In this document: one piece after another, positions 1-64,000 of the stretch
Position numbering within the stretch: position 1 is the first letter of the stretch
Layout of the letters: every line of letters starts with the position of its first letter
Assembly: GCF_007833355.1 (NCBI RefSeq)
Contig: NZ_CP020914.1
Coordinates: forward strand, 1,908,047 to 1,972,046
Length of the DNA stretch: 64,000 bases
DNA from: Denitratisoma sp. DHT3
GTDB taxonomy: Bacteria; Pseudomonadota; Gammaproteobacteria; Burkholderiales; Rhodocyclaceae
Reading direction: 5' to 3'
The notes under the pieces: generated by a model
Database searches by the model: none
What the model was told of the DNA's origin: nothing
What the model saw: only the letters and a program-made list of their open reading frames with translations
Translations under genes and position numbers: made by a program

Positions 1-2510
1 AGGGCGCGCTGAGCGAGACCAACAACATCCTGCAACGCATCCGCGAACTGGCGATCCAGTCCGCCAACGCCACCAACTCCGCGTCCGACCGCCTGGCCCT
101 GCAATCCGAAGTCAATCAGCTGATCTCCGAACTCGACCGTATCGCCAGCACCACCTCGTTCAACGGCCTCAAGCTGCTCGACGGCAACTTCGTGGCACAG
201 AATTTCCAGGTGGGCGCCGAGGCGAACCAGACGATCTCGGTCTCGATGTCCGGTGCCGACGCGCAGACGCTCGGCATCAACAAGCTGACGGCCAACAACG
301 CCACCCAGGGCATCCAGGTGGCCACGAGCGGCGCGGCGGTCGCCATGAACGGTTCCGCCCTCGGCGCGGCCTCGGCGGCCAACACCGATGTGACCACCGC
401 CATCGGCACCCTGGTCGCCGACCAGACGCTCACCGTCATCAACTCATCGACCGGCGCGACACAAACCCTCGATATCGCCGCCACGGGGGCGAATGCCACA
501 CGCGACGCCTACGACATCGCGACCAAGCTCAATGCCTTGGTCGGGGTTTCCGCCTCCGCGACCAACAGCGCGGCATTTGCCGTCAGCGCGCCGGATGGCA
601 CGGCGGCCAACGGCGATCGTTACACGTTCACCCTCGCCACCGGCGACGGCGGTCCAACGGCGAATGTCAGTTTCGTGGTCAATAGCACCACCTTCCTGAA
701 CGATTTCAATACCGCCGTCGCGAACGCGGTCGCCACGATCAATGGCACCTACGCAAGCACCAGCCCGCTCGCCAATGACCTGAAGTACGACGCCACCACC
801 AAGACCATCACCAGCACCTCGGGTGTCAATATCGGCATCCAGGATTTTCAGGTGTATGACAACGTAACCGGCGTATTCGGAGCAACTTTCACCAACTTGG
901 CCGCAGGCGGAACTGACACGGCCACATTTGGAATGCAGATCGGCCCACTCGGCGGCGCGGGAGTGAGTCTGTTCGGTGGTGGCGGAACGATAACAACGGC
1001 AGCCATTGCAGGAGGTACAGATACAAACGCGCAAATTGCCATTGCCGACGCAATCGATACCGCCGTTTCCACCAATAATTTGAATACAGGAGTTACGGCA
1101 ACCGGATCATTTGATGCTTCCGGCGTTGGCAGCGTTACATTCACCTACACCAATGCCGGCCAAAGTTATGGCGTAACGGTCGCACGTGCCAGCGCGGGTG
1201 ATGTTGGCTTCACTATCACGACATCCGGCGGCGCCAACTTTGCTATCAACGGTTTCGCAGCCACTGGTGGTGATGAAACCGTTACCTTCACAGCCGGAGC
1301 CGACACAGCATCCTCTGGCGGCGGCACGATCACATCGGGTGGCGCAGCACAGACCCTTTCCCCGAATGCCAACAACACCGGCGCAACGCTGGGTTTCGCG
1401 GGAAAAACCGTTACCGAACTCGCCAACGACTCAGCCGTTCAGACCGGCGCGCTCACCGTGCTGCTCGACCCGAGCTACAACATCCAGTCGGATATCGCCA
1501 ATAGTGCCGGCGGCATGCTCGACGCCGCCGCCGGCACCAACGCCGGGCTGACGCCGGGGTCGGGGTTGGCCGACGTTTCGAACGGCAACTATGTCGCCGC
1601 GCAGGCGCTGACGATCAACGGCACGGTCTCACGCAGCGTCGATATCCCCGAGAGCGCCACCGCCAAACAGATCGCCGCGCTGGTCAATGCGGTTGCGGAC
1701 ACCACCGGCGTTCAGGCCACGGCCCGCACCACCGCGACAATTTCGGATCTTTCGGCCGATGGTGTCGTTTCCTTGACGCTGTTCGGTTCCAATACGACGG
1801 TTGGCCAGGACATCTCCGCCAACGTGAAGACAACCGACCTGACCGAACTCGCCCAAGCCATCAATAGCCAGACCGGCAAGACCGGCATTGTCGCCACGCT
1901 CGACATCACCAAGACCAAGGTCAGCCTGCTCAACGACAGTGGCGAGGACATCAAGATTCTCAACTTCACCCACTCGGCTACCGCCACGGCCTCGATCCGC
2001 GTTGCGGGCCTGGAGGGATCCCAGTACGTGACACTTTCGGAAGGCGTCGGTATCGCCACCGACTCCACCGTCATCGGCGGCGCGGTCGATCTCAAGTCGG
2101 TCGGGGGTTATTTCAGCGTCAAAAGCTCGCTTTCCGAAGCACAAGGCGGGCTGTTTACCGGCACGGCCGAACAACTGCAGGCCAGCACCAAGGATGCCGT
2201 GGCGACGATCGATATCGGCACCGTGGCCGGGGCGACCCGCGCCATCGACATCGCCGACGGAGCGCTGGCGCGCATCAACAGCATCCGCGCCGACCTCGGC
2301 GCGGTACAGAACCGGTTCGGCTCGACCATTTCCAACCTGACGACTTCGGCGGAAAACATTACCGCCGCCCGTTCGCGCATCCAGGATGCGGATTTCGCGG
2401 CGGAAACCGCAGCGCTGACCCGTGCCCAGATTCTGCAGCAGGCGGGCGTGGCGATGCTGGCGCAGGCCAACCAGCTGCCGCAGCAGGTGCTGCAGCTGCT
2501 GCAGCGGTAA
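1..2510 (+). CDS. fliC: Flagellin, N-terminus cut by window start
   Basis: Structural subunit of the flagellar filament, exported through the flagellar type III system. The reading frame is already open at base 3. The visible 835 residues begin in the conserved D1 helix ([20 protein letters not shown]) and end with the conserved C-terminal D1/D0 helices ([17 protein letters not shown], then [15 protein letters not shown]). By comparison with enteric flagellin about 80 N-terminal residues are missing, so the full protein would be about 915 residues, far longer than the usual 270-500. The extra length is a Ser/Thr/Gly/Ala-rich variable region, with a visibly lower-GC stretch around 850-1430. 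It is followed by an intrinsic terminator and then fliD. Confidence 0.95.
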
Positions 2511-2530
2511 GCACTTCCCCGCTCAAGACG

Positions 2531-2560
2531 AACCCGCGCTCCGGCGCGGGTTTGTTTTTG
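2531..2560 (+). terminator. Intrinsic terminator after fliC
   Basis: A perfect 9-bp stem (AACCCGCGC / GCGCGGGTT) with a TCCG tetraloop is followed by a T-rich run. It lies 20 nt after the fliC stop codon, so fliC is probably transcribed alone. Confidence 0.9.
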
Positions 2561-2614
2561 AAAGTCGGGCCCATGGTGCTCCGATGCGGACAATTTGATG
2601 TTTCACGCTTAACA

Positions 2615-2630
2615 TGGAATGCAACCTGCT
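2615..2630 (+). promoter_or_regulatory. Possible sigma54 promoter for fliD
   Basis: TGGAATGCAACCTGCT keeps the GG-N10-GC core and 8 of the 12 consensus bases of TGGCACG-N4-TTGCW. The predicted start would be near 2641, about 45 nt before the fliD ATG, in the gap behind the fliC terminator. The match is weaker than at the other sigma54 sites in the window. Confidence 0.5.
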
Positions 2631-2685
2631 CTACAGTTTTGACGGCAGCGGTCGTTAGTTGGTCTATCAGTAAAGGACTCGAATC

Positions 2686-4698
2686 ATGGCAGGACTTTCT
2701 TCTCCCGGCGTCGGCTCGGGGCTCGACATCAACAGCCTGGTCAGCAGGCTGATGGAGGTCGAGCGTCTCCCGCTCGCCAAACTGGACAAGCAGGAGGCCG
2801 ACTACCAGGCCAAGATCACCGCCTATGGCACGCTCAAGGGAGCGTTCTCGAGCTTGCAGACGGCGGTGAAGACGCTGAATTCGACCACGCGCTTCAACAC
2901 CACCAAGGCCACGGTGGCCGATACCTCGGTGCTTTCGGCCACGACGAACAGCATCGCCAAGCCGGGCACCCATTCGATCGAGGTCAGCTTCCTGGCCCAG
3001 CAGCACAAGCTGGCATCGGCGGCTTTCGCCGATCCGGCGGCGACCCTCGGTTCGGGCACCCTGACCATCGATTTCGGCAGCTACGACGGCGATGCGAACG
3101 AATTCACGGTCAATGGCGACAAGACTTCGAAATCGATCACCATCGACAGCAGCAACAATTCGCTGGCGGGCATCCGCGATGCCATCAACCAGGCGAAGAT
3201 CGGGGTCAGCGCCAGCCTCATCAACGATGGCGAGGGGTATCGGCTGACACTGTCGAGCGACGATGCCGGGAAGGCAAACTCGATGCGCATCCTGGTGAGC
3301 GACGGCGACGGCAACAATACCGATCTGAACGGGCTTTCGCGGCTGGCCTACGACCCCACGGCCGGCGGCGCCGGCAAGAATCTGCAACAGAGCCAGCCGG
3401 CACAGAACGCCGAATTCAAGATCGACGGGATTTTCATCAGCAAGAGCACGAATGTCGTCGGCGACGCGCTGCCCGGCGTGACACTGAACCTGCTGAAGAC
3501 CACCGAGTCGAACAAGCCGACCACGCTCACCGTCGCCCGCGACACGGCAGGCGTGAAAAGCGCGGTGGAGGGTTTCGTCAAGGCCTACAACGATCTGGCC
3601 GGCACCGTCCAGGGGCTGGGCGGCTACGATTTCAAGACCCAGAAGGGCGGAATCCTGCAGGGTGACGCCACCCTGCGTGGCGTGCAGTCGCAAATGCGCA
3701 ACCTGTTGTCGCAGCGGCTCGAATTCGCCGACGGAGGGCTGAATGCGCTGTCGGATATCGGCGTGAGTTTCCAGCGTGACGGCACGCTGTCGCTCGACAG
3801 CGCGAGGCTCGACAAGGTGCTGGCCGATCCGTCCAAGAATGTGGCAAGCCTTTTCGCCACCATGGGCGTGCCCAGCGACAGCCTGATCAGCTACGTGGGC
3901 GCCTCGGCCGCGACGCAGCCAGGGCGCTATGGCATCGATATCAGCCAGGTCGCCACGCGCGGCACGGCGACCGCCGGCGTCACGCTGAATATCGACGACA
4001 TCGGCACCACCATCGACGCGTCGAACAAGACGCTGACGCTGAATCTGAACGGCGTTGCCACCAGCGTGACGCTCACCGAGGGCAGCTACAGCCGCACCCA
4101 ACTGGTGGCCGAGCTACAGTCGAGAATCAACAGTGACGCCACCCTCAAGGCCGGCGGCCACACGGTTTCGGTCAGCCAGGAAAACGGCGTCCTGAAGCTG
4201 ACCTCGACGCTTTACGGCGCCACTTCGAGGGTGCAGGTGACCGGCGGTTCCGCCGCGGCGGCGCTGTTCGGCACCGCCAGCAGCGTGAATGGTATGGACG
4301 TCGCCGGCACGATAGGCGGTCAGCTCGCCACGGGAAAGGGCCAGGTGCTCACTGGCAACGGCGCGATGAGCGGCTTGCAATTGCTGGTGGAGGGCGGCAA
4401 TATCGGCGCACGCGGCACCATCGGTTTTTCGACGGGCATGGCGGCGCAGATCGACCAGACCTTGACCAAACTGCTCGGCGAGGACGGCGCGATCAGCAGC
4501 CGCACCGCAGGCATCGATCGGTCGGTGAAGGATATCGAAAGCCGCCGCGAGGTTCTCGAGCGTCGCATCGAGCAGGTCGAGAAGCGCTATCGCACGCAGT
4601 TCAACGCCCTCGACCAGGCGGTGGCATCGATGCAGCAGACCTCGGCCTATCTGTCGCAGCAGCTCGCCAGCCTTTCCAGCATGAACAAGAGCAACTGA
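2686..4698 (+). CDS. fliD: Flagellar filament cap protein FliD (HAP2)
   Basis: FliD caps the growing filament and folds flagellin subunits at the tip. The N-terminus (GLSSPGVGSGLDINSLVSRL, then MEVERLPLAKLDKQE) is the classic FliD D0 signature. The C-terminus is a charged coiled coil (about residues 600-655) that inserts into the filament core. The protein has 670 residues, at the long end for the family. The extra length includes an insert at about residues 425-535 that resembles inserts in FlgE and FlgK here. The ATG at 2686 follows AAAGGA at about 12 nt. It is the first gene of a fliD-fliS-fliT group. Confidence 0.96.
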   Translation: MAGLSSPGVGSGLDINSLVSRLMEVERLPLAKLDKQEADYQAKITAYGTLKGAFSSLQTAVKTLNSTTRFNTTKATVADTSVLSATTNSIAKPGTHSIEVSFLAQQHKLASAAFADPAATLGSGTLTIDFGSYDGDANEFTVNGDKTSKSITIDSSNNSLAGIRDAINQAKIGVSASLINDGEGYRLTLSSDDAGKANSMRILVSDGDGNNTDLNGLSRLAYDPTAGGAGKNLQQSQPAQNAEFKIDGIFISKSTNVVGDALPGVTLNLLKTTESNKPTTLTVARDTAGVKSAVEGFVKAYNDLAGTVQGLGGYDFKTQKGGILQGDATLRGVQSQMRNLLSQRLEFADGGLNALSDIGVSFQRDGTLSLDSARLDKVLADPSKNVASLFATMGVPSDSLISYVGASAATQPGRYGIDISQVATRGTATAGVTLNIDDIGTTIDASNKTLTLNLNGVATSVTLTEGSYSRTQLVAELQSRINSDATLKAGGHTVSVSQENGVLKLTSTLYGATSRVQVTGGSAAAALFGTASSVNGMDVAGTIGGQLATGKGQVLTGNGAMSGLQLLVEGGNIGARGTIGFSTGMAAQIDQTLTKLLGEDGAISSRTAGIDRSVKDIESRREVLERRIEQVEKRYRTQFNALDQAVASMQQTSAYLSQQLASLSSMNKSN

Positions 4699-4716
4699 TT
4701 TCACGGAGACCGCACC

Positions 4717-5145
4717 ATGTTTCAGACCATGAGCAACCCCGCGGCGGCCTACACCAAGATCGGCCGCGACATGGGGGTCGAAATGGCCAATCCGCACCAG
4801 TTGGTGCTCATGCTTTACGACGGTGCATTACTGGCCCTGGGGCTGGCGGTTTCCCATCTTGACAACAACGATAAGCAGGCGATGAGCGAGGAGATCGTCC
4901 GCGCCAGCAACATCATTTCCCAAGGGCTGCGCGACAGTCTCGACACGAAGGTCGGCGGCGAGCTCGCCGGGCGTCTCTCGTCGCTTTACGACTACATGAA
5001 CATACGCCTGCAATTCGCCAACATCAAGGCCGATAAGGCGATCATCGAGGAAGTTTCCAGCCTGTTGCGCGAATTGAAGGATGCTTGGGTGGAAATAGCC
5101 AAAGATCCCGCCGTTGTTTCCGCCGGCAAGGAAATGAAGGGATGA
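4717..5145 (+). CDS. fliS: Flagellin export chaperone FliS
   Basis: FliS binds the C-terminal disordered helix of flagellin in the cytoplasm, preventing premature polymerisation and delivering it to FlhA. The 142-residue helical protein carries the family core (NPHQLVLMLYDGAL near residues 27-40, and LYDYMNIRLQFANI near 88-101). It lies 18 nt after fliD, and its stop codon overlaps the fliT start in an ATGA junction, so the two are translationally coupled. Confidence 0.95.
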   Translation: MFQTMSNPAAAYTKIGRDMGVEMANPHQLVLMLYDGALLALGLAVSHLDNNDKQAMSEEIVRASNIISQGLRDSLDTKVGGELAGRLSSLYDYMNIRLQFANIKADKAIIEEVSSLLRELKDAWVEIAKDPAVVSAGKEMKG

Positions 5146-5480
5146 CTACCATGCTGTCGATGCCAACCCAGATCGAGATCTACGAAGACATGAGCGCGCT
5201 CTCCGCCCAGATGGTGGAGGCGGCGCGCAGCCAGGACTGGGACCGTCTGGTCGGCCTGGAGCGGTCCGTCTCCACCCTTCGCGGCACGCTTGCGGAAGAC
5301 GACAGCGCATCGCTGTCGAGCACCGAGGTCGAGCGCAAGCGTTCGCTGATCCAGCGCATTCTCGACGACGACGCGGAAATCCGCCGCCATACCGAACCCT
5401 GGATGGAGCATGTGCGCCAGTTTCTCGGCGGGGAGAAGATGCGCAGGAACGTCGAGCGCGCCTACGGCGCCGGCGGCTAG
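5142..5480 (+). CDS. fliT: FliT-like flagellar chaperone
   Basis: Small (112 residues), highly helical and charged protein in the FliT position directly after fliS. FliT-type proteins chaperone the filament cap FliD and can modulate flagellar transcription. The ATG at 5142 overlaps the fliS stop (ATGA), which decides the start; the frame is open further upstream but only through fliS. Sequence similarity to enteric FliT is not obvious by eye, so the assignment rests mostly on position, size and helical composition. Confidence 0.75.
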   Translation: MTTMLSMPTQIEIYEDMSALSAQMVEAARSQDWDRLVGLERSVSTLRGTLAEDDSASLSSTEVERKRSLIQRILDDDAEIRRHTEPWMEHVRQFLGGEKMRRNVERAYGAGG

Positions 5481-5494
5481 CGCAAGTCCTCACT

Positions 5495-5610
5495 TTATCC
5501 CTCGTCCCTTCGGGGGAGAGGGCTGGGGTGAGGGGGGAAATTCAGCATGGATGCTCTTGAATGAGCGTTGCCCTCACCCCTGGCATCTCTCCCGCACGCG
5601 GGAGAGATGA
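5495..5610. repeat. Imperfect inverted-repeat element after fliT
   Basis: The gap between fliT and the next gene contains outer arms GGGGTGAGGG (5525-5534) and CCCTCACCCC (5571-5580). Each is flanked by a local hairpin of the CCCTCGTCCC/GGGGGAGAGGG and TCTCTCCCGC/GCGGGAGAGA type. This looks like a dispersed REP-like palindromic unit. It could fold into a strong RNA structure that stops or protects the fliDST transcript, but it has no T-tract. Confidence 0.7.
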
Positions 5611-5643
5611 ACTTGCCGCCTGTCTTCAGCAGGGAGGCTTGGC

Positions 5644-6876
5644 ATGGCACTGATCCCCACCGATGTCGGCATCCGCATGCGGATGCAGACCGAGTCCCAG
5701 CTTCAGCCGCTGGCCCCGGTGCGGGAGATCCAGCCCGATCTGCCCGATCTTCGACAGGGGCAGACTTTCTCGGCGCGGATTCAGCAGGTGATGCCCGACA
5801 ACACCTACCGCGCGCTGGTGGCCGGCAAGGAGGTCACGCTGTCGCTGCCCCAGAGCGCCAAGGCGGGCGACAGCCTGGAGCTGGTGGTGGTGGATCGCTC
5901 GCCCAAGGCGGTGATCGCGCAATTGGCGACGCCGCCGGAGCTGAAGCCGGGCGTGGCATTCACCGCGCTGATCCAGGAGGCGCTGCCGGAAAGCACCTAC
6001 CGCGCGCTGGTCGGAGACAAGACGGTCTCGCTCAAGCTCGACGTGCCCGCGAAGGCCGGCGATCACCTGGAACTGACGGTGATCGACCGCTCCAGCCGTC
6101 TGGTGGAAGCCCACGTGCTGGGTCCGGCCGGCGCCAAGGGAGCCGCGACACAGTATCCCTTCACCAGTCTGAGTCCGGCCGCCCAGTTGATCGGCAAGCT
6201 GCTGCTGGGCGACGGCCAGACGCCGGCGGCGGCGGCGCTCAACGGCGGCCAGCCGATCCTGTCGGCGCCGCCCGGCAGCGGGGCGGAACTGGCGCCCAGG
6301 CTGGCCCAGGCCGTGAGCGAGAGCGGCCTGTTCTACGAAGCCCACCAATCCCAGTGGCTGGCCGGCAAGCTGTCTGCCGAGACCTTGCTGAAGGAACCGC
6401 AGGGCCAACAGTCGCTCGCCCTGACGGCCTCTCCCGGCCAGACGGAGGCCGCCTCCGGCAAGGTGACCGAGGCCGCCGCCGCGGCGGCAAAGCCCTTCGT
6501 CGCGGAGCGGATTCCCGACGCCTTGCAACCTCTGGTGCAGCAGCAACTGGACACCGCGGCAACCCAGCGGATGCTGTGGCACGGCGAGGTCTGGCCGCAA
6601 CAGACGATGGAATGGGAAATCCAGCGGGATGCCCCCGAGCGCGGCGGCGAACCCCAGGAAATCGACGCCTGGTCCACCCGTCTGGCGCTGACCACGCCCC
6701 GTCTGGGCCGCGTGGAAGCCAGCCTGCAACTGGCGGCGGACACGCTGCGGATCACCATCGACGCCGCGGACACCGCCGCTGCCGAAAATCTGCGCCAGGG
6801 CGCTGCGGCCCTGCACGCCGCGCTCGAAGCGGCCGGGGTGACGATGGTGTCCTTCCAGGTGCGCCATGGCGGATGA
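5644..6876 (+). CDS. Second FliK-like hook-length control domain protein
   Basis: The 410-residue protein has a C-terminal region (about 310-405) resembling the FliK substrate-switching domain: a Trp/Thr-rich lead-in, then TPRLGRVEASLQLAADTLRI, then a helix EGAAALHAALEAAG-like. FliK measures hook length and switches FlhB specificity. The N-terminal part contains two tandem copies of a beta-rich module of about 58 residues (nt 5752-5931 and 5944-6120), each with a TYRALV core. It overlaps by 11 nt with a small FlhB-C-terminal-domain gene, a pairing consistent with an alternative specificity-switch pair. A canonical fliK lies at 24595, so this is a paralog; whether it acts on the hook is inferred. 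Confidence 0.75.
   Translation: MALIPTDVGIRMRMQTESQLQPLAPVREIQPDLPDLRQGQTFSARIQQVMPDNTYRALVAGKEVTLSLPQSAKAGDSLELVVVDRSPKAVIAQLATPPELKPGVAFTALIQEALPESTYRALVGDKTVSLKLDVPAKAGDHLELTVIDRSSRLVEAHVLGPAGAKGAATQYPFTSLSPAAQLIGKLLLGDGQTPAAAALNGGQPILSAPPGSGAELAPRLAQAVSESGLFYEAHQSQWLAGKLSAETLLKEPQGQQSLALTASPGQTEAASGKVTEAAAAAAKPFVAERIPDALQPLVQQQLDTAATQRMLWHGEVWPQQTMEWEIQRDAPERGGEPQEIDAWSTRLALTTPRLGRVEASLQLAADTLRITIDAADTAAAENLRQGAAALHAALEAAGVTMVSFQVRHGG
5752..6120 (+). repeat. Tandem protein-level duplication in the FliK-like gene
   Basis: Two consecutive modules (5752-5931 and 5944-6120) encode alignable segments: GQTFSARIQQVMPDNTYRAL versus GVAFTALIQEALPESTYRAL, then AGDSLELVVVDRS versus AGDHLELTVIDRS. 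The copies have diverged at nucleotide level, so this is an old duplication. Confidence 0.85.
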
Positions 6877-7162
6877 AACCATCCCCAGCGGCCGGGCGCT
6901 GGCGGTCGCCCTGGCCTATGCGCCCGGCGACGCGGCCCCCAAGGTGGTGGCCAAGGGCCGGGGCCTGGTCGCCGACGAGATCATCCAGCGCGCACGGGAA
7001 CATGGCATCTACGTCCACGAGTCCCCGGAGCTGGTGACCTTGCTGATGCAGGTGGACCTGGACGGCAAGATTCCGCCGCAGTTGTACGTGGCCGTGGCGG
7101 AACTGCTGGCCTGGCTGTACCAGATGGAAAATCAAATGGAGCCCCCTGCGCAGAGCCCGTAG
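6866..7162 (+). CDS. FlhB C-terminal-domain-like protein (FlhX/FhlB type)
   Basis: The 98-residue protein matches the cytoplasmic tail of FlhB/YscU proteins without the membrane part: AVALAYAPGDAAPKVVAKG, then GIYVHESPELVTLLMQVDLD, IPPQLYVAVAELLAWLYQME. The usual NPTH autocleavage site lies upstream of this part and is absent. Such proteins can partly replace the FlhB tail in some bacteria. The start overlaps the upstream FliK-like gene by 11 nt. The stop codon (7160-7162) lies inside an inverted-repeat element, and an alternative 3' end is preserved beyond it, so the present C-terminus was probably altered by a rearrangement. Confidence 0.85.
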   Translation: MADETIPSGRALAVALAYAPGDAAPKVVAKGRGLVADEIIQRAREHGIYVHESPELVTLLMQVDLDGKIPPQLYVAVAELLAWLYQMENQMEPPAQSP

Positions 7163-7245
7163 GTCGGGTTAGCCCACAGGGCGTAACCCGACAGACAGCC
7201 GTTGCGGACACCGATGTCGGGTTACGCTGCGCTAACCCGACCTAC
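7159..7245. repeat. Inverted-repeat element at 3' end of the fhlB-like gene
   Basis: Perfect 15-bp terminal arms GTAGGTCGGGTTAGC (7159-7173) and GCTAACCCGACCTAC (7231-7245) enclose a second inner pair built on GTAACCCGACA/TGTCGGGTTAC. This REP/MITE-like form is a dispersed type in proteobacterial genomes. It supplies the stop codon of the upstream gene. Confidence 0.85.
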
Positions 7246-7247
7246 GC

Positions 7248-7312
7248 GGCTGTATCAGATGGAGAACGTGAGGGGTGAGGCGCCCGCCCAAGGAGCCAGG
7301 CAGATCGGCTAA
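7248..7312 (+). pseudogene. Remnant second 3' end of the fhlB-like gene
   Basis: Immediately after the repeat, an open frame (7250-7312) encodes LYQMENVRGEAPAQGARQIG and a stop. It parallels the end of the fhlB-like gene before the repeat (LYQMENQMEPPAQSP, stop). The nucleotides of the shared LYQMEN part are nearly identical. This looks like a duplicated tail left by a rearrangement around the element, with no start codon of its own. Confidence 0.7.
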
Positions 7313-7339
7313 ACTCCGGGGCCGCCTCCCATATTTGTC

Positions 7340-8125
7340 ATGAACGCAAACCCTCCGCCACCCTCTCCCGAGCATAAAGCGCCGCTCCTGGTCGAGTCCA
7401 ACGACTACGAGCAGTACCTGCTGCATTCCCGGAGCGAGATTCTGTACGTGCTCAAATCGCTGATCGAGCGCGTGTGCCAGGTGACGGTGTTTTTCGGCGA
7501 AAACAACCTGATCCTGACCTCGGTGATCGAGGCCGATGAGACAGGCATGGTGCTGGATTTCGGCGCCAGCGGCGAGATGAACCGCAAGGCGCAGGAGGCG
7601 AAAAAGCTGTTCTGCGTGACCAACCTGGACAAGGTCAAGGTGCAGTTCATCCTGCACGGCATGACCAAAATCGACTACCAGGGCCGCCCCGCTTTCCGCG
7701 CCGAACTGCCGGAGAGCCTGCTGCGCCTGCAACGGCGGGAGTATTACCGCCTGACGATGCCGATCACCCGTCCCTTGAAGTGCCTGCTACCGCTCCCTCA
7801 GGCCGACGGCTCCATCCGGTCGCGGGAGGTGGACGTGGTGGACATCAGCGGCGGCGGTCTGGCGATGATCTCGCCGCCGGACGATGTGCCGCTGGAGGAG
7901 GGGATGGAGATTCCCGGCAGCAGCGTCGAACTGCCGGAGATCGGAACGATCGCCGCGACGCTGAACATCCGCACCCTTTTCGAAATCACGCTGCGCAACG
8001 GCGCCCGGCTCAGGCGCTCCGGCTGCCAGTTCATCAACCTGCCCGGTCCGATGCAGACATTGATCCAGCGCTACATCATCAAGACGGAACGGGAGCGCAA
8101 GGCGCGGGAGTCCGGCTTCGGCTAG
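7340..8125 (+). CDS. ycgR: YcgR-type PilZ-domain c-di-GMP flagellar brake
   Basis: Cytoplasmic c-di-GMP effector that slows or biases the flagellar motor when c-di-GMP rises. The 261-residue protein has an N-terminal YcgR domain (about 25-125) and a C-terminal PilZ domain with both ligand signatures: the LQRREYYRL arginines R132/R133 and the D168-I-S170-GGG motif. Its place among flagellar genes supports the motor role. It is monocistronic by spacing: 27 nt after the remnant tail and about 95 nt before parE. Confidence 0.88.
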   Translation: MNANPPPPSPEHKAPLLVESNDYEQYLLHSRSEILYVLKSLIERVCQVTVFFGENNLILTSVIEADETGMVLDFGASGEMNRKAQEAKKLFCVTNLDKVKVQFILHGMTKIDYQGRPAFRAELPESLLRLQRREYYRLTMPITRPLKCLLPLPQADGSIRSREVDVVDISGGGLAMISPPDDVPLEEGMEIPGSSVELPEIGTIAATLNIRTLFEITLRNGARLRRSGCQFINLPGPMQTLIQRYIIKTERERKARESGFG

Positions 8126-8221
8126 GGCCTTCCGCACCGAGCCATTCCCCGGCGCAGAAGGAGAATCCTCCTTCTTTTCCGCCTTCGCTTTCCCCTTCCG
8201 GCGTTTCACTCTTTGGTTCCC

Positions 8222-10189
<1,968 letters not shown>

Positions 10190-10212
10190 TACGGATGGAC
10201 AAAGGCGCCCTC

Positions 10213-10232
10213 ATTGGCTAACCTTAGCCAAT
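10213..10232. promoter_or_regulatory. Perfect palindrome, probable toxin-antitoxin operator
   Basis: ATTGGCTAA-CC-TTAGCCAAT is a perfect 20-nt palindrome, 24 nt before the antitoxin ATG. Phd/VapB-type antitoxins repress their own operon by binding such sites, so this is the likely operator. Confidence 0.7.
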
Positions 10233-10256
10233 CAATACCGCCGGAGCCGATCGACC

Positions 10257-10505
10257 ATGCTCGCCAACATGCTGGAAGCCAAGAACAACCTATCGCGTCT
10301 CGTCGCCGCCGCCGAGCGTGGCGAGGAGGTCATCCTGGCCCGTGACGGCAAGCCCGTAGCCAAGATCGTGCCCTTGCGCATGGCCAGGGTCGCTCCCCCT
10401 GGCAGCATGCGCGGTCGCATCCATCTCTCGCCGGACTGGGACAGTCCGGAAACCAATGCCGAAGTCGCTGCCCTGTTTGAAGCGTCGGTCCTGCGCGGTT
10501 TGTAA
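10257..10505 (+). CDS. Phd/YefM-family antitoxin
   Basis: The 82-residue protein has the Phd/YefM N-terminal DNA-binding and dimer fold: MLEAKNNLSRLVAAAERGEE, then VILARDGKPVAKIVPL. The disordered C-terminal tail would wrap the toxin. The ATG at 10257 is chosen because homology begins there; the frame is open 75 nt further up without family similarity. A PIN toxin gene follows after 20 nt, and a perfect palindrome precedes it. Together they form a type II toxin-antitoxin operon. Confidence 0.88.
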   Translation: MLANMLEAKNNLSRLVAAAERGEEVILARDGKPVAKIVPLRMARVAPPGSMRGRIHLSPDWDSPETNAEVAALFEASVLRGL

Positions 10506-10525
10506 GCTGCACCTCCGACACTCCG

Positions 10526-10900
10526 ATGCTGCTGCTCGACACCAATATCCTGATTCCCTGGCTCGCCGGCGATTCGATCCCCGAGCCGGTGGTCGAGCAA
10601 ATCCAGACCGACGGCGCCTACGTCAGCCCGGTGTCGATCTGGGAAATCTGGATCAAGGTCAGCATCGGCAAACTGCGGCTGGAAACGGAAAGCCTGGTAG
10701 CGGAAGTCGACACTGCCCAACTGTCCTGGCTGAATGTCACCCCAGCCCATGCCGAGGCCATCAAAGACCTGCCCCTGCTCCACCGCGATCCCTTCGATCG
10801 GCTGCTGCTTGCCCAAGCCAGAGCCGAGGGTTGCAAAATCGTCACGACGGATGCCTTGTTCGCGGACTATTTGCCGGATACGTGGGTCGTCGCAAAATGA
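10526..10900 (+). CDS. PIN-domain toxin (VapC-like ribonuclease)
   Basis: The 124-residue PIN domain has all acidic positions in place: D5 (LLLDTNI), E40 (SIWEIW), the HRDPFDRLLLAQA motif with D88/D91, and D109 (IVTTDALF). VapC-type PIN toxins cut RNA, often initiator tRNA or rRNA loops; the target here cannot be read. It is paired with the Phd-type antitoxin upstream. The pair sits between the two topoisomerase IV genes on the same strand, so parC may partly depend on read-through from it. Confidence 0.9.
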   Translation: MLLLDTNILIPWLAGDSIPEPVVEQIQTDGAYVSPVSIWEIWIKVSIGKLRLETESLVAEVDTAQLSWLNVTPAHAEAIKDLPLLHRDPFDRLLLAQARAEGCKIVTTDALFADYLPDTWVVAK

Positions 10901-10971
10901 GGAGCAAGTGTGCAGCGGGGTAAGCCCATGCCTTACCGCTCCCATCTCCAACACGCCTCACTCCACCCCCA

Positions 10972-13302
10972 ATGACCGACAACACCCCCGACCTCTTTAC
11001 GGCAGACACACCCGTGCCTCCCCCCCCCGCCCCGCCGGTGTTCGACGACGGCTCCGCGTTGCCGCTGGACGCCTATGCCGAGCGCGCCTATCTCGCCTAC
11101 GCCATGAGCGTGGTGAAGAGCCGCGCCCTGCCGCAGGTGGAGGACGGCATGAAGCCGGTGCAGCGGCGCATCCTGCACGCGATGAACGAGATGCGCCTGT
11201 CGCCCACCGCCAAGCACGTGAAGTCGGCGCGGGTGGTCGGCGACGTGATCGGCAAATACCACCCTCACGGCGACTCCAGCGTCTATGACGCGATGGTGCG
11301 GGTGGCGCAGGATTTCAGCCTGCGCTATCCGCTGGTCGACGGCCAGGGCAACTTCGGCTCGCGCGACGGCGACGGCGCGGCGGCGATGCGCTACACCGAG
11401 TGCCGCCTGACGCCGATCGCCGAGCTGCTGCTGGCCGAGATCGATCGCGGCACGGTGGACTTCGCGCCCAACTACGACGGCGCCTTCGAGGAGCCCACGC
11501 TGCTGCCGGCGCGGCTGCCCTTCGTGCTGCTGAACGGGGCTTCCGGCATCGCCGTGGGCATGGCCACCGAGATTCCCTCGCACAATCTGCGGGAAGTGGC
11601 GGAGGCCGCGCGGCTGCTGATCAGGAAGCCCGAGGCGGTGCTGGAGGAAGTGCTGGCGGTGTTGCCGGGACCGGACTTCCCCGGCGGCGGGCAGTTGATC
11701 TCGGCGCCGTCCGACATCCGCGACGCCTACGCCAGCGGTCGCGGCTCGCTGCGTCTGCGGGCGCGCTGGCGGGTGGAGGATCTGGCGCGGGGCCAGTGGC
11801 GGGTGATCGTCACCGAATTGCCGCACGGCGTCTCCACCGCCCAGGTGCTGTCGGAGATCGAGGCGCTGACCAATCCGCAGCCGCGCGCCGGCAAGAAGGA
11901 CGTCAGCCAGGAACAGAAGAACCTCAAGCAGGTGGTGCTCGGCGTGCTCGACACGGTGCGCGACGAATCCAGCGATAAGGCGCCGGTGCGCATCGTGCTG
12001 GAGCCCCGCTCCTCCCGCATCGGCCAGGACGAGTTCATGGCCGTGCTGCTGGCACACACCAGCCTGGAGGCCAGCACCTCGCTGAACTTCACCATGATCG
12101 GCCGCAATGGCCGGCCGCAGCAGAAGAACCTGCTGCAGGTGCTGCACGAGTGGATCGATTTCCGCTTCGTCACGGTGGAGCGGCGCAGCCGTCATCGCCT
12201 GGCCGAGGTGGAGCGCCGCATCCACATCCTGGAAGGGCGGATGACGGTCTTCCTGCGCATCGAGGAAGTGATCCGGGTGATCCGCGAGTCCGACGAGCCG
12301 AAGGCCGAGCTGATGGCCCATTTCGGCCTGACCGCGGTGCAGGCCGAGGACATCCTGGAAATCCGCCTGCGCCAGCTGGCGCGGCTGGAAGGCATCAAGA
12401 TCGAGAAGGAGCTGGGCGACCTACGCGACGAGCGGGGCGGTCTGCAAAAGCTCCTCGATTCGCGCAGCGAAATGACGCGGCTGATCCTGAAGGAAATCGG
12501 CGACGACGCCAAACAATACGGCGACGAGCGCCGCACCCTGATCGAGGCGGTGGCCTACACCGGCCCCGCCGAGGTTTCGGTGCCCGACGAGCCGGTGACG
12601 GTGATCCTCTCCAGGAACGGCTGGGTGCGCTCCCGCCAGGGTCACGGCATCGATCCCGAGTCGATTTCCTACAAGGCCGGCGACTTCCCCTTCCTGGTCG
12701 CCGAATCCCGCACCGTCTGGCCGCTGGTGCTGATCGACGGCAACGGCCGCGCCTACAGCGTGAAGGTCTCCGATCTGCCGGGCGGCCGGGGCGACGGCGT
12801 GCCCATCGCCACTCTGGTGGACCTGCAGGACGGCGGCAAGGTCGCTCAGGCCGTCAGCGCCGATCCCGACAGCAAACATCTCTTCGCCGGCAGCGGCGGC
12901 TACGGCTTCGTCGCCCGCCTGGGCGACCTGGTGGGGCGCAACAAGGCCGGCAAGGCCTTCCTCTCCCTGGACAAGAACGAGAAGCCCCTGAAGCCGGCCC
13001 GCACCGAGGGCGCCACGCTCTGCGCGATCTCGGCCGTCGGCCGCCTGCTGCTGTTCCCCCTGGCGGACATGCCGGAGATGAGCAAGGGCCGCGGCAACAA
13101 GATCATGGACCTGGAGCCGGCCGACGAACTGGTGGCGGTCTGCGTGAATTTCGGCAACAGCCTGACCATCGAGGGCGTCGGCCGGGGCGGCAAGCCCGGC
13201 ACGGCGGTGATCGAGGGCCGCAATCTGGACCCGTTCCGCGGCCAGCGCGCCCGCAAGGGCCATCTGGCGCCAGTGAAGATCCGGCCCGGCGGCTTGAATT
13301 GA
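10972..13302 (+). CDS. parC: DNA topoisomerase IV subunit A
   Basis: Breakage-reunion subunit of topoisomerase IV; the partner is ParE at 8222. The 776 residues include [15 protein letters not shown], the quinolone-determining region with serine retained and Asp where enteric ParC has Glu, and the active-site tyrosine Y141 in [11 protein letters not shown]. The C-terminal part has the ParC beta-pinwheel repeats. A proline-rich N-terminal extension (about residues 10-25) is encoded partly by a run of nine cytosines at 11020-11028. It ends just before a dispersed repeat. Confidence 0.96.
11020..11028 (+). other. C9 homopolymer tract inside parC
   Basis: Nine consecutive cytosines lie about 50 nt into the parC coding sequence, encoding part of a Pro-rich leader. 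A one-base slip here would shift the frame of an essential gene. Confidence 0.8.
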
Positions 13303-13317
13303 GGGCTTGAACGAGGC

Positions 13318-13412
13318 GCTCGCCCCGAGCCCTTCGGCGAGACTCAGAACAAGTTTGTCGAAGGGCTTGGCCGGCAGGGCTTCGACGGACTCAGCCCGAA
13401 CGGGTGGTGATT
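13318..13412. repeat. Dispersed palindromic repeat between parC and rhuM
   Basis: AGCCCTTCG (13328-13336) pairs with CGAAGGGCT (13359-13367). The following TTCGACGGACTCAGCCCGAACGG segment is of the TTCGACAGGCTCAG type that recurs in intergenic regions of many proteobacteria. The element separates the housekeeping gene from a low-GC gene. Confidence 0.65.
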
Positions 13413-13444
13413 TAAATGCGCGAGATCGCAAGGGATGCTCAAGC

Positions 13445-14485
13445 ATGACAAAGAAATCCGTACAGAACAGCATTGTCCGTTCATCGGCAGCGGAGTACCT
13501 GACCTTTGTCGCCGCCAGAGGACAAGGGAGTGTCGAAGCCATCTACGCAAATGAAAACGTGTGGCTCACCCAGAAGATGATGGCCCTGCTCTACGACGTG
13601 GATGTGAGAACCATCAACTACCACCTGAAAACGGTGTTTGCTGACAGTGAATTGGACGCAAATTCAGTTATCCAAAATTTTCGGATAACTGCCGCAGACC
13701 GCAAGAGCTACGACACCAAGCATTACAGCCTGAAAGCCATTATCGCGGTTGGCTACAAGGTCAATTCCGAACGTGCCGTGCAGTTCCGGAAATGGGCGAC
13801 CACCATCCTTGAGTCTTTCACCATCAAGGGTTTCGCGATGGACGATGAGCGCCTGAAGAACGACGGATCAGTGCTCACCAAGCAGTATTTTGAAGAACAG
13901 TTGCAGCGTATCCGGGAAATCCGGCTGTCTGAGCGCAAGTTCTACCAGAAGATCACAGACATCTACGCTACGGCGCTTGACTACGACGGCAAGGCTCAGG
14001 CCACCCAGCGTTTCTTCGCCACGGTGCAAAACAAACTGCACTGGGCCATTCATGGCCAGACGGCGGCAGAAGTGATCTACAGCCGTGCCGATGCTGCCAA
14101 AGACAATATGGGCCTGAGCACCTGGAAGGATGCGCCCACCGGCAAGATTCAGAAATTCGATGTGACTGTTGCCAAGAACTATCTCTCCGAAGGCGAGATG
14201 GCTCAATTGCAGCGCTTGGTGTCTGCCTATCTGGACGTGGCCGAGGACATGGCAATCCGCCAAATCCCAATGACCATGCAGGATTGGGAAACCCGCCTGA
14301 ATCGATTCATTGAAGCGACCGACCGAGCCACATTGCAGGACGCTGGCAAGGTATCAATGGAAATTGCCAAGGCGTATGCCGAGAGCGAATTCGAGAAATA
14401 CCGCTTGATTCAAGATCAACAGTACGTGTCTGACTTCGACCGGCTTCTACAAATCAGCAGCGACAATGAGGGCAATAACAAATGA
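13445..14485 (+). CDS. RhuM-family protein
   Basis: The 346-residue cytoplasmic protein matches the RhuM family (named from Salmonella SPI-3), whose biochemical role is not established. The N-terminal part (VWLTQKMMALLYDVDVRTIN, then HLKTVFADSEL, YSLKAIIAVGYKVNSERAVQ) resembles a winged or KilA-N-like nucleic-acid-binding fold. The rest is helical. The ATG at 13445 is taken; the open frame further upstream runs through the repeat. GC content is clearly lower than in the flanking genes, and repeats lie on both sides, which suggests horizontal acquisition. It has no operon partner. Confidence 0.85.
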   Translation: MTKKSVQNSIVRSSAAEYLTFVAARGQGSVEAIYANENVWLTQKMMALLYDVDVRTINYHLKTVFADSELDANSVIQNFRITAADRKSYDTKHYSLKAIIAVGYKVNSERAVQFRKWATTILESFTIKGFAMDDERLKNDGSVLTKQYFEEQLQRIREIRLSERKFYQKITDIYATALDYDGKAQATQRFFATVQNKLHWAIHGQTAAEVIYSRADAAKDNMGLSTWKDAPTGKIQKFDVTVAKNYLSEGEMAQLQRLVSAYLDVAEDMAIRQIPMTMQDWETRLNRFIEATDRATLQDAGKVSMEIAKAYAESEFEKYRLIQDQQYVSDFDRLLQISSDNEGNNK

Positions 14486-14764
14486 GCTACTTGGATATTT
14501 AGGGCGAGAACGCCCACAGTGTTGGTCGAGACAAAACACACGCGGAGCGTTTAGCAGGAATCGTTACAAGTCAGCCCAAGACACACTATTTGTCGAAGCC
14601 CCATTTACGCGCTGCCCCGACAGCGCTTTTCCGCCGGGCCGCCTTTCCCACGAGGGGGAAAGCGGCACGCGGCGAAGCCGCATCCTATCGGTGCCGCCAC
14701 AGCGCTCCCCGTAACTTCGAGCGCAGCGAGCCGTATCGCCCCCCCCCGGAGGGGGGTGAGCCAG
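14486..14764. other. Intergenic region between rhuM and cyclase gene
   Basis: The first 130 nt hold nothing recognisable apart from a six-codon ATG-to-stop stub (MSYLDI) overlapping the rhuM stop. The remainder is a family A dispersed repeat. The two flanking genes converge here. Confidence 0.6.
14617..14759 (-). repeat. Dispersed repeat, family A, copy 1
   Basis: Read on the minus strand it contains GGCACCGATAGGATGCGGCT, TCGCCGCGTGCCGCTTTC and GGCGGAAAAGC, preceded by GGCTCGCTGCGCTCG. The same ordered blocks occur at 29270-29380 and 30252-30405. It includes a C9/G6 hairpin near 14740-14757. Confidence 0.8.
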
Positions 14765-16057
14765 CTACCCAACCCCGGCGCGAAGCAGGAAGTTGCCCAG
14801 GTGGAAGTCGTTCTTGGTGGTGTGATTGATCTGCCAATCCACCAGCAGGAGCTGGATGCGGAACAGCAGGTAGAGCCGGTCCCGCTCGGCGGCGAGGATT
14901 TCCGCGCGCAACTGCTCGTAGGCCACCAGGAAGGCGTGATGCTGGCGCAGGTGCTCGTGGATGAAGGGATAGCCGTAGCGCCGCATCAGGTTCTCCTCGG
15001 TGCTGAAATGCTCCAGGGTGAAATCGGCGAATCCCTGCAGGGCCTCGGCAATGGGGCCATCTCCGCGCGCCACATGCTCGGAGAGCGCGGCGACCCGTGC
15101 CAGCAGTTCCTTGTGCTGGGCATCGACTTCCTCGATCAGCACCGAGTATTCGTCGCGCCAGGCGGTATCGGGCATCCGACTCTTGACCGAGCCCTGGCCG
15201 GCATCGGCGCAGCGGTTCAGATAGCTGCGCGCGGTCTTGTCGTCGGGCGCGTTGCGCAGGCACTCCTCCAGCAGCGGCCGGGCTCGATCCGCGCGGCCCA
15301 TATGGGAAAAAGCGACCGCCTCCTCGAACATCGCCTTGGTTTCCTGCTTGGCCAGCCAGAGGGGTTCGGGATCGGCGTCGAAGACTTCATAGACGGACTG
15401 CGCCTGATAGCGCCCCCGCACCGAGAGCCGATCGAGAAAGCGGATCGAATAGGCGCCCGGGTCCTGCAGCGAATGCAGGGTGTGGTCGCTGATGATCAGC
15501 GGCGTGCCATAGTTCTTGGTCAGCCCTTCAAGGCGGGAGGCCAGGTTCACCGAGTCGCCGATCACGGTGCTGTCCATGCGGCTGGGGCCGCCCACGGTCC
15601 CCATCATGACCAGGCCGGTGTTGATGCCGATGCCGATCCGGATCGGCGTGTAGCCGGCACGGGCGCGCCCCTGGTTGTAGATCACGAGGCGCCGCAGCAT
15701 GTCGATGCCGGCGCGCACGCCGTCGTCGGCGGAACCGGGAAACAAGGCCATGATGCCATCGCCGATGTACTTGTCGATGATGCCGCGATTGCGGCTCACC
15801 ACGGGCTCCATGGTGGACAGATAGGAATTGATGAAACGGAAATTCTCGGCCGGCAGGATGGATTCGGACAGCAAGGTGAAGTCCCGGATGTCCGAGAACA
15901 GCAGGGTCATTTCCTTTTCGACGTGGTCCCCCAGTTCCACATCGACGATGCTGGGGCGCCCGAGCAGCTGCAGGAATTGCTGGGGCACGAAGCGGCCGTA
16001 GGCGGCTTCGTGCTCGGGCATCCGGGAGGTGGCCGGTATCGGATTATCAGCGGACAT
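14765..16057 (-). CDS. Class III nucleotide cyclase fused to bacteriohemerythrin
   Basis: The 430-residue soluble protein has three parts. The cyclase domain (about 45-225) has metal aspartates D56 (LLFSDIRDF) and D100 (DKYIGDGIM) and the transition-state pair N171/R175 (IGDSVNLASRLEG). The Lys/Thr pair (K96, T164) fits adenylate cyclase. A TPR-like linker covers 235-285. The C-terminal hemerythrin domain keeps all seven diiron ligands with canonical spacing: H315, H350, E354, H369, H373, H412, D417. It probably makes a cyclic nucleotide in response to O2 or a related ligand. Both domains look catalytically complete. The gene follows a hairpin downstream of fliE, and its product may connect aerotaxis or motility with oxygen. 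Confidence 0.9.
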   Translation of the reverse strand: MSADNPIPATSRMPEHEAAYGRFVPQQFLQLLGRPSIVDVELGDHVEKEMTLLFSDIRDFTLLSESILPAENFRFINSYLSTMEPVVSRNRGIIDKYIGDGIMALFPGSADDGVRAGIDMLRRLVIYNQGRARAGYTPIRIGIGINTGLVMMGTVGGPSRMDSTVIGDSVNLASRLEGLTKNYGTPLIISDHTLHSLQDPGAYSIRFLDRLSVRGRYQAQSVYEVFDADPEPLWLAKQETKAMFEEAVAFSHMGRADRARPLLEECLRNAPDDKTARSYLNRCADAGQGSVKSRMPDTAWRDEYSVLIEEVDAQHKELLARVAALSEHVARGDGPIAEALQGFADFTLEHFSTEENLMRRYGYPFIHEHLRQHHAFLVAYEQLRAEILAAERDRLYLLFRIQLLLVDWQINHTTKNDFHLGNFLLRAGVG

Positions 16058-16072
16058 GGTCGCAGTATAAAT

Positions 16073-16100
16073 GCCAAGCCCCGGCAGACCGGGGCTTGGC
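16073..16100 (-). terminator. Hairpin between fliE and the cyclase gene
   Basis: A perfect 12-bp stem (GCCAAGCCCCGG / CCGGGGCTTGGC) with a 4-nt loop is followed on the minus strand by ATTTAT. It probably terminates the short sigma54-driven fliE transcript. It also sits only about 15 nt before the cyclase ATG, so read-through would be attenuated. Confidence 0.65.
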
Positions 16101-16165
16101 GGGGAGCGGAATCAGATGGCGCAGGAAATTCTCACACCGGCTGCTCAAGGGGTGGGGGCGGCCGC

Positions 16166-16492
16166 TCAGACCGGCATGTTCATGATGTCGTTGTAGGCGG
16201 AAACCAGTTTGTTTCGCACCTGGACCATCTGCTGAAAGGAAAGATTGGCCTTTTGCAGATTGACCATGACATCCTGAAGGTTCACGTTGCTCTGGCCGCT
16301 GGCGAAATCCTCGGTCATCGTCTTGGCGCTCTGCTGGGCCTGGTTGACCTGCTCCAGGGCGCCCTTCAGCACCTGGGAAAAGTCCGGCCCGCCGGTCTCC
16401 TGGGCGGTGCCCGCCGGCTTGCCCTGTGCCAGGGCGGATGCCGCCCTGAGTTCGGCGAGCATGGCGTCGATATTGCGCGTGTCGATGGACAT
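16166..16492 (-). CDS. fliE: Flagellar hook-basal body complex protein FliE
   Basis: FliE joins the MS ring (FliF) to the proximal rod and is the first axial protein exported. At 108 residues it has normal length, with the conserved C-terminal pattern (DVMVNLQKANLSFQQMVQVR, NKLVSAYNDIM). The ATG at 16492 (MSIDTRNIDAML) is chosen; the open frame extends 20 codons into the promoter region. A near-perfect sigma54 promoter lies 40-55 nt upstream, overlapping the end of fleR. Confidence 0.94.
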   Translation of the reverse strand: MSIDTRNIDAMLAELRAASALAQGKPAGTAQETGGPDFSQVLKGALEQVNQAQQSAKTMTEDFASGQSNVNLQDVMVNLQKANLSFQQMVQVRNKLVSAYNDIMNMPV

Positions 16493-16531
16493 GTCGGAAA
16501 TGGCCGTCTGGTTAACTGTCCCGATTCTAAG

Positions 16532-16547
16532 AGCAAACGACGTGCCC
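16532..16547 (-). promoter_or_regulatory. sigma54 promoter of fliE
   Basis: On the minus strand GGGCACGTCGTTTGCT matches the TGGCACG-N4-TTGCW consensus at 11 of 12 positions. The predicted start is near 16521, 29 nt before the ATG. It directly abuts the fleR stop, so fliE can be induced separately from fleSR. Confidence 0.85.
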
Positions 16548-16548
16548 G

Positions 16549-17910
16549 TCATTCATTTTCGATGTGCCCCTCGTCACGATACTGCGCCAGTTTGTAGCGC
16601 AAAGTCCGTTCGGAGATGCCCAGCAGTTCCACCGCCTTCTTGCGCGAGCCGCCCACCTTGGACAGGGTGTCGAGAATGTGCTGGCGCTCCAAGTCCTTCA
16701 TATTTGAGGAGGAAATGCTCTCCATCCGTTCCTCGGCGACCACGGCCAAGGGCGCCGGCTGGGCGGGGACGATGACGGACGGAGGGGGCGTCGAGTGCCG
16801 CGCCAACAGCAGATGGTCGGCCTCGACCGTATCGCCGGACGCCAGGATCAGCGCGCGCTGAACGACATTTTCGAGTTCGCGCACATTGCCCGGCCAGCCA
16901 TGGGCGGCAAGTTTTGCCGCCGCTCCCGGGCTCAGAGCCACATGCCGCCCATTGCGGGCGCCGTAAATCCCGAGGAAATGGCGCGCCAGGGGCAGGATGT
17001 CGCCGGACCGTTCGCGCAGGGATGGAATGTGCAGGGGAAAGACGTTCAGCCGGTAGTACAAATCCTCGCGGAACCGGTGCTGGCGCACCTCCTCCGCCAT
17101 ATCCCGGTTCGACGTGGCCAGCACCCGGATGTCGATCGGCACCGGCTTGCGGCCGCCAACCCGCTCCACTTCCCGCTCCTGGAGCACCCGCAGCAGCTTG
17201 GCCTGAAGCGCCAGCGGCATTTCGGAGATTTCGTCCAACAGCAGCGTGCCGCCGTCGGCCTGTTCGAATTTGCCGGCCTGGGCGGCCTGGGCGCCGGTGA
17301 AGGCGCCCTTCTCATGACCGAACAGGGTGGCTTCCAGCAGATTGTCCGGAATCGCCGCGCAGTTGATGGCGACGAAAGGCCCCGCCGCGCGGGCCGACTG
17401 GTCATGGATGTAGCGGGCGAACACTTCCTTGCCGGTGCCCGATTCGCCGGTCAGCATCACCGTCGCGTCGGTCCGGGCAACCCGTGCCGCCAGCAGCAGG
17501 ACCTCGCGGGTCAGCGGGTCCTCGGCCACCACGCCCTCGGCGGCCGGGGCGATGGCATAGCGTTCGATCTGGGCCAGCAGATCGCGCGGCTCGAAGGGCT
17601 TCAACATGAAATCGCAGGCGCCGCCGCGCATGGCGGCCACCGCCTTGTCCACATCGCCGAACGCGGTCATCAGCAGCACCGGCAGGTTCGGCCGGCGGCG
17701 CCGGATCTCGCCCAGCAGTTGCAGGCCGTCCATCGGCGCCATGCGCAGATCGGACACCACCATATGGAAGTCGCGGCTCTCGATCTGCGCCAGGGCCGGC
17801 TGCCCTCCGGCGGCGCCGGTGACGGCGTGCCCCGCCGCCTCCAGCGTGATGGAAAGCGCATCGCGCAGCGCGTCGTCGTCCTCGACGACCAGTATCTTGA
17901 GCTTGTTCAT
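16549..17910 (-). CDS. fleR: sigma54-dependent response regulator FleR/FlrC
   Basis: NtrC-type activator of mid-level flagellar genes, phosphorylated by the sensor encoded upstream. Domains: receiver (1-120, phospho-acceptor D54 in VVSDLRMAPMDG), AAA+ (about 130-370, Walker A GESGTGKE with K160, sigma54 loop GAFTGA 201-206, DEISEM Walker B), and a Fis-type helix-turn-helix (about 415-450, KKAVELLGISERTLRYKL). The protein has 453 residues; the ATG at 17910 is preferred over GTG at 17916. The sigma54 promoters in the window are its probable targets. Confidence 0.93.
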   Translation of the reverse strand: MNKLKILVVEDDDALRDALSITLEAAGHAVTGAAGGQPALAQIESRDFHMVVSDLRMAPMDGLQLLGEIRRRRPNLPVLLMTAFGDVDKAVAAMRGGACDFMLKPFEPRDLLAQIERYAIAPAAEGVVAEDPLTREVLLLAARVARTDATVMLTGESGTGKEVFARYIHDQSARAAGPFVAINCAAIPDNLLEATLFGHEKGAFTGAQAAQAGKFEQADGGTLLLDEISEMPLALQAKLLRVLQEREVERVGGRKPVPIDIRVLATSNRDMAEEVRQHRFREDLYYRLNVFPLHIPSLRERSGDILPLARHFLGIYGARNGRHVALSPGAAAKLAAHGWPGNVRELENVVQRALILASGDTVEADHLLLARHSTPPPSVIVPAQPAPLAVVAEERMESISSSNMKDLERQHILDTLSKVGGSRKKAVELLGISERTLRYKLAQYRDEGHIENE

Positions 17911-18013
17911 GGGCACGATTCAACCACAAGGCCGTGCCGGATGGCGCGGCGGACCAGCGCCATCGCATGAACTTCAACGCCTGTCTCGTCAAAGGGAAGG
18001 CCGGAATGCCGAA

Positions 18014-19159
18014 TCACGGCCGCGGCTCCATGCCTTGCTGACGCGCCACGCTGAACACGAATTCGGTTCCCTGCCCGGCCTGGGAGCTGACCTCGATGCC
18101 GCCCCCATGGACACGGGCCACGCCCCGTGCGATCGCCAGGCCCAGTCCGGTGCCCTCGGCCCGGGTGGTGAAGAAGGGTTCGAACACGCGGGCCACCACC
18201 TCGGGCGCCATGCCCTTGCCGTTATCGCGAATGATGAAATCGATGCGATCGACGTGGCCCTGCGTCGTCAATTCCACCCGTCCGCCGGCGCATACCGCGT
18301 GGAGCGCATTTTCCAGAAGATTGGCCAGAGCCCCGGCCAACTCCTTGCGATTGCCGGTGAACTCCAGCCCCCCCGCCTCATCCGCGACCACGAACTCCAC
18401 GCCCCTCTGCCGCGCCAACGGTTCGATGGTGTGCACCGTGTCCTGGACCAGTTCCGCCACCGTCATGGGCTCCCGCCCCAGGATCTCGCCCCGCGCGAAC
18501 AGCAGCATGTCGCGGATCAGGCGCTCCAGGGCCCGCAAGCGGGCCACGGTCTTCTGGGCGATCGGAATCCGGGTCGCCTCGGGCAGATCCGGATTTTCCA
18601 GGTTGCCGGCGTAGAGCAGCGCCGCGGCCAGCGGCGTGCGCAATTGGTGGGCGAGCTGGGCGGCCATTTCCCCCATGGCGGCCAGCCGCTCATTGCGCTC
18701 GGCCTGGGTCTTGAGACGGTGGGCCTCGGTGATGTCGTGCAGCAGGACGATCCGTCCACCGGCGGAATCCAGGGCGCTGACGGTCATCGCCAAACGCCGC
18801 TCGCGCGCCGGCATGACCCAGTATTCGCCGGGCAGATCGCTTTCATGCAGCCGCTGCGCCTCGACCGCGGACCAGTTCAGCCCTTCGACATTGCCGGCCA
18901 ACAGGCGTCCGGCCGCCGGGTTTGCCTGGACCGCGAGGCCATTCCCATCCACCACGATCACGCCGGCCGGAAGAGCGTCCTGCAGCAGCGCCATGCGCTC
19001 GGTGAGCTGCGCCACCTGGCCCTGCAGCTGCGAATAGGCGCCGGACAGCTCGCTGGACACCTGATTGAACAGGCGAAAGGCTTCCGCCAGGCGCTCGGCT
19101 TCGGCGCTGCGCAGTTCTCCCGATCCCGCCAAATCGGCCAAATTCTCTGGATGGCTCAT
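18014..19159 (-). CDS. fleS: Flagellar two-component sensor kinase FleS/FlrB
   Basis: Cytoplasmic histidine kinase partner of FleR. The 381 residues contain a PAS domain (about 58-145, with GVIVVDGNG and LLHDITEAHRL), a HisKA dimer helix with H171 in AAQLAHQLRTPLAAALLYAG, and an HATPase_c domain (LLENALHAV N-box, DNGKGM G1, GTGLGLAIARG G2). No transmembrane segment is present, as in other FleS/FlrB proteins. The ATG at 19159 is taken, since the upstream open frame has no family similarity. About 100 nt separate it from fleR. It is divergent from fliF, with a palindrome in between. Confidence 0.92.
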   Translation of the reverse strand: MSHPENLADLAGSGELRSAEAERLAEAFRLFNQVSSELSGAYSQLQGQVAQLTERMALLQDALPAGVIVVDGNGLAVQANPAAGRLLAGNVEGLNWSAVEAQRLHESDLPGEYWVMPARERRLAMTVSALDSAGGRIVLLHDITEAHRLKTQAERNERLAAMGEMAAQLAHQLRTPLAAALLYAGNLENPDLPEATRIPIAQKTVARLRALERLIRDMLLFARGEILGREPMTVAELVQDTVHTIEPLARQRGVEFVVADEAGGLEFTGNRKELAGALANLLENALHAVCAGGRVELTTQGHVDRIDFIIRDNGKGMAPEVVARVFEPFFTTRAEGTGLGLAIARGVARVHGGGIEVSSQAGQGTEFVFSVARQQGMEPRP

Positions 19160-19218
19160 GGCCGGCGATGATGGCAGATTCACCCTCCCGCCACAATCGA
19201 AAGCGCCCCCAAATAGGC

Positions 19219-19233
19219 GGCAATAATTGCCGT
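19219..19233. promoter_or_regulatory. Palindrome CGGCAA-N3-TTGCCG between fleS and fliF
   Basis: CGGCAATAATTGCCG has perfect 7-bp arms. It lies 9 nt upstream of the fliF -24 element (centre about -42) and 60 nt from the fleS ATG. It is identical in its arms to sites before flgK, flgB and flhB. Proposed as an activator or operator site serving this divergent region. Confidence 0.75.
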
Positions 19234-19241
19234 TAATTGCT

Positions 19242-19257
19242 GGAACTCCGCTTGCTT
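19242..19257 (+). promoter_or_regulatory. sigma54 promoter of the fliF operon
   Basis: TGGAACTCCGCTTGCT matches TGGCACG-N4-TTGCW at 10 of 12 positions, including all of TTGCT. The predicted start is near 19268, about 53 nt before the fliF ATG. A second inverted repeat (GGGCAAAAATGCCC, 19277-19290) follows the start point. Confidence 0.85.
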
Positions 19258-19320
19258 TGCGGCGACACAATCGGCATGGGCAAAAATGCCCGCACATCAG
19301 GACACCACCACAAGCAGCGA

Positions 19321-20952
19321 ATGGCAAACGAAAGTCCCGCTTCGGCGGAATTCCCCCTCTCCCTGGCCGCCTTCAACCGGTTGCCGACGCGCCTCAAGAT
19401 TGCCGCCATGGTGGGCGTGGCGATCGCCGTGACCCTGGTCGTCGGCGCCTGGCTCTGGGCTCGCCAGCCCGAATATGCCGTGCTGTTTTCCAACCTGAGC
19501 GAACAGGATGGCGGCCAGATCGTCACCACCCTGCAGCAGCAGAACGTGCCTTATCGGTTCTCCGAGGGCGGCGGCGCCATCCTGGTGCCTTCGAATCAGG
19601 TTCATGACATCCGGCTGCGCATGGCGGCGCAGGGGATTCCCAAGGGCGGGCTGGTCGGCTTCGAGGTCATGGAGAACCAGAAGCTGGGCGCCAGCGTGTT
19701 CCTGGAGCAGATCAATTACCAGCGCGCCCTGGAGGGCGAACTGGCACGCACCATTTCCACCATCTCCTCGGTCAAGGGCGCCCGGGTCCATCTGGCCATC
19801 CCCAAGCAGTCGGCCTTCCTGCGCGACGAGCAACGCCCCACCGCCTCGGTGCTGGTCAATCTGCATCCAGGGCGCAGCCTGGACGGCATTCAGATCGCGG
19901 GCATCGTGCACCTGGTGTCGGCCAGCGTGCCCGACCTCAACCCGTCCAGCGTCAGCGTGGTGGACCAGGATGGGAACCTGATTTCCCAGCAACCGGATTC
20001 CCTGCGCAATTCCGGCCTCGATCCCACCCAGCTGAAATACGTGCGGGAAGTGGAGGCGGGCTACATCAAGCGCATCGAGGCCATCCTGGCGCCCATCGTC
20101 GGCAGCGGCAACGTCCGCGCCCAGGTGACGGCCGACGTCGACTTTTCCCACACCGACCAGGTGGCGGAAACCTACAAACCCAACCCCACGCCCGAAACCG
20201 CCATCCGCAGCCAGCAAACCAACGAGTCCGGCACCGGCCAGCCGCCGGCGGTCGGCGTTCCCGGCGCCCTCAGCAATCAGCCGCCGGTTCCCGCCACCGC
20301 GCCGATCACCACGCCGGCGCCGCCGGGTGGCGCCGCGCCTGGCAGCCAGGGCCAGGCGAACGCCAACTTCTCCCGCAACGCCACGATCAATTACGAACTC
20401 GACAAGACGATTCGCCACGTCAAGGGCGTGCCGGGCGTTATCCGCCGCCTCTCCGTCGCCGTGGTGGTGAATCAAAGGAAGGAAGCCGGCAAACCGAAGG
20501 CGGTCGCCCTGAGCGACGCCGAAATGCGCCAGATCAACGACCTGGTGCGGGAAGCCATGGGCTTCGACAAGGAACGGGGCGATACGCTGAATGTCGCCAA
20601 TGCGCCCTTCAGCGCCGAGGAGGCCAACGCACTGCCCCAGACGCCCCTTTGGAAAGATCCGGGATTCATCGCCACGCTGAAGGATCTGGCGCGCTATCTC
20701 GCCGCCGCCGTGATCGCCTACCTGGTATGGACTAGACTGCTGAAACCGCTGTTCAGGAAGCTTTCCGAAATTCCGCTGCCCAAAGCCTATGAGGAACTGC
20801 AAGAGGAACTGGCTTCCGAGGGCGGCGTCCATCATGGTCCGCCGCGGTCATTCGACGCCAAGATGGATCATGCGCGCAACATGGCGCGGGAGAATCCCAA
20901 GGCTATCGCAAACGTAATCAAGGAGTGGATCAGTGGCGGCGAGTCCCGATGA
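19321..20952 (+). CDS. fliF: Flagellar MS-ring protein FliF
   Basis: FliF forms the inner-membrane MS ring around the export gate and anchors the C ring through FliG. The 543 residues contain an N-terminal transmembrane helix (about 25-46), the periplasmic ring-building motifs (YAVLFSNLSEQDGGQI, VKGARVHLAIPKQSAF, SASVPDLNPSSVSVVDQDG), a Pro/Gly-rich loop (about 305-345), a second transmembrane helix (about 460-477) and a C-terminal FliG-binding tail. The ATG at 19321 is chosen. First gene of fliFGHIJ; it overlaps fliG by 20 nt. Confidence 0.96.
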   Translation: MANESPASAEFPLSLAAFNRLPTRLKIAAMVGVAIAVTLVVGAWLWARQPEYAVLFSNLSEQDGGQIVTTLQQQNVPYRFSEGGGAILVPSNQVHDIRLRMAAQGIPKGGLVGFEVMENQKLGASVFLEQINYQRALEGELARTISTISSVKGARVHLAIPKQSAFLRDEQRPTASVLVNLHPGRSLDGIQIAGIVHLVSASVPDLNPSSVSVVDQDGNLISQQPDSLRNSGLDPTQLKYVREVEAGYIKRIEAILAPIVGSGNVRAQVTADVDFSHTDQVAETYKPNPTPETAIRSQQTNESGTGQPPAVGVPGALSNQPPVPATAPITTPAPPGGAAPGSQGQANANFSRNATINYELDKTIRHVKGVPGVIRRLSVAVVVNQRKEAGKPKAVALSDAEMRQINDLVREAMGFDKERGDTLNVANAPFSAEEANALPQTPLWKDPGFIATLKDLARYLAAAVIAYLVWTRLLKPLFRKLSEIPLPKAYEELQEELASEGGVHHGPPRSFDAKMDHARNMARENPKAIANVIKEWISGGESR

Positions 20953-21937
20953 GGGGATTGAAAAAAGTGCGATCCTGCTGCTGTCCCTGGGCGAGGATGA
21001 GGCTGCATCCGTCCTGAAGAATCTGGCACCCAAGGAGGTGCAGAAAATCGGCCACGCCATGGCCGCGCTCAAGCAGGTGTCTCGGCACCGCATCGAGGCG
21101 GTGCTGGACGATCTGCATGCCGAAACCCTGGATGGCGCGCCGGTCGCCGTGGACGAGGCCGCCATCCGCGCGATGCTGACCAAGGCCCTGGGCGACGACA
21201 AGGCGGCCAACCTGATTGCCCGCATTCTCCAGGGGGGCGACACCGCCGGCATCGAGAGCCTGAAATGGATGGATGCACCGACGGTGGCCGACCTGATCCG
21301 CAACGAGCACCCGCAGATCATCGCGACCATCCTGGTCCATCTGGAGTTCGACCACGCCGGCGAGATCCTCAAGCTCTTCACCGAACGGCTGCGCAACGAC
21401 GTGCTGCTGAGGATCGCCACCCTCGACGGCGTCCAGCCCGCCGCGTTGCGCGAGCTCAACGAGGCGCTGACGAAACTGATGGCCGGCGCGGCGTCCAATG
21501 TGAAAAAGGCCGCGATCGGCGGCGTCCGCCACGCCGCCGAGATCCTGAACTTCGTGGGGCAGCAGGCCGAAACCGCCATTGTCGATAATGTGCGCGAGTA
21601 CGACCCGGACCTGGCCCAGAAAATCCTCGACGAGATGTTCGTCTTCGAAAACCTGCTCGACCTCGACGACCGGGGCGTGCAGCTGCTGCTGCGCGAAGTC
21701 CAGTCCGACTCGCTCATCATCGCCCTCAAGGGCGCATCGCCGGAATTGCGGGAAAAGATCTTCAAGAACATGTCCCAGCGGGCCGCCGAAATGCTGCGCG
21801 AGGATCTGGAGTCCAAGGGGCCGGTCCGCCTGTCCGAGGTCGAGGGCGAGCAGAAGGAAATCCTCAAGATCGCCCGTCGCCTGGCGGACGAAGGGCAGTT
21901 GGTCCTGAGCGGCGGCGGCGAAGATCAGTTCGTCTGA
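20933..21937 (+). CDS. fliG: Flagellar motor switch protein FliG
   Basis: C-ring protein that receives torque from the stators. At 334 residues it has normal length: N-terminal FliF-binding domain, middle domain with [13 protein letters not shown], and C-terminal domain with the charged torque helix ([19 protein letters not shown], then [21 protein letters not shown]). It starts at GTG (20933) inside the fliF 3' end. AAGGAG at 20920-20925 is placed 7 nt before it, which decides this start. Confidence 0.97.
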
Positions 21938-21949
21938 CGCTGACCGGTC

Positions 21950-22642
21950 ATGAATACCAAGAACTCGCAGACGGCCTGGGAACGCTGGGAGCTCGCCAGT
22001 TTCGACGAGAGCGGCAGCTCCGCGCCCCCGAAAGCGAAGCCCGTATCGCCACCGCCGCCCGCGACGCCGCAACCCAAGCTGCCGACCGCCGAGGAAATCG
22101 AACGCATCCACCAGGAGGCGTTCCAGGCTGGACACAAGGAGGGCATGGAAGCGGGCCGGGCCGAGGGCATGGCGATTGGCCGGCAGGCGGGCCAACAGGC
22201 GGGCGAGGCGGCCGGCCGCCAGGCGGCGGCGCAATTGCTGACGGTGGCGGCCAAACTCGACCAGGCCCTGGCGGGATTGGACGAAGCCGTCGGCGAAGAA
22301 CTGGCGGGCCTCGCGCTGGAGATCGCGCGGGAAGTGTTGCGCCAGACGATCGCCATCACCCCGGAAACCATCGTGGCGGTGGTGCGCGAGGCGCTGGGCC
22401 ATCTGCCGCATCAACACGCCAACATCTACCTGCATCCGGAGGATGCCTCCCTGGTGCGTACCTATGCGGGCGAACAGCTCAGCCATGCCGGACACCGCAT
22501 CCACGAGGACCCGAAGCTGCAGCGTGGCGACGTCGTCCTGGAGGCCGCCGGCGCCCACGTGGATGGCACCCTGGCGACCCGCTGGCGGCGGGTGATCGAA
22601 ACCCTGGGACACGATGTCCCCTGGGTGGAGAAGCAACCATGA
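21950..22642 (+). CDS. fliH: Flagellar export ATPase regulator FliH
   Basis: Peripheral-stalk protein that holds the ATPase FliI and links it to the C ring via FliN. The 230 residues have a Pro-rich N-terminal segment, the GxxxG-type repeats ([20 protein letters not shown], 60-85) and a C-terminal V/A-type ATPase subunit E-like domain ([15 protein letters not shown]). The stop overlaps fliI in an ATGA junction. Confidence 0.92.
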
Positions 22643-24027
22643 ACCCGAAGGTGCTGGGCGAGTACCTGGCCCAGTGCCGGGAGCACGTGGCCCAGAGCAC
22701 GCCCTTCATCACCGCCGGTCGCCTGACCCGGATCAACGGACTGGTCATGGAAGCCGCCGGGCTCCGGCTGCCGCTGGGGTCGAGCTGCCACATCCAGGCG
22801 CCGGGCATGGGCAAGGTGGAGGCCGAAGTGGTCGGCTTCAATGGCGAACGGCTGTTCATGATGCCGACCGAGGACGTCTTCGGACTGGCGCCGGGGGCGC
22901 TGGTGACGGCCGAGGAGCCGCCCTGCGTCGCGCCCCGGATCGGGCATCCCCTGCCGCCCCAGCGCCGGATGCGCGATCGTGCCAAGCACCTTCCGGTCGG
23001 CGACAAGCTGCTGGGCCGGGTGGTGGATGCCGCGGGCCGTCCGCTCGATGCCCTGGGCCCGCTGGAGAACCGCGACTCGCGGTCGCTCGCCAGCCGGCCG
23101 CTGAACCCGCTGCAACGGGAGCCCATCCGCCACAGCATGGACGTCGGTATCCGCGCCATCAACGCCCTGCTCACCGTCGGCCGCGGGCAGCGCCTGGGCC
23201 TCTTCGCCGGCTCCGGCGTGGGCAAGAGCGTGCTGCTGGGAATGATGGCCCGCTACACCGAGGCCGAGGTGATCGTGGTTGGACTGATCGGCGAGCGGGG
23301 CCGCGAGGTCAAGGAATTCATCGAGCAGAACCTGGGCGCGGACGGCCTGGCCCGCTCCGTGGTGGTGGCGGCCCCCGCCGACGTCAGTCCCCTGCTGCGC
23401 CTGCAGGGCGCGGCCTACGCCACCACCATCGCCGAGCACTTCCGCGACCAGGGACGACAGGTGCTGCTGATCATGGATTCCCTCACCCGCTACGCCATGG
23501 CCCAGCGGGAGATCGCGCTGGCCATCGGCGAGCCGCCGGTCACCCGCGGCTACCCGCCGTCGGTCTTCGCGCGCCTGCCGGCCCTGGTGGAGCGGGCCGG
23601 CAACGGCCCCGAAGGGGGCGGCTCGGTGACCGCGTTCTACACCGTGCTGGCGGAAGGGGACGACCAGCAGGACCCCATCGCCGACTCGGCGCGCGCCATC
23701 CTCGACGGCCACATCGTGCTCAACCGCAGCCTGGCGGACGCGGGCCACTATCCGGCGATCGACATCGAGCAATCCATTTCCCGGGCCATGACCAACCTGA
23801 TCGACGACAACCACCTGGGCCAGGTGCGGCAGTTCAAGCAGCTCTATTCCCGCTACCAGCGCGCGCGCGACCTCCTCGCGGTGGGCGCCTATGCCGCCGG
23901 CTCCGACCCGCTCCTGGACCGGGCCATCGCGCTCTACCCCCGGCTGGAGGCCTTCCTGCAGCAGGGGGTCGGCGAGCGCGCGGATTACCGCGCTAGCCTG
24001 TCGGCCTTGCAAGGATTATTCTCCTGA
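22639..24027 (+). CDS. fliI: Flagellum-specific ATP synthase FliI
   Basis: Hexameric ATPase of the flagellar type III export apparatus. The 462 residues carry the Walker A GSGVGKS (191-197), the [16 protein letters not shown] motif, Walker B in [18 protein letters not shown] and the type III ATPase signature region [17 protein letters not shown]. It is translationally coupled to fliH; fliJ follows after 41 nt. Confidence 0.97.
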
Positions 24028-24068
24028 TCAGGCTGGGCTGGCTGTCCAGCGGCCAAGAAAAACATCCC

Positions 24069-24524
24069 ATGAGCACGCGCTTCCCCCTGCAAACCCTGTT
24101 GGATCTCTCCCAGATGCGGCTGGACGATGCCACGCGCCAGTTGGGAGAACTGATCGCCGGCGAACAGGAAGCCAACCAGCGCCTGGAAATACTGGCCCAA
24201 TATCGCGCGGAATATCAGAGCCGCTTCATGGCGGCGGCGCAAAACGGGCTGGGGCGCGACCAGTGGCGCAATTATCAATCCTTCCTGGACCGACTCGACG
24301 CCGCCATCGACCAGGCCCGCCTGGGAGTCGACCTGTCCCGCCAGCGAACCGCCGCCGGACAGAAGGAATGGCTCCACAAGCGGGGACAGGTCAAGGCCTA
24401 CGACACCCTGGCCGAGCGCCATGTGGATCGGCTGCGCCATGCCGAGCAGCGCCGAGACCAGAAAGCCCAGGATGAGCACGCGGCGCGGCGACCGGAAAAC
24501 CCGGAATCCCCGCACGAGAACTGA
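24069..24524 (+). CDS. fliJ: Flagellar export protein FliJ
   Basis: Coiled-coil central stalk that inserts into the FliI ring, like the gamma subunit of F1, and contacts FlhA. The 151-residue protein is almost entirely a charged helix, starting FPLQTLLDLSQMRLDDATRQ and containing QWRNYQSFLDRLDAAIDQA. The assignment is supported by its position after fliI. The reading ends just before the sigma54 promoter of fliK. Confidence 0.92.
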   Translation: MSTRFPLQTLLDLSQMRLDDATRQLGELIAGEQEANQRLEILAQYRAEYQSRFMAAAQNGLGRDQWRNYQSFLDRLDAAIDQARLGVDLSRQRTAAGQKEWLHKRGQVKAYDTLAERHVDRLRHAEQRRDQKAQDEHAARRPENPESPHEN

Positions 24525-24539
24525 TCCTCCCGAGTCACA

Positions 24540-24555
24540 TGGCACGCCGCTTGCA
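24540..24555 (+). promoter_or_regulatory. sigma54 promoter of fliK-fliR
   Basis: TGGCACGCCGCTTGCA is a full match to TGGCACG-N4-TTGCW. The predicted start is near 24566, 29 nt before the fliK ATG. It divides fliFGHIJ and fliKLMNOPQR into separately initiated units. Confidence 0.9.
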
Positions 24556-24594
24556 TCAAGGGCGCTGATATCTTGCCTTTTCAGGGCCCCCGCC

Positions 24595-25728
24595 ATGCCT
24601 GAATTACTCGCCACGCCCAGCGCCAACATCGTCGGCACGATCGCTCCCAATAGCGGCACAGCCGCGATGGCCGGCAATGACAACGCCGCGCCGGAGCTGC
24701 CCTTCGCCGCCCTGCTCCAGGCGCGCCTGGCTTCCGCCACGTCGGCCACCAGTCCGCAAGCCGATCTGAACACGCTGCAGGCCTTGCTGGCCGACAAAGC
24801 GGCGCCCGACACCACCGGACGGGAATCTCCGATCGATCCGGGCACGATGATTGCCGGTCTTCTGCTTTTACAGGGGAACGCCATATCGAATGGCGGAGCA
24901 AAACCCGGTACCGACGGGGCCACGGAAGCCCAAACAGAGCCCCGGACGACCTTGCTCGCCGACCCGTCGGCCGCCTCCACGGCGCTACCCGCGATGGTTC
25001 CGGTCCAAATCGGCCCCTCCCATGATGGCCAGTTGCAGGACCGCGGAGATCAAACGAATGCCTCCGCGCCGCGGGGCACGCTGACGATGGCAGAACATGG
25101 CCGATCCGCCGCGGCAACGGCAATTGTTGCCGACGCTCAGGCGGTCGAGGCGCAGACGGATGGAAATGCCGGCAAAACCGGCACCGAGGGAAGCGGCTCC
25201 GGTCAATTCCAGGAGTTGCTGGTCGCGGCGCAGCACGCCCAGGGCATGACCAAGGCGGCATCGTCACCATCGCCCGCCGCCCCGACGCGCATCGACAGCC
25301 CGGTGGGCACGACCGCCTGGAACGATGAACTGGGAGACAAACTGGTCTGGATGTCCAACCGAAACGAAAGCCGCGCCGAACTGGTGCTCAACCCGCCGCA
25401 TATGGGGCGGATCGAAGTCTCCATCACGGTGAACGGCGATCAGGCCAATGCGGTCTTCGTCTCGGCCAACCCGGCCGTGCGGGACGCCCTGGAAGGGGCG
25501 CTGCCGCGCCTCCGGGAAGTCCTGGCCGACGCCGGCGTCAGGCTGGATCAGGCGCATGTCGGGTCGGACTCCCCCGGCCACCAACCCGATGGCCGCGAAT
25601 CAGGCGATAATCCGCGCCACCAGCAGAGGCGGGAAGAGCGGGATTTCGTGCCCGGTCTGATCCCATCAGCATCCGCCGCGTCCGGCTGGCAAACGGGTGG
25701 AGTTGGCCTGGTGAACACCTTCGCCTAA
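24595..25728 (+). CDS. fliK: Flagellar hook-length control protein FliK
   Basis: Secreted molecular ruler that stops hook growth and switches FlhB to filament substrates. The 377 residues include a long low-complexity Ala/Gly/Thr-rich N-terminal ruler and the C-terminal Flg_hook domain (about 240-330: ESRAELVLNPPHMGRIEVSI, VRDALEGALPRLREVLADAG). The frame is open back into fliJ, but the ATG at 24595 lies just after a perfect sigma54 promoter. It is the canonical paralog of the FliK-like gene at 5644. Confidence 0.92.
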   Translation: MPELLATPSANIVGTIAPNSGTAAMAGNDNAAPELPFAALLQARLASATSATSPQADLNTLQALLADKAAPDTTGRESPIDPGTMIAGLLLLQGNAISNGGAKPGTDGATEAQTEPRTTLLADPSAASTALPAMVPVQIGPSHDGQLQDRGDQTNASAPRGTLTMAEHGRSAAATAIVADAQAVEAQTDGNAGKTGTEGSGSGQFQELLVAAQHAQGMTKAASSPSPAAPTRIDSPVGTTAWNDELGDKLVWMSNRNESRAELVLNPPHMGRIEVSITVNGDQANAVFVSANPAVRDALEGALPRLREVLADAGVRLDQAHVGSDSPGHQPDGRESGDNPRHQQRREERDFVPGLIPSASAASGWQTGGVGLVNTFA

Positions 25729-25761
25729 CGTCCAACGAGCACTTGTCGCAGAGGATCAACG

Positions 25762-26322
25762 ATGGCTGAAGAAAAAAATACCGATGGCGCGGCGCCCGCC
25801 CCCAAGAGCAAGAAACTCCTGCTGTTCATCATCATCGGTGCCCTGGTCGTGGTGCTGGCTGGCGGCGTGGGCGCGTTTCTGGTGCTGAAGAAGAAACCGG
25901 CCGAGGACGGCGGGGAGGAAGAGGCGGCCGAAACCAGCCACAGCTCGAAAAAGGCGGACAATAACCTGCCGCCCACCTATGTGAAGCTGGAAACATTCAC
26001 CACCAACCTGGCCAGCGATGATCCGGCAACCCACCAATCCGGCCAATACGTGCAGACGGTGGTCGAGCTGAAAGTGGCCGATCCGCTCGACGGCGAGAGC
26101 ATCAAGCAGTACATGCCGGAAATACGCAATGGCATTTTGCGCCTGCTCTCCAGCAAGAAGGCTTCGCAGTTGGCCAGCCTCGAGGGCAAGGACGCGCTGG
26201 CGGAGGAAATACGCACCACCGTCAACGGCGTCATCGGTTCTTCCGCGAAAAAAACAGGCAAGGGTGGCGCTGCGCAAGGCCCGGTGAGCGCTGTCCTGTT
26301 CAGCAGTTTCATCATTCAATGA
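25762..26322 (+). CDS. fliL: Flagellar basal body-associated protein FliL
   Basis: Single-span inner-membrane protein that stabilises the stator units around the motor. The 186 residues have a charged N-terminus, one transmembrane helix (about 19-42, LLLFIIIGALVVVLAGGVGA), an acidic linker and the periplasmic FliL domain (YVKLETFTTNL, then YVQTVVELKVAD). The C-terminus ends VLFSSFIIQ, as in the family. It overlaps fliM in an ATGA junction. Confidence 0.95.
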   Translation: MAEEKNTDGAAPAPKSKKLLLFIIIGALVVVLAGGVGAFLVLKKKPAEDGGEEEAAETSHSSKKADNNLPPTYVKLETFTTNLASDDPATHQSGQYVQTVVELKVADPLDGESIKQYMPEIRNGILRLLSSKKASQLASLEGKDALAEEIRTTVNGVIGSSAKKTGKGGAAQGPVSAVLFSSFIIQ

Positions 26323-27302
26323 GCCAGGACTTCCTTTCCCAGGAAGAAGTCGACGCCCTGCTCAAGGGCGTCACCGGCGAGGTCGACGAGGCGCCGGCCG
26401 AGGAGGCGCAAGGCGGCATCAAGAACTATGACCTGGGCCGCCAGGAGCGCATCGTGCGCGGGCGCATGCCCACGCTGGAACTCATCAACGAACGCTTCGC
26501 CCGCAATCTGCGCATCGGCATGTTCAACTACATGCACCGCGGCATCGAGATTTCGGTCAACCCGATCCGGGTGCAGAAATACAGCGAATTCATCCGCAAC
26601 CTGGTGGTGCCGACCAACCTCAATCTGATCCAGGCCAAGCCGTTGCGAGGAACCGGCCTGATGATCTTCGACCCGAACCTGGTGTTCCTGGTGGTGGACA
26701 ACATGTTCGGCGGTGACGGCCGTTTTCACACGCGGGTGGAAGGCCGGGATTTCACCGCCACCGAGCAGCGCATCATCCAGGGGCTGCTGAACGTGGTGTT
26801 CAGCGAGTACGCCAAGGCCTGGCAACCGGTATTCCCGATCAAGTTCGAGTATGTGCGCTCGGAGATGAACACCCAGTTCGCCAATATCGCCACCCCGTCG
26901 GAAATCGTCGTCGCCACCACCTATACCCTGGAGTTCTCGGGGAACTCCGCCGAAATGCACATCTGCATGCCCTATTCGATGATCGAGCCGATCCGCGACG
27001 TGCTCTACAGCACCATGCACAGCGAGCAGGCCGGTTCGGACCAGCGGTGGACCGCCATGCTCACGCGCCAGGCGCGCCAGGTGGAGGTGAAACTGACGGT
27101 GAGTATCGGCAAGGCCCAGATCACACTGGGCGAGATACTCAAGCTCAAGGTCGGTGACGTGATTCCGATCGATATCCCCGAGCGGGTCCAGGCCCTGGTG
27201 GACGACGTTCCGGTACTGACCGGCCGCTACGGGGTACAGAACGGACAGTACGCGCTGAAGGTCGAGGAATTCCAGGCTCGATCGGAAGCAGAAATGCAAT
27301 AA
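26319..27302 (+). CDS. fliM: Flagellar motor switch protein FliM
   Basis: C-ring protein that binds phosphorylated CheY and sets rotation direction. The 327 residues have the N-terminal CheY-P docking helix (SQDFLSQEEVDALLKGV, residues 2-18), the middle domain with PMLELINERFARN-like and GGDGRF motifs (NMFGGDGRFHTRVEGRDFT), and a C-terminal SpoA domain. It is coupled to fliL by overlap. Confidence 0.97.
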   Translation: MSQDFLSQEEVDALLKGVTGEVDEAPAEEAQGGIKNYDLGRQERIVRGRMPTLELINERFARNLRIGMFNYMHRGIEISVNPIRVQKYSEFIRNLVVPTNLNLIQAKPLRGTGLMIFDPNLVFLVVDNMFGGDGRFHTRVEGRDFTATEQRIIQGLLNVVFSEYAKAWQPVFPIKFEYVRSEMNTQFANIATPSEIVVATTYTLEFSGNSAEMHICMPYSMIEPIRDVLYSTMHSEQAGSDQRWTAMLTRQARQVEVKLTVSIGKAQITLGEILKLKVGDVIPIDIPERVQALVDDVPVLTGRYGVQNGQYALKVEEFQARSEAEMQ

Positions 27303-27315
27303 TAGGAGTTTGATG

Positions 27316-27735
27316 ATGAGCGAATCCGATCAGATCGAAGAGGAACAGGTGTCGGATGACGACTGGGCCGCCGCCATGGGTGAGCAGTCCGCCGTCGAGT
27401 CGCAGGCCGCCGCCGCGGTCCAGCCGGCGGCCTTCGAGCAGTTCTCCGGCGGGGATGACAAGGCCGCGGTGGCGCAGGGCTTCGACATGATTCTGGACAT
27501 TCCCGTCCAGCTCACCGTGGAACTGGGGTGCACCAAGATCCCGATCCGCAACCTGCTGCAACTGGCGCACGGCTCCGTCGTCGAACTCGACGGCATGGCC
27601 GGGGAACCCCTCGACGTGCTGGTCAATGGCACCCTGATCGCCCAGGGGGAAGTCGTGGTCGTCAACGACAAGTTCGGCATTCGCCTGACCGACGTGATCA
27701 CACCGGCGGAGCGGATGAAGAAACTGCATCGCTAA
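27316..27735 (+). CDS. fliN: Flagellar motor switch protein FliN
   Basis: Lower C-ring component that also docks FliH and the export ATPase. The 139 residues have an acidic N-terminal extension and a complete SpoA domain (ILDIPVQLTVELGCTKIPIR, LDVLVNGTLIAQGEVVVVND, KFGIRLTDVI). ATG codons occur at 27313 and 27316; AGGAG at 27304-27308 is better spaced for 27316. It lies 13 nt after fliM. Confidence 0.95.
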   Translation: MSESDQIEEEQVSDDDWAAAMGEQSAVESQAAAAVQPAAFEQFSGGDDKAAVAQGFDMILDIPVQLTVELGCTKIPIRNLLQLAHGSVVELDGMAGEPLDVLVNGTLIAQGEVVVVNDKFGIRLTDVITPAERMKKLHR

Positions 27736-27827
27736 CGAGAAATAAGCCTCGCCTTTTCACTGCTGATTGGACTGCCGGGCGAGCGCCGGCGGTCTATGCT
27801 TGCGCGGTCACCCCAAGGCTGTCGCCC

Positions 27828-28238
27828 ATGCGCTCTCTTGCCGCCCTTCCTGTTCCGCTGCTTGCCGTCCTTCCCATGAACGCCCTGGCTCAGAGCGCCC
27901 CGGCCTCTCCCGAGCTGGGTAGCGGGTTGCTGCAAATGGCCCTCGGATTCGGACTGGTGCTGGTGCTGCTGATCGGGTCGCTCTGGCTGCTGAAACGGAT
28001 ATCCACGCCTCACGGCGTGGCGGGACAGCTGCTCAAGGTCGTCTCCGCCATCGGCGTCGGGCCGAGGGAACGGGTGGTGATCGTCGAAATCGAAGAAAAG
28101 TGGCTGGTCCTCGGCGTGGCGCCCGGCCGCGTCACCGTCCTGCACGAGCTTCCCCGGCGCGAACTGGCCAACGAACCGCATCTGCCGGAGTTCGCCGCCA
28201 AACTGAAATCCCTGCTCGATCGCGGCAATGCGCATTAA
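27828..28238 (+). CDS. fliO: Flagellar biosynthesis protein FliO
   Basis: Assembly factor for the FliP export-gate ring. The 136 residues have a signal-like N-terminus (residues 1-22), one transmembrane helix (about 33-56, [20 protein letters not shown]) and the small cytoplasmic FliO domain ([20 protein letters not shown]). The frame is open upstream, but family similarity starts at 27828. It overlaps fliP by 11 nt. Confidence 0.9.
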
Positions 28239-28959
28239 GAAACTGCTACCCCTGCTCCTGCTGCTGCCGGCCGTGGGACTTGCCCAGGCCCTGCCCGCCA
28301 TCACCAGCACGCCGGCTCCGGGCGGCGGCACCCAATGGTCGCTGTCGATCCAGACGCTGCTGTTGATGACCGGCCTGACCTTCCTGCCGGCCATGCTGCT
28401 GATGATGACCAGCTTCACCCGCATCATCATCGTTTTTTCCCTGCTCCGTCACGCGCTGGGCACCCAGACCTCGCCGCCGAATCAGGTGCTGGTCGGCCTG
28501 GCGCTGTTCCTCACGTTTTTCATCATGGCGCCCGTCGCCGAAAAGATCTATACGGACGCCTACCAGCCGCTGGCCGAAAACAAGATCAGTTTTTCCGAGG
28601 CCCTGGACCGGGGCGCGGTTCCGCTGCGCGGCTTCATGCTGAAACAGGTGCGGGAAGCCGATCTGGCGATGTTCACCAAGATCGCCAAGCAGCCCAAGCC
28701 GGCCACCGCCGAGCAGGTGCCGATGCGGGTCCTGATCCCGGCCTTCGTCACCTCCGAGTTGAAGACCGCCTTCCAGATCGGCTTCATCATTTTCATTCCC
28801 TTTCTGATCATCGACATGGTCGTGGCTTCGGTCCTGATGTCGATGGGTATGATGATGATGTCGCCCGTCATCGTCTCCCTGCCCTTCAAGATCATGCTCT
28901 TCGTGCTGGTGGACGGCTGGAACCTGTTGATCGCCTCGCTGGTGCAGAGCTTCGGCTAG
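28228..28959 (+). CDS. fliP: Flagellar export gate protein FliP
   Basis: FliP forms, with FliQ and FliR, the helical export gate inside the MS ring. The 243 residues include a cleavable signal peptide (1-21) and the family motifs: [59 protein letters not shown], then [21 protein letters not shown] Met-rich segment near the gate ([10 protein letters not shown]) is the methionine gasket region. Confidence 0.96.
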
Positions 28960-28991
28960 CCTCCCTCCATGCAGACCTCCCTGGAGCGCCC

Positions 28992-29261
28992 ATGACACCC
29001 ACCACCGTCGTAGCCATCGGCCGGCAGGCCATGGAGATCACCTTGCTGATCGCCGCCCCGCTGTTCATCGCCGCGCTGGCCACCGGCCTGCTGGTCAGCA
29101 TTTTCCAGGCGGCCACCCAGATCAACGAATCGACCCTGTCCTTCGTCCCCAAACTGCTGGTGATCTTCCTCACCCTGCTGATCGCCGGCCCCTGGATGAT
29201 CACCGTCCTCACCGACTACATGCGGCGCCTGTTCGAGTCCATCCCGGTGCTGATCGGCTGA
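28992..29261 (+). CDS. fliQ: Flagellar export gate protein FliQ
   Basis: Two-helix membrane hairpin of the export gate (89 residues). Typical sequence: TVVAIGRQAMEITLLIAAPL, FQAATQINESTLSFVPKLL, GPWMITVLTDYMRRLFESIP. The ATG at 28992 follows a GGAGCG-type ribosome site. A dispersed repeat of about 200 nt separates it from fliR, although these genes are normally adjacent or overlapping. Confidence 0.95.
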   Translation: MTPTTVVAIGRQAMEITLLIAAPLFIAALATGLLVSIFQAATQINESTLSFVPKLLVIFLTLLIAGPWMITVLTDYMRRLFESIPVLIG

Positions 29262-29465
29262 GGTGGACGCTCGGATGTTTGGGGGCACTTCGTGGCGGCA
29301 CCGATGCGTTGCGGCTAGCGCCGCGTGCCGCTTTTCCCCTTCGTGGGAAAGGCGCCCCGGCGGAAAAGCTCTGCCAGGTTCGCCCCTCTTCGGATTCTTC
29401 CTCTTCACCCCCTCCGGGTGGGAGGGGCGTGGCGGGAAAGCCCGATTTTTCGTGGCAGGAACGTC
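29262..29465 (+). repeat. Dispersed repeat, family A, copy 2, between fliQ and fliR
   Basis: It contains GGCACCGATGCGTTGCGGCT, CGCCGCGTGCCGCTTTTCC, GTGGGAAAGGCG and GGCGGAAAAGC in the same order as the copies at 14617-14759 (minus) and 30252-30405. It breaks the fliQ-fliR junction inside the operon. The fliR ribosome site (GCAGGAA) lies just beyond it. Confidence 0.8.
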
Positions 29466-30248
29466 GTGATCCAGGTCACCAGCACCCAGTTGGATGCCTG
29501 GCTGACGCTGTTCATGTTCCCGCTGGCGCGCATCCTTGGCCTGGTCGCCACCGCGCCAGTCTTCCAGAACAGGGCGCTGAGCATGCGCATCCGGCTGATC
29601 CTGGGGTTGTCCATCGCCCTGGCGCTGGTCTCGGCGCTGCCGCCGATGCCGGCGGTTCCCGTCGGTTCCTGGATCGGTCTGGCCGTCCTCGCGCAGCAGA
29701 CCCTGATCGGCATCGTCATGGGCTTTACCCTGCGGCTGATTTTCGCCGCCATCGACATGGCCGGCGAACTGATCGGCCTGCAAATGGGCCTGTCCTTCGC
29801 GATGTTCTACGATCCCATGAGCGCCGGCCAGACGCCGGTGGTGACCGAGTTCATCAGTCTGCTCGCGACATTGATCTTCCTGGCCATGAATGGCCATTTG
29901 CTGACGCTCTCGGCCCTGGCGGAAAGCTTCAACCTGTTTCCGGTATCCACCCAGTTTTTCGCCGTCAAGGGCCTGGGGGCGATGCTGACCTGGGCGGCCA
30001 CCCTGTTCGCCGCCGGCGTGCTGCTGGCGCTGCCCTTGATCTCGGCACTGACGATCGCCAACCTGGCCCTGGGCGTGCTTTCCCGGGTCGCCCCGACGTT
30101 GAACCTGTTCGCGGTGGGCTTTCCGGTCACCATCATGGCCGGCTTCACGGTGCTGACGCTTTCCCTGCCCTATATGGGCGCCGCCCTGGAGCGGCTTTAC
30201 GCCCAGAGCTTCTCCGCTCTCGGTCAGGTGATGCGAGCCGGCATGTAG
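29466..30248 (+). CDS. fliR: Flagellar export gate protein FliR
   Basis: Integral membrane component of the FliP5Q4R1 gate. The 260 residues contain several hydrophobic helices and the family signatures (MFPLARILGLVATAPVFQN, FAAIDMAGELIGLQMGLSFA, GFPVTIMAGFTVLTLSLPYM). A GTG start at 29466, preceded by GCAGGAA, gives the normal length. The frame is open through the repeat upstream, but that part would be an artefact. Last gene of the fliK-fliR unit; flhB is elsewhere, at 53049. Confidence 0.94.
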   Translation: MIQVTSTQLDAWLTLFMFPLARILGLVATAPVFQNRALSMRIRLILGLSIALALVSALPPMPAVPVGSWIGLAVLAQQTLIGIVMGFTLRLIFAAIDMAGELIGLQMGLSFAMFYDPMSAGQTPVVTEFISLLATLIFLAMNGHLLTLSALAESFNLFPVSTQFFAVKGLGAMLTWAATLFAAGVLLALPLISALTIANLALGVLSRVAPTLNLFAVGFPVTIMAGFTVLTLSLPYMGAALERLYAQSFSALGQVMRAGM

Positions 30249-30251
30249 CTA

Positions 30252-30405
30252 GGCTCGCCCCCCTTCGCCCCCCTCCGGGGGGTTCGATATGGCTCGCTGC
30301 GCTCGGGTGTTTGGGGGCGCTTCGTGGGGGTACCGATAGATTGCGGCTTCGCCGCGTGCCGCTTTTCCTTGCGGCGGCGCGGCGGAAAAGCTTTTTCGGT
30401 ATTCC
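30252..30405 (+). repeat. Dispersed repeat, family A, copy 3
   Basis: GGCTCGCTGCGCTCGGGTGT, GGTACCGATAGATTGCGGCT, TCGCCGCGTGCCGCTTTTCC and GGCGGAAAAGC repeat the block order of copies 1 and 2. It starts with a C6/G6 hairpin (CCCCCCTCCGGGGGG) that could terminate the fliK-fliR transcript. It lies between fliR and the convergent lipoprotein gene. Confidence 0.8.
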
Positions 30406-30447
30406 CTTGCTTCGCGATCCTCCGGGGAGGGCAATTTTGCAGGGGTA

Positions 30448-30912
30448 CTATTTCTTCACCATCGCGACCACGCCTTCGGCGGTGCGTTGGGAGCCGATGG
30501 CGCTGGAGTCCAGGCCCTCGCGGTACTCCAGGATCTGGAACTCGGAAAAGCCGCCCGTCTGCATCAGTTCGCGGGCGCGGCGCTGGAACACGGCACGGGC
30601 TTCTCCCGCGCCGCCCGTGTAATAGCGCTTCATTTTCAGCGACAGGAGATAGCGGTCCTCGGGGAACTTGGCTTCCTGGATCTCCCAGTTGGGTGCCGCG
30701 GGATCGACCACCGAATAGGCGATCGCCGCCACCCCGGCCCAGTAGACGATCTGCTCGCCGGTCAAGGCCAGCTTGGAGCTGACATCGATCTGCTTGTCCA
30801 TCACGCTCTTGCAGCCGACCAGAGCGGGCAGCAGCAGGATCGCCACAAGCAGATACGATCTTGCGAATCTCGAACTCGTGGCCTGTCGCCTCTCTCTCAT
30901 GAGTCCGCTCAT
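30448..30912 (-). CDS. Hypothetical lipoprotein after flgL
   Basis: The 154-residue protein has a positively charged N-terminus, a hydrophobic helix and a lipobox (LVGC, cysteine near residue 34), so it is probably a membrane-anchored lipoprotein. No known family was recognised. The mature part is soluble, with a C-terminal segment (GFSEFQILEYREGLDSSAIG, then QRTAEGVVAMVKK). The ATG at 30912 overlaps the flgL stop (TGATG), suggesting coupling; an inner ATG at 30900 is an alternative. Co-transcription with flgKL hints at an envelope or flagellum role, but this is inference only. Confidence 0.75.
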   Translation of the reverse strand: MSGLMRERRQATSSRFARSYLLVAILLLPALVGCKSVMDKQIDVSSKLALTGEQIVYWAGVAAIAYSVVDPAAPNWEIQEAKFPEDRYLLSLKMKRYYTGGAGEARAVFQRRARELMQTGGFSEFQILEYREGLDSSAIGSQRTAEGVVAMVKK

Positions 30913-33020
30913 CACAGGTAATTGAACAAGGACATCCCGGAAATCTTCATGAAGGACTGCTGTGCGGCCTGCAGTTCGACCTGCATCCGCGTCAGATCGG
31001 TGATGGCCTTGGCGTAATCCAGATCCTGCAGATTGGACAGCGTACTTGCATATTGCAGATCGAGGCTTCCGGACACGTTCCCCAGGTCCTCGACTTCCGC
31101 CAGTTGCGTACCGATGCCGGCACGCACTCGTGAAATGTTGTCCTCGATCTTGGAAAGGTTGGTCAGGACAAAACCCAGCTTGTTCTGCAGACTTGCGTTG
31201 CCCGTCCCGCCGGCCGGCGCCGCCGGTCCCTCGATGGCCTTGATCAGATCCGCCAGCGTGTCGAACACGCTCTGCGTCGTGCTGTTCTTCAGGCTGAACG
31301 CATCGCCGCTGGCCGGCGTGCCCTGGATCGTCACCGAAACCCCGAAGTCCTTGTAGGGAGCGGCCAGATTGGAAAATGCCACCGGATCGCCGCTCTTGAA
31401 CACGTGGGTGTAGGTGTTGCCGCTGCCGCCACTGGTCGATGCCGTGTCGGTGAACAGGGAGCGCTCGGTCCGGGTATCCACCAGATCGTAATAGACCGGC
31501 GCATTGGGGCTGAGGTCTGCCGGATCCTTCCAGAACCGCACCTCCAGCTGTTTGCTGTTGTAGGGGCTGTTCCATTTGGCCGCATCGAGCACCTCCCCGG
31601 CGCCGATGATGCCGCTGCCCATGTTCTCCGCCGCCACCATCTTCGGTGCGGTGACGAAGGTGCCGTTGCCTTGAGGGTCGGTGCCGGCCTTGATGGTGAA
31701 GGCGTCGCCGCTGGCGGGATTGCCGGTGACGGTCACCGAAGCGCCGAAATCGAAAGCTGGTGGCGCAGCGGAAGAAAAGGAAATCGGCGTACCACTGGTG
31801 TAGGCGTGGGTGTAGCTTCCAGTCGCACCGGTGGCGGACGGGGCGCCGGTAAATAGCGACTTGTTCGTGGTCGTATCGACCAGATCGTAATAGGTCGCCC
31901 CCGCCGCGCCGATGGAACCCGCGGCATCCACCCAGAAACGCACCTCCAGGTTCTGGCTGTTGCCGGCCGTACTCCATTTCACCGGATCGGTGACCACGCC
32001 TTGGTCGATGACCGCGTTGGCATGGGTGATCGTGGGCGGCGATGTCTTTAGGCCGCCGCTGACATTGTCGATGGAAAATTTATCGCCATCGGCGGGATTG
32101 CCGGTGACGGTCACCGAAGCGCCGAAGTCGTTGCTCGGCGGATTGTAGGCGGCCGCCAAGCCGGAGAACGCGATCGGCGCACCGCTGGTGTAGGCATGGG
32201 TGTAGCTTCCAGTCGCACCGGTAGCAGACGGGCTGCCCGTAAACAACGAGTCGCCGGTTCCGGCGTCGACCAGATCGTAATAGGTCGCCCCCGCCGCGCC
32301 GATGGAACCCGCGGCATCCACCCAGAAGCGCACCTCGATGCTGTTCGGCGCGGTGGCCCAGTCCGTCGGGCTGGTGATGGTGCCCGCATCGATGCCGACG
32401 CTGTGGATGTTCGATGGCCGCTCCGTCGGCAGACCGGTGACGAAAGTGCCGTTGCCGTTCGAAATGCGCATGAACACATCATTGCCCGACTGGCTGATCG
32501 GCAGATTCCTGGAGCCGGACACGCGCAAGGTCCGCAGTCCATCGTCGCCGATATAGTTCACGCCGCTGTCGACGCTGCCGGCAAAAGGCTTGTTGCTGCC
32601 CTGATAGCCGGAGAACACGTATTGACCGGTGCCATCGGTGCTGTTGGCCAGCGCCACCAGCTCATCGAAGCGGGAACGCAATTCCGTGGCGATGCTCTTG
32701 CGGTCGGCGGCGGAAAGCGTGGCGTTCCCTGCCTGAACGGTCAGTTCGCGAATCCGCACCAGCAGATCGGTGGTTGAGGACAACTGTCCGTCCATGAGGC
32801 CCAGGGCGCTTTTGGCATTGCCCTGGGCTGTGACGTACTGGGCGTTGATTTCCTTGGACTGGGTGACTTCCAGCGCACGCGCCGCCGCCACCGGGTCGTC
32901 GGAGGGTGTCAGGATGCGCCGGCCGCTGGACACCTGTTGCTGGGTGCGCAACAAGGAACTGGTGCGTTGCTGGATGCTGTTGACGCCGCTGTCGAAAATC
33001 ATGCCGGTGCTGACGCGCAT
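30912..33020 (-). CDS. flgL: Flagellar hook-filament junction protein FlgL (HAP3), enlarged
   Basis: FlgL forms the outer junction ring between hook and filament. Conserved ends: N-terminal MRVSTGMIFDSGVNSIQQRTSSLL and C-terminal LQDLDYAKAITDLTRMQVEL, then QQSFMKISGMSLFNYL. At 702 residues it is roughly twice the usual length. The surplus is three tandem modules of about 110-130 residues (nt about 32380 down to 31270), each with a VRFW...YYDLVD...SLFT...YTH core. It lies 17 nt after flgK. Confidence 0.94.
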   Translation of the reverse strand: MRVSTGMIFDSGVNSIQQRTSSLLRTQQQVSSGRRILTPSDDPVAAARALEVTQSKEINAQYVTAQGNAKSALGLMDGQLSSTTDLLVRIRELTVQAGNATLSAADRKSIATELRSRFDELVALANSTDGTGQYVFSGYQGSNKPFAGSVDSGVNYIGDDGLRTLRVSGSRNLPISQSGNDVFMRISNGNGTFVTGLPTERPSNIHSVGIDAGTITSPTDWATAPNSIEVRFWVDAAGSIGAAGATYYDLVDAGTGDSLFTGSPSATGATGSYTHAYTSGAPIAFSGLAAAYNPPSNDFGASVTVTGNPADGDKFSIDNVSGGLKTSPPTITHANAVIDQGVVTDPVKWSTAGNSQNLEVRFWVDAAGSIGAAGATYYDLVDTTTNKSLFTGAPSATGATGSYTHAYTSGTPISFSSAAPPAFDFGASVTVTGNPASGDAFTIKAGTDPQGNGTFVTAPKMVAAENMGSGIIGAGEVLDAAKWNSPYNSKQLEVRFWKDPADLSPNAPVYYDLVDTRTERSLFTDTASTSGGSGNTYTHVFKSGDPVAFSNLAAPYKDFGVSVTIQGTPASGDAFSLKNSTTQSVFDTLADLIKAIEGPAAPAGGTGNASLQNKLGFVLTNLSKIEDNISRVRAGIGTQLAEVEDLGNVSGSLDLQYASTLSNLQDLDYAKAITDLTRMQVELQAAQQSFMKISGMSLFNYL
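31270..32385 (-). repeat. Three tandem modules inside flgL
   Basis: Module 1 is about 32385-32045, module 2 about 32010-31680, module 3 about 31600-31270. Modules 1 and 2 share long identical nucleotide stretches, for instance 32268-32330 versus 31878-31940. Module 3 is diverged. All three end in an SVT-GxP-GD-F segment. Recent duplication or gene conversion of modules 1 and 2 is likely. Confidence 0.9.
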
Positions 33021-33037
33021 GACGAACTCCTTGTCGT

Positions 33038-35962
33038 TTATCTGCCTATATTCAGCAACTCATCAAAGAGCTTGCTGGAGATATTGATGATCTTTGCCGC
33101 CGCCTGGTAGGCCTGCTGGTAACGCAGCAGGTTGGCGGCCTCTTCGTCCAGGTTGACGCCGGACTGCGACTGGATCGCCGTCTCGCCCTGCTTCACCAGA
33201 TTCTGCTGGGTCGTCAAGGTCACATCCACTTCCCGCGCCTTGTTGCCGATCTGGCTGACGATTTGGGAATAAGCGGACTGAAAGGTGGATGTGCCGTCCG
33301 CCATGGCATTGAGCGTCTGCAAGGCCGCCATCAACCCGGCATTGCGATTGTCGGAAACTCCCGACGGATTGGGACCCACGGTAAAGGTGTCGCCGTCGAC
33401 GGCCGAACCGTTGATCGAGAAGCTCAGGCCGTTGAAGCTCAATTCCGCCCCCGAAATGTAGGGCACGTAATCCGTGGTCTGGCCGATCACATAGGACGTC
33501 GGGCGGCCGCCGGGCGGCGTCACCGTGACCACGCTGCCCACCGGGAAGCCGGTCAGCCGGTCCGGCAGCGGCGGCACGGCGGCGGCCTGGGCGGTGTTGA
33601 AGCGCAAGGTGATCGACGCCGTCGGCAGACTGTTGTTGCCCGTGACCGGAGCACTGGTCATGATGCCTGTGCCGCTGTTGCCGACACTGGAAAGTGTGAC
33701 GGCCGATCCGGGGCCCACGGTGGCCGACGTAATCACCAACTGGTTATTGCTGTTCAGCGTTACCGAGGCGGGGCTGGGCAGAGGAGGGGAGCCAAATGCA
33801 GTATCCACAGCCGTTTGCACTGCCGCCCGCAGGGTCGCCGGGGTGTAGGTTCCCTGCGGAATGCTCACCGTCACCGCCGCTCCGCCATCCAGCGACAAGC
33901 GGAACTGATCATTGCTTCCCGTCGTGATGGTGGTGGAGCCGGCCAAAGACAGTCCGGCGGTGGCGAACCCTGCCGCCGCCGGCGGACCGGCAACAGCAGC
34001 GGTATTCGTCGGGATGCCGAAGAGCGTTGCAAATCCGGTGTTGCCGATGCTGGGCGGCGCGATGGGTGGCGCGGTGTTGGCAGCGAAAGTGAACACATCG
34101 CCATCCGCCGGCGTACCGCTGATCGTCGCCCCCACGCCATTGACGTTGATGATGGCGCCGGCGGTGTAGGGAATCCGGGCGTTCTCGCTGGTGACCTGAT
34201 ACGTGGTCGAGCCGACCTTGACCGTCGCGCCGACCGGAAAGCCGACCAGGCTGTCGCTCGATGCCTCGTAGCGAACCGAGAACGGCGCCTGCAGCAGCAC
34301 CGACGCATCCGCCACCGTACCGCTGCTGATGGTCGCCGTACCGGCATTCGTCAGCGCTGCGGAAGTCCGGATCGGAGCCGCCAGGGCGATGTTCGTCGGA
34401 TCGGAAATCGCCAGCGAGATGTCCCGCGCGGCATTGCGTGTGGGCCGGATCAGGAAACTGTCGTCGACGGCCATCTTTCCGCTCAATTGCAGGTCGAACC
34501 CCTGCGGCGCGGCATTGGTCATCAGATCGGCCAACGCGGAGGCCTGGTCGATCCCGGTACCGCGCCATATCTGGTTGTCCGAGATGCGTTCCAGGGTGAA
34601 ACTGTTGGGACCGACCAGGGTCAGGCGGTAATCGCTGTCGGTCAGGGTCTGGATGTTGGACCCGGTCGAAGCCAGCGTCGCCGTCCCCGCGTTGCCGGCG
34701 TAGGCGGTCACCCGCTTGTCCGCCGCCGCGCCGGGCTGGATCAGGAAAGTATCGCCATTCTGGGGCGCGCCCGAAGCCAGACTGAAGCGAATCCCGTCCA
34801 CGACCTGGGGCAGAGTGGAAAACGTGCCCAGGGTCTTGTCGTCCGCCAGCCGGGTGATGGTGTACCCGCCCTGCGTCTTGTCGTAACGCAGCATGTAATC
34901 GCTGTCGACGATGTTGGCGGAGAGCACGCCGGTTCCTGCGTTGGAGGGGGCGCCCAAAGTCGAGAGCTGGATCGGGTTGAAGAAATTTCCGCCCATACTC
35001 CCCGTCAGATCCTGACCCAGGACATGCTGGGTGTTGAACTGGGTCGCCAGCGAGAGAGCGATACGGCCGATGGCATTCTGGGCCGGGTCCAGCGTCTCGC
35101 GCCGAAAAGCCAGCAGGCCGCCGAGATTGCCGCCACTGACCAGGGATTCGGGAATCGCCTGGAGATTGCCGGCAGGATCCTTGAGCCCGATGCGCACGCT
35201 GGACAGATCCTCCTGTCCGGGCATTGCCGCCAATTGATAAGTCTGGGTGCCGACGACCAAAGGCTGGCCCGTCCCGAAGAAAATGCTGTAGCTGCCATCA
35301 CTTTCCTGGTGAGTGGTGACGCGGATCTCCTGATTCAGGTCCGCGACCAACTGGTCGCGCTGGTCATACAGATCGTTGGCGGGCTGCCCTCCCCCCGCCT
35401 GGGCGACGAGGATGCGCTGATTGATGTCGGCGATCTGCAGGACATAGGAATTGATGGTCGTGACTTCGGTGCTGATCTGGGAATTTATCCCGTTGCGCAT
35501 TTCCCCCAGCTGCTGGTCGAGGCCCTGGAAGCGCGCCACCAGGGCTTGCCCGGCGGAGAGTATGGCCTGCCGCGCGGGGACCGACGCAGGATTGGCGGCC
35601 GCTTCGTCGATCGCCTTGAAGAATCCTTGCAGCGCGGGGCTCAGGCCCGCACTGGGGTCGGCCAGCAGATTGTCGATCTGGCCGATCTGGTTCGAATAGG
35701 TTTGCAGCGCGGCGGCGTTGGTTTGCGCGGTCAGCAACTGGGTGGTCAAAAGGTTGTTGTAGACCCGCTGCACGGTCAGGACGCTGGTCCCCTGCCCGAG
35801 AAAACCCGAGCCGGTCAGCATCGGCGTATTGGTCGTCTGGAGAATCTGCTGACGGTTGAAACCAGCGGTCGATGCGTTGGAGATGTTGTGGCTGGTCGTC
35901 AGAATGCCCATCTGAGCCGCATTCAGACCTGACACGCTGATATTGAAGAGACTGTTGCCCAT
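33038..35962 (-). CDS. flgK: Flagellar hook-associated protein FlgK (HAP1), enlarged
   Basis: FlgK is the hook-proximal junction protein and the first filament-type substrate. It has the conserved N-terminus (LFNISVSGLNAAQMGILTTS, HNISNASTAGFNRQQ) and C-terminus (EAANLLRYQQAYQAAAKIIN). At 974 residues it is about 300-400 longer than typical. The surplus holds about four diverged modules ending in G-x-DGD-x-F (for example PQNGDTFLIQPG, PADGDVFTF, AVDGDTFTVGPN) plus one SIPQGTYTPATL-type insert also found in FlgE and FliD. A perfect sigma54 promoter precedes it. Confidence 0.95.
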   Translation of the reverse strand: MGNSLFNISVSGLNAAQMGILTTSHNISNASTAGFNRQQILQTTNTPMLTGSGFLGQGTSVLTVQRVYNNLLTTQLLTAQTNAAALQTYSNQIGQIDNLLADPSAGLSPALQGFFKAIDEAAANPASVPARQAILSAGQALVARFQGLDQQLGEMRNGINSQISTEVTTINSYVLQIADINQRILVAQAGGGQPANDLYDQRDQLVADLNQEIRVTTHQESDGSYSIFFGTGQPLVVGTQTYQLAAMPGQEDLSSVRIGLKDPAGNLQAIPESLVSGGNLGGLLAFRRETLDPAQNAIGRIALSLATQFNTQHVLGQDLTGSMGGNFFNPIQLSTLGAPSNAGTGVLSANIVDSDYMLRYDKTQGGYTITRLADDKTLGTFSTLPQVVDGIRFSLASGAPQNGDTFLIQPGAAADKRVTAYAGNAGTATLASTGSNIQTLTDSDYRLTLVGPNSFTLERISDNQIWRGTGIDQASALADLMTNAAPQGFDLQLSGKMAVDDSFLIRPTRNAARDISLAISDPTNIALAAPIRTSAALTNAGTATISSGTVADASVLLQAPFSVRYEASSDSLVGFPVGATVKVGSTTYQVTSENARIPYTAGAIINVNGVGATISGTPADGDVFTFAANTAPPIAPPSIGNTGFATLFGIPTNTAAVAGPPAAAGFATAGLSLAGSTTITTGSNDQFRLSLDGGAAVTVSIPQGTYTPATLRAAVQTAVDTAFGSPPLPSPASVTLNSNNQLVITSATVGPGSAVTLSSVGNSGTGIMTSAPVTGNNSLPTASITLRFNTAQAAAVPPLPDRLTGFPVGSVVTVTPPGGRPTSYVIGQTTDYVPYISGAELSFNGLSFSINGSAVDGDTFTVGPNPSGVSDNRNAGLMAALQTLNAMADGTSTFQSAYSQIVSQIGNKAREVDVTLTTQQNLVKQGETAIQSQSGVNLDEEAANLLRYQQAYQAAAKIINISSKLFDELLNIGR

Positions 35963-35986
35963 GACGGTTCCGTTTCCCGTTAACTA

Positions 35987-36001
35987 CGGCAAAGCTTGCC
36001 G
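35987..36001. promoter_or_regulatory. Palindrome CGGCAA-N3-TTGCCG in the flgK leader
   Basis: CGGCAAAGCTTGCCG lies between the predicted flgK transcription start (about 36015) and the ATG at 35962, at about +15 to +29. Its arms are identical to the three other copies in the window. From memory, FlrC in Vibrio is reported to bind downstream of the start site at some flagellar promoters, so this location does not exclude an activator site. Confidence 0.75.
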
Positions 36002-36025
36002 AAAGTTGATTCACGACAGGGCAAC

Positions 36026-36041
36026 AGCAACACCCGTGCCA
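36026..36041 (-). promoter_or_regulatory. sigma54 promoter of flgKL
   Basis: On the minus strand TGGCACGGGTGTTGCT is a 12/12 match to TGGCACG-N4-TTGCW. The leader to the flgK ATG is about 53 nt and contains the CGGCAA palindrome. It separates flgKL from the flgBCDEFGHIJ unit. Confidence 0.92.
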
Positions 36042-36251
36042 GCCGGTCGAAAATCGGGGGTTCAGGGTATCGGTAAGCGATGGATTGTTATTGAAAACGC
36101 TACAATCCAACAAGGCTCGGAGAGAGCCAAAACAAGAATCAGACAGGGACTGGGTCTTCATTTTCAGCCCTGAAAAATCCCTTTGAATTGTATCCATAGA
36201 AGATACAATCATTTCCGTATTTGTCAGCGGCCCGCCTCGAAAATGCGCGAC

Positions 36252-37160
36252 TCAGCCGGTCAGCGCCTGGCGCAGGGTGGTGCCGGAAATGATGCGTTCG
36301 AGCTTGGCGGCGTACATGGGGTCGCTGGCATAGCCGGCCCGTTGCAGGCCGCTGGCGAAGGCCGCGCCATCCTGACTGCCCGGAACCGCCGCGTAGCGCG
36401 GATTCGAGGCCAGCATCCGGGCGTAGTCGGCGAAGGCCTCGCCATAGGACGCGTAGGCGCGGAACCGCTCCAGCTGGCGTTGCGGCGCGCCATCCACGTA
36501 CTCGGTGGTGACCGCCTCCGCCACGGGGCCGTTCCAGGAACGGCCGGCCTTGATGCCGAACAGGTTGAAGCTGGGGCTGCCGTCGGCGCGACGCGGTTCG
36601 GACTTGCCCCAGCCGGTTTCCAGGGCCGCCTGGGCCACCAGGAAGTGGGGCGGAACACCCAGGCTGCGCGCGGCCTCCTGGGCATGGGGCCAGACTTGAT
36701 CGACGAACTGGCCGGCGCTCGCCGTGCCGCCGCTCGGGGCCGCCGTTTTTTCATTCCACGCCTGGGGTTCCAGGGCGAGGGCGCGTTGCAGTTTCTCCAG
36801 CGGCAGCGCCGGCGAGCGCGGCGACAGGGGCAGCCCGCCCTCGCCCACCTGCGGCTCGGCCGTCGAGCGCGTCAGCTGTTTCTCGATCATCGCCGCCAGG
36901 CCGGTATTGCCCTTGCCGGCCAGCACCTGGGTCAGTTGCTGGTCCAGCAGGGATTCGTACATGCGCGTCTGCTCGCTGTCGAACATGCCCTCGCGCGGCG
37001 TGGCGTCGCGCATCGACTTGAGGACCATCTGCAGGAACAGCGCCTCGAACTGGCGCGCGGCCTCTTTCAGGGCCTTGGGATCGTTGCCCTTGACCTGCTG
37101 TTTGAGGGAGGAAAGGCGGCCGACATCGAAGATGTTCGGCTCGACGCTGGTGGAATTCAT
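36252..37160 (-). CDS. flgJ: Peptidoglycan hydrolase / rod cap FlgJ
   Basis: Periplasmic bifunctional protein: the N-terminal rod-binding domain (about 20-100, with QFEALFLQMVLKSMRDATPR) and the C-terminal glucosaminidase domain (about 150-300, with LVAQAALETGWGKSE containing the catalytic glutamate, and FNLFGIKAG). The flagellar hydrolase opens the peptidoglycan for the rod. The ATG at 37160 gives 302 residues. It is the last gene of the flgB operon; a family B repeat separates it from flgI. Confidence 0.95.
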   Translation of the reverse strand: MNSTSVEPNIFDVGRLSSLKQQVKGNDPKALKEAARQFEALFLQMVLKSMRDATPREGMFDSEQTRMYESLLDQQLTQVLAGKGNTGLAAMIEKQLTRSTAEPQVGEGGLPLSPRSPALPLEKLQRALALEPQAWNEKTAAPSGGTASAGQFVDQVWPHAQEAARSLGVPPHFLVAQAALETGWGKSEPRRADGSPSFNLFGIKAGRSWNGPVAEAVTTEYVDGAPQRQLERFRAYASYGEAFADYARMLASNPRYAAVPGSQDGAAFASGLQRAGYASDPMYAAKLERIISGTTLRQALTG

Positions 37161-37269
37161 GGCGTCGCGAGCATCGCATCGTCCCGTTGACGGCAATCCG
37201 CGGAATAGAGCGGCAATATCTGCCTGTTACGACGAAATTGCGCAACACGGAGTCGGATCATGTATCGGG

Positions 37270-37335
37270 CGCAGCAAGCAAACTCGTCACTTCCCCCTCA
37301 AGGGGGAGGCGGGAGGGGGCAGGCCCTCTTGTCCT
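37270..37335 (-). repeat. Dispersed repeat, family B, downstream of flgI
   Basis: AGCAAGCAAACTCGTCACTT, a CCCCCTCAAGGGGG hairpin and a G-rich tail followed by CCTCTTGTCC. The reverse complement of 38575-38655 shows the same order of blocks, so flgI lies between two inverted copies. Confidence 0.7.
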
Positions 37336-37381
37336 TCGCGCATTTCATGCTCCGAGGCGGAAAATCCGCTTCCATGCGCGC

Positions 37382-38494
37382 TCAGATGATTTCCAGCTCG
37401 GCCCGCAACGCGCCGGCGGCCTTCATCGCCTGGAGCACCGCGACCAGATCCTGAGGATTGGCGCCGATCGCATTCAGGGCCTTGACCACCTCGGCCAGGT
37501 TGGCGCCGGCCTTGACGTTCAACAGGGAGGCATTGTCCTGCTTGAGCTCGATCTGGGCGTTGGACACGCCGACCGTCTGTCCGCCGGACAGGGGCGGCGG
37601 CTGGCTCACGGTATTGGCGGCACTGACCGAAACCGTCAGATTGCCATGCGCGACCGCGCAGGTTTCCAGAGTCACGGTCTGGTTCATCACCACCGATCCG
37701 GAACGCGCATTGATGATCACCTTCGCCGGCAGGCGGGCCGGCTGCAACTCGATGCTCTCGATCGCCCCCAGGAAGGCGACCCGCGCATCCGGGCTGGTCG
37801 GCGCGCGCACCCGCACCTGCCGGGCATCCACCGCCGTCGCGGCGCCGGGCACCTGGCGGTTGATGGCTTCCACCATGCGCTGCGCGGTGCCGAAATCGGC
37901 GCCGTTGAGATCCAGGTAAACGAATTCGCCCTCGCCCATCGGGGTCGGGACTTCCCGCTCCACCGTGGCGCCGGCGGCGATGCGCCCGACCGACAAATGA
38001 TTCACCGTGACCTTGGAGCCGGCGGCGGCCGCGCCGGCGCCGGCCACCACCACATTGCCCTGGGCCATCGCATAGATCTGGCCGTCGGCGCCCTTCAGGG
38101 GCGTCAGCACCAGCGTTCCGCCCTTGAGGCTCTTGGCGTTGCCCATCGAGGAGACCGTAATGTCGATCTGCTGCCCCGTCCGCGAAAAGGGCGGCAGATT
38201 GGCCGTCACCATCACCGCCGCCACGTTCTTCAATTGCAGGCTGGTGCCGGGCGGCATGGTGACGCCCATGTTGGACAGCATGTTCACGATGCTCTGCACG
38301 GTGAAGGGCGTCTGGGTGGTCTGGTCGCCGCTGCCGTCCAGGCCCACCACCACCCCATAGCCGATCAGCTGGTTGTTGCGCACGCCGGCCACCGAGGCCA
38401 TGTCCTTGATGCGCTCGGCCCGCGCCGCGTCGGCCACCATCAGGCCGGCGAGGAGCCACATCAGGGCGATCAATATCTTGTGGGTCAGACTCAT
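37382..38494 (-). CDS. flgI: Flagellar P-ring protein FlgI
   Basis: FlgI makes the periplasmic P ring, a bushing for the rod. The 370 residues have a signal peptide (about 1-26, ending ARAE) and the family hallmark start ERIKDMASVAGVRNNQLIGY, then GYGVVVGLDGSGDQT, PFTVQSIVNMLSNMGV. The C-terminus (VKALNAIGANPQDLVAVLQA) is also typical. It lies within the flgB-J operon and is flanked by inverted copies of a short repeat. Confidence 0.96.
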   Translation of the reverse strand: MSLTHKILIALMWLLAGLMVADAARAERIKDMASVAGVRNNQLIGYGVVVGLDGSGDQTTQTPFTVQSIVNMLSNMGVTMPPGTSLQLKNVAAVMVTANLPPFSRTGQQIDITVSSMGNAKSLKGGTLVLTPLKGADGQIYAMAQGNVVVAGAGAAAAGSKVTVNHLSVGRIAAGATVEREVPTPMGEGEFVYLDLNGADFGTAQRMVEAINRQVPGAATAVDARQVRVRAPTSPDARVAFLGAIESIELQPARLPAKVIINARSGSVVMNQTVTLETCAVAHGNLTVSVSAANTVSQPPPLSGGQTVGVSNAQIELKQDNASLLNVKAGANLAEVVKALNAIGANPQDLVAVLQAMKAAGALRAELEII

Positions 38495-38574
38495 GCGGCA
38501 ATCCTTTCCATCCTAAACTGGCCAAACTGGAACCCAACAGGAATGGCTTCGCTAAGGAGCGGAGCCGGTTGGCC

Positions 38575-38655
38575 GAGAAAAGACAAGAAGCCCCTCCCCC
38601 TCCCAGCCTCCCCCTCTCCGGGGGAGGTGACTGGTTGGCTCGCTGGGCTCGCAAT
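38575..38655 (+). repeat. Dispersed repeat, family B, upstream of flgI
   Basis: Contains AGACAAGAAGCCCCTCCC, a CCTCCCCCTCTCCGGGGGAGG hairpin and a TGACTGGTTGGCTCGCTGGG tail. It is the inverted counterpart of 37270-37335, lying between flgH and flgI. Confidence 0.7.
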
Positions 38656-38677
38656 TTCTCCGGAAGTCTTCACAAAA

Positions 38678-39343
38678 TCAAATCGGCAGGAAGCTGAGGA
38701 AGAAACGGCTCAGCCAGCCCATGGCCTGCGCATCGTCGAGGAAACCGTTGGCCTTGTATTCGATGCGGGCATCGGCCACCTGGGTCGACTGCACCGTATT
38801 GGCGGTGGTGATGGTGGTCGGATTGACCACGCCGGAGAAACGGACGAACTCCTCGCCTTCCTTCAGCCCGATCTGCTTCTCGCCCGACACCAGCAGATTG
38901 CCGTTGGGCAGCACTTCGATCACGGTGACGGTGATGGTGGAGGTGAAGTCCGCGGTGGAGCTGTTCTCGCCCTTGCCGCCGAACTTGTTGCTGCTCGATG
39001 CCTGGGCATCCAGCCCGCCCAGCCCCTTGAAGGGCGTTCCCGTCAGTGAAGGCACCGAAGCGCTGAGGGACTGGGAGCGCTCCGCGGTGGTGCCCGATTT
39101 CTTCGACGCCTGCACCTTCTCCACGACGCTGATGGTGATGATGTCGCCGACGAAGCGGGCGCGCCGGTCCTCGAACAGGGGCCTGGCGGAGGCGACGTTG
39201 TAGATGGCGCCCGTCGGCTGCGCGGCCAGGGAACGCGGCTCGGGACGGGCCGTCATCGGCTGATGCACCGCCGTGGGCGGCACGGTGGTCACGCAGCCGG
39301 CGAGCATTGCGGCCAGTGCGAGCAACGGGATCATTCTGGACAT
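38678..39343 (-). CDS. flgH: Flagellar L-ring lipoprotein FlgH
   Basis: FlgH builds the outer-membrane L ring. The 221 residues start with a lipoprotein signal and lipobox (LAGC). Family motifs are GAIYNVASARPLFEDRRARF, VGDIITISVVE, and the ENSSTADFTSTITVTVIEVL, PNGNLLVSGEKQI segment. The ATG at 39343 is preceded by GGAGAG; an ATG at 39361 overlapping the flgG stop is an alternative. Part of flgB-J. Confidence 0.95.
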   Translation of the reverse strand: MSRMIPLLALAAMLAGCVTTVPPTAVHQPMTARPEPRSLAAQPTGAIYNVASARPLFEDRRARFVGDIITISVVEKVQASKKSGTTAERSQSLSASVPSLTGTPFKGLGGLDAQASSSNKFGGKGENSSTADFTSTITVTVIEVLPNGNLLVSGEKQIGLKEGEEFVRFSGVVNPTTITTANTVQSTQVADARIEYKANGFLDDAQAMGWLSRFFLSFLPI

Positions 39344-39360
39344 GATGGCTCTCCGGCGCA

Positions 39361-40143
39361 TTACAACTGGGTCAGCCGCGCCAGCATCTGGTCCGAGGTG
39401 CTGATGGCCTTGGAGTTCATCTCGTAGGCGCGCTGGGTCTGGATCATGTTCACCAGTTCCTCCGCCACATTGACGTTGGAGGTTTCCACATAACCCTGGT
39501 TGAGCACCCCGGCGCCGTTGTTGCCCGGCGTATTGGGGGTCGGCGTGCCCGAGGAGGCCGTCTCGACGAACAGGTTTTCCCCCACGCTCTGCAAGCCGCC
39601 GGCGTTGACGAAGGTGGCGAGCTGGATCGAGCCGATCTGGGTGGGCGCGGGATTTCCCGCCTGCAGGATGGAAACCACGCCGTCACGGCTGATGGTCACG
39701 GAAACGGCATCGGAGGGAATGGTGATCGCCGGCGACAGCGGATAACCGCTGGAGGTCACCACCTGGCCGGTGCTGTCCTTCTGGAAGGCGCCGTCGCGGG
39801 TGTAGGCCAGCGTGCCGTCGGGCATCTGGATCTGGAAGAAACCCTGGCCGTTGATGGCGATGTCCAGCGCATTTTCGGTCTTCTGCAGGCTGCCCTGGGT
39901 GAAGATGTGCTCGGTGGAAATCGGCCGCACGCCGACCCCCAGCATCAGCCCCGAAGGAATCATGGTCTGCTGCGTCGACTGGGCGCCGGGCTGGCGCAGG
40001 TTCTGGTACAGCAAGTCCTCGAAGACGGCCCGGGAACGCTTGAAACCGTTGGTGCCGACGTTGGCCAGATTGTTGGAAATGACGTCCAGCTGGGTCTGCT
40101 GGGCGTCCAGTCCGGTCTTGGCGATCCACAGGGAACGAATCAT
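39361..40143 (-). CDS. flgG: Flagellar distal rod protein FlgG
   Basis: Distal rod subunit. At 260 residues it has the classical length. It has the N-terminus [40 protein letters not shown], the body [20 protein letters not shown], and the C-terminus [38 protein letters not shown]. It follows flgF by 18 nt and overlaps the flgH region by 1 nt at its stop. Confidence 0.97.
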
Positions 40144-40161
40144 GGGTCAGTCCTATCGGCC

Positions 40162-40914
40162 CTAGCGGGCGGAAATCACTTGGGTGGCGGCGCGATCGTT
40201 CTGATCGGCCGTGGACAACATCTTCATCTGCATTTCGAACTGGCGGGCCAGGGAGATCATGCTCACCATCTGGTCCACCGGATTCACGTTGCTGTTCTCC
40301 AGGTAGCCATTGGCCACGCTGACCTGCTCATCGGGCGGCGCGGGCGCATTGTCGGCCAGGCGGAACAGGCCGTCGCCGCCCCGCACCAGGGTTTCTTCCG
40401 GCGGATTCACCAGCTTGATGCGGCCGATGGCATTGACGGTGTTCTGCGCGCCAGTCTCCGGCACCACGGAAACGGTGCCGTCCTTGCCCACGGCGATCCT
40501 CGAGTCCGGCGGAATGGAGATCGGGCCGCCGTCGCCCATCACCGGAATGCCGTTGCGGGTTTGCAGCACGCCATTGACGCTCAGTTCGAGATTGCCGTTG
40601 CGGGTGTAGGCCTCGCTGCCGTCGGGCATGGACAGCGCGATCCAGCCCTTGCCCTGCACCGCCAGGTCCAGATTGCGGCCGGTGTATTGCAAGGCGCCGG
40701 AGGAATAGTCGGTATGGGTGCTGGCATCCACCGCGAAGGCGCGGGTCGGCAGCGCGGCCGGCGTGTTCTGCGTCTGCACCTGCACCGCGCGCAGCCGATG
40801 CTCCTCCGCCCGATAGCCGGTGGAGGACACGTTCGCCAGATTATGGGCCACCGCCGCCTGGCGGTTCATGGTCTGACTGGCCCCGCTCATGGCGGTGTAA
40901 ATGAGCCTATCCAT
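40162..40914 (-). CDS. flgF: Flagellar proximal rod protein FlgF
   Basis: Proximal rod subunit of 250 residues. It has the N-terminal MDRLIYTAMSGASQTMNRQA and HNLANVSSTGYRAEEH, and the C-terminal LENSNVNPVDQMVSMISLAR, QFEMQMKMLSTAD. Its closeness to flgG and the YTAMSGA start distinguish it from the other rod proteins. Confidence 0.96.
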   Translation of the reverse strand: MDRLIYTAMSGASQTMNRQAAVAHNLANVSSTGYRAEEHRLRAVQVQTQNTPAALPTRAFAVDASTHTDYSSGALQYTGRNLDLAVQGKGWIALSMPDGSEAYTRNGNLELSVNGVLQTRNGIPVMGDGGPISIPPDSRIAVGKDGTVSVVPETGAQNTVNAIGRIKLVNPPEETLVRGGDGLFRLADNAPAPPDEQVSVANGYLENSNVNPVDQMVSMISLARQFEMQMKMLSTADQNDRAATQVISAR

Positions 40915-40940
40915 GTCCCCCTACTCGCTCGTCTCGTTCA

Positions 40941-42872
40941 TCAGCGCAGATTCACCAGGGTTTGCAATACGCTGTCCTGGGTCTTGATGGTCTGGGCATT
41001 GGCCTGGTAGACCCGCTGCTGGGTGATCATGTCCACCAGCTCCTTGGTGAGGTCGACGTTGGACTCTTCAATGGCGGCGGATTGAATCGCCCCCAGCCGG
41101 CCTTGCCCCGGCGTACCTGGAATGGGCTGCCCGGAGTCGGCGGTCTCCGCCCACTGGTTGCCCCCCAGCGAAAGCAGGCCGTTGGGATTATTGAAGCTCA
41201 CCAATATCACCTGTCCCATTTTCTGGGATTTCCCGTTGGAATAATTTCCCTGGATGGTACCGTCGGCGGCCACCGACAGACCGGCAAGCTGGCCCGAGCT
41301 GTAGCCGTCCTGCAAAAGCTGATTGACGCCGAAACTGATGCCGTATTGGGTCGTGCCAGTCAGATCCAGCTCGAAACTGAGGGGAAGCGCGCCGTTGTTG
41401 AGCGTGTATTGCTGCATCAAGGGCATCGGGGTCTGGGCATCAAGAATGCCGCTGGCGTTGAATTTGAGCAAGGTCGGTCCGATCAGCCCACCCTTGTCGA
41501 GCGTCGTATACATCTGCCAGGTGTTGCCCTCCGACGTCTTGGCGAAATACAGGGTCAGGTTGTGCGGATTGCCCAGGGAGTCGTACACCGTCTGAGCCGT
41601 CGATGCGGTATAGCTCAGCGTCTTGTCCGGATCGAACTTGTCCTCGCCGTTGTGGGCACCGAACAGACCGGCGACGGCGTTGCCGCCGGTGACGAACACT
41701 GCGGAACCTGCTCCCGTGGTCGCCGAAGCGATATCCAACACCCCAGCCGTCAGGGTGGCCGTTCCCGCAGTTCCCAATTGCAAGTTGATCTGACCCACGA
41801 GGTCGTCAGCAGGCGGAGTACCGGTTCCCGTGGGAGGGTCGTTATAGATGCCTGGCGGCAAAGTCACCGTATGCGGCGCACCATCCACGACCACGCTGAA
41901 AGTGTCGTTCTGCCCCTTGGTGACCGTCAGCGGAAAAGTGATCGCCGCAATTCCGACGTATTGGCCTCCCGTCGCGGGAGGACCGTCGACTCCCACTGTC
42001 GGCCCGCCGACTTGCGTCGTCAGGCCGAGGTCGACTGTCGCACTGGAAGCGGAGATGCTGATGGACGAACCATTCCCCAAGCTGCCGACGGTGCCGCGGC
42101 TATTCGAAGTGAATTGCAACAGACCGCCGCTGGTCGCGGTCACCTCCACCGTGGCGCCGGACGTGCCGAGCGCCGTGTTGATCAGCGTGGTCAAGGTCGT
42201 GGCCATTTCGGTGGCGGTGTACGTGCCGTCGGGAATGGTCACCGAAACAGGTTTGCCGTCCACCCACAGATCCAGTTGGTTGTTGGGTGTCGCTGCGGCG
42301 ATCGTCACGGAGCCCGTCCCGCCACCGAATGCCTGGCCGGCGGCCAGCATCCCCTGCGTCATCTGGGTCGGGGCCGTCGCCCGGGAATCCAGGTTCAACT
42401 GGAGCTGGCTTTTCTCGGTTACCTTCGGCGGGATGTTGGTGGTGGTCAGCCGCAGGTCAACGAAGTTGCCCGGCACGATCGTGTTGTTGTCAGCCGCATA
42501 TCCGGTCAGCCGCTGGCCGCCGGCACCGACGATGTAGCCGTCCTTGTCGACGGAGAACTGCCCGCTGCGGGTGTAGGTGATGGTTCCACCGCCGGACATG
42601 CGGTACATGCCGGAACCGTTGATCGCCAGATCGAGGGTATTGTTGGTGGACGTGATGTTCCCTTGCGTGAATTGTTGGGCAATTCCCGCCACATTCGATC
42701 CGATACCGATCTGTGCGCCGCCGACACCGGACAATGACGATGCGAAGACATCGGCGAATCGCACGGCCGCCGCCTTGAAACCCACCGTATTCGCGTTGGA
42801 AACGTTGTTGCCGATCGCATCCAGCGCCTTGGCCGATACGTTGAGCCCGCTCAAACCTTGTTGAAAACCCAT
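40941..42872 (-). CDS. flgE: Flagellar hook protein FlgE, enlarged
   Basis: Subunit of the universal-joint hook. It has the N-terminus GFQQGLSGLNVSAKALDAIG, NNVSNANTVGFK, and the C-terminus ESNVDLTKELVDMITQQRVY, QANAQTIKTQDSVLQTLVNL. The protein has 643 residues against about 400 in enterics. The surplus (about residues 185-420) contains two copies of an insert with VTIPDGTYTATEM- and VTLPPGIYNDPP-type cores, related to inserts in FlgK and FliD. It lies 26 nt after flgD. Confidence 0.96.
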   Translation of the reverse strand: MGFQQGLSGLNVSAKALDAIGNNVSNANTVGFKAAAVRFADVFASSLSGVGGAQIGIGSNVAGIAQQFTQGNITSTNNTLDLAINGSGMYRMSGGGTITYTRSGQFSVDKDGYIVGAGGQRLTGYAADNNTIVPGNFVDLRLTTTNIPPKVTEKSQLQLNLDSRATAPTQMTQGMLAAGQAFGGGTGSVTIAAATPNNQLDLWVDGKPVSVTIPDGTYTATEMATTLTTLINTALGTSGATVEVTATSGGLLQFTSNSRGTVGSLGNGSSISISASSATVDLGLTTQVGGPTVGVDGPPATGGQYVGIAAITFPLTVTKGQNDTFSVVVDGAPHTVTLPPGIYNDPPTGTGTPPADDLVGQINLQLGTAGTATLTAGVLDIASATTGAGSAVFVTGGNAVAGLFGAHNGEDKFDPDKTLSYTASTAQTVYDSLGNPHNLTLYFAKTSEGNTWQMYTTLDKGGLIGPTLLKFNASGILDAQTPMPLMQQYTLNNGALPLSFELDLTGTTQYGISFGVNQLLQDGYSSGQLAGLSVAADGTIQGNYSNGKSQKMGQVILVSFNNPNGLLSLGGNQWAETADSGQPIPGTPGQGRLGAIQSAAIEESNVDLTKELVDMITQQRVYQANAQTIKTQDSVLQTLVNLR

Positions 42873-42898
42873 TGCTGTCTCCCGTTAGACCCAGATGG

Positions 42899-43576
42899 TC
42901 AGAGAATTTGTCGCACGTCCGACATCGTGAAGCTGCCCATCTGCCCCACATTCAGGGTCAGACCGGTCGCGGCACGCTCCACACTGGAAACCAGTCCCAC
43001 GGCCAACGCCGTGACATCGACCTTGTTCGTCCCCTGGACGGCGGCCACGCTGAAGGTATAGGCGCCATCTGCGGCATCGGCACCGCTGTTGGCCTTGCCA
43101 TCCCACTGGAACACGTGGGAACCGGCCTCCACCTCCCCAAGGTCCAGCGTCCTCACCACCAGGCCATTGGCATCCTTGATCGTGACCGTGACCCGATCCG
43201 CGGCCGTCGCCAGATCGACACCGGCGAAGGCGCTGCCAGAGGCAAGATTCATCCCGGTGCCGGGGACCAGAACGCCATGGCCGACCAGCGCCGCGGCCTG
43301 CATCGTCTGGCTGTCGGTCGAGTTGTTGATGAGTTTCTGCAAGGTGGCATTCAACCGCTCGATGCCATCCACGGTGCTGATCTGCGCCATCTGGGAGGTC
43401 ATCTGGGCGTTGTCCATCGGATTCAGCGGATCCTGGTTCTTGAGCTGGGTGGTCAATAGCTTCAGGAAACGATTCTGGGCATCGCTGACGGTCGAGGTGC
43501 TGGCGGTCGACTTCTTGCCGTTCAGGGCGGCATAGATGTCGGCGTTGGAACTGTCGGTTACGGAAGATGTTGCCAT
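42899..43576 (-). CDS. flgD: Hook assembly scaffold FlgD
   Basis: Hook cap that guides FlgE polymerisation and is discarded afterwards. The 225 residues include the N-terminal conserved motif FLKLLTTQLKNQDPLNPMDN, AQMTSQMAQISTVDGIERLN and the C-terminal Fn3/tudor-like region (VTVTIKDANGLVVRTLDLGE, HVFQWDGKANSGADAADGAY). Confidence 0.96.
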   Translation of the reverse strand: MATSSVTDSSNADIYAALNGKKSTASTSTVSDAQNRFLKLLTTQLKNQDPLNPMDNAQMTSQMAQISTVDGIERLNATLQKLINNSTDSQTMQAAALVGHGVLVPGTGMNLASGSAFAGVDLATAADRVTVTIKDANGLVVRTLDLGEVEAGSHVFQWDGKANSGADAADGAYTFSVAAVQGTNKVDVTALAVGLVSSVERAATGLTLNVGQMGSFTMSDVRQIL

Positions 43577-43587
43577 TTCAATACTCC

Positions 43588-43980
43588 TTACTGGCCGATG
43601 GCCAGGGTTTTCAGCATCAGCGACTTGGCGGTCGTCATCACTTCGGTGTTGGTTTGATAAGCCCTGGAGGCGGAGATCATGTTCACCATTTCTTCCACCA
43701 CATTGACATTGGGCATGGCCACGTACCCGTCGGCATTGGCCGCCGGACTGCCGGGGTCGTAGGTCATGCGCAGCGGCGCCGCGCTTTCGACCACCTGGCT
43801 GACCCGGACGCCCTGGCCGTCGCCCATCGGCGTGGCCTTGAACACCACCTGCTTGGCCCGGTAGGGCTGGCCGTCGGCGCCCACCACGCTATCGGCGTTG
43901 GCCAGGTTGCTCGACACCGCGTTCAAGCGGGCCGACTGGGCCGTCAGGGCGGAACTGGAAATGGACAGAATGTTGAACAT
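43588..43980 (-). CDS. flgC: Flagellar proximal rod protein FlgC
   Basis: Rod subunit of 130 residues. It has the start [32 protein letters not shown], and the end [40 protein letters not shown]. It sits 11 nt after flgB and 11 nt before flgD, consistent with one transcript. Confidence 0.97.
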
Positions 43981-43991
43981 GGCCTTTTACC

Positions 43992-44399
43992 TCACTGTCC
44001 CTGGATTGCCATTTGCAGGGTTTTGAACCTGCCGCTCAGGAAAGTCAGCATCGCTTCGACCTGCACCGAGTTCTCGATGAACGCCGCCCGCTCGACATCC
44101 ATGTCCACCGTGTTGCCATCCACCGCCCCCTGGAATTCGGTACGGTATTGCAGATCGACGCCGTTCCGGCCGCCCGTGGCGGAATCCAGGTGCCCCGAGG
44201 CGGTGCGGGCCAGCGCCAGCGCTCCCTGGCTTGTCCCGCCCAGGGCCTGGCTCAGGGCCGATTTGAAGTCGAAATCCCGGGCCTTGTAGTGAGGCGTGTC
44301 CGCATTGGCGATATTCGAGGCCAGCAGTTCCTGTCGGTAGGAACGCAGGTTCAATGCCGCTTGCTGCAACCGGAACTCGCTATCAATACGATCGATCAT
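43992..44399 (-). CDS. flgB: Flagellar proximal rod protein FlgB
   Basis: Rod subunit of 135 residues, first gene of flgBCDEFGHIJ. Typical pattern: LNLRSYRQELLASNIANADT, PHYKARDFDFKSAL, and the C-terminal NTVDMDVERAAFIENSVQVE, LTFLSGRFKTLQMAIQ. A strong sigma54 promoter lies 34-49 nt upstream, and the CGGCAA palindrome about 140 nt upstream. Confidence 0.97.
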   Translation of the reverse strand: MIDRIDSEFRLQQAALNLRSYRQELLASNIANADTPHYKARDFDFKSALSQALGGTSQGALALARTASGHLDSATGGRNGVDLQYRTEFQGAVDGNTVDMDVERAAFIENSVQVEAMLTFLSGRFKTLQMAIQGQ

Positions 44400-44432
44400 G
44401 ATGGACTCAAGTTTGTATTCCGCCTGCCGTTA

Positions 44433-44448
44433 TGCAGATACCGTGCCA
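44433..44448 (-). promoter_or_regulatory. sigma54 promoter of the flgB operon
   Basis: On the minus strand TGGCACGGTATCTGCA matches TGGCACG-N4-TTGCW at 11 of 12 positions. The predicted start is near 44422, about 23 nt before the flgB ATG. Confidence 0.88.
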
Positions 44449-44532
44449 GAAGCCAAACACCGCTCATGGCGCGGACCTCGCCAGGTGCGCCGTCCAGCGG
44501 CCGCCGGCTTGGACGGCAATCCGCGGGCGGCT

Positions 44533-44547
44533 CGGCAACATTTGCCG
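44533..44547. promoter_or_regulatory. Palindrome CGGCAA-N3-TTGCCG between flgB and flgA
   Basis: CGGCAACATTTGCCG lies at about -118 from the predicted flgB start, the classical position of a sigma54 enhancer, and 87 nt before the flgA ATG. Its arms are identical to those of the three other sites. Confidence 0.78.
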
Positions 44548-44633
44548 GCAGCGGCCGGCGGCGCTTTCCGCGACGCTGTTCCGCAAACCTGTTCCGACTT
44601 GCACCGCCCCCCGGGCCATGATTCAATCGGCGC

Positions 44634-45332
44634 ATGCATTCATTTTCCCTGTCCCTGGCGGCGGCATTGCTGGCGCTCGCCGCATCCGTTTCCCCTTCCC
44701 TGGCCGCACAGGACCCCGCCGCCGCCCGCAAGGCCGTCGAGGACTTTTTATATCGACAAACCAAGGACTTGCCGGGGCGGGTCAATATCGTCGTCGGCCC
44801 CATCGATGCGCGCAGCCGTCTGCCGCCCTGCGAAATCCCCGAGGTTTCGCTGCCTCCCGGCGGCCGGGCCTGGGGCCGGACCCATGTGCTGCTGCGCTGC
44901 CCCTCGGCCGACAGCAACTGGAGCCAATACGTGTCGGCCCATGTCCAGATCAAGGGCGAATACCTGGTGGCCGCACGGGCGCTGTCGGCCGGCCACGTCC
45001 TCGGCGAGAGTGACTTCGCCCCGCAACAGGGCGACCTGACCGATTTGCCGGGTAGCGTCATCACGGACCCCCGGCTGGCGCTTGGACGGACGTTGCTGAT
45101 GCCGACAGCGGCGGGCAGGCCGCTGCGCAGCGACCTGCTGCGCCAGACGCCGGTGATTCAAGCGGGCCAGATGGTCAAAATCGTTTCCCGGGGATCGGGT
45201 TTCCAGGTGTCCAGCGAGGGCCAGGCCCTGAACGGCGCCGCCCCCGGACAGCCGATACGGGTGAAGGCCGCGAGCGGACAGACGATCAATGGCGTCGCCC
45301 GGGCGGATGGCACGGTTGAAGTCGCTTACTGA
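44634..45332 (+). CDS. flgA: Flagellar P-ring assembly chaperone FlgA
   Basis: Periplasmic chaperone for FlgI. The 232 residues have a signal peptide (about 1-24, cleaved near SLAAQ), and the SAF/FlgA C-terminal domain: VVAARALSAGHVLGESDFAP, LGRTLLMPTAAGRPLRSDLL, VKIVSRGSGFQVSSEGQALN. It is divergent from the flgB operon, with flgM following after 156 nt. No clear sigma54 or sigma28 promoter was seen on its own side. Confidence 0.93.
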   Translation: MHSFSLSLAAALLALAASVSPSLAAQDPAAARKAVEDFLYRQTKDLPGRVNIVVGPIDARSRLPPCEIPEVSLPPGGRAWGRTHVLLRCPSADSNWSQYVSAHVQIKGEYLVAARALSAGHVLGESDFAPQQGDLTDLPGSVITDPRLALGRTLLMPTAAGRPLRSDLLRQTPVIQAGQMVKIVSRGSGFQVSSEGQALNGAAPGQPIRVKAASGQTINGVARADGTVEVAY

Positions 45333-45425
45333 TACAATTCCGCGCGCAGTACCGGCTGCCCGGCGGCTATCGGATTCGCTGAATTCGCCCCTGGCTCCGA
45401 CCGCTCGATTCGATCGTTTTTGGGC

Positions 45426-45452
45426 TCAAGTTCTCTCGCCGCTGCCCGTTAA
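45426..45452 (+). promoter_or_regulatory. sigma28 promoter of flgMN
   Basis: TCAAGTTC-N11-CCCGTTAA fits the sigma28 pattern TAAAGTTT-N11-GCCGATAA, with exact spacing and 11 of 16 positions matching. The predicted start is near 45459, 30 nt before flgM. Its presence implies FliA-dependent flgM expression, the known feedback for the anti-sigma factor. Confidence 0.75.
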
Positions 45453-45488
45453 CCGAGGTAGTGCTCCCGTGGAGGAAAGGATTTCATC

Positions 45489-45803
45489 GTGAAAGTCGAC
45501 AATTCCATCAGTCAGCTTGGTCAGGCCCCGGCCGGCCCCAAGGCTGCGCACTCGACGCCGACACCTTCCTCGTCACAGCCGGCAACGGGGGCGAAAGTCC
45601 AGATTTCGGCCCTGTCGGCCCAACTGCAGGGCGCGGAGGCGGTTGCCGCCGATGCCTCCGTCGTCGACGTCAAACGGGTCGCGGAAATCAAGCAGGCCAT
45701 CGCCGAAGGACGCTTCAAGATCGACCCGGAAAAGATCGCCGACGGCCTGCTGGACAGCGTCCGGCAGATGCTGAATGGCCGGGCCCCCGCCGGAACGACG
45801 TGA
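45489..45803 (+). CDS. flgM: Anti-sigma28 factor FlgM
   Basis: FlgM holds FliA inactive until the hook is complete, then is exported through the flagellum. The 104 residues include a disordered Pro/Ser/Thr-rich N-terminal half and the FliA-binding C-terminal helices (VDVKRVAEIKQAIAEGRFKI, DPEKIADGLLDSVRQML). A sigma28-type promoter and GGAGGAAAGG precede it. Its stop overlaps the flgN start in GTGA. Confidence 0.94.
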   Translation: MKVDNSISQLGQAPAGPKAAHSTPTPSSSQPATGAKVQISALSAQLQGAEAVAADASVVDVKRVAEIKQAIAEGRFKIDPEKIADGLLDSVRQMLNGRAPAGTT

Positions 45804-46282
45804 TCGATTCAGCGGAAGTCTCGCGTCTGATCGGCGATGAGCTTGCCACGCTGGGCAAGTTCATCGACCTGCTCCAGGAAGAACAAGGAAAGCTGGTTGC
45901 CGGAGAGCTGGAGGGATTCGAGGCCCTGGCAGCCTCCAAGCTTGCAGCGGCGGACCGCCTCAATGGGCTGAGCACGTCGCGCGATCGGCTCCTGTGCAAC
46001 GCTGGATACCCCGCCGGCCGGGAAGGTGTCGAAGCATGGCTGGCCGGCCCGCCCAACCCGCCGTCAGCCGCGGAATCCCGGGGGGCATGGGAATCGCTGC
46101 TGGCCTTGGCGGCGGAAGCCCGACGCCTCAACGAACTCAACGGCAAGCTGATCGCCGAGCGCCTCAGCCACAACCAGCAGGCCCTGTCGATCCTGACCAC
46201 GGCCACCAATCGCGCCTCCCTCTATGGCCCCGATGGCCAGACCCGCGTCAGCGGCGGCGGGCGCAAGCTGGGCAGCGCCTGA
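45800..46282 (+). CDS. flgN: FlgK/FlgL export chaperone FlgN
   Basis: Cytoplasmic chaperone for the junction proteins FlgK and FlgL. The 160-residue helical protein has the FlgN-type core (LLQEEQGKLVAGELEGFEAL, AASKLAAADRL) and the C-terminal LNGKLIAERLSHNQQALSIL. It begins with GTG at 45800, overlapping the flgM stop; the open frame upstream runs through flgM in another phase. Confidence 0.9.
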   Translation: MIDSAEVSRLIGDELATLGKFIDLLQEEQGKLVAGELEGFEALAASKLAAADRLNGLSTSRDRLLCNAGYPAGREGVEAWLAGPPNPPSAAESRGAWESLLALAAEARRLNELNGKLIAERLSHNQQALSILTTATNRASLYGPDGQTRVSGGGRKLGSA

Positions 46283-46322
46283 GAGTCCGGGCGGCTCAAG
46301 CCCCCGCCGCTACTGGCCGATC

Positions 46323-47105
46323 CTACTGGCCGACCTGCACCTCCACCGGATTATCGGGGTTTTGCGCCTCGATCATGATCGCCACCCGGCGATTGCGCTG
46401 GCGTCCGTCGGCACTGGCGTTGTCCGCCACCGGGCGTTGATCCGCGTAGCCGGTGGCAGTGAGCCGTCGCGGGTCGACGCCGTTTTCCACGAACAGCCGC
46501 ACGACGGCCGAAGCCCTCATTCCGGATAGCTCCCAATTCGAGGGGAACTGCTGCGTATTGATCGGCGCATTGTCGGTATGGCCTTCGACGATGATGGGAA
46601 ACGCCGACGCCGCCAATATCTTCCCAACGGCCTGGAGGGCGTTGACCGCCACCAGGTCCAGGGTTGCATCCCCTGACGCGAAAAGGACGCTGGCATTGAT
46701 TTCCACCGAGATCCCGCGCGCGCTTTCGGTGACCCGCACCCGCCCGTCGCGGACCAGCGGCTCCAGCGCGCTCTTGATGTCCCTCGCCATGGTGCGTATC
46801 TGCTCCCGCTTCTGCTGGCTGGCTTCGTCGGTTTTCAGTCCCGGTTGCGACTTGTTCAACGGAATCGCGATCGGCAGAGGCGCGTTGGGGTTGATCACCG
46901 TGGCGGCGCCGCTGTTGTCGCCGGGAATATTCTTGAATGCCGAGGTCAGGGCGTCCGACAGAACACGGTATTTGCCTTCGTTGACCGACGATATCGCATA
47001 CATGACGACGAAGAAGGCGAACAGCAGCGTGATGAAATCCGCATAGGAAACCAGCCACCGCTCGTGGTTCTCGTGCTCTTCCTCGCTGCTGCGGCGACGG
47101 GACAT
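46323..47105 (-). CDS. motD: Flagellar stator protein MotD (MotB family)
   Basis: Peptidoglycan-anchored half of a second stator. The 260 residues have a short cytoplasmic N-terminus, one transmembrane helix (about 18-42) with the proton-accepting aspartate D23 in LVSYADFITLLFAFFVVMYA, and an OmpA-like domain (IIVEGHTDNAPINTQQFPSN, WELSGMRASAVVRLF). It pairs with the MotA-type gene upstream (7 nt gap). A separate MotB lies at the window end. Confidence 0.93.
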   Translation of the reverse strand: MSRRRSSEEEHENHERWLVSYADFITLLFAFFVVMYAISSVNEGKYRVLSDALTSAFKNIPGDNSGAATVINPNAPLPIAIPLNKSQPGLKTDEASQQKREQIRTMARDIKSALEPLVRDGRVRVTESARGISVEINASVLFASGDATLDLVAVNALQAVGKILAASAFPIIVEGHTDNAPINTQQFPSNWELSGMRASAVVRLFVENGVDPRRLTATGYADQRPVADNASADGRQRNRRVAIMIEAQNPDNPVEVQVGQ

Positions 47106-47112
47106 GACGGGC

Positions 47113-47853
47113 TCAGGAGAGGTAGCCCTGCAGACGGCTTTCGATCAGGCGGGGGTTGTCGCCATTGGCGATGCCGACCAGGCCATCCACGTACATTTCC
47201 CGATAGCTGACCAGGCGCGCGATATTCACCATGAGCTTCTTCGAAATCGGCAGAAAGATCAGGTTGGCCACGCCCACGCCGTAAATCGTCGCCACGAAGG
47301 CCACGGCGATGCCAGCTCCCAGCTTGGAGGGGTCGGAAAGATTCTCCATGACGTGGATCAATCCCATGACCGCGCCGAGAATGCCGATGGTGGGCGAATA
47401 ACCGCCGGCCGATTCCCAGACTTTCGCCGCCGTTTTCATTTCTTTTTCATAGGCGTCTATTTCCACCTCCAGGACTTCGCGCAGCCGCTCCGGCTCCGCG
47501 CCGTCGACCAGCAGTTGCAGACCCTTGGCAGTAAACGGGTCCTGCAGAGTGGCGATCTGGCCTTCCAGGGACAGCAATCCTTCCTTGCGGGCGACGTTCC
47601 CCCAGCGGATGACATCCTCGATCAACTGGCGCGGCGACACCACGGGAGGAAAAAATACCCAGCGTCCCATTTTCACGCCCGTGACGAAAATATGGACCGG
47701 ACTTTGCAACAACACGGCCCCCAGGGTACCGCCGAGCACAATCACGAAGGCGGTCGGCTGCAGCAGGGAGCCCACGTGCCCGCCCTCGAGAACCTGGCCA
47801 CCGACGATGGCGCCCACTCCGACAAGCAAACCGATGATGCTGATGGTATCCAT
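47113..47853 (-). CDS. motC: Flagellar stator protein MotC (MotA family)
   Basis: Ion-channel half of the MotCD stator. The 246 residues have four hydrophobic segments (5-25, 30-50, about 150-170, about 180-202), the MotA signature GTLGAVLLQSP, and the conserved TM3 segment (SAGGYSPTIGILGAVMGLIH). Encoded after fliA on the same strand with 27 nt between, as in Pseudomonas-type clusters. Confidence 0.94.
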   Translation of the reverse strand: MDTISIIGLLVGVGAIVGGQVLEGGHVGSLLQPTAFVIVLGGTLGAVLLQSPVHIFVTGVKMGRWVFFPPVVSPRQLIEDVIRWGNVARKEGLLSLEGQIATLQDPFTAKGLQLLVDGAEPERLREVLEVEIDAYEKEMKTAAKVWESAGGYSPTIGILGAVMGLIHVMENLSDPSKLGAGIAVAFVATIYGVGVANLIFLPISKKLMVNIARLVSYREMYVDGLVGIANGDNPRLIESRLQGYLS

Positions 47854-47880
47854 GACCTCCCCTACTCCCGATCCGATGTC

Positions 47881-48648
47881 TCAGGCAGTCACGCCTTTGG
47901 GCCTGCGCCCGCGCTTTGCCTTGGTCACCGGCGTGCGTTCGCCCCCCACTACGGCGGCCCGCAGTCGAGCCACGGCCTGAGTGTGTATCTGGCAGACACG
48001 GGATTCTGAAACGCCCATCACCTCGCCGATCTCCCGCAGATTGAGATCCTGTTCGTAATACAGGGCCATCATCAGTTGTTCCCGCTCCGGCAAGGCGCCA
48101 ATCGCACGGACCAGAGCGGACCGCATGTCGGCGTCCTCGAGCATCTGCAAGGGGTCGCCGCCGTCGCCGATGGCATTGCGTTCCAGATAGCCCTCTCCGG
48201 AATCGCCGTTCATGTCCTCCAGATAGAGCAGCTGGTGGCCGCGCGCTTCCAACAGGAGCGTTTGGTAATCCTCCAGGGACAGGCCGAGGGCGCCGGCCAG
48301 TTCCCCCTCCAAGGGCTGGCGCCCATATTGGTGTTCAAGTTGATGGATCATCGCCTCCACCCGGCGCATCTCGCGCCGGACGCCCCTGGGCAGCCAGTCG
48401 TTTTCGCGCAGGCCGTCGAGCATCGCACCGCGTATCCGCTGGACGGCGTAGGTTTCGAACTGGGCGCCCTGGCCATCCTCGAAGCGGGAAAGCGCGTCCA
48501 GCAGCCCCAGCATTCCGTTCTGGACCAGGTCCTCAACCTGGACACTGGCCGGCAGCTTCGCCATCAGGTGATAGGCGAGGCGCTTTACCAATGGAGCATA
48601 TTGGCGAACGAGCTGTTCTCGTTCGAGGGCACCTTGGGCGGTGTACAT
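47881..48648 (-). CDS. fliA: RNA polymerase sigma28 factor FliA
   Basis: Sigma factor for late flagellar genes, controlled by FlgM. The 255 residues include region 2 (LVRQYAPLVKRLAYHLMAKL, VEDLVQNGMLGLLDALSRFE), region 3, and region 4 (PEREQLMMALYYEQDLNLRE, VSESRVCQIHTQAVARL). The ATG at 48648 fits homology. A basic C-terminal tail (TKAKRGRRPKG) is longer than usual. It follows flhG by 33 nt. Confidence 0.96.
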   Translation of the reverse strand: MYTAQGALEREQLVRQYAPLVKRLAYHLMAKLPASVQVEDLVQNGMLGLLDALSRFEDGQGAQFETYAVQRIRGAMLDGLRENDWLPRGVRREMRRVEAMIHQLEHQYGRQPLEGELAGALGLSLEDYQTLLLEARGHQLLYLEDMNGDSGEGYLERNAIGDGGDPLQMLEDADMRSALVRAIGALPEREQLMMALYYEQDLNLREIGEVMGVSESRVCQIHTQAVARLRAAVVGGERTPVTKAKRGRRPKGVTA

Positions 48649-48681
48649 CGATGAACATGGATGAGCCGTTGTAGCGGCCAA

Positions 48682-49488
48682 CTATATCATCGAATTCTGG
48701 ATTGCCGCGGCACGCCTCGTGGCCGGCAAATGGGCCGGTGGCGTCGGCTCTGGCGACGGGGGGAGGCGGGCATTCAGGGCATGGGCGAAATGCTCCCGGC
48801 CATGACCGAGATAACCCAGGGTGATACCCAGATGGGCTTGTGCCACCTGCTGGATGTTGGCGAATACCGCCCGCGCGTCACTTTCGTTCCGGGCCCCTGT
48901 GACGGCCAGGTGGAGTCCATTGCCGCCCCGCTCCACGGCGATCCGCTTGATCAGGGCGTAAGAGCCGGTAATGGACGCGGCATCCACCGTGCTGACCACC
49001 ACGATGTGACGGGCATTCAGCGCCAATGGCGACAGCGAAGCGCCACGTCGGCTTTTGGCGCAGCCGATCAGCACATAGGCCGCATCGCGCTTTGCCTCGT
49101 CGAGAAACGCCGCATAACGTTCGCGCAGGCCATGCTCGCCACGAGCCATGGCATGGGCCGCCCGCCGTGCCGAGACGGCGCGCAGCAGGGGCGCCACATC
49201 GACGACTGCTTGGCCGAACGCGCATTCGCCGACCAGCGCATGGAACAAATCGCAGCGGGGTTCGACGCCCAGCCGGGCGAGCGGGCCATCGGCATCGCCG
49301 TTTTCGTCGACCACCGCCACGCCCTGCCCCATGCTGGCGAGCGTCATCGCCGTCCGCGCCAGCAGGGCGCCACGGCCCTGCGTCCCGGCGGCCGAGGCGA
49401 AGGCGATCACCTGCGCGCTGCGGCTGCCGAACAGACGCCGCAAGCCGGCCGCCTGATCGGTCCGTCCTCCCGGTGCCCAGTCAAGCAA
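48682..49488 (-). CDS. flhG: FlhG-like regulator of flagellar number, P-loop degenerate
   Basis: Homolog of the MinD/ParA-type FlhG, which activates FlhF and sets flagellar number. The proposed TTG start (49488) overlaps flhF by 8 nt and includes the FlhF-activating motif DQAAGLRRL (residues 11-19), which fixes the start region. The 268 residues contain AFASAAGTQGRGALLARTAM where a KGGxGKT P-loop is expected, so the Walker A lysines are absent; the VVDENGDADG strand is kept. The C-terminus has no evident MinD-type amphipathic helix. ATP binding is therefore doubtful. Confidence 0.8.
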   Translation of the reverse strand: MLDWAPGGRTDQAAGLRRLFGSRSAQVIAFASAAGTQGRGALLARTAMTLASMGQGVAVVDENGDADGPLARLGVEPRCDLFHALVGECAFGQAVVDVAPLLRAVSARRAAHAMARGEHGLRERYAAFLDEAKRDAAYVLIGCAKSRRGASLSPLALNARHIVVVSTVDAASITGSYALIKRIAVERGGNGLHLAVTGARNESDARAVFANIQQVAQAHLGITLGYLGHGREHFAHALNARLPPSPEPTPPAHLPATRRAAAIQNSMI

Positions 49489-50956
49489 AGCGGCGCTCCG
49501 CGGACAAGCCGCCGCCAGCCTGGCGATTGAGCACCATGCCCACCTCATTCTCCTGCAAGCGGTGGGGAGATTCCGTCGGCGGCAGCTTGAATGCCCGATG
49601 CAGGAGATAGCTGCGATTCGGCAAGTGCATGTCCTCGGGGACCCGCTGTCCGTTGGCGACATAGGCCAGCAACAAGCCATGGCGAACCAGCGCATCGATG
49701 GCGGGCGCCAGGGAGGCGGTCTCGTCCACTTTGGTCAGCAGGCAGCCGGCCAGGTCCTCGCCGGCGTAGGCCCGGATCACGTCGTCCAGCGTGTCGCCGC
49801 GGCAGGTGGCGTTGAGCAGCAGCAGGCGATTCACTTCGCCGGCCCGCATCAACATGGCGGCCTGGTCGGCGACCATGCGGTCCCGCTGGCTCATGCCCAC
49901 CGTATCGATCAGGATCATGTGCTTGTCGCGCAAATCGGACAGGGTGTGGCGCAGGTCGTCGCCATCGCGCACGATGTGCACGGGGACTCCGAGAATGCGG
50001 CCGTAGATGCGCAATTGCTCATGCGCGCCGATCCGATAGCCGTCGGTCGTCAAGAGGGCGACGCGGTCGGCCCCGTAGCGGACCACGCAGCGCGCGGCGA
50101 GCTTGGCCGTGGAGGTGGTCTTGCCGACGCCGGTGGGGCCCACCAGCGCGTAGACGCCGCCCTTGTCGATCAGGTCGCCTTCGTTGCCCAGGGTGCGCAG
50201 GCGCCGATTCAGTCCCGCCATCAGGCGCTTGCGCCCTTCGTCGATATTGACGTCCGCGGGCAGGTCCTGGGTCAGGCGACGCGCCAGCTGCCCCGAGAAA
50301 CCGGCCTCCAGCATTTCCGACAGCAACAAGGCCCTCACCGGCGCGCTCTTCGACAGCTCGCCCCAGGCAAAGCCCGCCAATTGCTGCTCCAGCATTCCCT
50401 TGATGACCCGCATCTCCTGCATCAGCATGCTGACCTTCGGGTCCGTCCCCTCGGTTTCCGGGCGCGCCTCGCGTTGCGCCGGCCGCGTCTGCGCGGCGCG
50501 GGGCGACGGGGAAGACGGCGCGGTGGTGGCGCCGGCGCTGGTCAGTGCCGCCACCACCTGCTCTTCGCTCGGCACGGTCTCCGCCTTCGAGTCCCGCGGC
50601 GGCAGGGGCCGCAACCGCGAACGCGCGGGCTCCTCCGGCGCCTGCCAGGCCCGGAAGGCCGGCTGCTTGCGCACCTGGGCAGAAAGACTCACGGTGTAAT
50701 CGTCGTCTTCCGCCGCTGCCGGCATGGCGGCAGTCGTGCCGGCATATTCGACCGGACCGCCGTTGCCGACCGCGCGTACCGACGTTTCGGAGGCCTGACG
50801 CGACAGAGCCTCCAGGCTGTCGGAGGACATCGCGGTGATTTCGACGCCGCCCTCCACCGCCTTGTTGGAAACGACAATCGCATCCGGCCCCAGTTCGTCT
50901 TTGACCCTGCGCAGGCATTCCCTGGCAGTTTCGGCATAGAAGCGTTTTACCGTCAT
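49481..50956 (-). CDS. flhF: Flagellar SRP-like GTPase FlhF
   Basis: SRP-family GTPase that places the flagellum (usually at a pole). The 491 residues comprise a basic/linker B domain (KRFYAETARECLRRVKDELG, DAIVVSNKAVEGGVEI), an N domain and the G domain with GPTGVGKTTSTAKLA (G1), LLTTDGYRIGAHEQL, ILIDTVGMSQRD (G3) and LTKVDE (G4). It overlaps flhA by 4 nt (ATGA) and flhG by 8 nt. Confidence 0.96.
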   Translation of the reverse strand: MTVKRFYAETARECLRRVKDELGPDAIVVSNKAVEGGVEITAMSSDSLEALSRQASETSVRAVGNGGPVEYAGTTAAMPAAAEDDDYTVSLSAQVRKQPAFRAWQAPEEPARSRLRPLPPRDSKAETVPSEEQVVAALTSAGATTAPSSPSPRAAQTRPAQREARPETEGTDPKVSMLMQEMRVIKGMLEQQLAGFAWGELSKSAPVRALLLSEMLEAGFSGQLARRLTQDLPADVNIDEGRKRLMAGLNRRLRTLGNEGDLIDKGGVYALVGPTGVGKTTSTAKLAARCVVRYGADRVALLTTDGYRIGAHEQLRIYGRILGVPVHIVRDGDDLRHTLSDLRDKHMILIDTVGMSQRDRMVADQAAMLMRAGEVNRLLLLNATCRGDTLDDVIRAYAGEDLAGCLLTKVDETASLAPAIDALVRHGLLLAYVANGQRVPEDMHLPNRSYLLHRAFKLPPTESPHRLQENEVGMVLNRQAGGGLSAERRFA

Positions 50957-53052
50957 TTGTTGGCTCCAATGATCGCCGTCACCTTGATCGTGCGTGAATC
51001 GGGCACTTCAGCGTTGGCAATGACTTTAAGTTGAGGGACGGCGCGCCGCAGGAATCGGGACAGCAGCCAGCGCAACTGCCCCGGCACGAGCAGTACCGGC
51101 GGCAGACCCAGATCCTCCTGGCGCTGCGCAGCGGTGGCCGTTTCCCGCAGCAGCGTGTCGGCCAGCCCCGGCTCCAGGGCGCCTTCGCCACCGCTCAGCA
51201 GTGCCTGCGCCAGGACGCGCTCCAGGCCCGGCTCGATCGCCATCACCTGCATTTCGCCGTTGCCGGGGAAGAGTTGCTGAACGATGGCCCGCCCCAGGGC
51301 GATGCGCACCTGGCTGGTGAGTTCCAGAGGATCCTGGCTGCGGGGCGCATACTCCGCCAGGGTCTCGATGATGGTCCGCATGTCGCGGATGTTGACGGCC
51401 TCTTCCAGGAGGTTCTGCAACACCCGCTGCACCGTGGAGAGCGACAGCTGTTTCGGCACCAGGTCCTCGATCAGCTTCGGCGCGTCGGTCGCGATGTGGT
51501 CCAGCAAGGACTGCGCTTCCTGCCGGCCCAGCAATTCGGCGGCGTGGGACAGGATGACGTGATTCAGGTGGGTCGCCACCACCGTCGAGGCATCCACCAC
51601 GGTATAGCCGAGCGCGTGGGCCTGGTCGCGGAGATTGGCCTCGACCCAGATCGCCGGCAGATCGAAGGCCGGGTCGCGGGTCTGCATACCGGGCAGAGGA
51701 CCGCCCACTCGCCCCGGGTTGATGGCCAGATACATGCCGGGGTACGCCTCGCCGATGCCGATCTCGACCCCCTTCAAGGCGATGCGATAGGCATTCGGTT
51801 TCAACTCCAGATTGTCGCGAATGTGCACCGGCGCGGCCAGAAAGCCCACTTCCTGGGCAAATTTCTTGCGCAGGCCGCGGATGCGCTTGAGAAGGTCGCC
51901 TTCCTGTCCCTGATCCACCAACGGAATCAGCCGATAGCCGACTTCCAGCCCCAGTACATCGACCGGCGCCACGTCGTTCCAGCTCGCCTCCAGGTTGTCC
52001 GACTCCCCGCCCGACGCCGCCGGGGCCGAGGCCTCCTGAGCCTCAGCCGCGGGACTGGCCTGTTGCTTGAGCTTCCAGTAGGCAAGGCCGCCGATGAGGG
52101 TGGCCATCAACAGGAACACCAGATGCGGCATCCCCGGAATCAGCCCCATGATGCCGAGGATGGAGGCCGTCAGGATCAGCGCCGACGGATTGCCGAAAAT
52201 CTGGCCGATGAATTGCTGGCCGATGTCCACCCCGTCGTCGCCCACCCGGGTCACGACCAGGCCGGCGGCGGTGGAAATGATCAGCGCCGGAATCTGGGCG
52301 ACCAGGCCGTCGCCGATGGTCAGCAGGGTATACACCTTCGCGGCGTCCGCCGCCGCCATGTCGTGCTGCAACACGCCGACGATCAGGCCGCCGACGATAT
52401 TGATGATCAGGATCAGAATCCCGGCGACGGCGTCGCCCCGCACGAACTTGGACGCACCGTCCATGGAGCCGTAGAAGTCGGCCTCCTGCGCGACGGTCGA
52501 ACGGCGCTTGCGCGCCTCGTCCTCGCCGATCAGGCCGGCATTGAGGTCGGCGTCGATCGCCATCTGCTTGCCGGGCATCGCATCCAGGGTAAAGCGCGCC
52601 GAAACCTCGGCGATGCGGCCGGCGCCCTTGGTGATCACCACGAAGTTGATCACGGTCAGGATCACGAACACCACGATGCCGACCGTGTAGTTGCCGCCGA
52701 CCAGGAAGTGGCCGAAGGCCTCGATCACCTTGCCGGCCGCGTCCGGTCCCGCATGGCCGTGGATCAGCACGACCCGTGTCGAGGCGACGTTGAGCGACAG
52801 GCGCAGCAGCGTGGTGACGAGGAGAACGGTGGGGAAGACAGAAAAGTCGAGGGGCTTGATGGTGTACATGGCGACCAGCAGCACCATCACCGCCATCGCG
52901 ATGTTGAAGGTAAACAGCAGATCCAGCGCGAAAGGCGGCAGGGGCAGCACCATCATCGCGAGAATCATGATGATCAGCATCGGCGCGGCAAGGGCGCGCA
53001 AGTTGCCCTTGCCGAACAACTGATTCATCGTCATGGCCAGGGCGTCACTCAC
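50953..53052 (-). CDS. flhA: Flagellar export gate protein FlhA
   Basis: Nonameric export-gate component and docking platform for substrate-chaperone complexes. The 699 residues have eight transmembrane segments in the first about 330 residues, the FHIPEP-type motif region (AEVSARFTLDAMPGKQMAID), and a C-terminal cytosolic ring domain (QHDMAAADAAK then LPAIWVEANLRDQAHALGYT). It starts with GTG at 53052, overlapping the flhB stop in GTGA; an in-frame ATG 7 codons on is an alternative. Confidence 0.97.
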   Translation of the reverse strand: MSDALAMTMNQLFGKGNLRALAAPMLIIMILAMMVLPLPPFALDLLFTFNIAMAVMVLLVAMYTIKPLDFSVFPTVLLVTTLLRLSLNVASTRVVLIHGHAGPDAAGKVIEAFGHFLVGGNYTVGIVVFVILTVINFVVITKGAGRIAEVSARFTLDAMPGKQMAIDADLNAGLIGEDEARKRRSTVAQEADFYGSMDGASKFVRGDAVAGILILIINIVGGLIVGVLQHDMAAADAAKVYTLLTIGDGLVAQIPALIISTAAGLVVTRVGDDGVDIGQQFIGQIFGNPSALILTASILGIMGLIPGMPHLVFLLMATLIGGLAYWKLKQQASPAAEAQEASAPAASGGESDNLEASWNDVAPVDVLGLEVGYRLIPLVDQGQEGDLLKRIRGLRKKFAQEVGFLAAPVHIRDNLELKPNAYRIALKGVEIGIGEAYPGMYLAINPGRVGGPLPGMQTRDPAFDLPAIWVEANLRDQAHALGYTVVDASTVVATHLNHVILSHAAELLGRQEAQSLLDHIATDAPKLIEDLVPKQLSLSTVQRVLQNLLEEAVNIRDMRTIIETLAEYAPRSQDPLELTSQVRIALGRAIVQQLFPGNGEMQVMAIEPGLERVLAQALLSGGEGALEPGLADTLLRETATAAQRQEDLGLPPVLLVPGQLRWLLSRFLRRAVPQLKVIANAEVPDSRTIKVTAIIGANK

Positions 53053-54200
53053 GTCTCAGGCACTCCCGGGTCCATCCCTTCCGGCACCGCAAGGGCGGCC
53101 GGTGGCGCGGGCGGCAGCAGCGTCGCGCCGCCGTCGGCGATGAACTGATTGAGTTGATAGACGTAGGCCATCACCTCGGCCACCGCGGTATACAGGGCCT
53201 GCGGAATCTGCTCCCCGATTTCGGCGTGCTTGTAGAGCGCGCGCGCCAGGGGCGGAGCCTCCAGCATCGGAACGCTGTGTTCCTCCGCCAGTTCGCGGAT
53301 GCGCTGGGCCACGTGATTGATGCCCTTGGCGACGATCTGGGGTGCGTCCATGGTTGCCGTGTCGTACTTCAACGCGACCGCGAAATGGGTCGGGTTGGTG
53401 ACCACCACATCGGCCGTGGGCACCTCGGACATCATGCGGCCGCGCGCCATCTCCCGCTGCTGGGAGCGGATGCGCGCCTTGAGGTGGGGATCGCCTTCCA
53501 TCTCCTTCATTTCCTGCCGCAGCTCCTCGCGAGTCATGCGCAGCCGGGAATAGTATTGCCAGAGCTGGAATGGCACATCCAGCAGGACGATCACCGCCAT
53601 GCCGGTGAGCAGCGCCAGCGCAGCGGAAAAAACCAGGCGGAAGTAGCCGTTGATGCCCACCTCGACGGTGCCGCCCACCAGCGAGAACATCGCCTCGCCG
53701 TCATGCCAGATCACCCAGAATACCGTCCCGCCGATCAACAGCGCCTTCAGAATCGCCTTGACCAGCTCGCCCAGGCCGTGCATGGAGATGATGCGCTTGG
53801 CCCCCTGAACCGGGTTCAGGCGGGTGAAGTTGAATGTCAGGGCCTTGGTGGAAAAGACCCAGCCGCCGATCAGGAAGGGTGCCGCCAGTGCCGAGGCCAC
53901 CGTCAGGAAACAGATGGGCGCCACGATCAACAAACCCTCCAGCGAGAGGGAGACCGCCCGCAGCCGCATCGCACCGTCGGAAAACACGGCATCGCGGTCG
54001 AAACTCAAGCCATGGCGCAGCAAGGACTCGGCATGATGGGAGAGGAAGCCGGACAATGCCCACAACCCGGCGGTTCCCGACAGCAGGACGAGGAAAGCCG
54101 TGAGCTCCCGCGACTGAGGGACCTGCCCCTCCTCGCGAGCCTGCTCAATGCGTCGACTCGACGCTGGTTCCGTTCGTTCGAGGTCGCTTTCCTCAGCCAT
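53049..54200 (-). CDS. flhB: Flagellar export switch protein FlhB
   Basis: Membrane protein whose autocleavage changes export specificity from hook to filament. The 383 residues have an N-terminal EPASSRRIEQAREEGQVPQS motif, four transmembrane helices, and the cytoplasmic tail with the cleavage motif NPTH (VVTNPTHFAVALKYDTATM). The ATG at 54200 is used because homology begins there; GAG-rich sequence precedes it. The C-terminal part is homologous to the small protein at 6866. First gene of flhBAFG-fliA-motCD. Confidence 0.96.
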   Translation of the reverse strand: MAEESDLERTEPASSRRIEQAREEGQVPQSRELTAFLVLLSGTAGLWALSGFLSHHAESLLRHGLSFDRDAVFSDGAMRLRAVSLSLEGLLIVAPICFLTVASALAAPFLIGGWVFSTKALTFNFTRLNPVQGAKRIISMHGLGELVKAILKALLIGGTVFWVIWHDGEAMFSLVGGTVEVGINGYFRLVFSAALALLTGMAVIVLLDVPFQLWQYYSRLRMTREELRQEMKEMEGDPHLKARIRSQQREMARGRMMSEVPTADVVVTNPTHFAVALKYDTATMDAPQIVAKGINHVAQRIRELAEEHSVPMLEAPPLARALYKHAEIGEQIPQALYTAVAEVMAYVYQLNQFIADGGATLLPPAPPAALAVPEGMDPGVPET

Positions 54201-54210
54201 GCGCGGAGAC

Positions 54211-54241
54211 TCCCATGACGGCAATTATTGCCGTCATGGGA
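54211..54241. promoter_or_regulatory. 31-nt perfect palindrome between cheA and flhB
   Basis: Fifteen-bp arms surround a single central T. The centre (54219-54233) is CGGCAATTATTGCCG, the same core as the other three sites. The outer extension TCCCATGA/TCATGGGA is unique to this copy. It lies 11 nt upstream of the flhB ATG and 58 nt past the cheA stop. There is no T-tract, so it is more likely an operator/enhancer site than an intrinsic terminator. Confidence 0.75.
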
Positions 54242-54298
54242 AATCAGGAATCCGCGAATAGCCGGGCTTAGGAGGGTTATTTCTATCTACGTCGGCGC

Positions 54299-56203
54299 TT
54301 ACGCCGCCACCGCAGCGAGCATCTCGAAGAAAGTGGAACGGGGAACGCCTCGGCCCTCACCCAACTCCTGGATCAGTTCCTTCATATCGAGGATCAGCAC
54401 GATCTGCCCGTTGGACAGGGTGGTGACGCCAGCCACGCCCTTGGGCCGGAAATCCTCCAGGGACTTGATGACCGCGTCCTCCCGTCCCATGAACCCGTCG
54501 ATGGCGAGGATGAAAGTATGTTCGGCGGACTGCATCAGTACGCCGTAACCGGGCACTTCTTCCGCCGCCCATCCCAGCATGTAGGAAAGCGGATAAATCG
54601 GCATCACCTCGCCGCGTACCACCATGGTGGCGCGGCCGCCGACCTCCTGCACCAGATTCACGTCGATGGGCAGGATCTCCCGCACCATCGACAGGGGGAC
54701 GGCGAAGGGCTGCGTACCGAGCTGCACCAGAAGCACGGGCAGGATGGCCAGCGTCAAGGGCAGGGAGATGATGAACGTGGTGCCCTTGCCCTGTTGCGAC
54801 CTGATTTCGATCGAGCCATTGAGCTTCTGGATGTTGGTGCGGACCACATCCATGCCGACGCCGCGCCCCGAAACGTCGGAAGCGACGTCCTTGGTCGAGA
54901 AGCCCGGCAGGAAGACGAGATTGAAGCTCTGCCGCTCGTCCATCGTATTGGCCTCCTCATCGGTGATGAGGCCTCTCTCCAGCGCCTTGGCGCGCAACCG
55001 CTCGGCATTCATGCCGCGACCGTCGTCGGCCACCAGAAGAACGATGTGATCGCCCTCCTGGCGCGCTTCCAGGCGTACTTGCGATTTTCCGGACTTGCCC
55101 AGTGCGAGCCGGTCCTCGGTCGATTCGACGCCATGGTCGACGGCGTTGCGGATCAAATGGATGATCGGATCGGACAGGTCCTCGATCATCGTCTTGTCGA
55201 TCTCCGTCTCTTCGCCGGCCAGCACCAGTTCGACGTCCTTGCCCAGCGAACGGGCCAGGTCCCGGGCAATCCGGGGATACTTCTGGAACAGCCGCCCGAT
55301 CGGCTGCATCCGGGTCTTCATCACCGCATTCTGCAAGTCCGACACCAGGAGGTCGAGCTGGCTCACCGCCTGATCGAGCGCGTGCAGGGTATCGGTATCG
55401 CTCCGGCCGTTGAGGATATCGGAACGCAACGAGGTCAGCCGGTTCTTGGTGAGACCGATTTCTCCCGAAAGATTGAGCACCTGATCCAGGCGCGAGGTAT
55501 CGACCCGGATGGAGTTGTCGCGACTCTTCTCCGTCTCGCGGCGCCCCACGGCGCCGGGATGGCTCGGCTTGTCCACCGCACGACGCCCGATCGCTGCCTG
55601 GATGATCTGCTCCGGCGACTCCCCGCTGACATCGTGATGCAGCGCGGGGACAGAGGAGAGTTGCACGGCCTCGGCAGCCGGCTCCGGCGCCGAGGACGCG
55701 GTGACGGCGCTGAAAAGCTGATTCCAGTCAGGAGCGCCGGCGCTGGCCGAGCCAGTCACCGCCGGAGCCAGTTCCGCAACCGGCGCGGGAGTCGCGCTGC
55801 CGGAATGCAATTGCCCTTCGATGGCGGCCCTGAGATTCGCGATCAACGCCGGGGATGCAGACTGCGGCTGAACGCCGCCATCCAGGGCATGAAACATTTC
55901 CCGCACCGCCCCGGTGGCCTCCAGAATGACATCCATGATCTCGCCAGTGACATCCAACTCGCCATTGCGCAGACGGTCGAACAGATTCTCCGTCAGGTGG
56001 CAGAGGGTCACCAGTTCCGTGGCGTTCAGGAATCCGGCCCCCCCCTTGATCGTGTGGAAGCCCCGAAAGATATCGTTGAGCAAGCACAGATCCTGAGGAT
56101 TCTGCTCCAGATCGACCAGTTTGTTATCCACGCCCGAGAGCAGATCGTTCGCCTCCACCAGGAAATCCTGGAGCAGGTCTTCCATGCCTTGAAAATCACT
56201 CAT
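54299..56203 (-). CDS. cheA: Chemotaxis histidine kinase CheA, first copy
   Basis: Kinase of the receptor array; it phosphorylates CheY and CheV. The 634 residues have an HPt domain with H50 (FRGFHTIKGGAGFLNA), a long low-complexity linker without a clear CheY-binding P2 domain, the dimerisation helices (about 235-300), an HATPase domain (IIHLIRNAVDHGVES, DDGRGMNAERL, GRGVGMDVVRTNI) and a C-terminal CheW-like domain. It is the last gene of the cheV-cheV-cheY-cheZ-cheA run. Confidence 0.95.
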   Translation of the reverse strand: MSDFQGMEDLLQDFLVEANDLLSGVDNKLVDLEQNPQDLCLLNDIFRGFHTIKGGAGFLNATELVTLCHLTENLFDRLRNGELDVTGEIMDVILEATGAVREMFHALDGGVQPQSASPALIANLRAAIEGQLHSGSATPAPVAELAPAVTGSASAGAPDWNQLFSAVTASSAPEPAAEAVQLSSVPALHHDVSGESPEQIIQAAIGRRAVDKPSHPGAVGRRETEKSRDNSIRVDTSRLDQVLNLSGEIGLTKNRLTSLRSDILNGRSDTDTLHALDQAVSQLDLLVSDLQNAVMKTRMQPIGRLFQKYPRIARDLARSLGKDVELVLAGEETEIDKTMIEDLSDPIIHLIRNAVDHGVESTEDRLALGKSGKSQVRLEARQEGDHIVLLVADDGRGMNAERLRAKALERGLITDEEANTMDERQSFNLVFLPGFSTKDVASDVSGRGVGMDVVRTNIQKLNGSIEIRSQQGKGTTFIISLPLTLAILPVLLVQLGTQPFAVPLSMVREILPIDVNLVQEVGGRATMVVRGEVMPIYPLSYMLGWAAEEVPGYGVLMQSAEHTFILAIDGFMGREDAVIKSLEDFRPKGVAGVTTLSNGQIVLILDMKELIQELGEGRGVPRSTFFEMLAAVAA

Positions 56204-56242
56204 CGCTTATCCTCTCTGTGCCCACAGTCCCGAAGCGATCGC

Positions 56243-57079
56243 CTAGAAGCCCAGGCTTTCCAGAAGGTCATCCACTTGGGATTGCGTGGTAACCACGTCG
56301 GTCCGGTTCGCCCCGCTGATCACCGGGCCGTTCAAAAACCCGTCGGGTGCCGTTGCTTTCCGTTCTTCCGGCATGGCCTCGACCAGGACGCTCAGCAACT
56401 GAGTCTCCAACCCCTGGGCCATCTCGACCACCTTCTTGATCACCTGCCCGGTCAGGTCCTGGAAATCCTGCGCCATCATGATTTCCATGAGCTGATCCCC
56501 CACGGTCTTCATCTGGTTCGGCGTCTGGGAGAAAAAATCGCGGGTATCCGCCGCCAGGGCCTTGAACTCCTCCACGGACAACTGGTTGGCGAACATCTTG
56601 TCCCACCGGATGCCCAGCGTCGTCGCCGCCGATTGAACCCCCTCCTGCAACGGCTTGGCGATATCGGTGGCATTCAACACGCGGCTGGCCGCCTGTTCGG
56701 TCATCTGGGCGATATAGGTGAGACGCTGGCGGGCATCCGGCACCTGGCGCGCCGTGTCCTCAAGCAGTTTGTCATAGCCGAGCTCGCGCAACGTATCGTG
56801 GAGCTGGCGCGCCATGTGCCCCAACCGATTGAAGACGATATCGTCCTTCGTGCCGGCAAGGCTGGCATCCGCTGCCCGGGATGGTGCGCCAGCAGCAGGC
56901 GCTTCGACATGGGCCACCACGGAATCGAACAGAGCCTGCAACTCGTCCGAGTCCCCTGAACTCGACATTTCGGGAGCGGGCGGCGGCGCCTTCACCCCGG
57001 TGCTGGCCGCAATGCTGTCAAACAATGCCTGCAGATCCTCTGAATCCCCGGACTCGTCGAACTTGACTGGATTGCCCAT
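56243..57079 (-). CDS. cheZ: CheY-P phosphatase CheZ
   Basis: Dephosphorylates CheY-P. The 278 residues contain the four-helix hairpin core with the active-site region MMAQDFQDLTGQVIKKVVEM (Asp and Gln retained) and the C-terminal CheY-binding peptide SQVDDLLESLGF. Unusual is a duplicated N-terminal motif, SGDSEDLQALFDSIAAS and SGDSDELQALFDSVVAH (about residues 10-28 and 41-58). It lies 1 nt after cheY and 39 nt before cheA. Confidence 0.93.
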   Translation of the reverse strand: MGNPVKFDESGDSEDLQALFDSIAASTGVKAPPPAPEMSSSGDSDELQALFDSVVAHVEAPAAGAPSRAADASLAGTKDDIVFNRLGHMARQLHDTLRELGYDKLLEDTARQVPDARQRLTYIAQMTEQAASRVLNATDIAKPLQEGVQSAATTLGIRWDKMFANQLSVEEFKALAADTRDFFSQTPNQMKTVGDQLMEIMMAQDFQDLTGQVIKKVVEMAQGLETQLLSVLVEAMPEERKATAPDGFLNGPVISGANRTDVVTTQSQVDDLLESLGF

Positions 57080-57080
57080 T

Positions 57081-57476
57081 TCAAAGCCCTGCTTTTTCGA
57101 AAATTTTGATCAGCTTTTCGTTGAGCGTCGCCGCGGTGAAGGGCTTCACGATATAGCCCGAGGCCCCGGCCTGGGCCGCCGCGATGATGTTCTCTTTTTT
57201 GGCCTCGGCCGTGATCATCAGCAGCGGCAAATGTTTGAGCTGGGGATCGGCCCTGACCATCTGCAACAGGGTCAGGCCGTCCATGTTCGGCATGTTCCAG
57301 TCGGACACGACGAAATCGAATCCGCCACCCTTCAGTTTTTGCAGGGCAACCGCGCCATCCTCGGCTTCTTCCACATTGGTAAAACCGAGTTCTTTGAGCA
57401 GGTTGCGCACGATGCGGCGCATTGTCGAAAAGTCATCGACAACGAGGAACTTGATCTTGCTTGGATCGGCAGGCAT
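57081..57476 (-). CDS. cheY: Chemotaxis response regulator CheY
   Basis: Single-domain receiver that carries the signal to FliM. The 131 residues have the acidic pocket D14/D15, phospho-acceptor D59 ([13 protein letters not shown]), Thr in [12 protein letters not shown] and Lys in [12 protein letters not shown]. Its sequence is close to enteric CheY, so it is the more likely motor-binding CheY of the two in the window. Confidence 0.96.
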
Positions 57477-57491
57477 TGAGAATCTCCAGAA

Positions 57492-58448
57492 TCAGTCCCG
57501 CAGGGACTTCAGCAACAGGGGGCGAAGGGTCTCGGCCAAAGCGTCGGCGTCAAACTTGGCGACGTAGGAATCCACTCCGACCGATTTGCCCATGGCCCGA
57601 TTCGCCTCGGAAGACAGGGATGAGTGCATCACGACGGGAATTTCGTCGAATCTGCTGTCGGACTTGATATTCCGGGTCAGGACATAGCCGTCCATTTCCG
57701 GCATCTCGGCGTCCACCATGATCAGGCTCAACTCGTCGCGCACACTGCGTCCCGCCTGCTGGGCCGCGCCCGCCATGCTCGAGAGTCGCGTCCAGGCCTC
57801 GAGGCCGTTCTGCGCATGCTTGTGCTTGACGCCGAGCTTATCCAGCACCTCGGCGATTTTCCGGCGGGCGACGGCGGAGTCGTCGACATAGAAGACATTG
57901 ATTTCGTGGGCATCGTTGATCGGCTCGATCTGCCCCACCAGCGCATCGCCGAAGGTATTGGCCATGATCTGCTCGACATCGACGATGGACACCAGCCGCC
58001 CCATCACTTCCGTGATGGCGGTGATGTAGTCGTGCGCGCCGCTGGTAATCGCTTCCGGCGCCCGGACCTTGTCCCACTCGACACGGATGATGCGATCGAC
58101 GCTATGGACGAGGAAACCCAGGGTACGCTTGCTGTATTCGGTCACCATCATGGAGCCGCCCCGCTCCGACGGCGCGTCCGTCAGGCCCATGACCTTGGAC
58201 AAGGACACCACCGGAATCACATTGCCCCGCAGGCTGATCAAGCCTTCCACGCCGTTCGGCATATTGGGCGCCTTGGTGATTGAGGGGGTCTTGCTGACCT
58301 CGCGCACCTTGAACACGTTGATGCCAAAGGTTTCGTGAGTACCCAATTCGAACAGCAGGATTTCCATCCGGTTCGAACCGGCCAGCTTGGTCCGGGCGTC
58401 GACGGAATCCAGCAATGAATTATTGCCATGTTGTGCGATCAGATTCAT
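57492..58448 (-). CDS. cheV: CheV-type coupling protein, copy 1
   Basis: CheW-receiver fusion: CheW-like domain (about 20-165, TFGINVFKVREVSKTPSITK, LISLRGNVIPVVSLSK) and a receiver (about 185-315) with aspartate in LSLIMVDAEMPEMDGYVLTR. CheV couples receptors to CheA and can be phosphorylated as an adaptation or buffer element. The protein has 318 residues. It is adjacent to a second CheV, 11 nt apart, clearly a paralog. Confidence 0.94.
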   Translation of the reverse strand: MNLIAQHGNNSLLDSVDARTKLAGSNRMEILLFELGTHETFGINVFKVREVSKTPSITKAPNMPNGVEGLISLRGNVIPVVSLSKVMGLTDAPSERGGSMMVTEYSKRTLGFLVHSVDRIIRVEWDKVRAPEAITSGAHDYITAITEVMGRLVSIVDVEQIMANTFGDALVGQIEPINDAHEINVFYVDDSAVARRKIAEVLDKLGVKHKHAQNGLEAWTRLSSMAGAAQQAGRSVRDELSLIMVDAEMPEMDGYVLTRNIKSDSRFDEIPVVMHSSLSSEANRAMGKSVGVDSYVAKFDADALAETLRPLLLKSLRD

Positions 58449-58459
58449 CCCGCTCTCCG

Positions 58460-59425
58460 TTAGGCCACGACTTCAGGATTGTGGCCCAGCAGCAGTCGGC
58501 CAATGGTCTCCGACAAGCGCTGCGGCTCGAACTTCGGAACATATTCATCGACCCCCACCGAGCGCCCCAGTTGCTGGTTCGACATGGAAGACAGCGACGA
58601 GTGCATGATCACGGGGATCCCGGCATATTGGGGATCCGATTTGATCGATTTGGTCAGGATGTAGCCATCCATCTCCGGCATCTCCACATCGGTCAATATC
58701 AACTGGACGAAATCCCGTACCTGCTTACCCTGCGCTTGTGCATGGGTCGCGACTTTTTGCAGTTCCTCCCAGGCGGCGCGGCCGTTGACGGCCCCGATGA
58801 ACCGGATGCCCATGGCGGTGAGGGTACGCTCGATCTGATTGCGAGCCACCGAAGAATCGTCCGCGAACAATACGGTCAGATCGTCGCGCCCCAAGGGGGT
58901 GATGTTCTGGAACAGGAAAGTGTCGTCATACTTGGCTGTTTCGGCCAGCACCCGCTCCACATCGAGCATCATCACCAGCCGGCCATCCTGCAATTCCGTG
59001 ACGGCGGTCACCAGGCCGCCGAGGTTGGCGGTCAGCATTTCGGGAGGAACCCGCATCTGGGCCCAGTCGAGACGCAATATGGTATCCACCGCCTCGACCA
59101 GGAACCCCTGGGTATGGCCGTTGTACTCGGTGACGATCATGATGTCGCGAGGACTCGTCGGCTGCATTCCGATGTATTCGGCCAAATCGACCACGGGCAC
59201 CAGGGCGCCGCGCAGGCTCACCATGCCCTTGACCGAGGACGGCATGTCGGGCGCCGCGGTAATCGGCGGGGTACGCATGACTTCGCGCACCTTGAACACG
59301 TTGATGCCAAAGGTCTCGCACCGCCCGGTACGTTGATCCGTCCCCAGGGAAAAAAGCAGTATTTCCAGCTTGTTGGTGCCGGCGAGGCGCGTGCGCCCAT
59401 CGATGTTCTTTAACAAATCAGACAT
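58460..59425 (-). CDS. cheV: CheV-type coupling protein, copy 2
   Basis: Second CheW-receiver fusion of 321 residues. It has ETFGINVFKVREVMRTPPIT, MVSLRGALVPVVDLAEYIGM, and the receiver aspartate in LILTDVEMPEMDGYILTKSI. The ATG at 59425 follows GGAAAGGTG; the reading frame extends further but only weakly. It leads the operon towards cheA. It differs from copy 1 by a short insertion (GTDQRTGRC) in the CheW-like part. Confidence 0.93.
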   Translation of the reverse strand: MSDLLKNIDGRTRLAGTNKLEILLFSLGTDQRTGRCETFGINVFKVREVMRTPPITAAPDMPSSVKGMVSLRGALVPVVDLAEYIGMQPTSPRDIMIVTEYNGHTQGFLVEAVDTILRLDWAQMRVPPEMLTANLGGLVTAVTELQDGRLVMMLDVERVLAETAKYDDTFLFQNITPLGRDDLTVLFADDSSVARNQIERTLTAMGIRFIGAVNGRAAWEELQKVATHAQAQGKQVRDFVQLILTDVEMPEMDGYILTKSIKSDPQYAGIPVIMHSSLSSMSNQQLGRSVGVDEYVPKFEPQRLSETIGRLLLGHNPEVVA

Positions 59426-59889
59426 GGTATTCACCTTTCCACCAGGGGCGGATGACAGCAACGCCACGCCTGTTGTCCGGTCCAACGCTGCTGTTCAGGA
59501 AGTTCATTTGCAACACCGCCCCCTACCCTTAGTCTCTCCCGCGCTCGCCCAGGAAAATACATCGCCAGAGCACCTTCGCGTCACTTTAAACGGATTTTCG
59601 CTGCCAATATTCGCGAATAGTCGCAAATATTCCACAATCCGCCCGAATCATTTCTCTTTTTGCACGCCGGAACATGAGCTGCAAGCCGGCTGGAGTTGCC
59701 GATTTTATCTTTTATTATCAAAAATGTAATGAAACCATAGTGCACGCCCGCGCATCGCCCCCACGACCTCACGCATGGGCAGAGCGGACATCGCGCCATC
59801 CGTAGCGGCCGCAGCAGCACAATTCCGATCGAATACGGCCGGCAAAGTATATCCGGTAACGCGTCCCGGGCGCAGCCAAGCCCGGATTC
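59426..59889. other. Long intergenic region upstream of cheV2
   Basis: This 464-nt gap between cheR and cheV2 has an unusually AT-rich centre (59580-59740) with a palindrome TATTCGCGAATA (59608-59619). At 59687-59701 it has CGGCTGGAGTTGCCG, which keeps the full TTGCCG arm and four of six positions of the other arm of the flagellar palindrome. It contains a weak sigma54-like site and no convincing ORF or sigma28 site. The promoter of the cheV-cheA operon must lie here. Confidence 0.6.
59509..59524 (-). promoter_or_regulatory. Weak sigma54-like site before cheV2
   Basis: On the minus strand AGGGGGCGGTGTTGCA keeps GG-N10-GC and the whole TTGCA -12 box, but little of the -24 box. The predicted start would leave a leader of about 70 nt. 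The degenerate CGGC-TTGCCG site lies about 180 nt upstream. Confidence 0.3.
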
Positions 59890-60810
59890 TCATGACGACA
59901 CCGACCCCGAAGACTGCCCCCCCAAGGACTCGGTACCGCCACCCGCCCGGCTGTCGGCACGCATATATACAGTGCGCCCGAGCGGACGGAAGATATCTCC
60001 CGCATGCATGAAGCTCTCGGCGTGGCCGGCAAAGAGTAGCCCATCTTCCCGGAGCAAGGGTTTCAATTTCTGCAATAGCGTGTATTGCGTCGGTTTATCG
60101 AAATAAATCATCACGTTCCTACAGAAAATCGCATCGAAGTTCCCCTCTACGGGCAAACGCCGATCCAGTAAATTGATCTGTCGATAACTGACAAGTCTTT
60201 GCAGCTCGGGGCGCACCCGCACCTGATCGCAATCGCCCCCCGGCTCCTTGAAAAAATAGCGTTGCAGGCGCTCGGCACTGAGTCGCTCGACACGCTGGAC
60301 GGGGTATGCGCCCCTTGCCGCCACCGCCAGCACGTGGGTGTCGATGTCGCTGGCCAGGATCGAGACCGGCGGCGCAAGAGAAGAAAATACCTCGCAGGCG
60401 GTGATGGCCAGCGAGTAGGCTTCTTCGCCCGTGGAAGCCGCGGCGCACCAGATTCGATATTGACGATGGCGACGGTCCGCCAAATGCCGTGCCAGCACCT
60501 CGAAATGATGCGGCTCGCGAAAAAAATAGGTCAGATTGGTGGTCAGGGAATTCACGAATATCTGCCGCTCGTCCTCATGCCCCGCATCCAGGAACGCCAG
60601 ATAGTCGGCAAAGGTCCGCAGCCCCAGGGTCCGCAAGCGACGGGCGAGACGGCTATAGACCATGTTCCGCTTGATCGACGACAGGGAAATACCGGCATAG
60701 TCATGGATCAGGACGCAGATCGCCTTGAAATCCTGATCGGTAAAGGAGAACTCCTGTTCGATCGGGGCCTGGCCTCCCCCCGCTTCCGATGTCCCGGCTC
60801 GTCCTGGCAT
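59890..60810 (-). CDS. cheR: Chemoreceptor methyltransferase CheR
   Basis: Methylates receptor glutamates with S-adenosylmethionine. The 306 residues have the N-terminal helical domain (about 20-95, IKRNMVYSRLARRLRTLGLR), the SAM-binding IWCAAASTGEEAYSLAI motif and the FDAIFCRNVMIYFDKPTQ motif. The ATG at 60810 is preferred to an in-frame TTG at 60816. cheB is not present in the window. Confidence 0.95.
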   Translation of the reverse strand: MPGRAGTSEAGGGQAPIEQEFSFTDQDFKAICVLIHDYAGISLSSIKRNMVYSRLARRLRTLGLRTFADYLAFLDAGHEDERQIFVNSLTTNLTYFFREPHHFEVLARHLADRRHRQYRIWCAAASTGEEAYSLAITACEVFSSLAPPVSILASDIDTHVLAVAARGAYPVQRVERLSAERLQRYFFKEPGGDCDQVRVRPELQRLVSYRQINLLDRRLPVEGNFDAIFCRNVMIYFDKPTQYTLLQKLKPLLREDGLLFAGHAESFMHAGDIFRPLGRTVYMRADSRAGGGTESLGGQSSGSVSS

Positions 60811-60824
60811 TGGCAACCCGATGA

Positions 60825-61331
60825 CTATCTGCCGAATTCAGGCGCCGGCTCGTCCAGCAGCGCCATTTCGCTGGACAGCATCAGGCGCTCGATGTCGAGG
60901 ACGATCGACGTTCGCCCTCCCGACACGACGAGTCCGTCGATATAGCGGTCATCCACGGCAGCCGCGGGTCCGGCCCACGGATGGAGCCGATGCGGATGAA
61001 ATGCAACGACATCGACCACGCCATCGACGACCATGCCAACGACACGGTTTTGAATATTCAGAACGATCACGACCGTAAAGTCCGTGTAGTCCGCCGCCGC
61101 ATTGAATCTGATGCGCAAATCCACGACCGGCACGATCATGCCCCGCAGATTGATCACCCCCTTGATGAAGGCGGGCGCATTGGCAAGCGTGGTCGACTTC
61201 TCGTAAGCGCGAATTTCCTTGACCTTCAGAATATCGACCGCATACTCCTCGGCGCCCAGGGTAAACGTCAGGAACTCCCGCAACGGTCCCGGATCCTCGT
61301 CCTCATACGCAATCTCCGTCCCTTCACGCAT
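60825..61331 (-). CDS. cheW: Chemotaxis coupling protein CheW
   Basis: Adaptor that connects receptors to CheA. The 168 residues form one CheW domain (FLTFTLGAEEYAVDILKVKE, FIKGVINLRGMIVPVVDLRI, NRVVGMVVDGVVDVV). The ATG at 61331 is 13 nt after the cheA2 stop; GTGGAAAAC is a possible ribosome site. It lies between cheA2 and cheR. Confidence 0.94.
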   Translation of the reverse strand: MREGTEIAYEDEDPGPLREFLTFTLGAEEYAVDILKVKEIRAYEKSTTLANAPAFIKGVINLRGMIVPVVDLRIRFNAAADYTDFTVVIVLNIQNRVVGMVVDGVVDVVAFHPHRLHPWAGPAAAVDDRYIDGLVVSGGRTSIVLDIERLMLSSEMALLDEPAPEFGR

Positions 61332-61344
61332 ACCGTTTTCCACG

Positions 61345-63069
61345 TCACGCCGCGGCAGACAGCGGCGACCTTGCTCGCGCCATCGCCACGAGCGCCGCCA
61401 CATCCAGAATCATCGCCACCCGCCCATCCCCCATGATGGTGGCGGCGGCGACCCCCGGTACCCTGCGGTAATTGGTCGTCAAGCTCTTGATCACCACTTG
61501 ATGCTGAGCGCCCAGGGCGTCGATGAACAATGCGGCCTGACTCCCCCCGGCATCCACGATCACCGCGATGCCCTGGTCCAGCGCCTGAACCGCCGAGGGA
61601 ATACCGAAAACCTCATGCAAGGAAATGATGGGCAGATCCTCGCCGCGGACCTGGAGCAGGTGACCCGTTCCAGGCAGGTGCCTGACCATTCCTGGCGATG
61701 CCTGCAAGGACTCCACCACACCGTGGATCGGAATGATGAAGGTTTCATCCCCCACGCCAACCGAGATGCCATCGAGAATTGCCAGCGTCAAGGGCAGGCG
61801 CAGCGTTATCCGCGTGCCCTCCCCCGCCATGGTCTCGATTTCCAGCCGGCCGCCCAGTTCCTCGATGTTCCGCTTCGCCACATCCATGCCGATCCCGCGC
61901 CCGGAAATTTCGGTCACATGGTCCACAGTGGAAAATCCGGGCTCGAAAATCAGCTGCCACACCTCCTGGTCATCCATCCGCTCCCGAACCACGAGGCCCA
62001 GTTCCCCGGCCCTGGATAGAATCCGTTGCCGATCCAGGCCGGCGCCATCGTCGCCCACCTCGATGACGATATTTCCGCCCTGGTGGTAGGCATGGAGCGT
62101 GATGCTCCCCACCGCCGGCTTACCCTGGGCAATGCGCGACGCGGGCATCTCAATTCCGTGGTCCAGGCTGTTCCGCACAAGATGGGTCAGAGGATCGACG
62201 ATACGCTCGATCAATCGTTTATCGAGCTCCGTTCCCTCGCCGATGATTTTCAGTTGCGCCTGCTTGCCGAGCGACCTGGACAATTCCCGCACCACGCGTG
62301 GAAAACGCGAAAAGGCCAACGCGACCGGCGCCATGCGCAGCGAGAGCATGGCCGCCTGCAGATCGTTGGTATTGCGCTCCAGCTGCGCAAGAGCACTATG
62401 CAGGCGCTCGTACCGGATCGGATCCAATATCGCAGCCGCCTGCAGCAACGACGACTGCGTGATCACCAACTCCCCCAGCAGATCGATCATTTGATCCACC
62501 CGCTCGACGCCGACACGCATCGTGGCTTCCGCCCTCGCGGTATCGCGCCCCATGCAATCGGCCGCGGCGGCGGCATCGTTCAAGTCGGCGATGGCGGGCT
62601 GTACCGGTTCGACAAAAAAACCATACTCACCCTCCGGATCGCCCTGATTCTGGACGCACCCCGGCACGGCGGCCCCCTCGATGCTCGACGACAGCAGTTC
62701 GAGTTGCCGACAGGTGGCGGCCATCGTCTCCGGGGCGGCACCTCCCTCGCCCCGATGGAATGCGAGCATGCCCTTCAAGGCATCCCCGGCTCCGAGAAAG
62801 ATGTCGAGCAGATCGTGGTGCCAGGCCAACCGTCCCTTGCGCACCTGATCCAGCAGGTTTTCGAACAGATGGGCAAGCTGCGCCAGGTCGGCAAAACCAA
62901 ACGTGGCCGCGGAACCCTTGATGGAATGGACTTCGCGAAAAACGGCATTGAGCTGTCCGAAATCGGGAGCCCGCGCACCCATTGCCAACAGTTGGGACTC
63001 CAGCGTCGCGAGATGCTCCGCGACCTCGTCGAAAAAGACCCGATGGAATTGCTTAATGTCGATGGTCAC
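61345..63069 (-). CDS. cheA: Chemotaxis histidine kinase CheA, second copy
   Basis: The 574 residues have an HPt domain with H48 (FREVHSIKGSAATFGFADLA), a short linker leaving no room for a P2 domain, dimerisation helices (about 185-260), an HATPase domain (LTHLVRNSLDHGIEMPASRI, DDGAGLDRQRIL, GRGIGMDVAKRNIEELGG) and a CheW-like domain. It starts with GTG at 63069. Grouped with cheY2, cheW and cheR, so it may serve another receptor set from the CheA at 54299. Confidence 0.94.
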   Translation of the reverse strand: MTIDIKQFHRVFFDEVAEHLATLESQLLAMGARAPDFGQLNAVFREVHSIKGSAATFGFADLAQLAHLFENLLDQVRKGRLAWHHDLLDIFLGAGDALKGMLAFHRGEGGAAPETMAATCRQLELLSSSIEGAAVPGCVQNQGDPEGEYGFFVEPVQPAIADLNDAAAAADCMGRDTARAEATMRVGVERVDQMIDLLGELVITQSSLLQAAAILDPIRYERLHSALAQLERNTNDLQAAMLSLRMAPVALAFSRFPRVVRELSRSLGKQAQLKIIGEGTELDKRLIERIVDPLTHLVRNSLDHGIEMPASRIAQGKPAVGSITLHAYHQGGNIVIEVGDDGAGLDRQRILSRAGELGLVVRERMDDQEVWQLIFEPGFSTVDHVTEISGRGIGMDVAKRNIEELGGRLEIETMAGEGTRITLRLPLTLAILDGISVGVGDETFIIPIHGVVESLQASPGMVRHLPGTGHLLQVRGEDLPIISLHEVFGIPSAVQALDQGIAVIVDAGGSQAALFIDALGAQHQVVIKSLTTNYRRVPGVAAATIMGDGRVAMILDVAALVAMARARSPLSAAA

Positions 63070-63104
63070 GAGAGTCCCTCTTCATCGACGGTGCAGACAC
63101 TCAA

Positions 63105-63470
63105 TCAACCGATTACCATCTTCACGACTTCGAGCAGCTTCTGAGGGGCGAAAGGCTTCACCAGCCATCCGGTGGCCCCCGAAGATCGCCCCTGCTGCTT
63201 CATGGCGTCCGAGGACTCGGTGGTCAGCATCAGAATCGGGGTTCTCCTGTACTGGGGCAAGGCGCGCAAACTCTTGATGAGCACCAGTCCGTCCATGCGC
63301 GGCATGTTCTGATCGGTGAGGACCAGGTCGAATGCGGTCGCCTGTGCCTTATCCAGGCCGTCCACACCATCCACGGCCTGAACCACTTCATAGCCCGATG
63401 TTCCCAAAGTGAAGGAAACCATCTGGCGAAGGGATTCCGAATCGTCAACGGCGAGAATCGTTTTGGCCAT
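63105..63470 (-). CDS. cheY: CheY-like response regulator, second copy
   Basis: Single receiver domain (121 residues) with acidic pocket D9/D10, phospho-acceptor D53 (LVLTDQNMPRMDG), LMLTTESSDAMKQQG and the lysine in GWLVKPFAPQKL. It is more diverged from enteric CheY than the copy at 57081 and lies directly upstream of cheA2, its likely phosphodonor. Confidence 0.94.
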   Translation of the reverse strand: MAKTILAVDDSESLRQMVSFTLGTSGYEVVQAVDGVDGLDKAQATAFDLVLTDQNMPRMDGLVLIKSLRALPQYRRTPILMLTTESSDAMKQQGRSSGATGWLVKPFAPQKLLEVVKMVIG

Positions 63471-63527
63471 CGGATATCCTCCTAATCAACGCAGAACACC
63501 AATGACGGGTCCCTCAGCCATAGCCGC

Positions 63528-64000
63528 TCATGGCTTGCTGTCACCCGCTCCCTCTTGCCCCAGACGGCTGGCTGACTGGTTATCGCCGACCTCCATGACC
63601 TGCCCATCCCGCAAGATGGCCTCCTCGGTGCGCTTGTTCATCACGACGATGCTGATGCGCCGATTGATCGGATTGAACGGGTCTGCCTTGTCGTAGAGCA
63701 CTGTGGACGCCAGGCCGACGACCCGCATGATTTTTTGATCATCCATCCCTCCGGCCACCAACTCCCGGCGGGAAGCGTTGGCCCGGTTGGTGGACAACTC
63801 CCAGTTGCCGAACCCCTTATCCCCCCCCGCGTAGGGCGTGGCATCGGTATGGCCGGAGAGGGAAACATGGTTCTGGACCTTGTTCAGCGCCTTGCCCATC
63901 TCGCGCAGAATTTCACGGGTATAGGGCTTCAACTCGGAACTGGCGGAATCGAACATGGGGCGGTTCTTCTCGTCCACGATCTGAATGCGCAGTCCTTCGG
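63528..64000 (-). CDS. motB: Flagellar stator protein MotB, N-terminus beyond window
   Basis: Only the OmpA-like C-terminal part is visible (about 156 residues): GLRIQIVDEKNRPMFDSASS, SLSGHTDATPYAGGDKGFGN, WELSTNRANASRRELVAGGM, then DPFNPINRRISIVVMNKRTE, typical of MotB. The frame is open to the window edge, so the transmembrane helix and the proton-carrying aspartate lie outside. Together with MotCD this organism has two stator sets. It is encoded 57 nt upstream of cheY2. Confidence 0.93.
   Translation of the reverse strand, partial: EGLRIQIVDEKNRPMFDSASSELKPYTREILREMGKALNKVQNHVSLSGHTDATPYAGGDKGFGNWELSTNRANASRRELVAGGMDDQKIMRVVGLASTVLYDKADPFNPINRRISIVVMNKRTEEAILRDGQVMEVGDNQSASRLGQEGAGDSKP

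Follow-up and report, generated by a model that had tools for sequence, protein, structure and literature searches.

In enteric bacteria, class II promoters carry an FlhD4C2 (FlhDC) box. According to PMC6504787, the sites of FlrC, which serves sigma54-dependent class III genes of Vibrio cholerae, typically lie downstream of the transcription start and are true enhancers all the same. In PMC3930126, the single sigma54 activator FlbD of Caulobacter is described as stimulating middle genes and repressing fliF through the same type of element (ftr), and FleS and FleR of Pseudomonas as needed for middle genes. For P. syringae a FleR motif from HT-SELEX exists (PMC7532196). Our literature search found no statement of the box described below or of an FlhDC-FleR hybrid; since that search did not extend to the original footprinting work on FlrC and FlbD, we do not claim the box as unpublished.

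The window, by which we mean the whole stretch of 64 kb that was analyzed, encodes a FleR protein with receiver, sigma54-activation AAA+ and Fis-type HTH domains (PF00072, PF00158 and PF02954, all above cut-off), whose homologues in relatives carry the names FlrC or FleR and whose nearest solved structure is FlrC. The adjoining fleS encodes the kinase that a FleS/FlrB-type pair requires. FlrC of V. cholerae is likewise a FleR-type response regulator with a soluble kinase (PMC6504787), and Pseudomonas FleS and FleR form the same kind of two-component pair (PMC3930126), whereas FlbD has no cognate kinase (PMC7064773), unlike FleR with fleS alongside. The window protein scored 449.7 bits against the FlbD equivalog NF050807 (curated cut-off 750) and was not filed as FlbD. 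The level above FleR also differs. Pseudomonas FleS and FleR stand under FleQ, and Vibrio uses FlrA; here the genome encodes FlhC, and a true FleQ/FlrA N-terminal domain was found in none of the 13 genomes searched, the weak hits in the present genome falling on the FleR receiver domain, so that a FleQ/FlrA master regulator system was set aside. With the enteric system the locus shares FlhC and repeats like AAATAR-N14-16-YTATTT, which we take to be the FlhDC consensus, at flhB and fliF; unlike the enteric system, it has a FleR-type palindrome superposed and later genes with sigma54-like promoters.

An earlier note on this DNA had reported that palindrome, CGGCAA-N3-TTGCCG, in four exact copies, all of them intergenic at flagellar promoters. 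The palindrome is real and lies well beyond chance: the window contains six exact copies against 0.01 expected, in keeping with the note's estimate of far less than one, and six copies were reached in none of 100 shuffles of the window. Three of the four sites were placed correctly, and the one between fleS and fliF starts at 19218 instead of 19219. The count and the purely intergenic location had to be given up, since two of the six window copies are coding, one inside fleR and one inside fliK (Table 1), and the genome-wide scan that the note had called for returned eight exact copies. Seven of these eight are located in the flagellar region, at genome positions 1907606-1962279 (about 55 kb), a span made up of the window and a copy that lies 441 bp beyond its left end and is flanked by two divergent flagellin-like genes; the probability that at least seven of eight copies fall within such a span is about 4e-12, the span having been picked afterwards. 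A degenerate copy at 59687 upstream of cheV2, which the note had added, has two mismatches and was discarded because copies of this quality are no commoner than those of a reversed-pattern control (432 versus 420 genome-wide).

Table 1. Exact palindrome copies (boxes), genes and predicted promoter elements, in positions of the window.
Feature	Position	Strand	Remarks
fliE	16166..16492	-	gene
Sigma54-like promoter of fliE	16532..16547	-	GGGCACGTCGTTTGCT; sigma54 scoring
fleR	16549..17910	-	receiver, sigma54-activation, Fis-type HTH; proposed binder
Box inside fleR coding sequence	16905..16919		exact; centre about 391 bp upstream of predicted fliE sigma54 start
fleS	18014..19159	-	PAS, HisKA and HATPase kinase
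FlhDC-like inverted repeat at fliF	19211..19238		AAATAG-N16-TTAATT; spacer is one base plus the box; read from sequence
Box in fleS/fliF divergent region	19218..19232		exact
Sigma54-like promoter of fliF	19241..19256	+	TGGAACTCCGCTTGCT; starts 23 bp after box start
fliF	19321..20952	+	gene
Sigma54-like promoter of fliK	24540..24555	+	TGGCACGCCGCTTGCA; top sigma54 score in window
fliK	24595..25728	+	gene; ORF 24421-25728
Box inside fliK	25118..25132		exact; about +560 from predicted fliK sigma54 start
flgK	33038..35962	-	gene; 974 aa
Box at flgK	35987..36001		exact; centre +22 of predicted flgK sigma54 start
Sigma54-like promoter of flgK	36026..36041	-	TGGCACGGGTGTTGCT; sigma54 scoring
flgB	43992..44399	-	gene
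Sigma54-like promoter of flgB	44433..44448	-	TGGCACGGTATCTGCA; sigma54 scoring
Box at flgB	44533..44547		exact; centre -118 of predicted flgB sigma54 start
flhB	53049..54200	-	gene
Box upstream of flhB	54219..54233		exact; holds CAATAAT (54230-54224 on -), -10-like element
FlhDC-like inverted repeat upstream of flhB	54256..54282	-	AAATAA-N15-CTATTC; read from sequence

Among the eight best predicted sigma54-like sites in the window, five precede fliK, flgB, flgK, fliF and fliE, each at most 600 bp from a box. The distances that the earlier note had given for flgB and flgK hold for the box centres relative to the predicted starts, and at both promoters the conserved dyad lies on a preferred helix face relative to the predicted -24/-12 promoter, as expected of a sigma54 enhancer. 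The downstream flgK and fliK boxes resemble the FlrC sites of V. cholerae (PMC6504787). Among 40 Rhodocyclaceae relatives, which share kinship so that none of the counts below comes from independent genomes, the boxes are kept at the same promoters, both intragenic ones included, while the middle bases mostly vary. The flgB box is exact in 29/39 relatives and within one mismatch in 37/39, its distance to the promoter following a 10.5-bp period (R 0.78, n=29). At flgK, 16 of 33 relatives have a copy with at most one mismatch, 15 of them at the identical place, and the distance is nearly fixed (40-42 bp in 13/15). The box inside fleR is exact in 26/40 and within one mismatch in 34/40, the latter making up all but one of the 35/40 relatives with a fliE box; 37/40 have a sigma54-like site scoring at least 10 within 300 bp before fliE, and for the fliE box-to-promoter distance a 10.5-bp period gives R 0.38 (n=25). 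The fliK-internal box varies in position (exact 16/36, at most one mismatch 33/36). A copy within one mismatch is absent at flgK in 17/33, at fliF in 12/40, at flhB in 11/40 and at fliE in 5/40, and three of the four FlhC-negative genomes discussed below have no such fliE copy.

The box tracks FleR, not FlhC. Family genomes with FleR carry on average 4.4 exact copies (n=86), those without it 1.6 (n=15; p 2e-6). In three near-complete genomes with FlhC and without FleR (G073, G080 and G088), the 97, 97 and 100 kb (294 kb) around flgB contain no exact box; 2, 1 and 1 exact copies are found elsewhere in these genomes, from which it follows that the background of the palindrome is above that of the reversed-pattern control. 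FlhC was found in 36/40 relatives; the other four, which have FleR, all retain the box at flgB, and so does G020, a further genome with FleR and without FlhC. Two genomes with FleR (G011 and G066) have no exact box genome-wide and do have 1-mismatch copies, and among six FleR-negative genomes with FlgB one has a 1-mismatch box before flgB (G108, 79% complete).

Genome-wide specificity, conservation, co-occurrence with FleR and the conserved sigma54 geometry all favor the earlier note's suggestion of a common enhancer box for flagellar genes whose putative binder is FleR. An enhancer box of FleR/FlrC/FlbD-type activators is the most likely reading of the palindrome, and we are fairly confident that it is the recognition box of a FleR dimer, acting as sigma54 enhancer at class III promoters. 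FleS would phosphorylate FleR once the early flagellar structure is complete; FleR dimers would then bind the box, of which some promoters have a pair 18-24 bp apart, and form an AAA+ ring that would remodel sigma54-RNA polymerase. Probable targets are flgB and flagellin (box at -118), flgK (+22), fliE (about -391, in fleR) and fliK (about +560, in fliK). The copy in fleR suggests that an enhancer can be housed within the very gene that encodes its presumed regulator.

A sigma54 enhancer role for each of the boxes is not supported: the promoters of flhB and, in many relatives, of fliF have the appearance of FlhDC-type (class II) promoters over which the box extends. At fliF the box occurs with at most one mismatch and at most 160 bp from the gene in 27/40 relatives (28/40 counting one at -342), and its placement within an FlhDC-like repeat recurs in several of them. 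The flhB box, exact in 22/40 and within one mismatch in 29/40, occupies the gap between two minus-strand genes, cheA and flhB, at 18 bp from the start codon of flhB, and a similar FlhDC-like element precedes flhB at equal distance in many relatives. Scored against the consensus given above, FlhDC-like repeats matching at least 10 of 12 positions occur at 10/30 flhB and 12/36 fliF regions versus about 1% of shuffles, and at the class III genes in 0/39 (flgB) and 2/33 (flgK); one of four FlhC-negative fliF regions, a tiny sample, also scores at least 10, and all FlhDC promoter assignments are predictions.

Because the flhB box overlaps the FlhDC-type -10 and the fliF box fills the FlhDC-like spacer, FleR bound there would shut the early class. 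That FleR turns down class II (fliF and flhB) while activating class III is a tentative extension of the enhancer reading. The Rhodocyclaceae might possess a hybrid hierarchy, an idea we advance with some reserve, with FleR as its two-way switch and one box serving both as sigma54 class III enhancer (partly inside fleR and fliK) and as class II operator (fliF spacer, flhB -10), so that FleR~P would end the FlhDC phase while starting the sigma54 phase. The combination of FlhDC with FleSR would offer a testable model of handover between regulatory stages. Precedents for such a scheme are FlrC acting from downstream (PMC6504787) and FlbD repressing fliF (PMC3930126). New here are the presence of FlhC in the same genome and the placement of two boxes, the one at fliF within an FlhDC-like repeat and the one at flhB on top of a -10-like element, which suggest this double role of FleR.

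Alternatively, FleR activates everywhere, fliF and flhB included, and the overlaps with FlhDC-like and -10-like elements are accidental, which we regard as a serious contender though short of even chances. A sigma54-like GG-N10-GC lies at the same 23 bp from the fliF box in 14 relatives (L065 among them), as this would require. However, within 1.1 kb of the flhB box the window offers no sigma54-like site with more than 9 bits, and the best scores upstream of flhB stay below 9 at the loci of 30 relatives. In that 30-relative set, 18/20 exact flhB boxes share the middle TAA and 23/25 within one mismatch hold ATAAT, unlike the flgB boxes; these counts come from the unfiltered set, the alignment and stem count having been pre-selected on CGGCAATAATTGCCG, letters whose use in the selection keeps the filtered alignment from proving an invariant middle. 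Moreover, in 5/5 genomes without detected FleR, flhB retains the TAAT -10-like element and the arms are absent, and the fliF box is missing in all four FlhC-negative relatives versus 9 of the 36 others (present in 0/4 and 27/36, respectively).

That the box is bound by a different sigma54 activator, or by a master regulator of the FleQ type, is improbable: activators of this architecture form a large family (FleR matches 111 NCBIfam families), but no FleQ was seen beyond the receiver-domain hits, and the boxes lie beside or inside fleSR and track FleR. Binding by FlhDC, with the palindrome as part of its box, would agree with the presence of FlhC and with the layout at fliF, yet FlhDC was rejected for the class III boxes because of the FlhC-negative relatives that keep the flgB box and the three FlhC-positive, FleR-negative ones with no exact box around flgB; the near absence of FlhDC-like repeats at flgB and flgK likewise makes this reading very unlikely. 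RNA hairpins or terminators in leaders are still less probable. The flhB copy does sit in a 31-base perfect inverted repeat whose region folds with z -6.1, but the hairpin was rejected there for lack of conservation in the stem extension (whose extra pairs are absent in 11/18 relatives chosen for the same 15 bases), the other three folded sites reach z -0.4 to -1.0, and the flgB box is upstream of its promoter. A dispersed repeat or chance palindromes, suggested by 5 of 13 exact copies in G020 that share centre and nearby sequence like one repeated element, can practically be dismissed given the strongly unequal density in the present genome and the middle bases and flanks that vary across sites and relatives.

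With the enhancer reading, the FleR/FlrC/FlbD activators, on which the order of flagellum assembly in polar flagellates depends, would gain an explicit DNA box for which genomes can be searched. When box plus sigma54 promoter was searched in 84,980 species, 61 of the 80 loci examined preceded flagellar genes (flagellin being recognized via window ORF 192-2510 and Pfam), and these belonged to three proteobacterial classes (alpha, beta and gamma); the composite pattern before flagellar genes of several alphaproteobacteria is a likeness to FlbD and ftr of Caulobacter. Among the matches listed, 38 further exact copies came from FleR-positive relatives, and two additional copies examined were from the FleR-negative G124. 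None of the 38 lies beside the 210-aa gene of L001, and 28 of them gave no match to the window proteins tried, one FleR paralogue excepted, which does not bear out a regulon wider than flagellar. Eight of the 38 are beside rod, hook or export genes and two beside a FliD homologue. In the close relative G001, six of the eight exact copies in the genome were located. At two of the further copies, L328 and L340, a strong sigma54-like site lies at a distance of 48 and 131 bp, respectively.

The single-contig genome of 3.66 Mb contains eight exact copies of the palindromic box CGGCAA-N3-TTGCCG, compared to one for a reversed-pattern control. Six are in the window, at 16905, 19218, 25118, 35987, 44533 and 54219 (0.01 expected; six were reached in 0 of 100 shuffles), and seven lie within 1907606-1962279, which is the window plus 441 bp leftward (probability of at least 7 of 8 in this span about 4e-12, the span having been picked post hoc). 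The four intergenic boxes listed in the earlier note all exist, one of them shifted by a base, but the window total is six, and the statement that coding DNA holds no exact copy has to be withdrawn since the boxes at 16905 and 25118 are inside fleR and fliK, respectively. The degenerate copy that had been proposed upstream of cheV2 is noise, because two-mismatch copies are as numerous genome-wide as those of the control (432 versus 420). The box left of the window is located between two divergent flagellin-like genes, 99 bp before TGGCACGGTAGCTGCT, with a spacing equal to that at flgB. The C-terminal part of one of these genes is the window ORF 192-2510, a flagellin whose C-terminal 772 aa open the window. 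The eighth box (locus L001) lies downstream of a good sigma54-like promoter, TGGCATACCAATTGCG, inside a 210-aa gene without assigned function. This gene has 494 homologues, of which few among the 120 listed are named, mostly from Rhodocyclales or Gallionella relatives, and it had no match in Pfam or NCBIfam.

Sigma54 -24/-12 sites were scored over the 64 kb with a weight matrix. Five of the eight best sites precede fliK, flgB, flgK, fliF and fliE, each less than 600 bp from a box. In relatives, the distance between box and promoter at flgB shows a 10.5-bp periodicity (R 0.78, n=29). At flgK, 13 of 15 cases have a distance of 40-42 bp and two have 50-52 bp; at fliF, 15 of the 19 cases scored have 23 bp, two of these with a weak promoter. 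The phasing at fliE is weak (R 0.38, n=25).

Sigma54-like sites (scored with the weight matrix), position of the associated box centre relative to the predicted start, and two further features. Coordinates are those of the window unless a fetched locus (L001) or the own genome (G000) is named.
Feature	Coordinates	Strand	Box centre	Remark
fliK sigma54-like site	24540		about +560	
flgB sigma54-like site	44448		-118	
flgK sigma54-like site	36041		+22	
fliF sigma54-like site	19241		-42	
fliE sigma54-like site	16547		about -391	box inside fleR
430-aa protein, C-terminal hemerythrin domain	14765-16057	-		directly downstream of fliE
210-aa gene holding the eighth box	L001:968-1600; G000 about 485.3-485.9 kb	-		all other exact boxes are in the flagellar region

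Named protein matches place the lineage in the Rhodocyclaceae, near Denitratisoma. Regions were collected from FleR-positive relatives (fleR-fliK, n=40; flgB-flgK, n=39; flhB promoters, n=40), and boxes were counted as exact or within one mismatch, respectively: 29 and 37 of 39 at flgB, 26 and 35 of 40 at fliE (26 and 34 of these inside fleR), 16 and 33 of 36 at fliK, 13 and 28 of 40 at fliF, 12 and 16 of 33 at flgK (one of the 28 and one of the 16 being placed elsewhere), and 22 and 29 of 40 at flhB. The flhB totals combine two sets (20 and 25 of 30 plus 2 and 4 of 10) and leave out 10 low-identity matches in fleR-region loci. A second copy was found 18-24 bp away in 12 places (8 at fliE, 1 at flgB, 3 at flhB). 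Because the genomes compared are related, p-values in this analysis are descriptive. The box in fleR occupies three alternative places, at codons about 317-325, 327-333 and 381-401, and its frame is GCA-NNN-NTT-GCC throughout, bar two exceptions. This frame is kept even though GCA accounts for 10.4% of the Ala codons in these genes, and CTT for 5.8% of the Leu codons. Together with the variation of the encoded residues and the shifting position, which is likewise seen in fliK, this argues for selection on the DNA rather than on the protein.

FleR, which has a receiver, a sigma54 domain and a Fis-type HTH, and whose nearest solved structure is FlrC, is present in 86 of 101 family genomes (E<1e-120). 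Genomes with FleR have on average 4.4 exact boxes versus 1.6 in the 15 without (p 2e-6). A genuine FleQ was not found among 13 genomes searched. Six of the 15 FleR-negative genomes have FlgB, and five of these six lack a box before flgB; the sixth, G108 (79% complete), has one with one mismatch. The near-complete FleR-negative genomes G073, G080 and G088 carry FlhC, and the 97, 97 and 100 kb around flgB, which span most flagellar genes in G073 only, hold no exact box and a single one-mismatch box each; their 2, 1 and 1 exact boxes are all outside these stretches. Conversely, the FlhC-negative, FleR-positive genomes G005, G083, G087 and G022 retain a box at flgB, which is exact in three of them and has one mismatch in the fourth. 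G005, G087 and G022 also keep an exact fliK box (G083 gave no FliK row), and the box before fliE is missing in three of the four. The FlhC-negative genome G020 likewise carries an exact box upstream of flgB. By this distribution the box follows FleR, not FlhDC. Counting against FleR as the binder, G011 and G066 have FleR and no exact box; G011 has one-mismatch boxes at flgB, fliE, fliK, fliF and flhB, and G066 has one at fliF.

The boxes at flhB and fliF are differently built. In the set of 30 flhB loci, 18 of 20 exact boxes have the sequence CGGCAATAATTGCCG and begin 27-36 bp ahead of the start codon. ATAAT occurs in 23 of 25 boxes within one mismatch; the middles of flgB boxes are of many kinds. 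No sigma54-like promoter was found at flhB; the box includes CAATAAT, a -10-like element, and in the window about 42 bp separate this element from the centre of AAATAA-N15-CTATTC, a sequence that resembles the consensus of an FlhDC box. Five genomes, of which three are near-complete and two 82-83% complete, have no detected FleR; their flhB promoters retain a TAAT element without the palindrome. Among the four FlhC-negative genomes, three lack the flhB box and G022 has one at -117. At fliF in the window, the box plus one base forms the spacer of AAATAG-N16-TTAATT. FlhDC-like repeats scoring at least 10 of 12 occur in 10 of 30 flhB and 12 of 36 fliF regions, versus 0 of 39 flgB, 2 of 33 flgK and 1 of 4 FlhC-negative fliF regions (shuffles: about 1%, and 7.5% for the AT-rich FlhC-negative set). 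A fliF box within 160 bp is present in 0 of 4 FlhC-negative genomes versus 27 of 36 others. Since close relatives retain a sigma54-like promoter 23 bp past the fliF box, fliF may have two promoters, and FleR may either activate or repress it.

In the mechanism that we propose, dimers of phosphorylated FleR would bind the box, activating sigma54-dependent transcription at flgB, fliC, flgK, fliE and fliK, and possibly blocking the early promoters at fliF and flhB. Action from downstream sites is reported for FlrC (PMC6504787), and repression of fliF via ftr4 together with activation of middle genes is reported for FlbD (PMC3930126). FleR/FlrC/FlbD enhancers are of an already known kind, and for P. 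syringae there is a FleR motif obtained by HT-SELEX (PMC7532196). FleR would work like FlbD, but it is not classified as FlbD because its equivalog score is below the cut-off. What looks new are the intragenic boxes in fleR and fliK, the superposition of boxes on FlhDC-type promoter elements, and the hybrid FlhDC-FleSR wiring, for which a literature search of partial coverage found no earlier description. The two flagellar hierarchies are usually described apart; this genome combines FlhC (G000:C1:3191939-3192454, outside the window, E 4.5e-87), FleS/FleR (window 16549-19159) and sigma54-like flagellar promoters.

A collection of 84,980 species was searched for exact matches to a composite of the box, a gap of 70-100 bp and TGGCAYN6TGCW. 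This gave at least 119 stretches, of which the 80 listed were examined; a hand estimate at uniform composition predicts a few chance matches. By best match to the window proteins, the promoter is followed by a rod/hook gene or FlgA in 58 of the 80 (FlgB 34, FlgF 8, FlgG 6, FlgE 6, FlgH 2, FlgI 1, FlgA 1). Pfam added flagellin in two loci and FliQ in one, which brings the listed loci with a flagellar gene to 61; one more locus matched FliK weakly. No flagellar match was obtained for the remaining 18, five of which were scanned with Pfam; two of the other 13 have no reading frame. Judged from record titles, the flagellar matches are from Rhodocyclaceae, Vogesella, Paludibacterium, Thiobacillus, Candidatus Thiodiazotropha, Stappia, Bosea, Devosia and Opitutus. 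The gap lengths in the listed loci bunch near 74, 85 and 95 (R 0.51 at 10.5 bp).

Several minor observations were made. In L197:3-191 (Rhodospira) and L225:4644-4961 (an acidobacterium), a box and sigma54-like promoter precede short ORFs of unknown function that lack a Pfam match and share an 'NPLQHIP' motif. Five of the 13 exact boxes in G020 (L339, L341, L345, L346, L347) have one centre in common and an identical sigma54-like sequence 486 bp away, which suggests a single repeated element carrying the palindrome. Strong sigma54-like sites lie upstream of the exact boxes in L328 (G106) and L340 (G020), at distances of 48 and 131 bp; the adjacent genes, for which the window proteins tried gave no match, are possible further regulon members. 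Finally, the axial proteins in the window look unusually long, namely FlgK (974 aa, 33038-35962), FlgE (643 aa, 40941-42872), a flagellin-N protein (702 aa, 30912-33020) and the flagellin with 772 C-terminal aa at 192-2510, possibly due to large outer-domain insertions.
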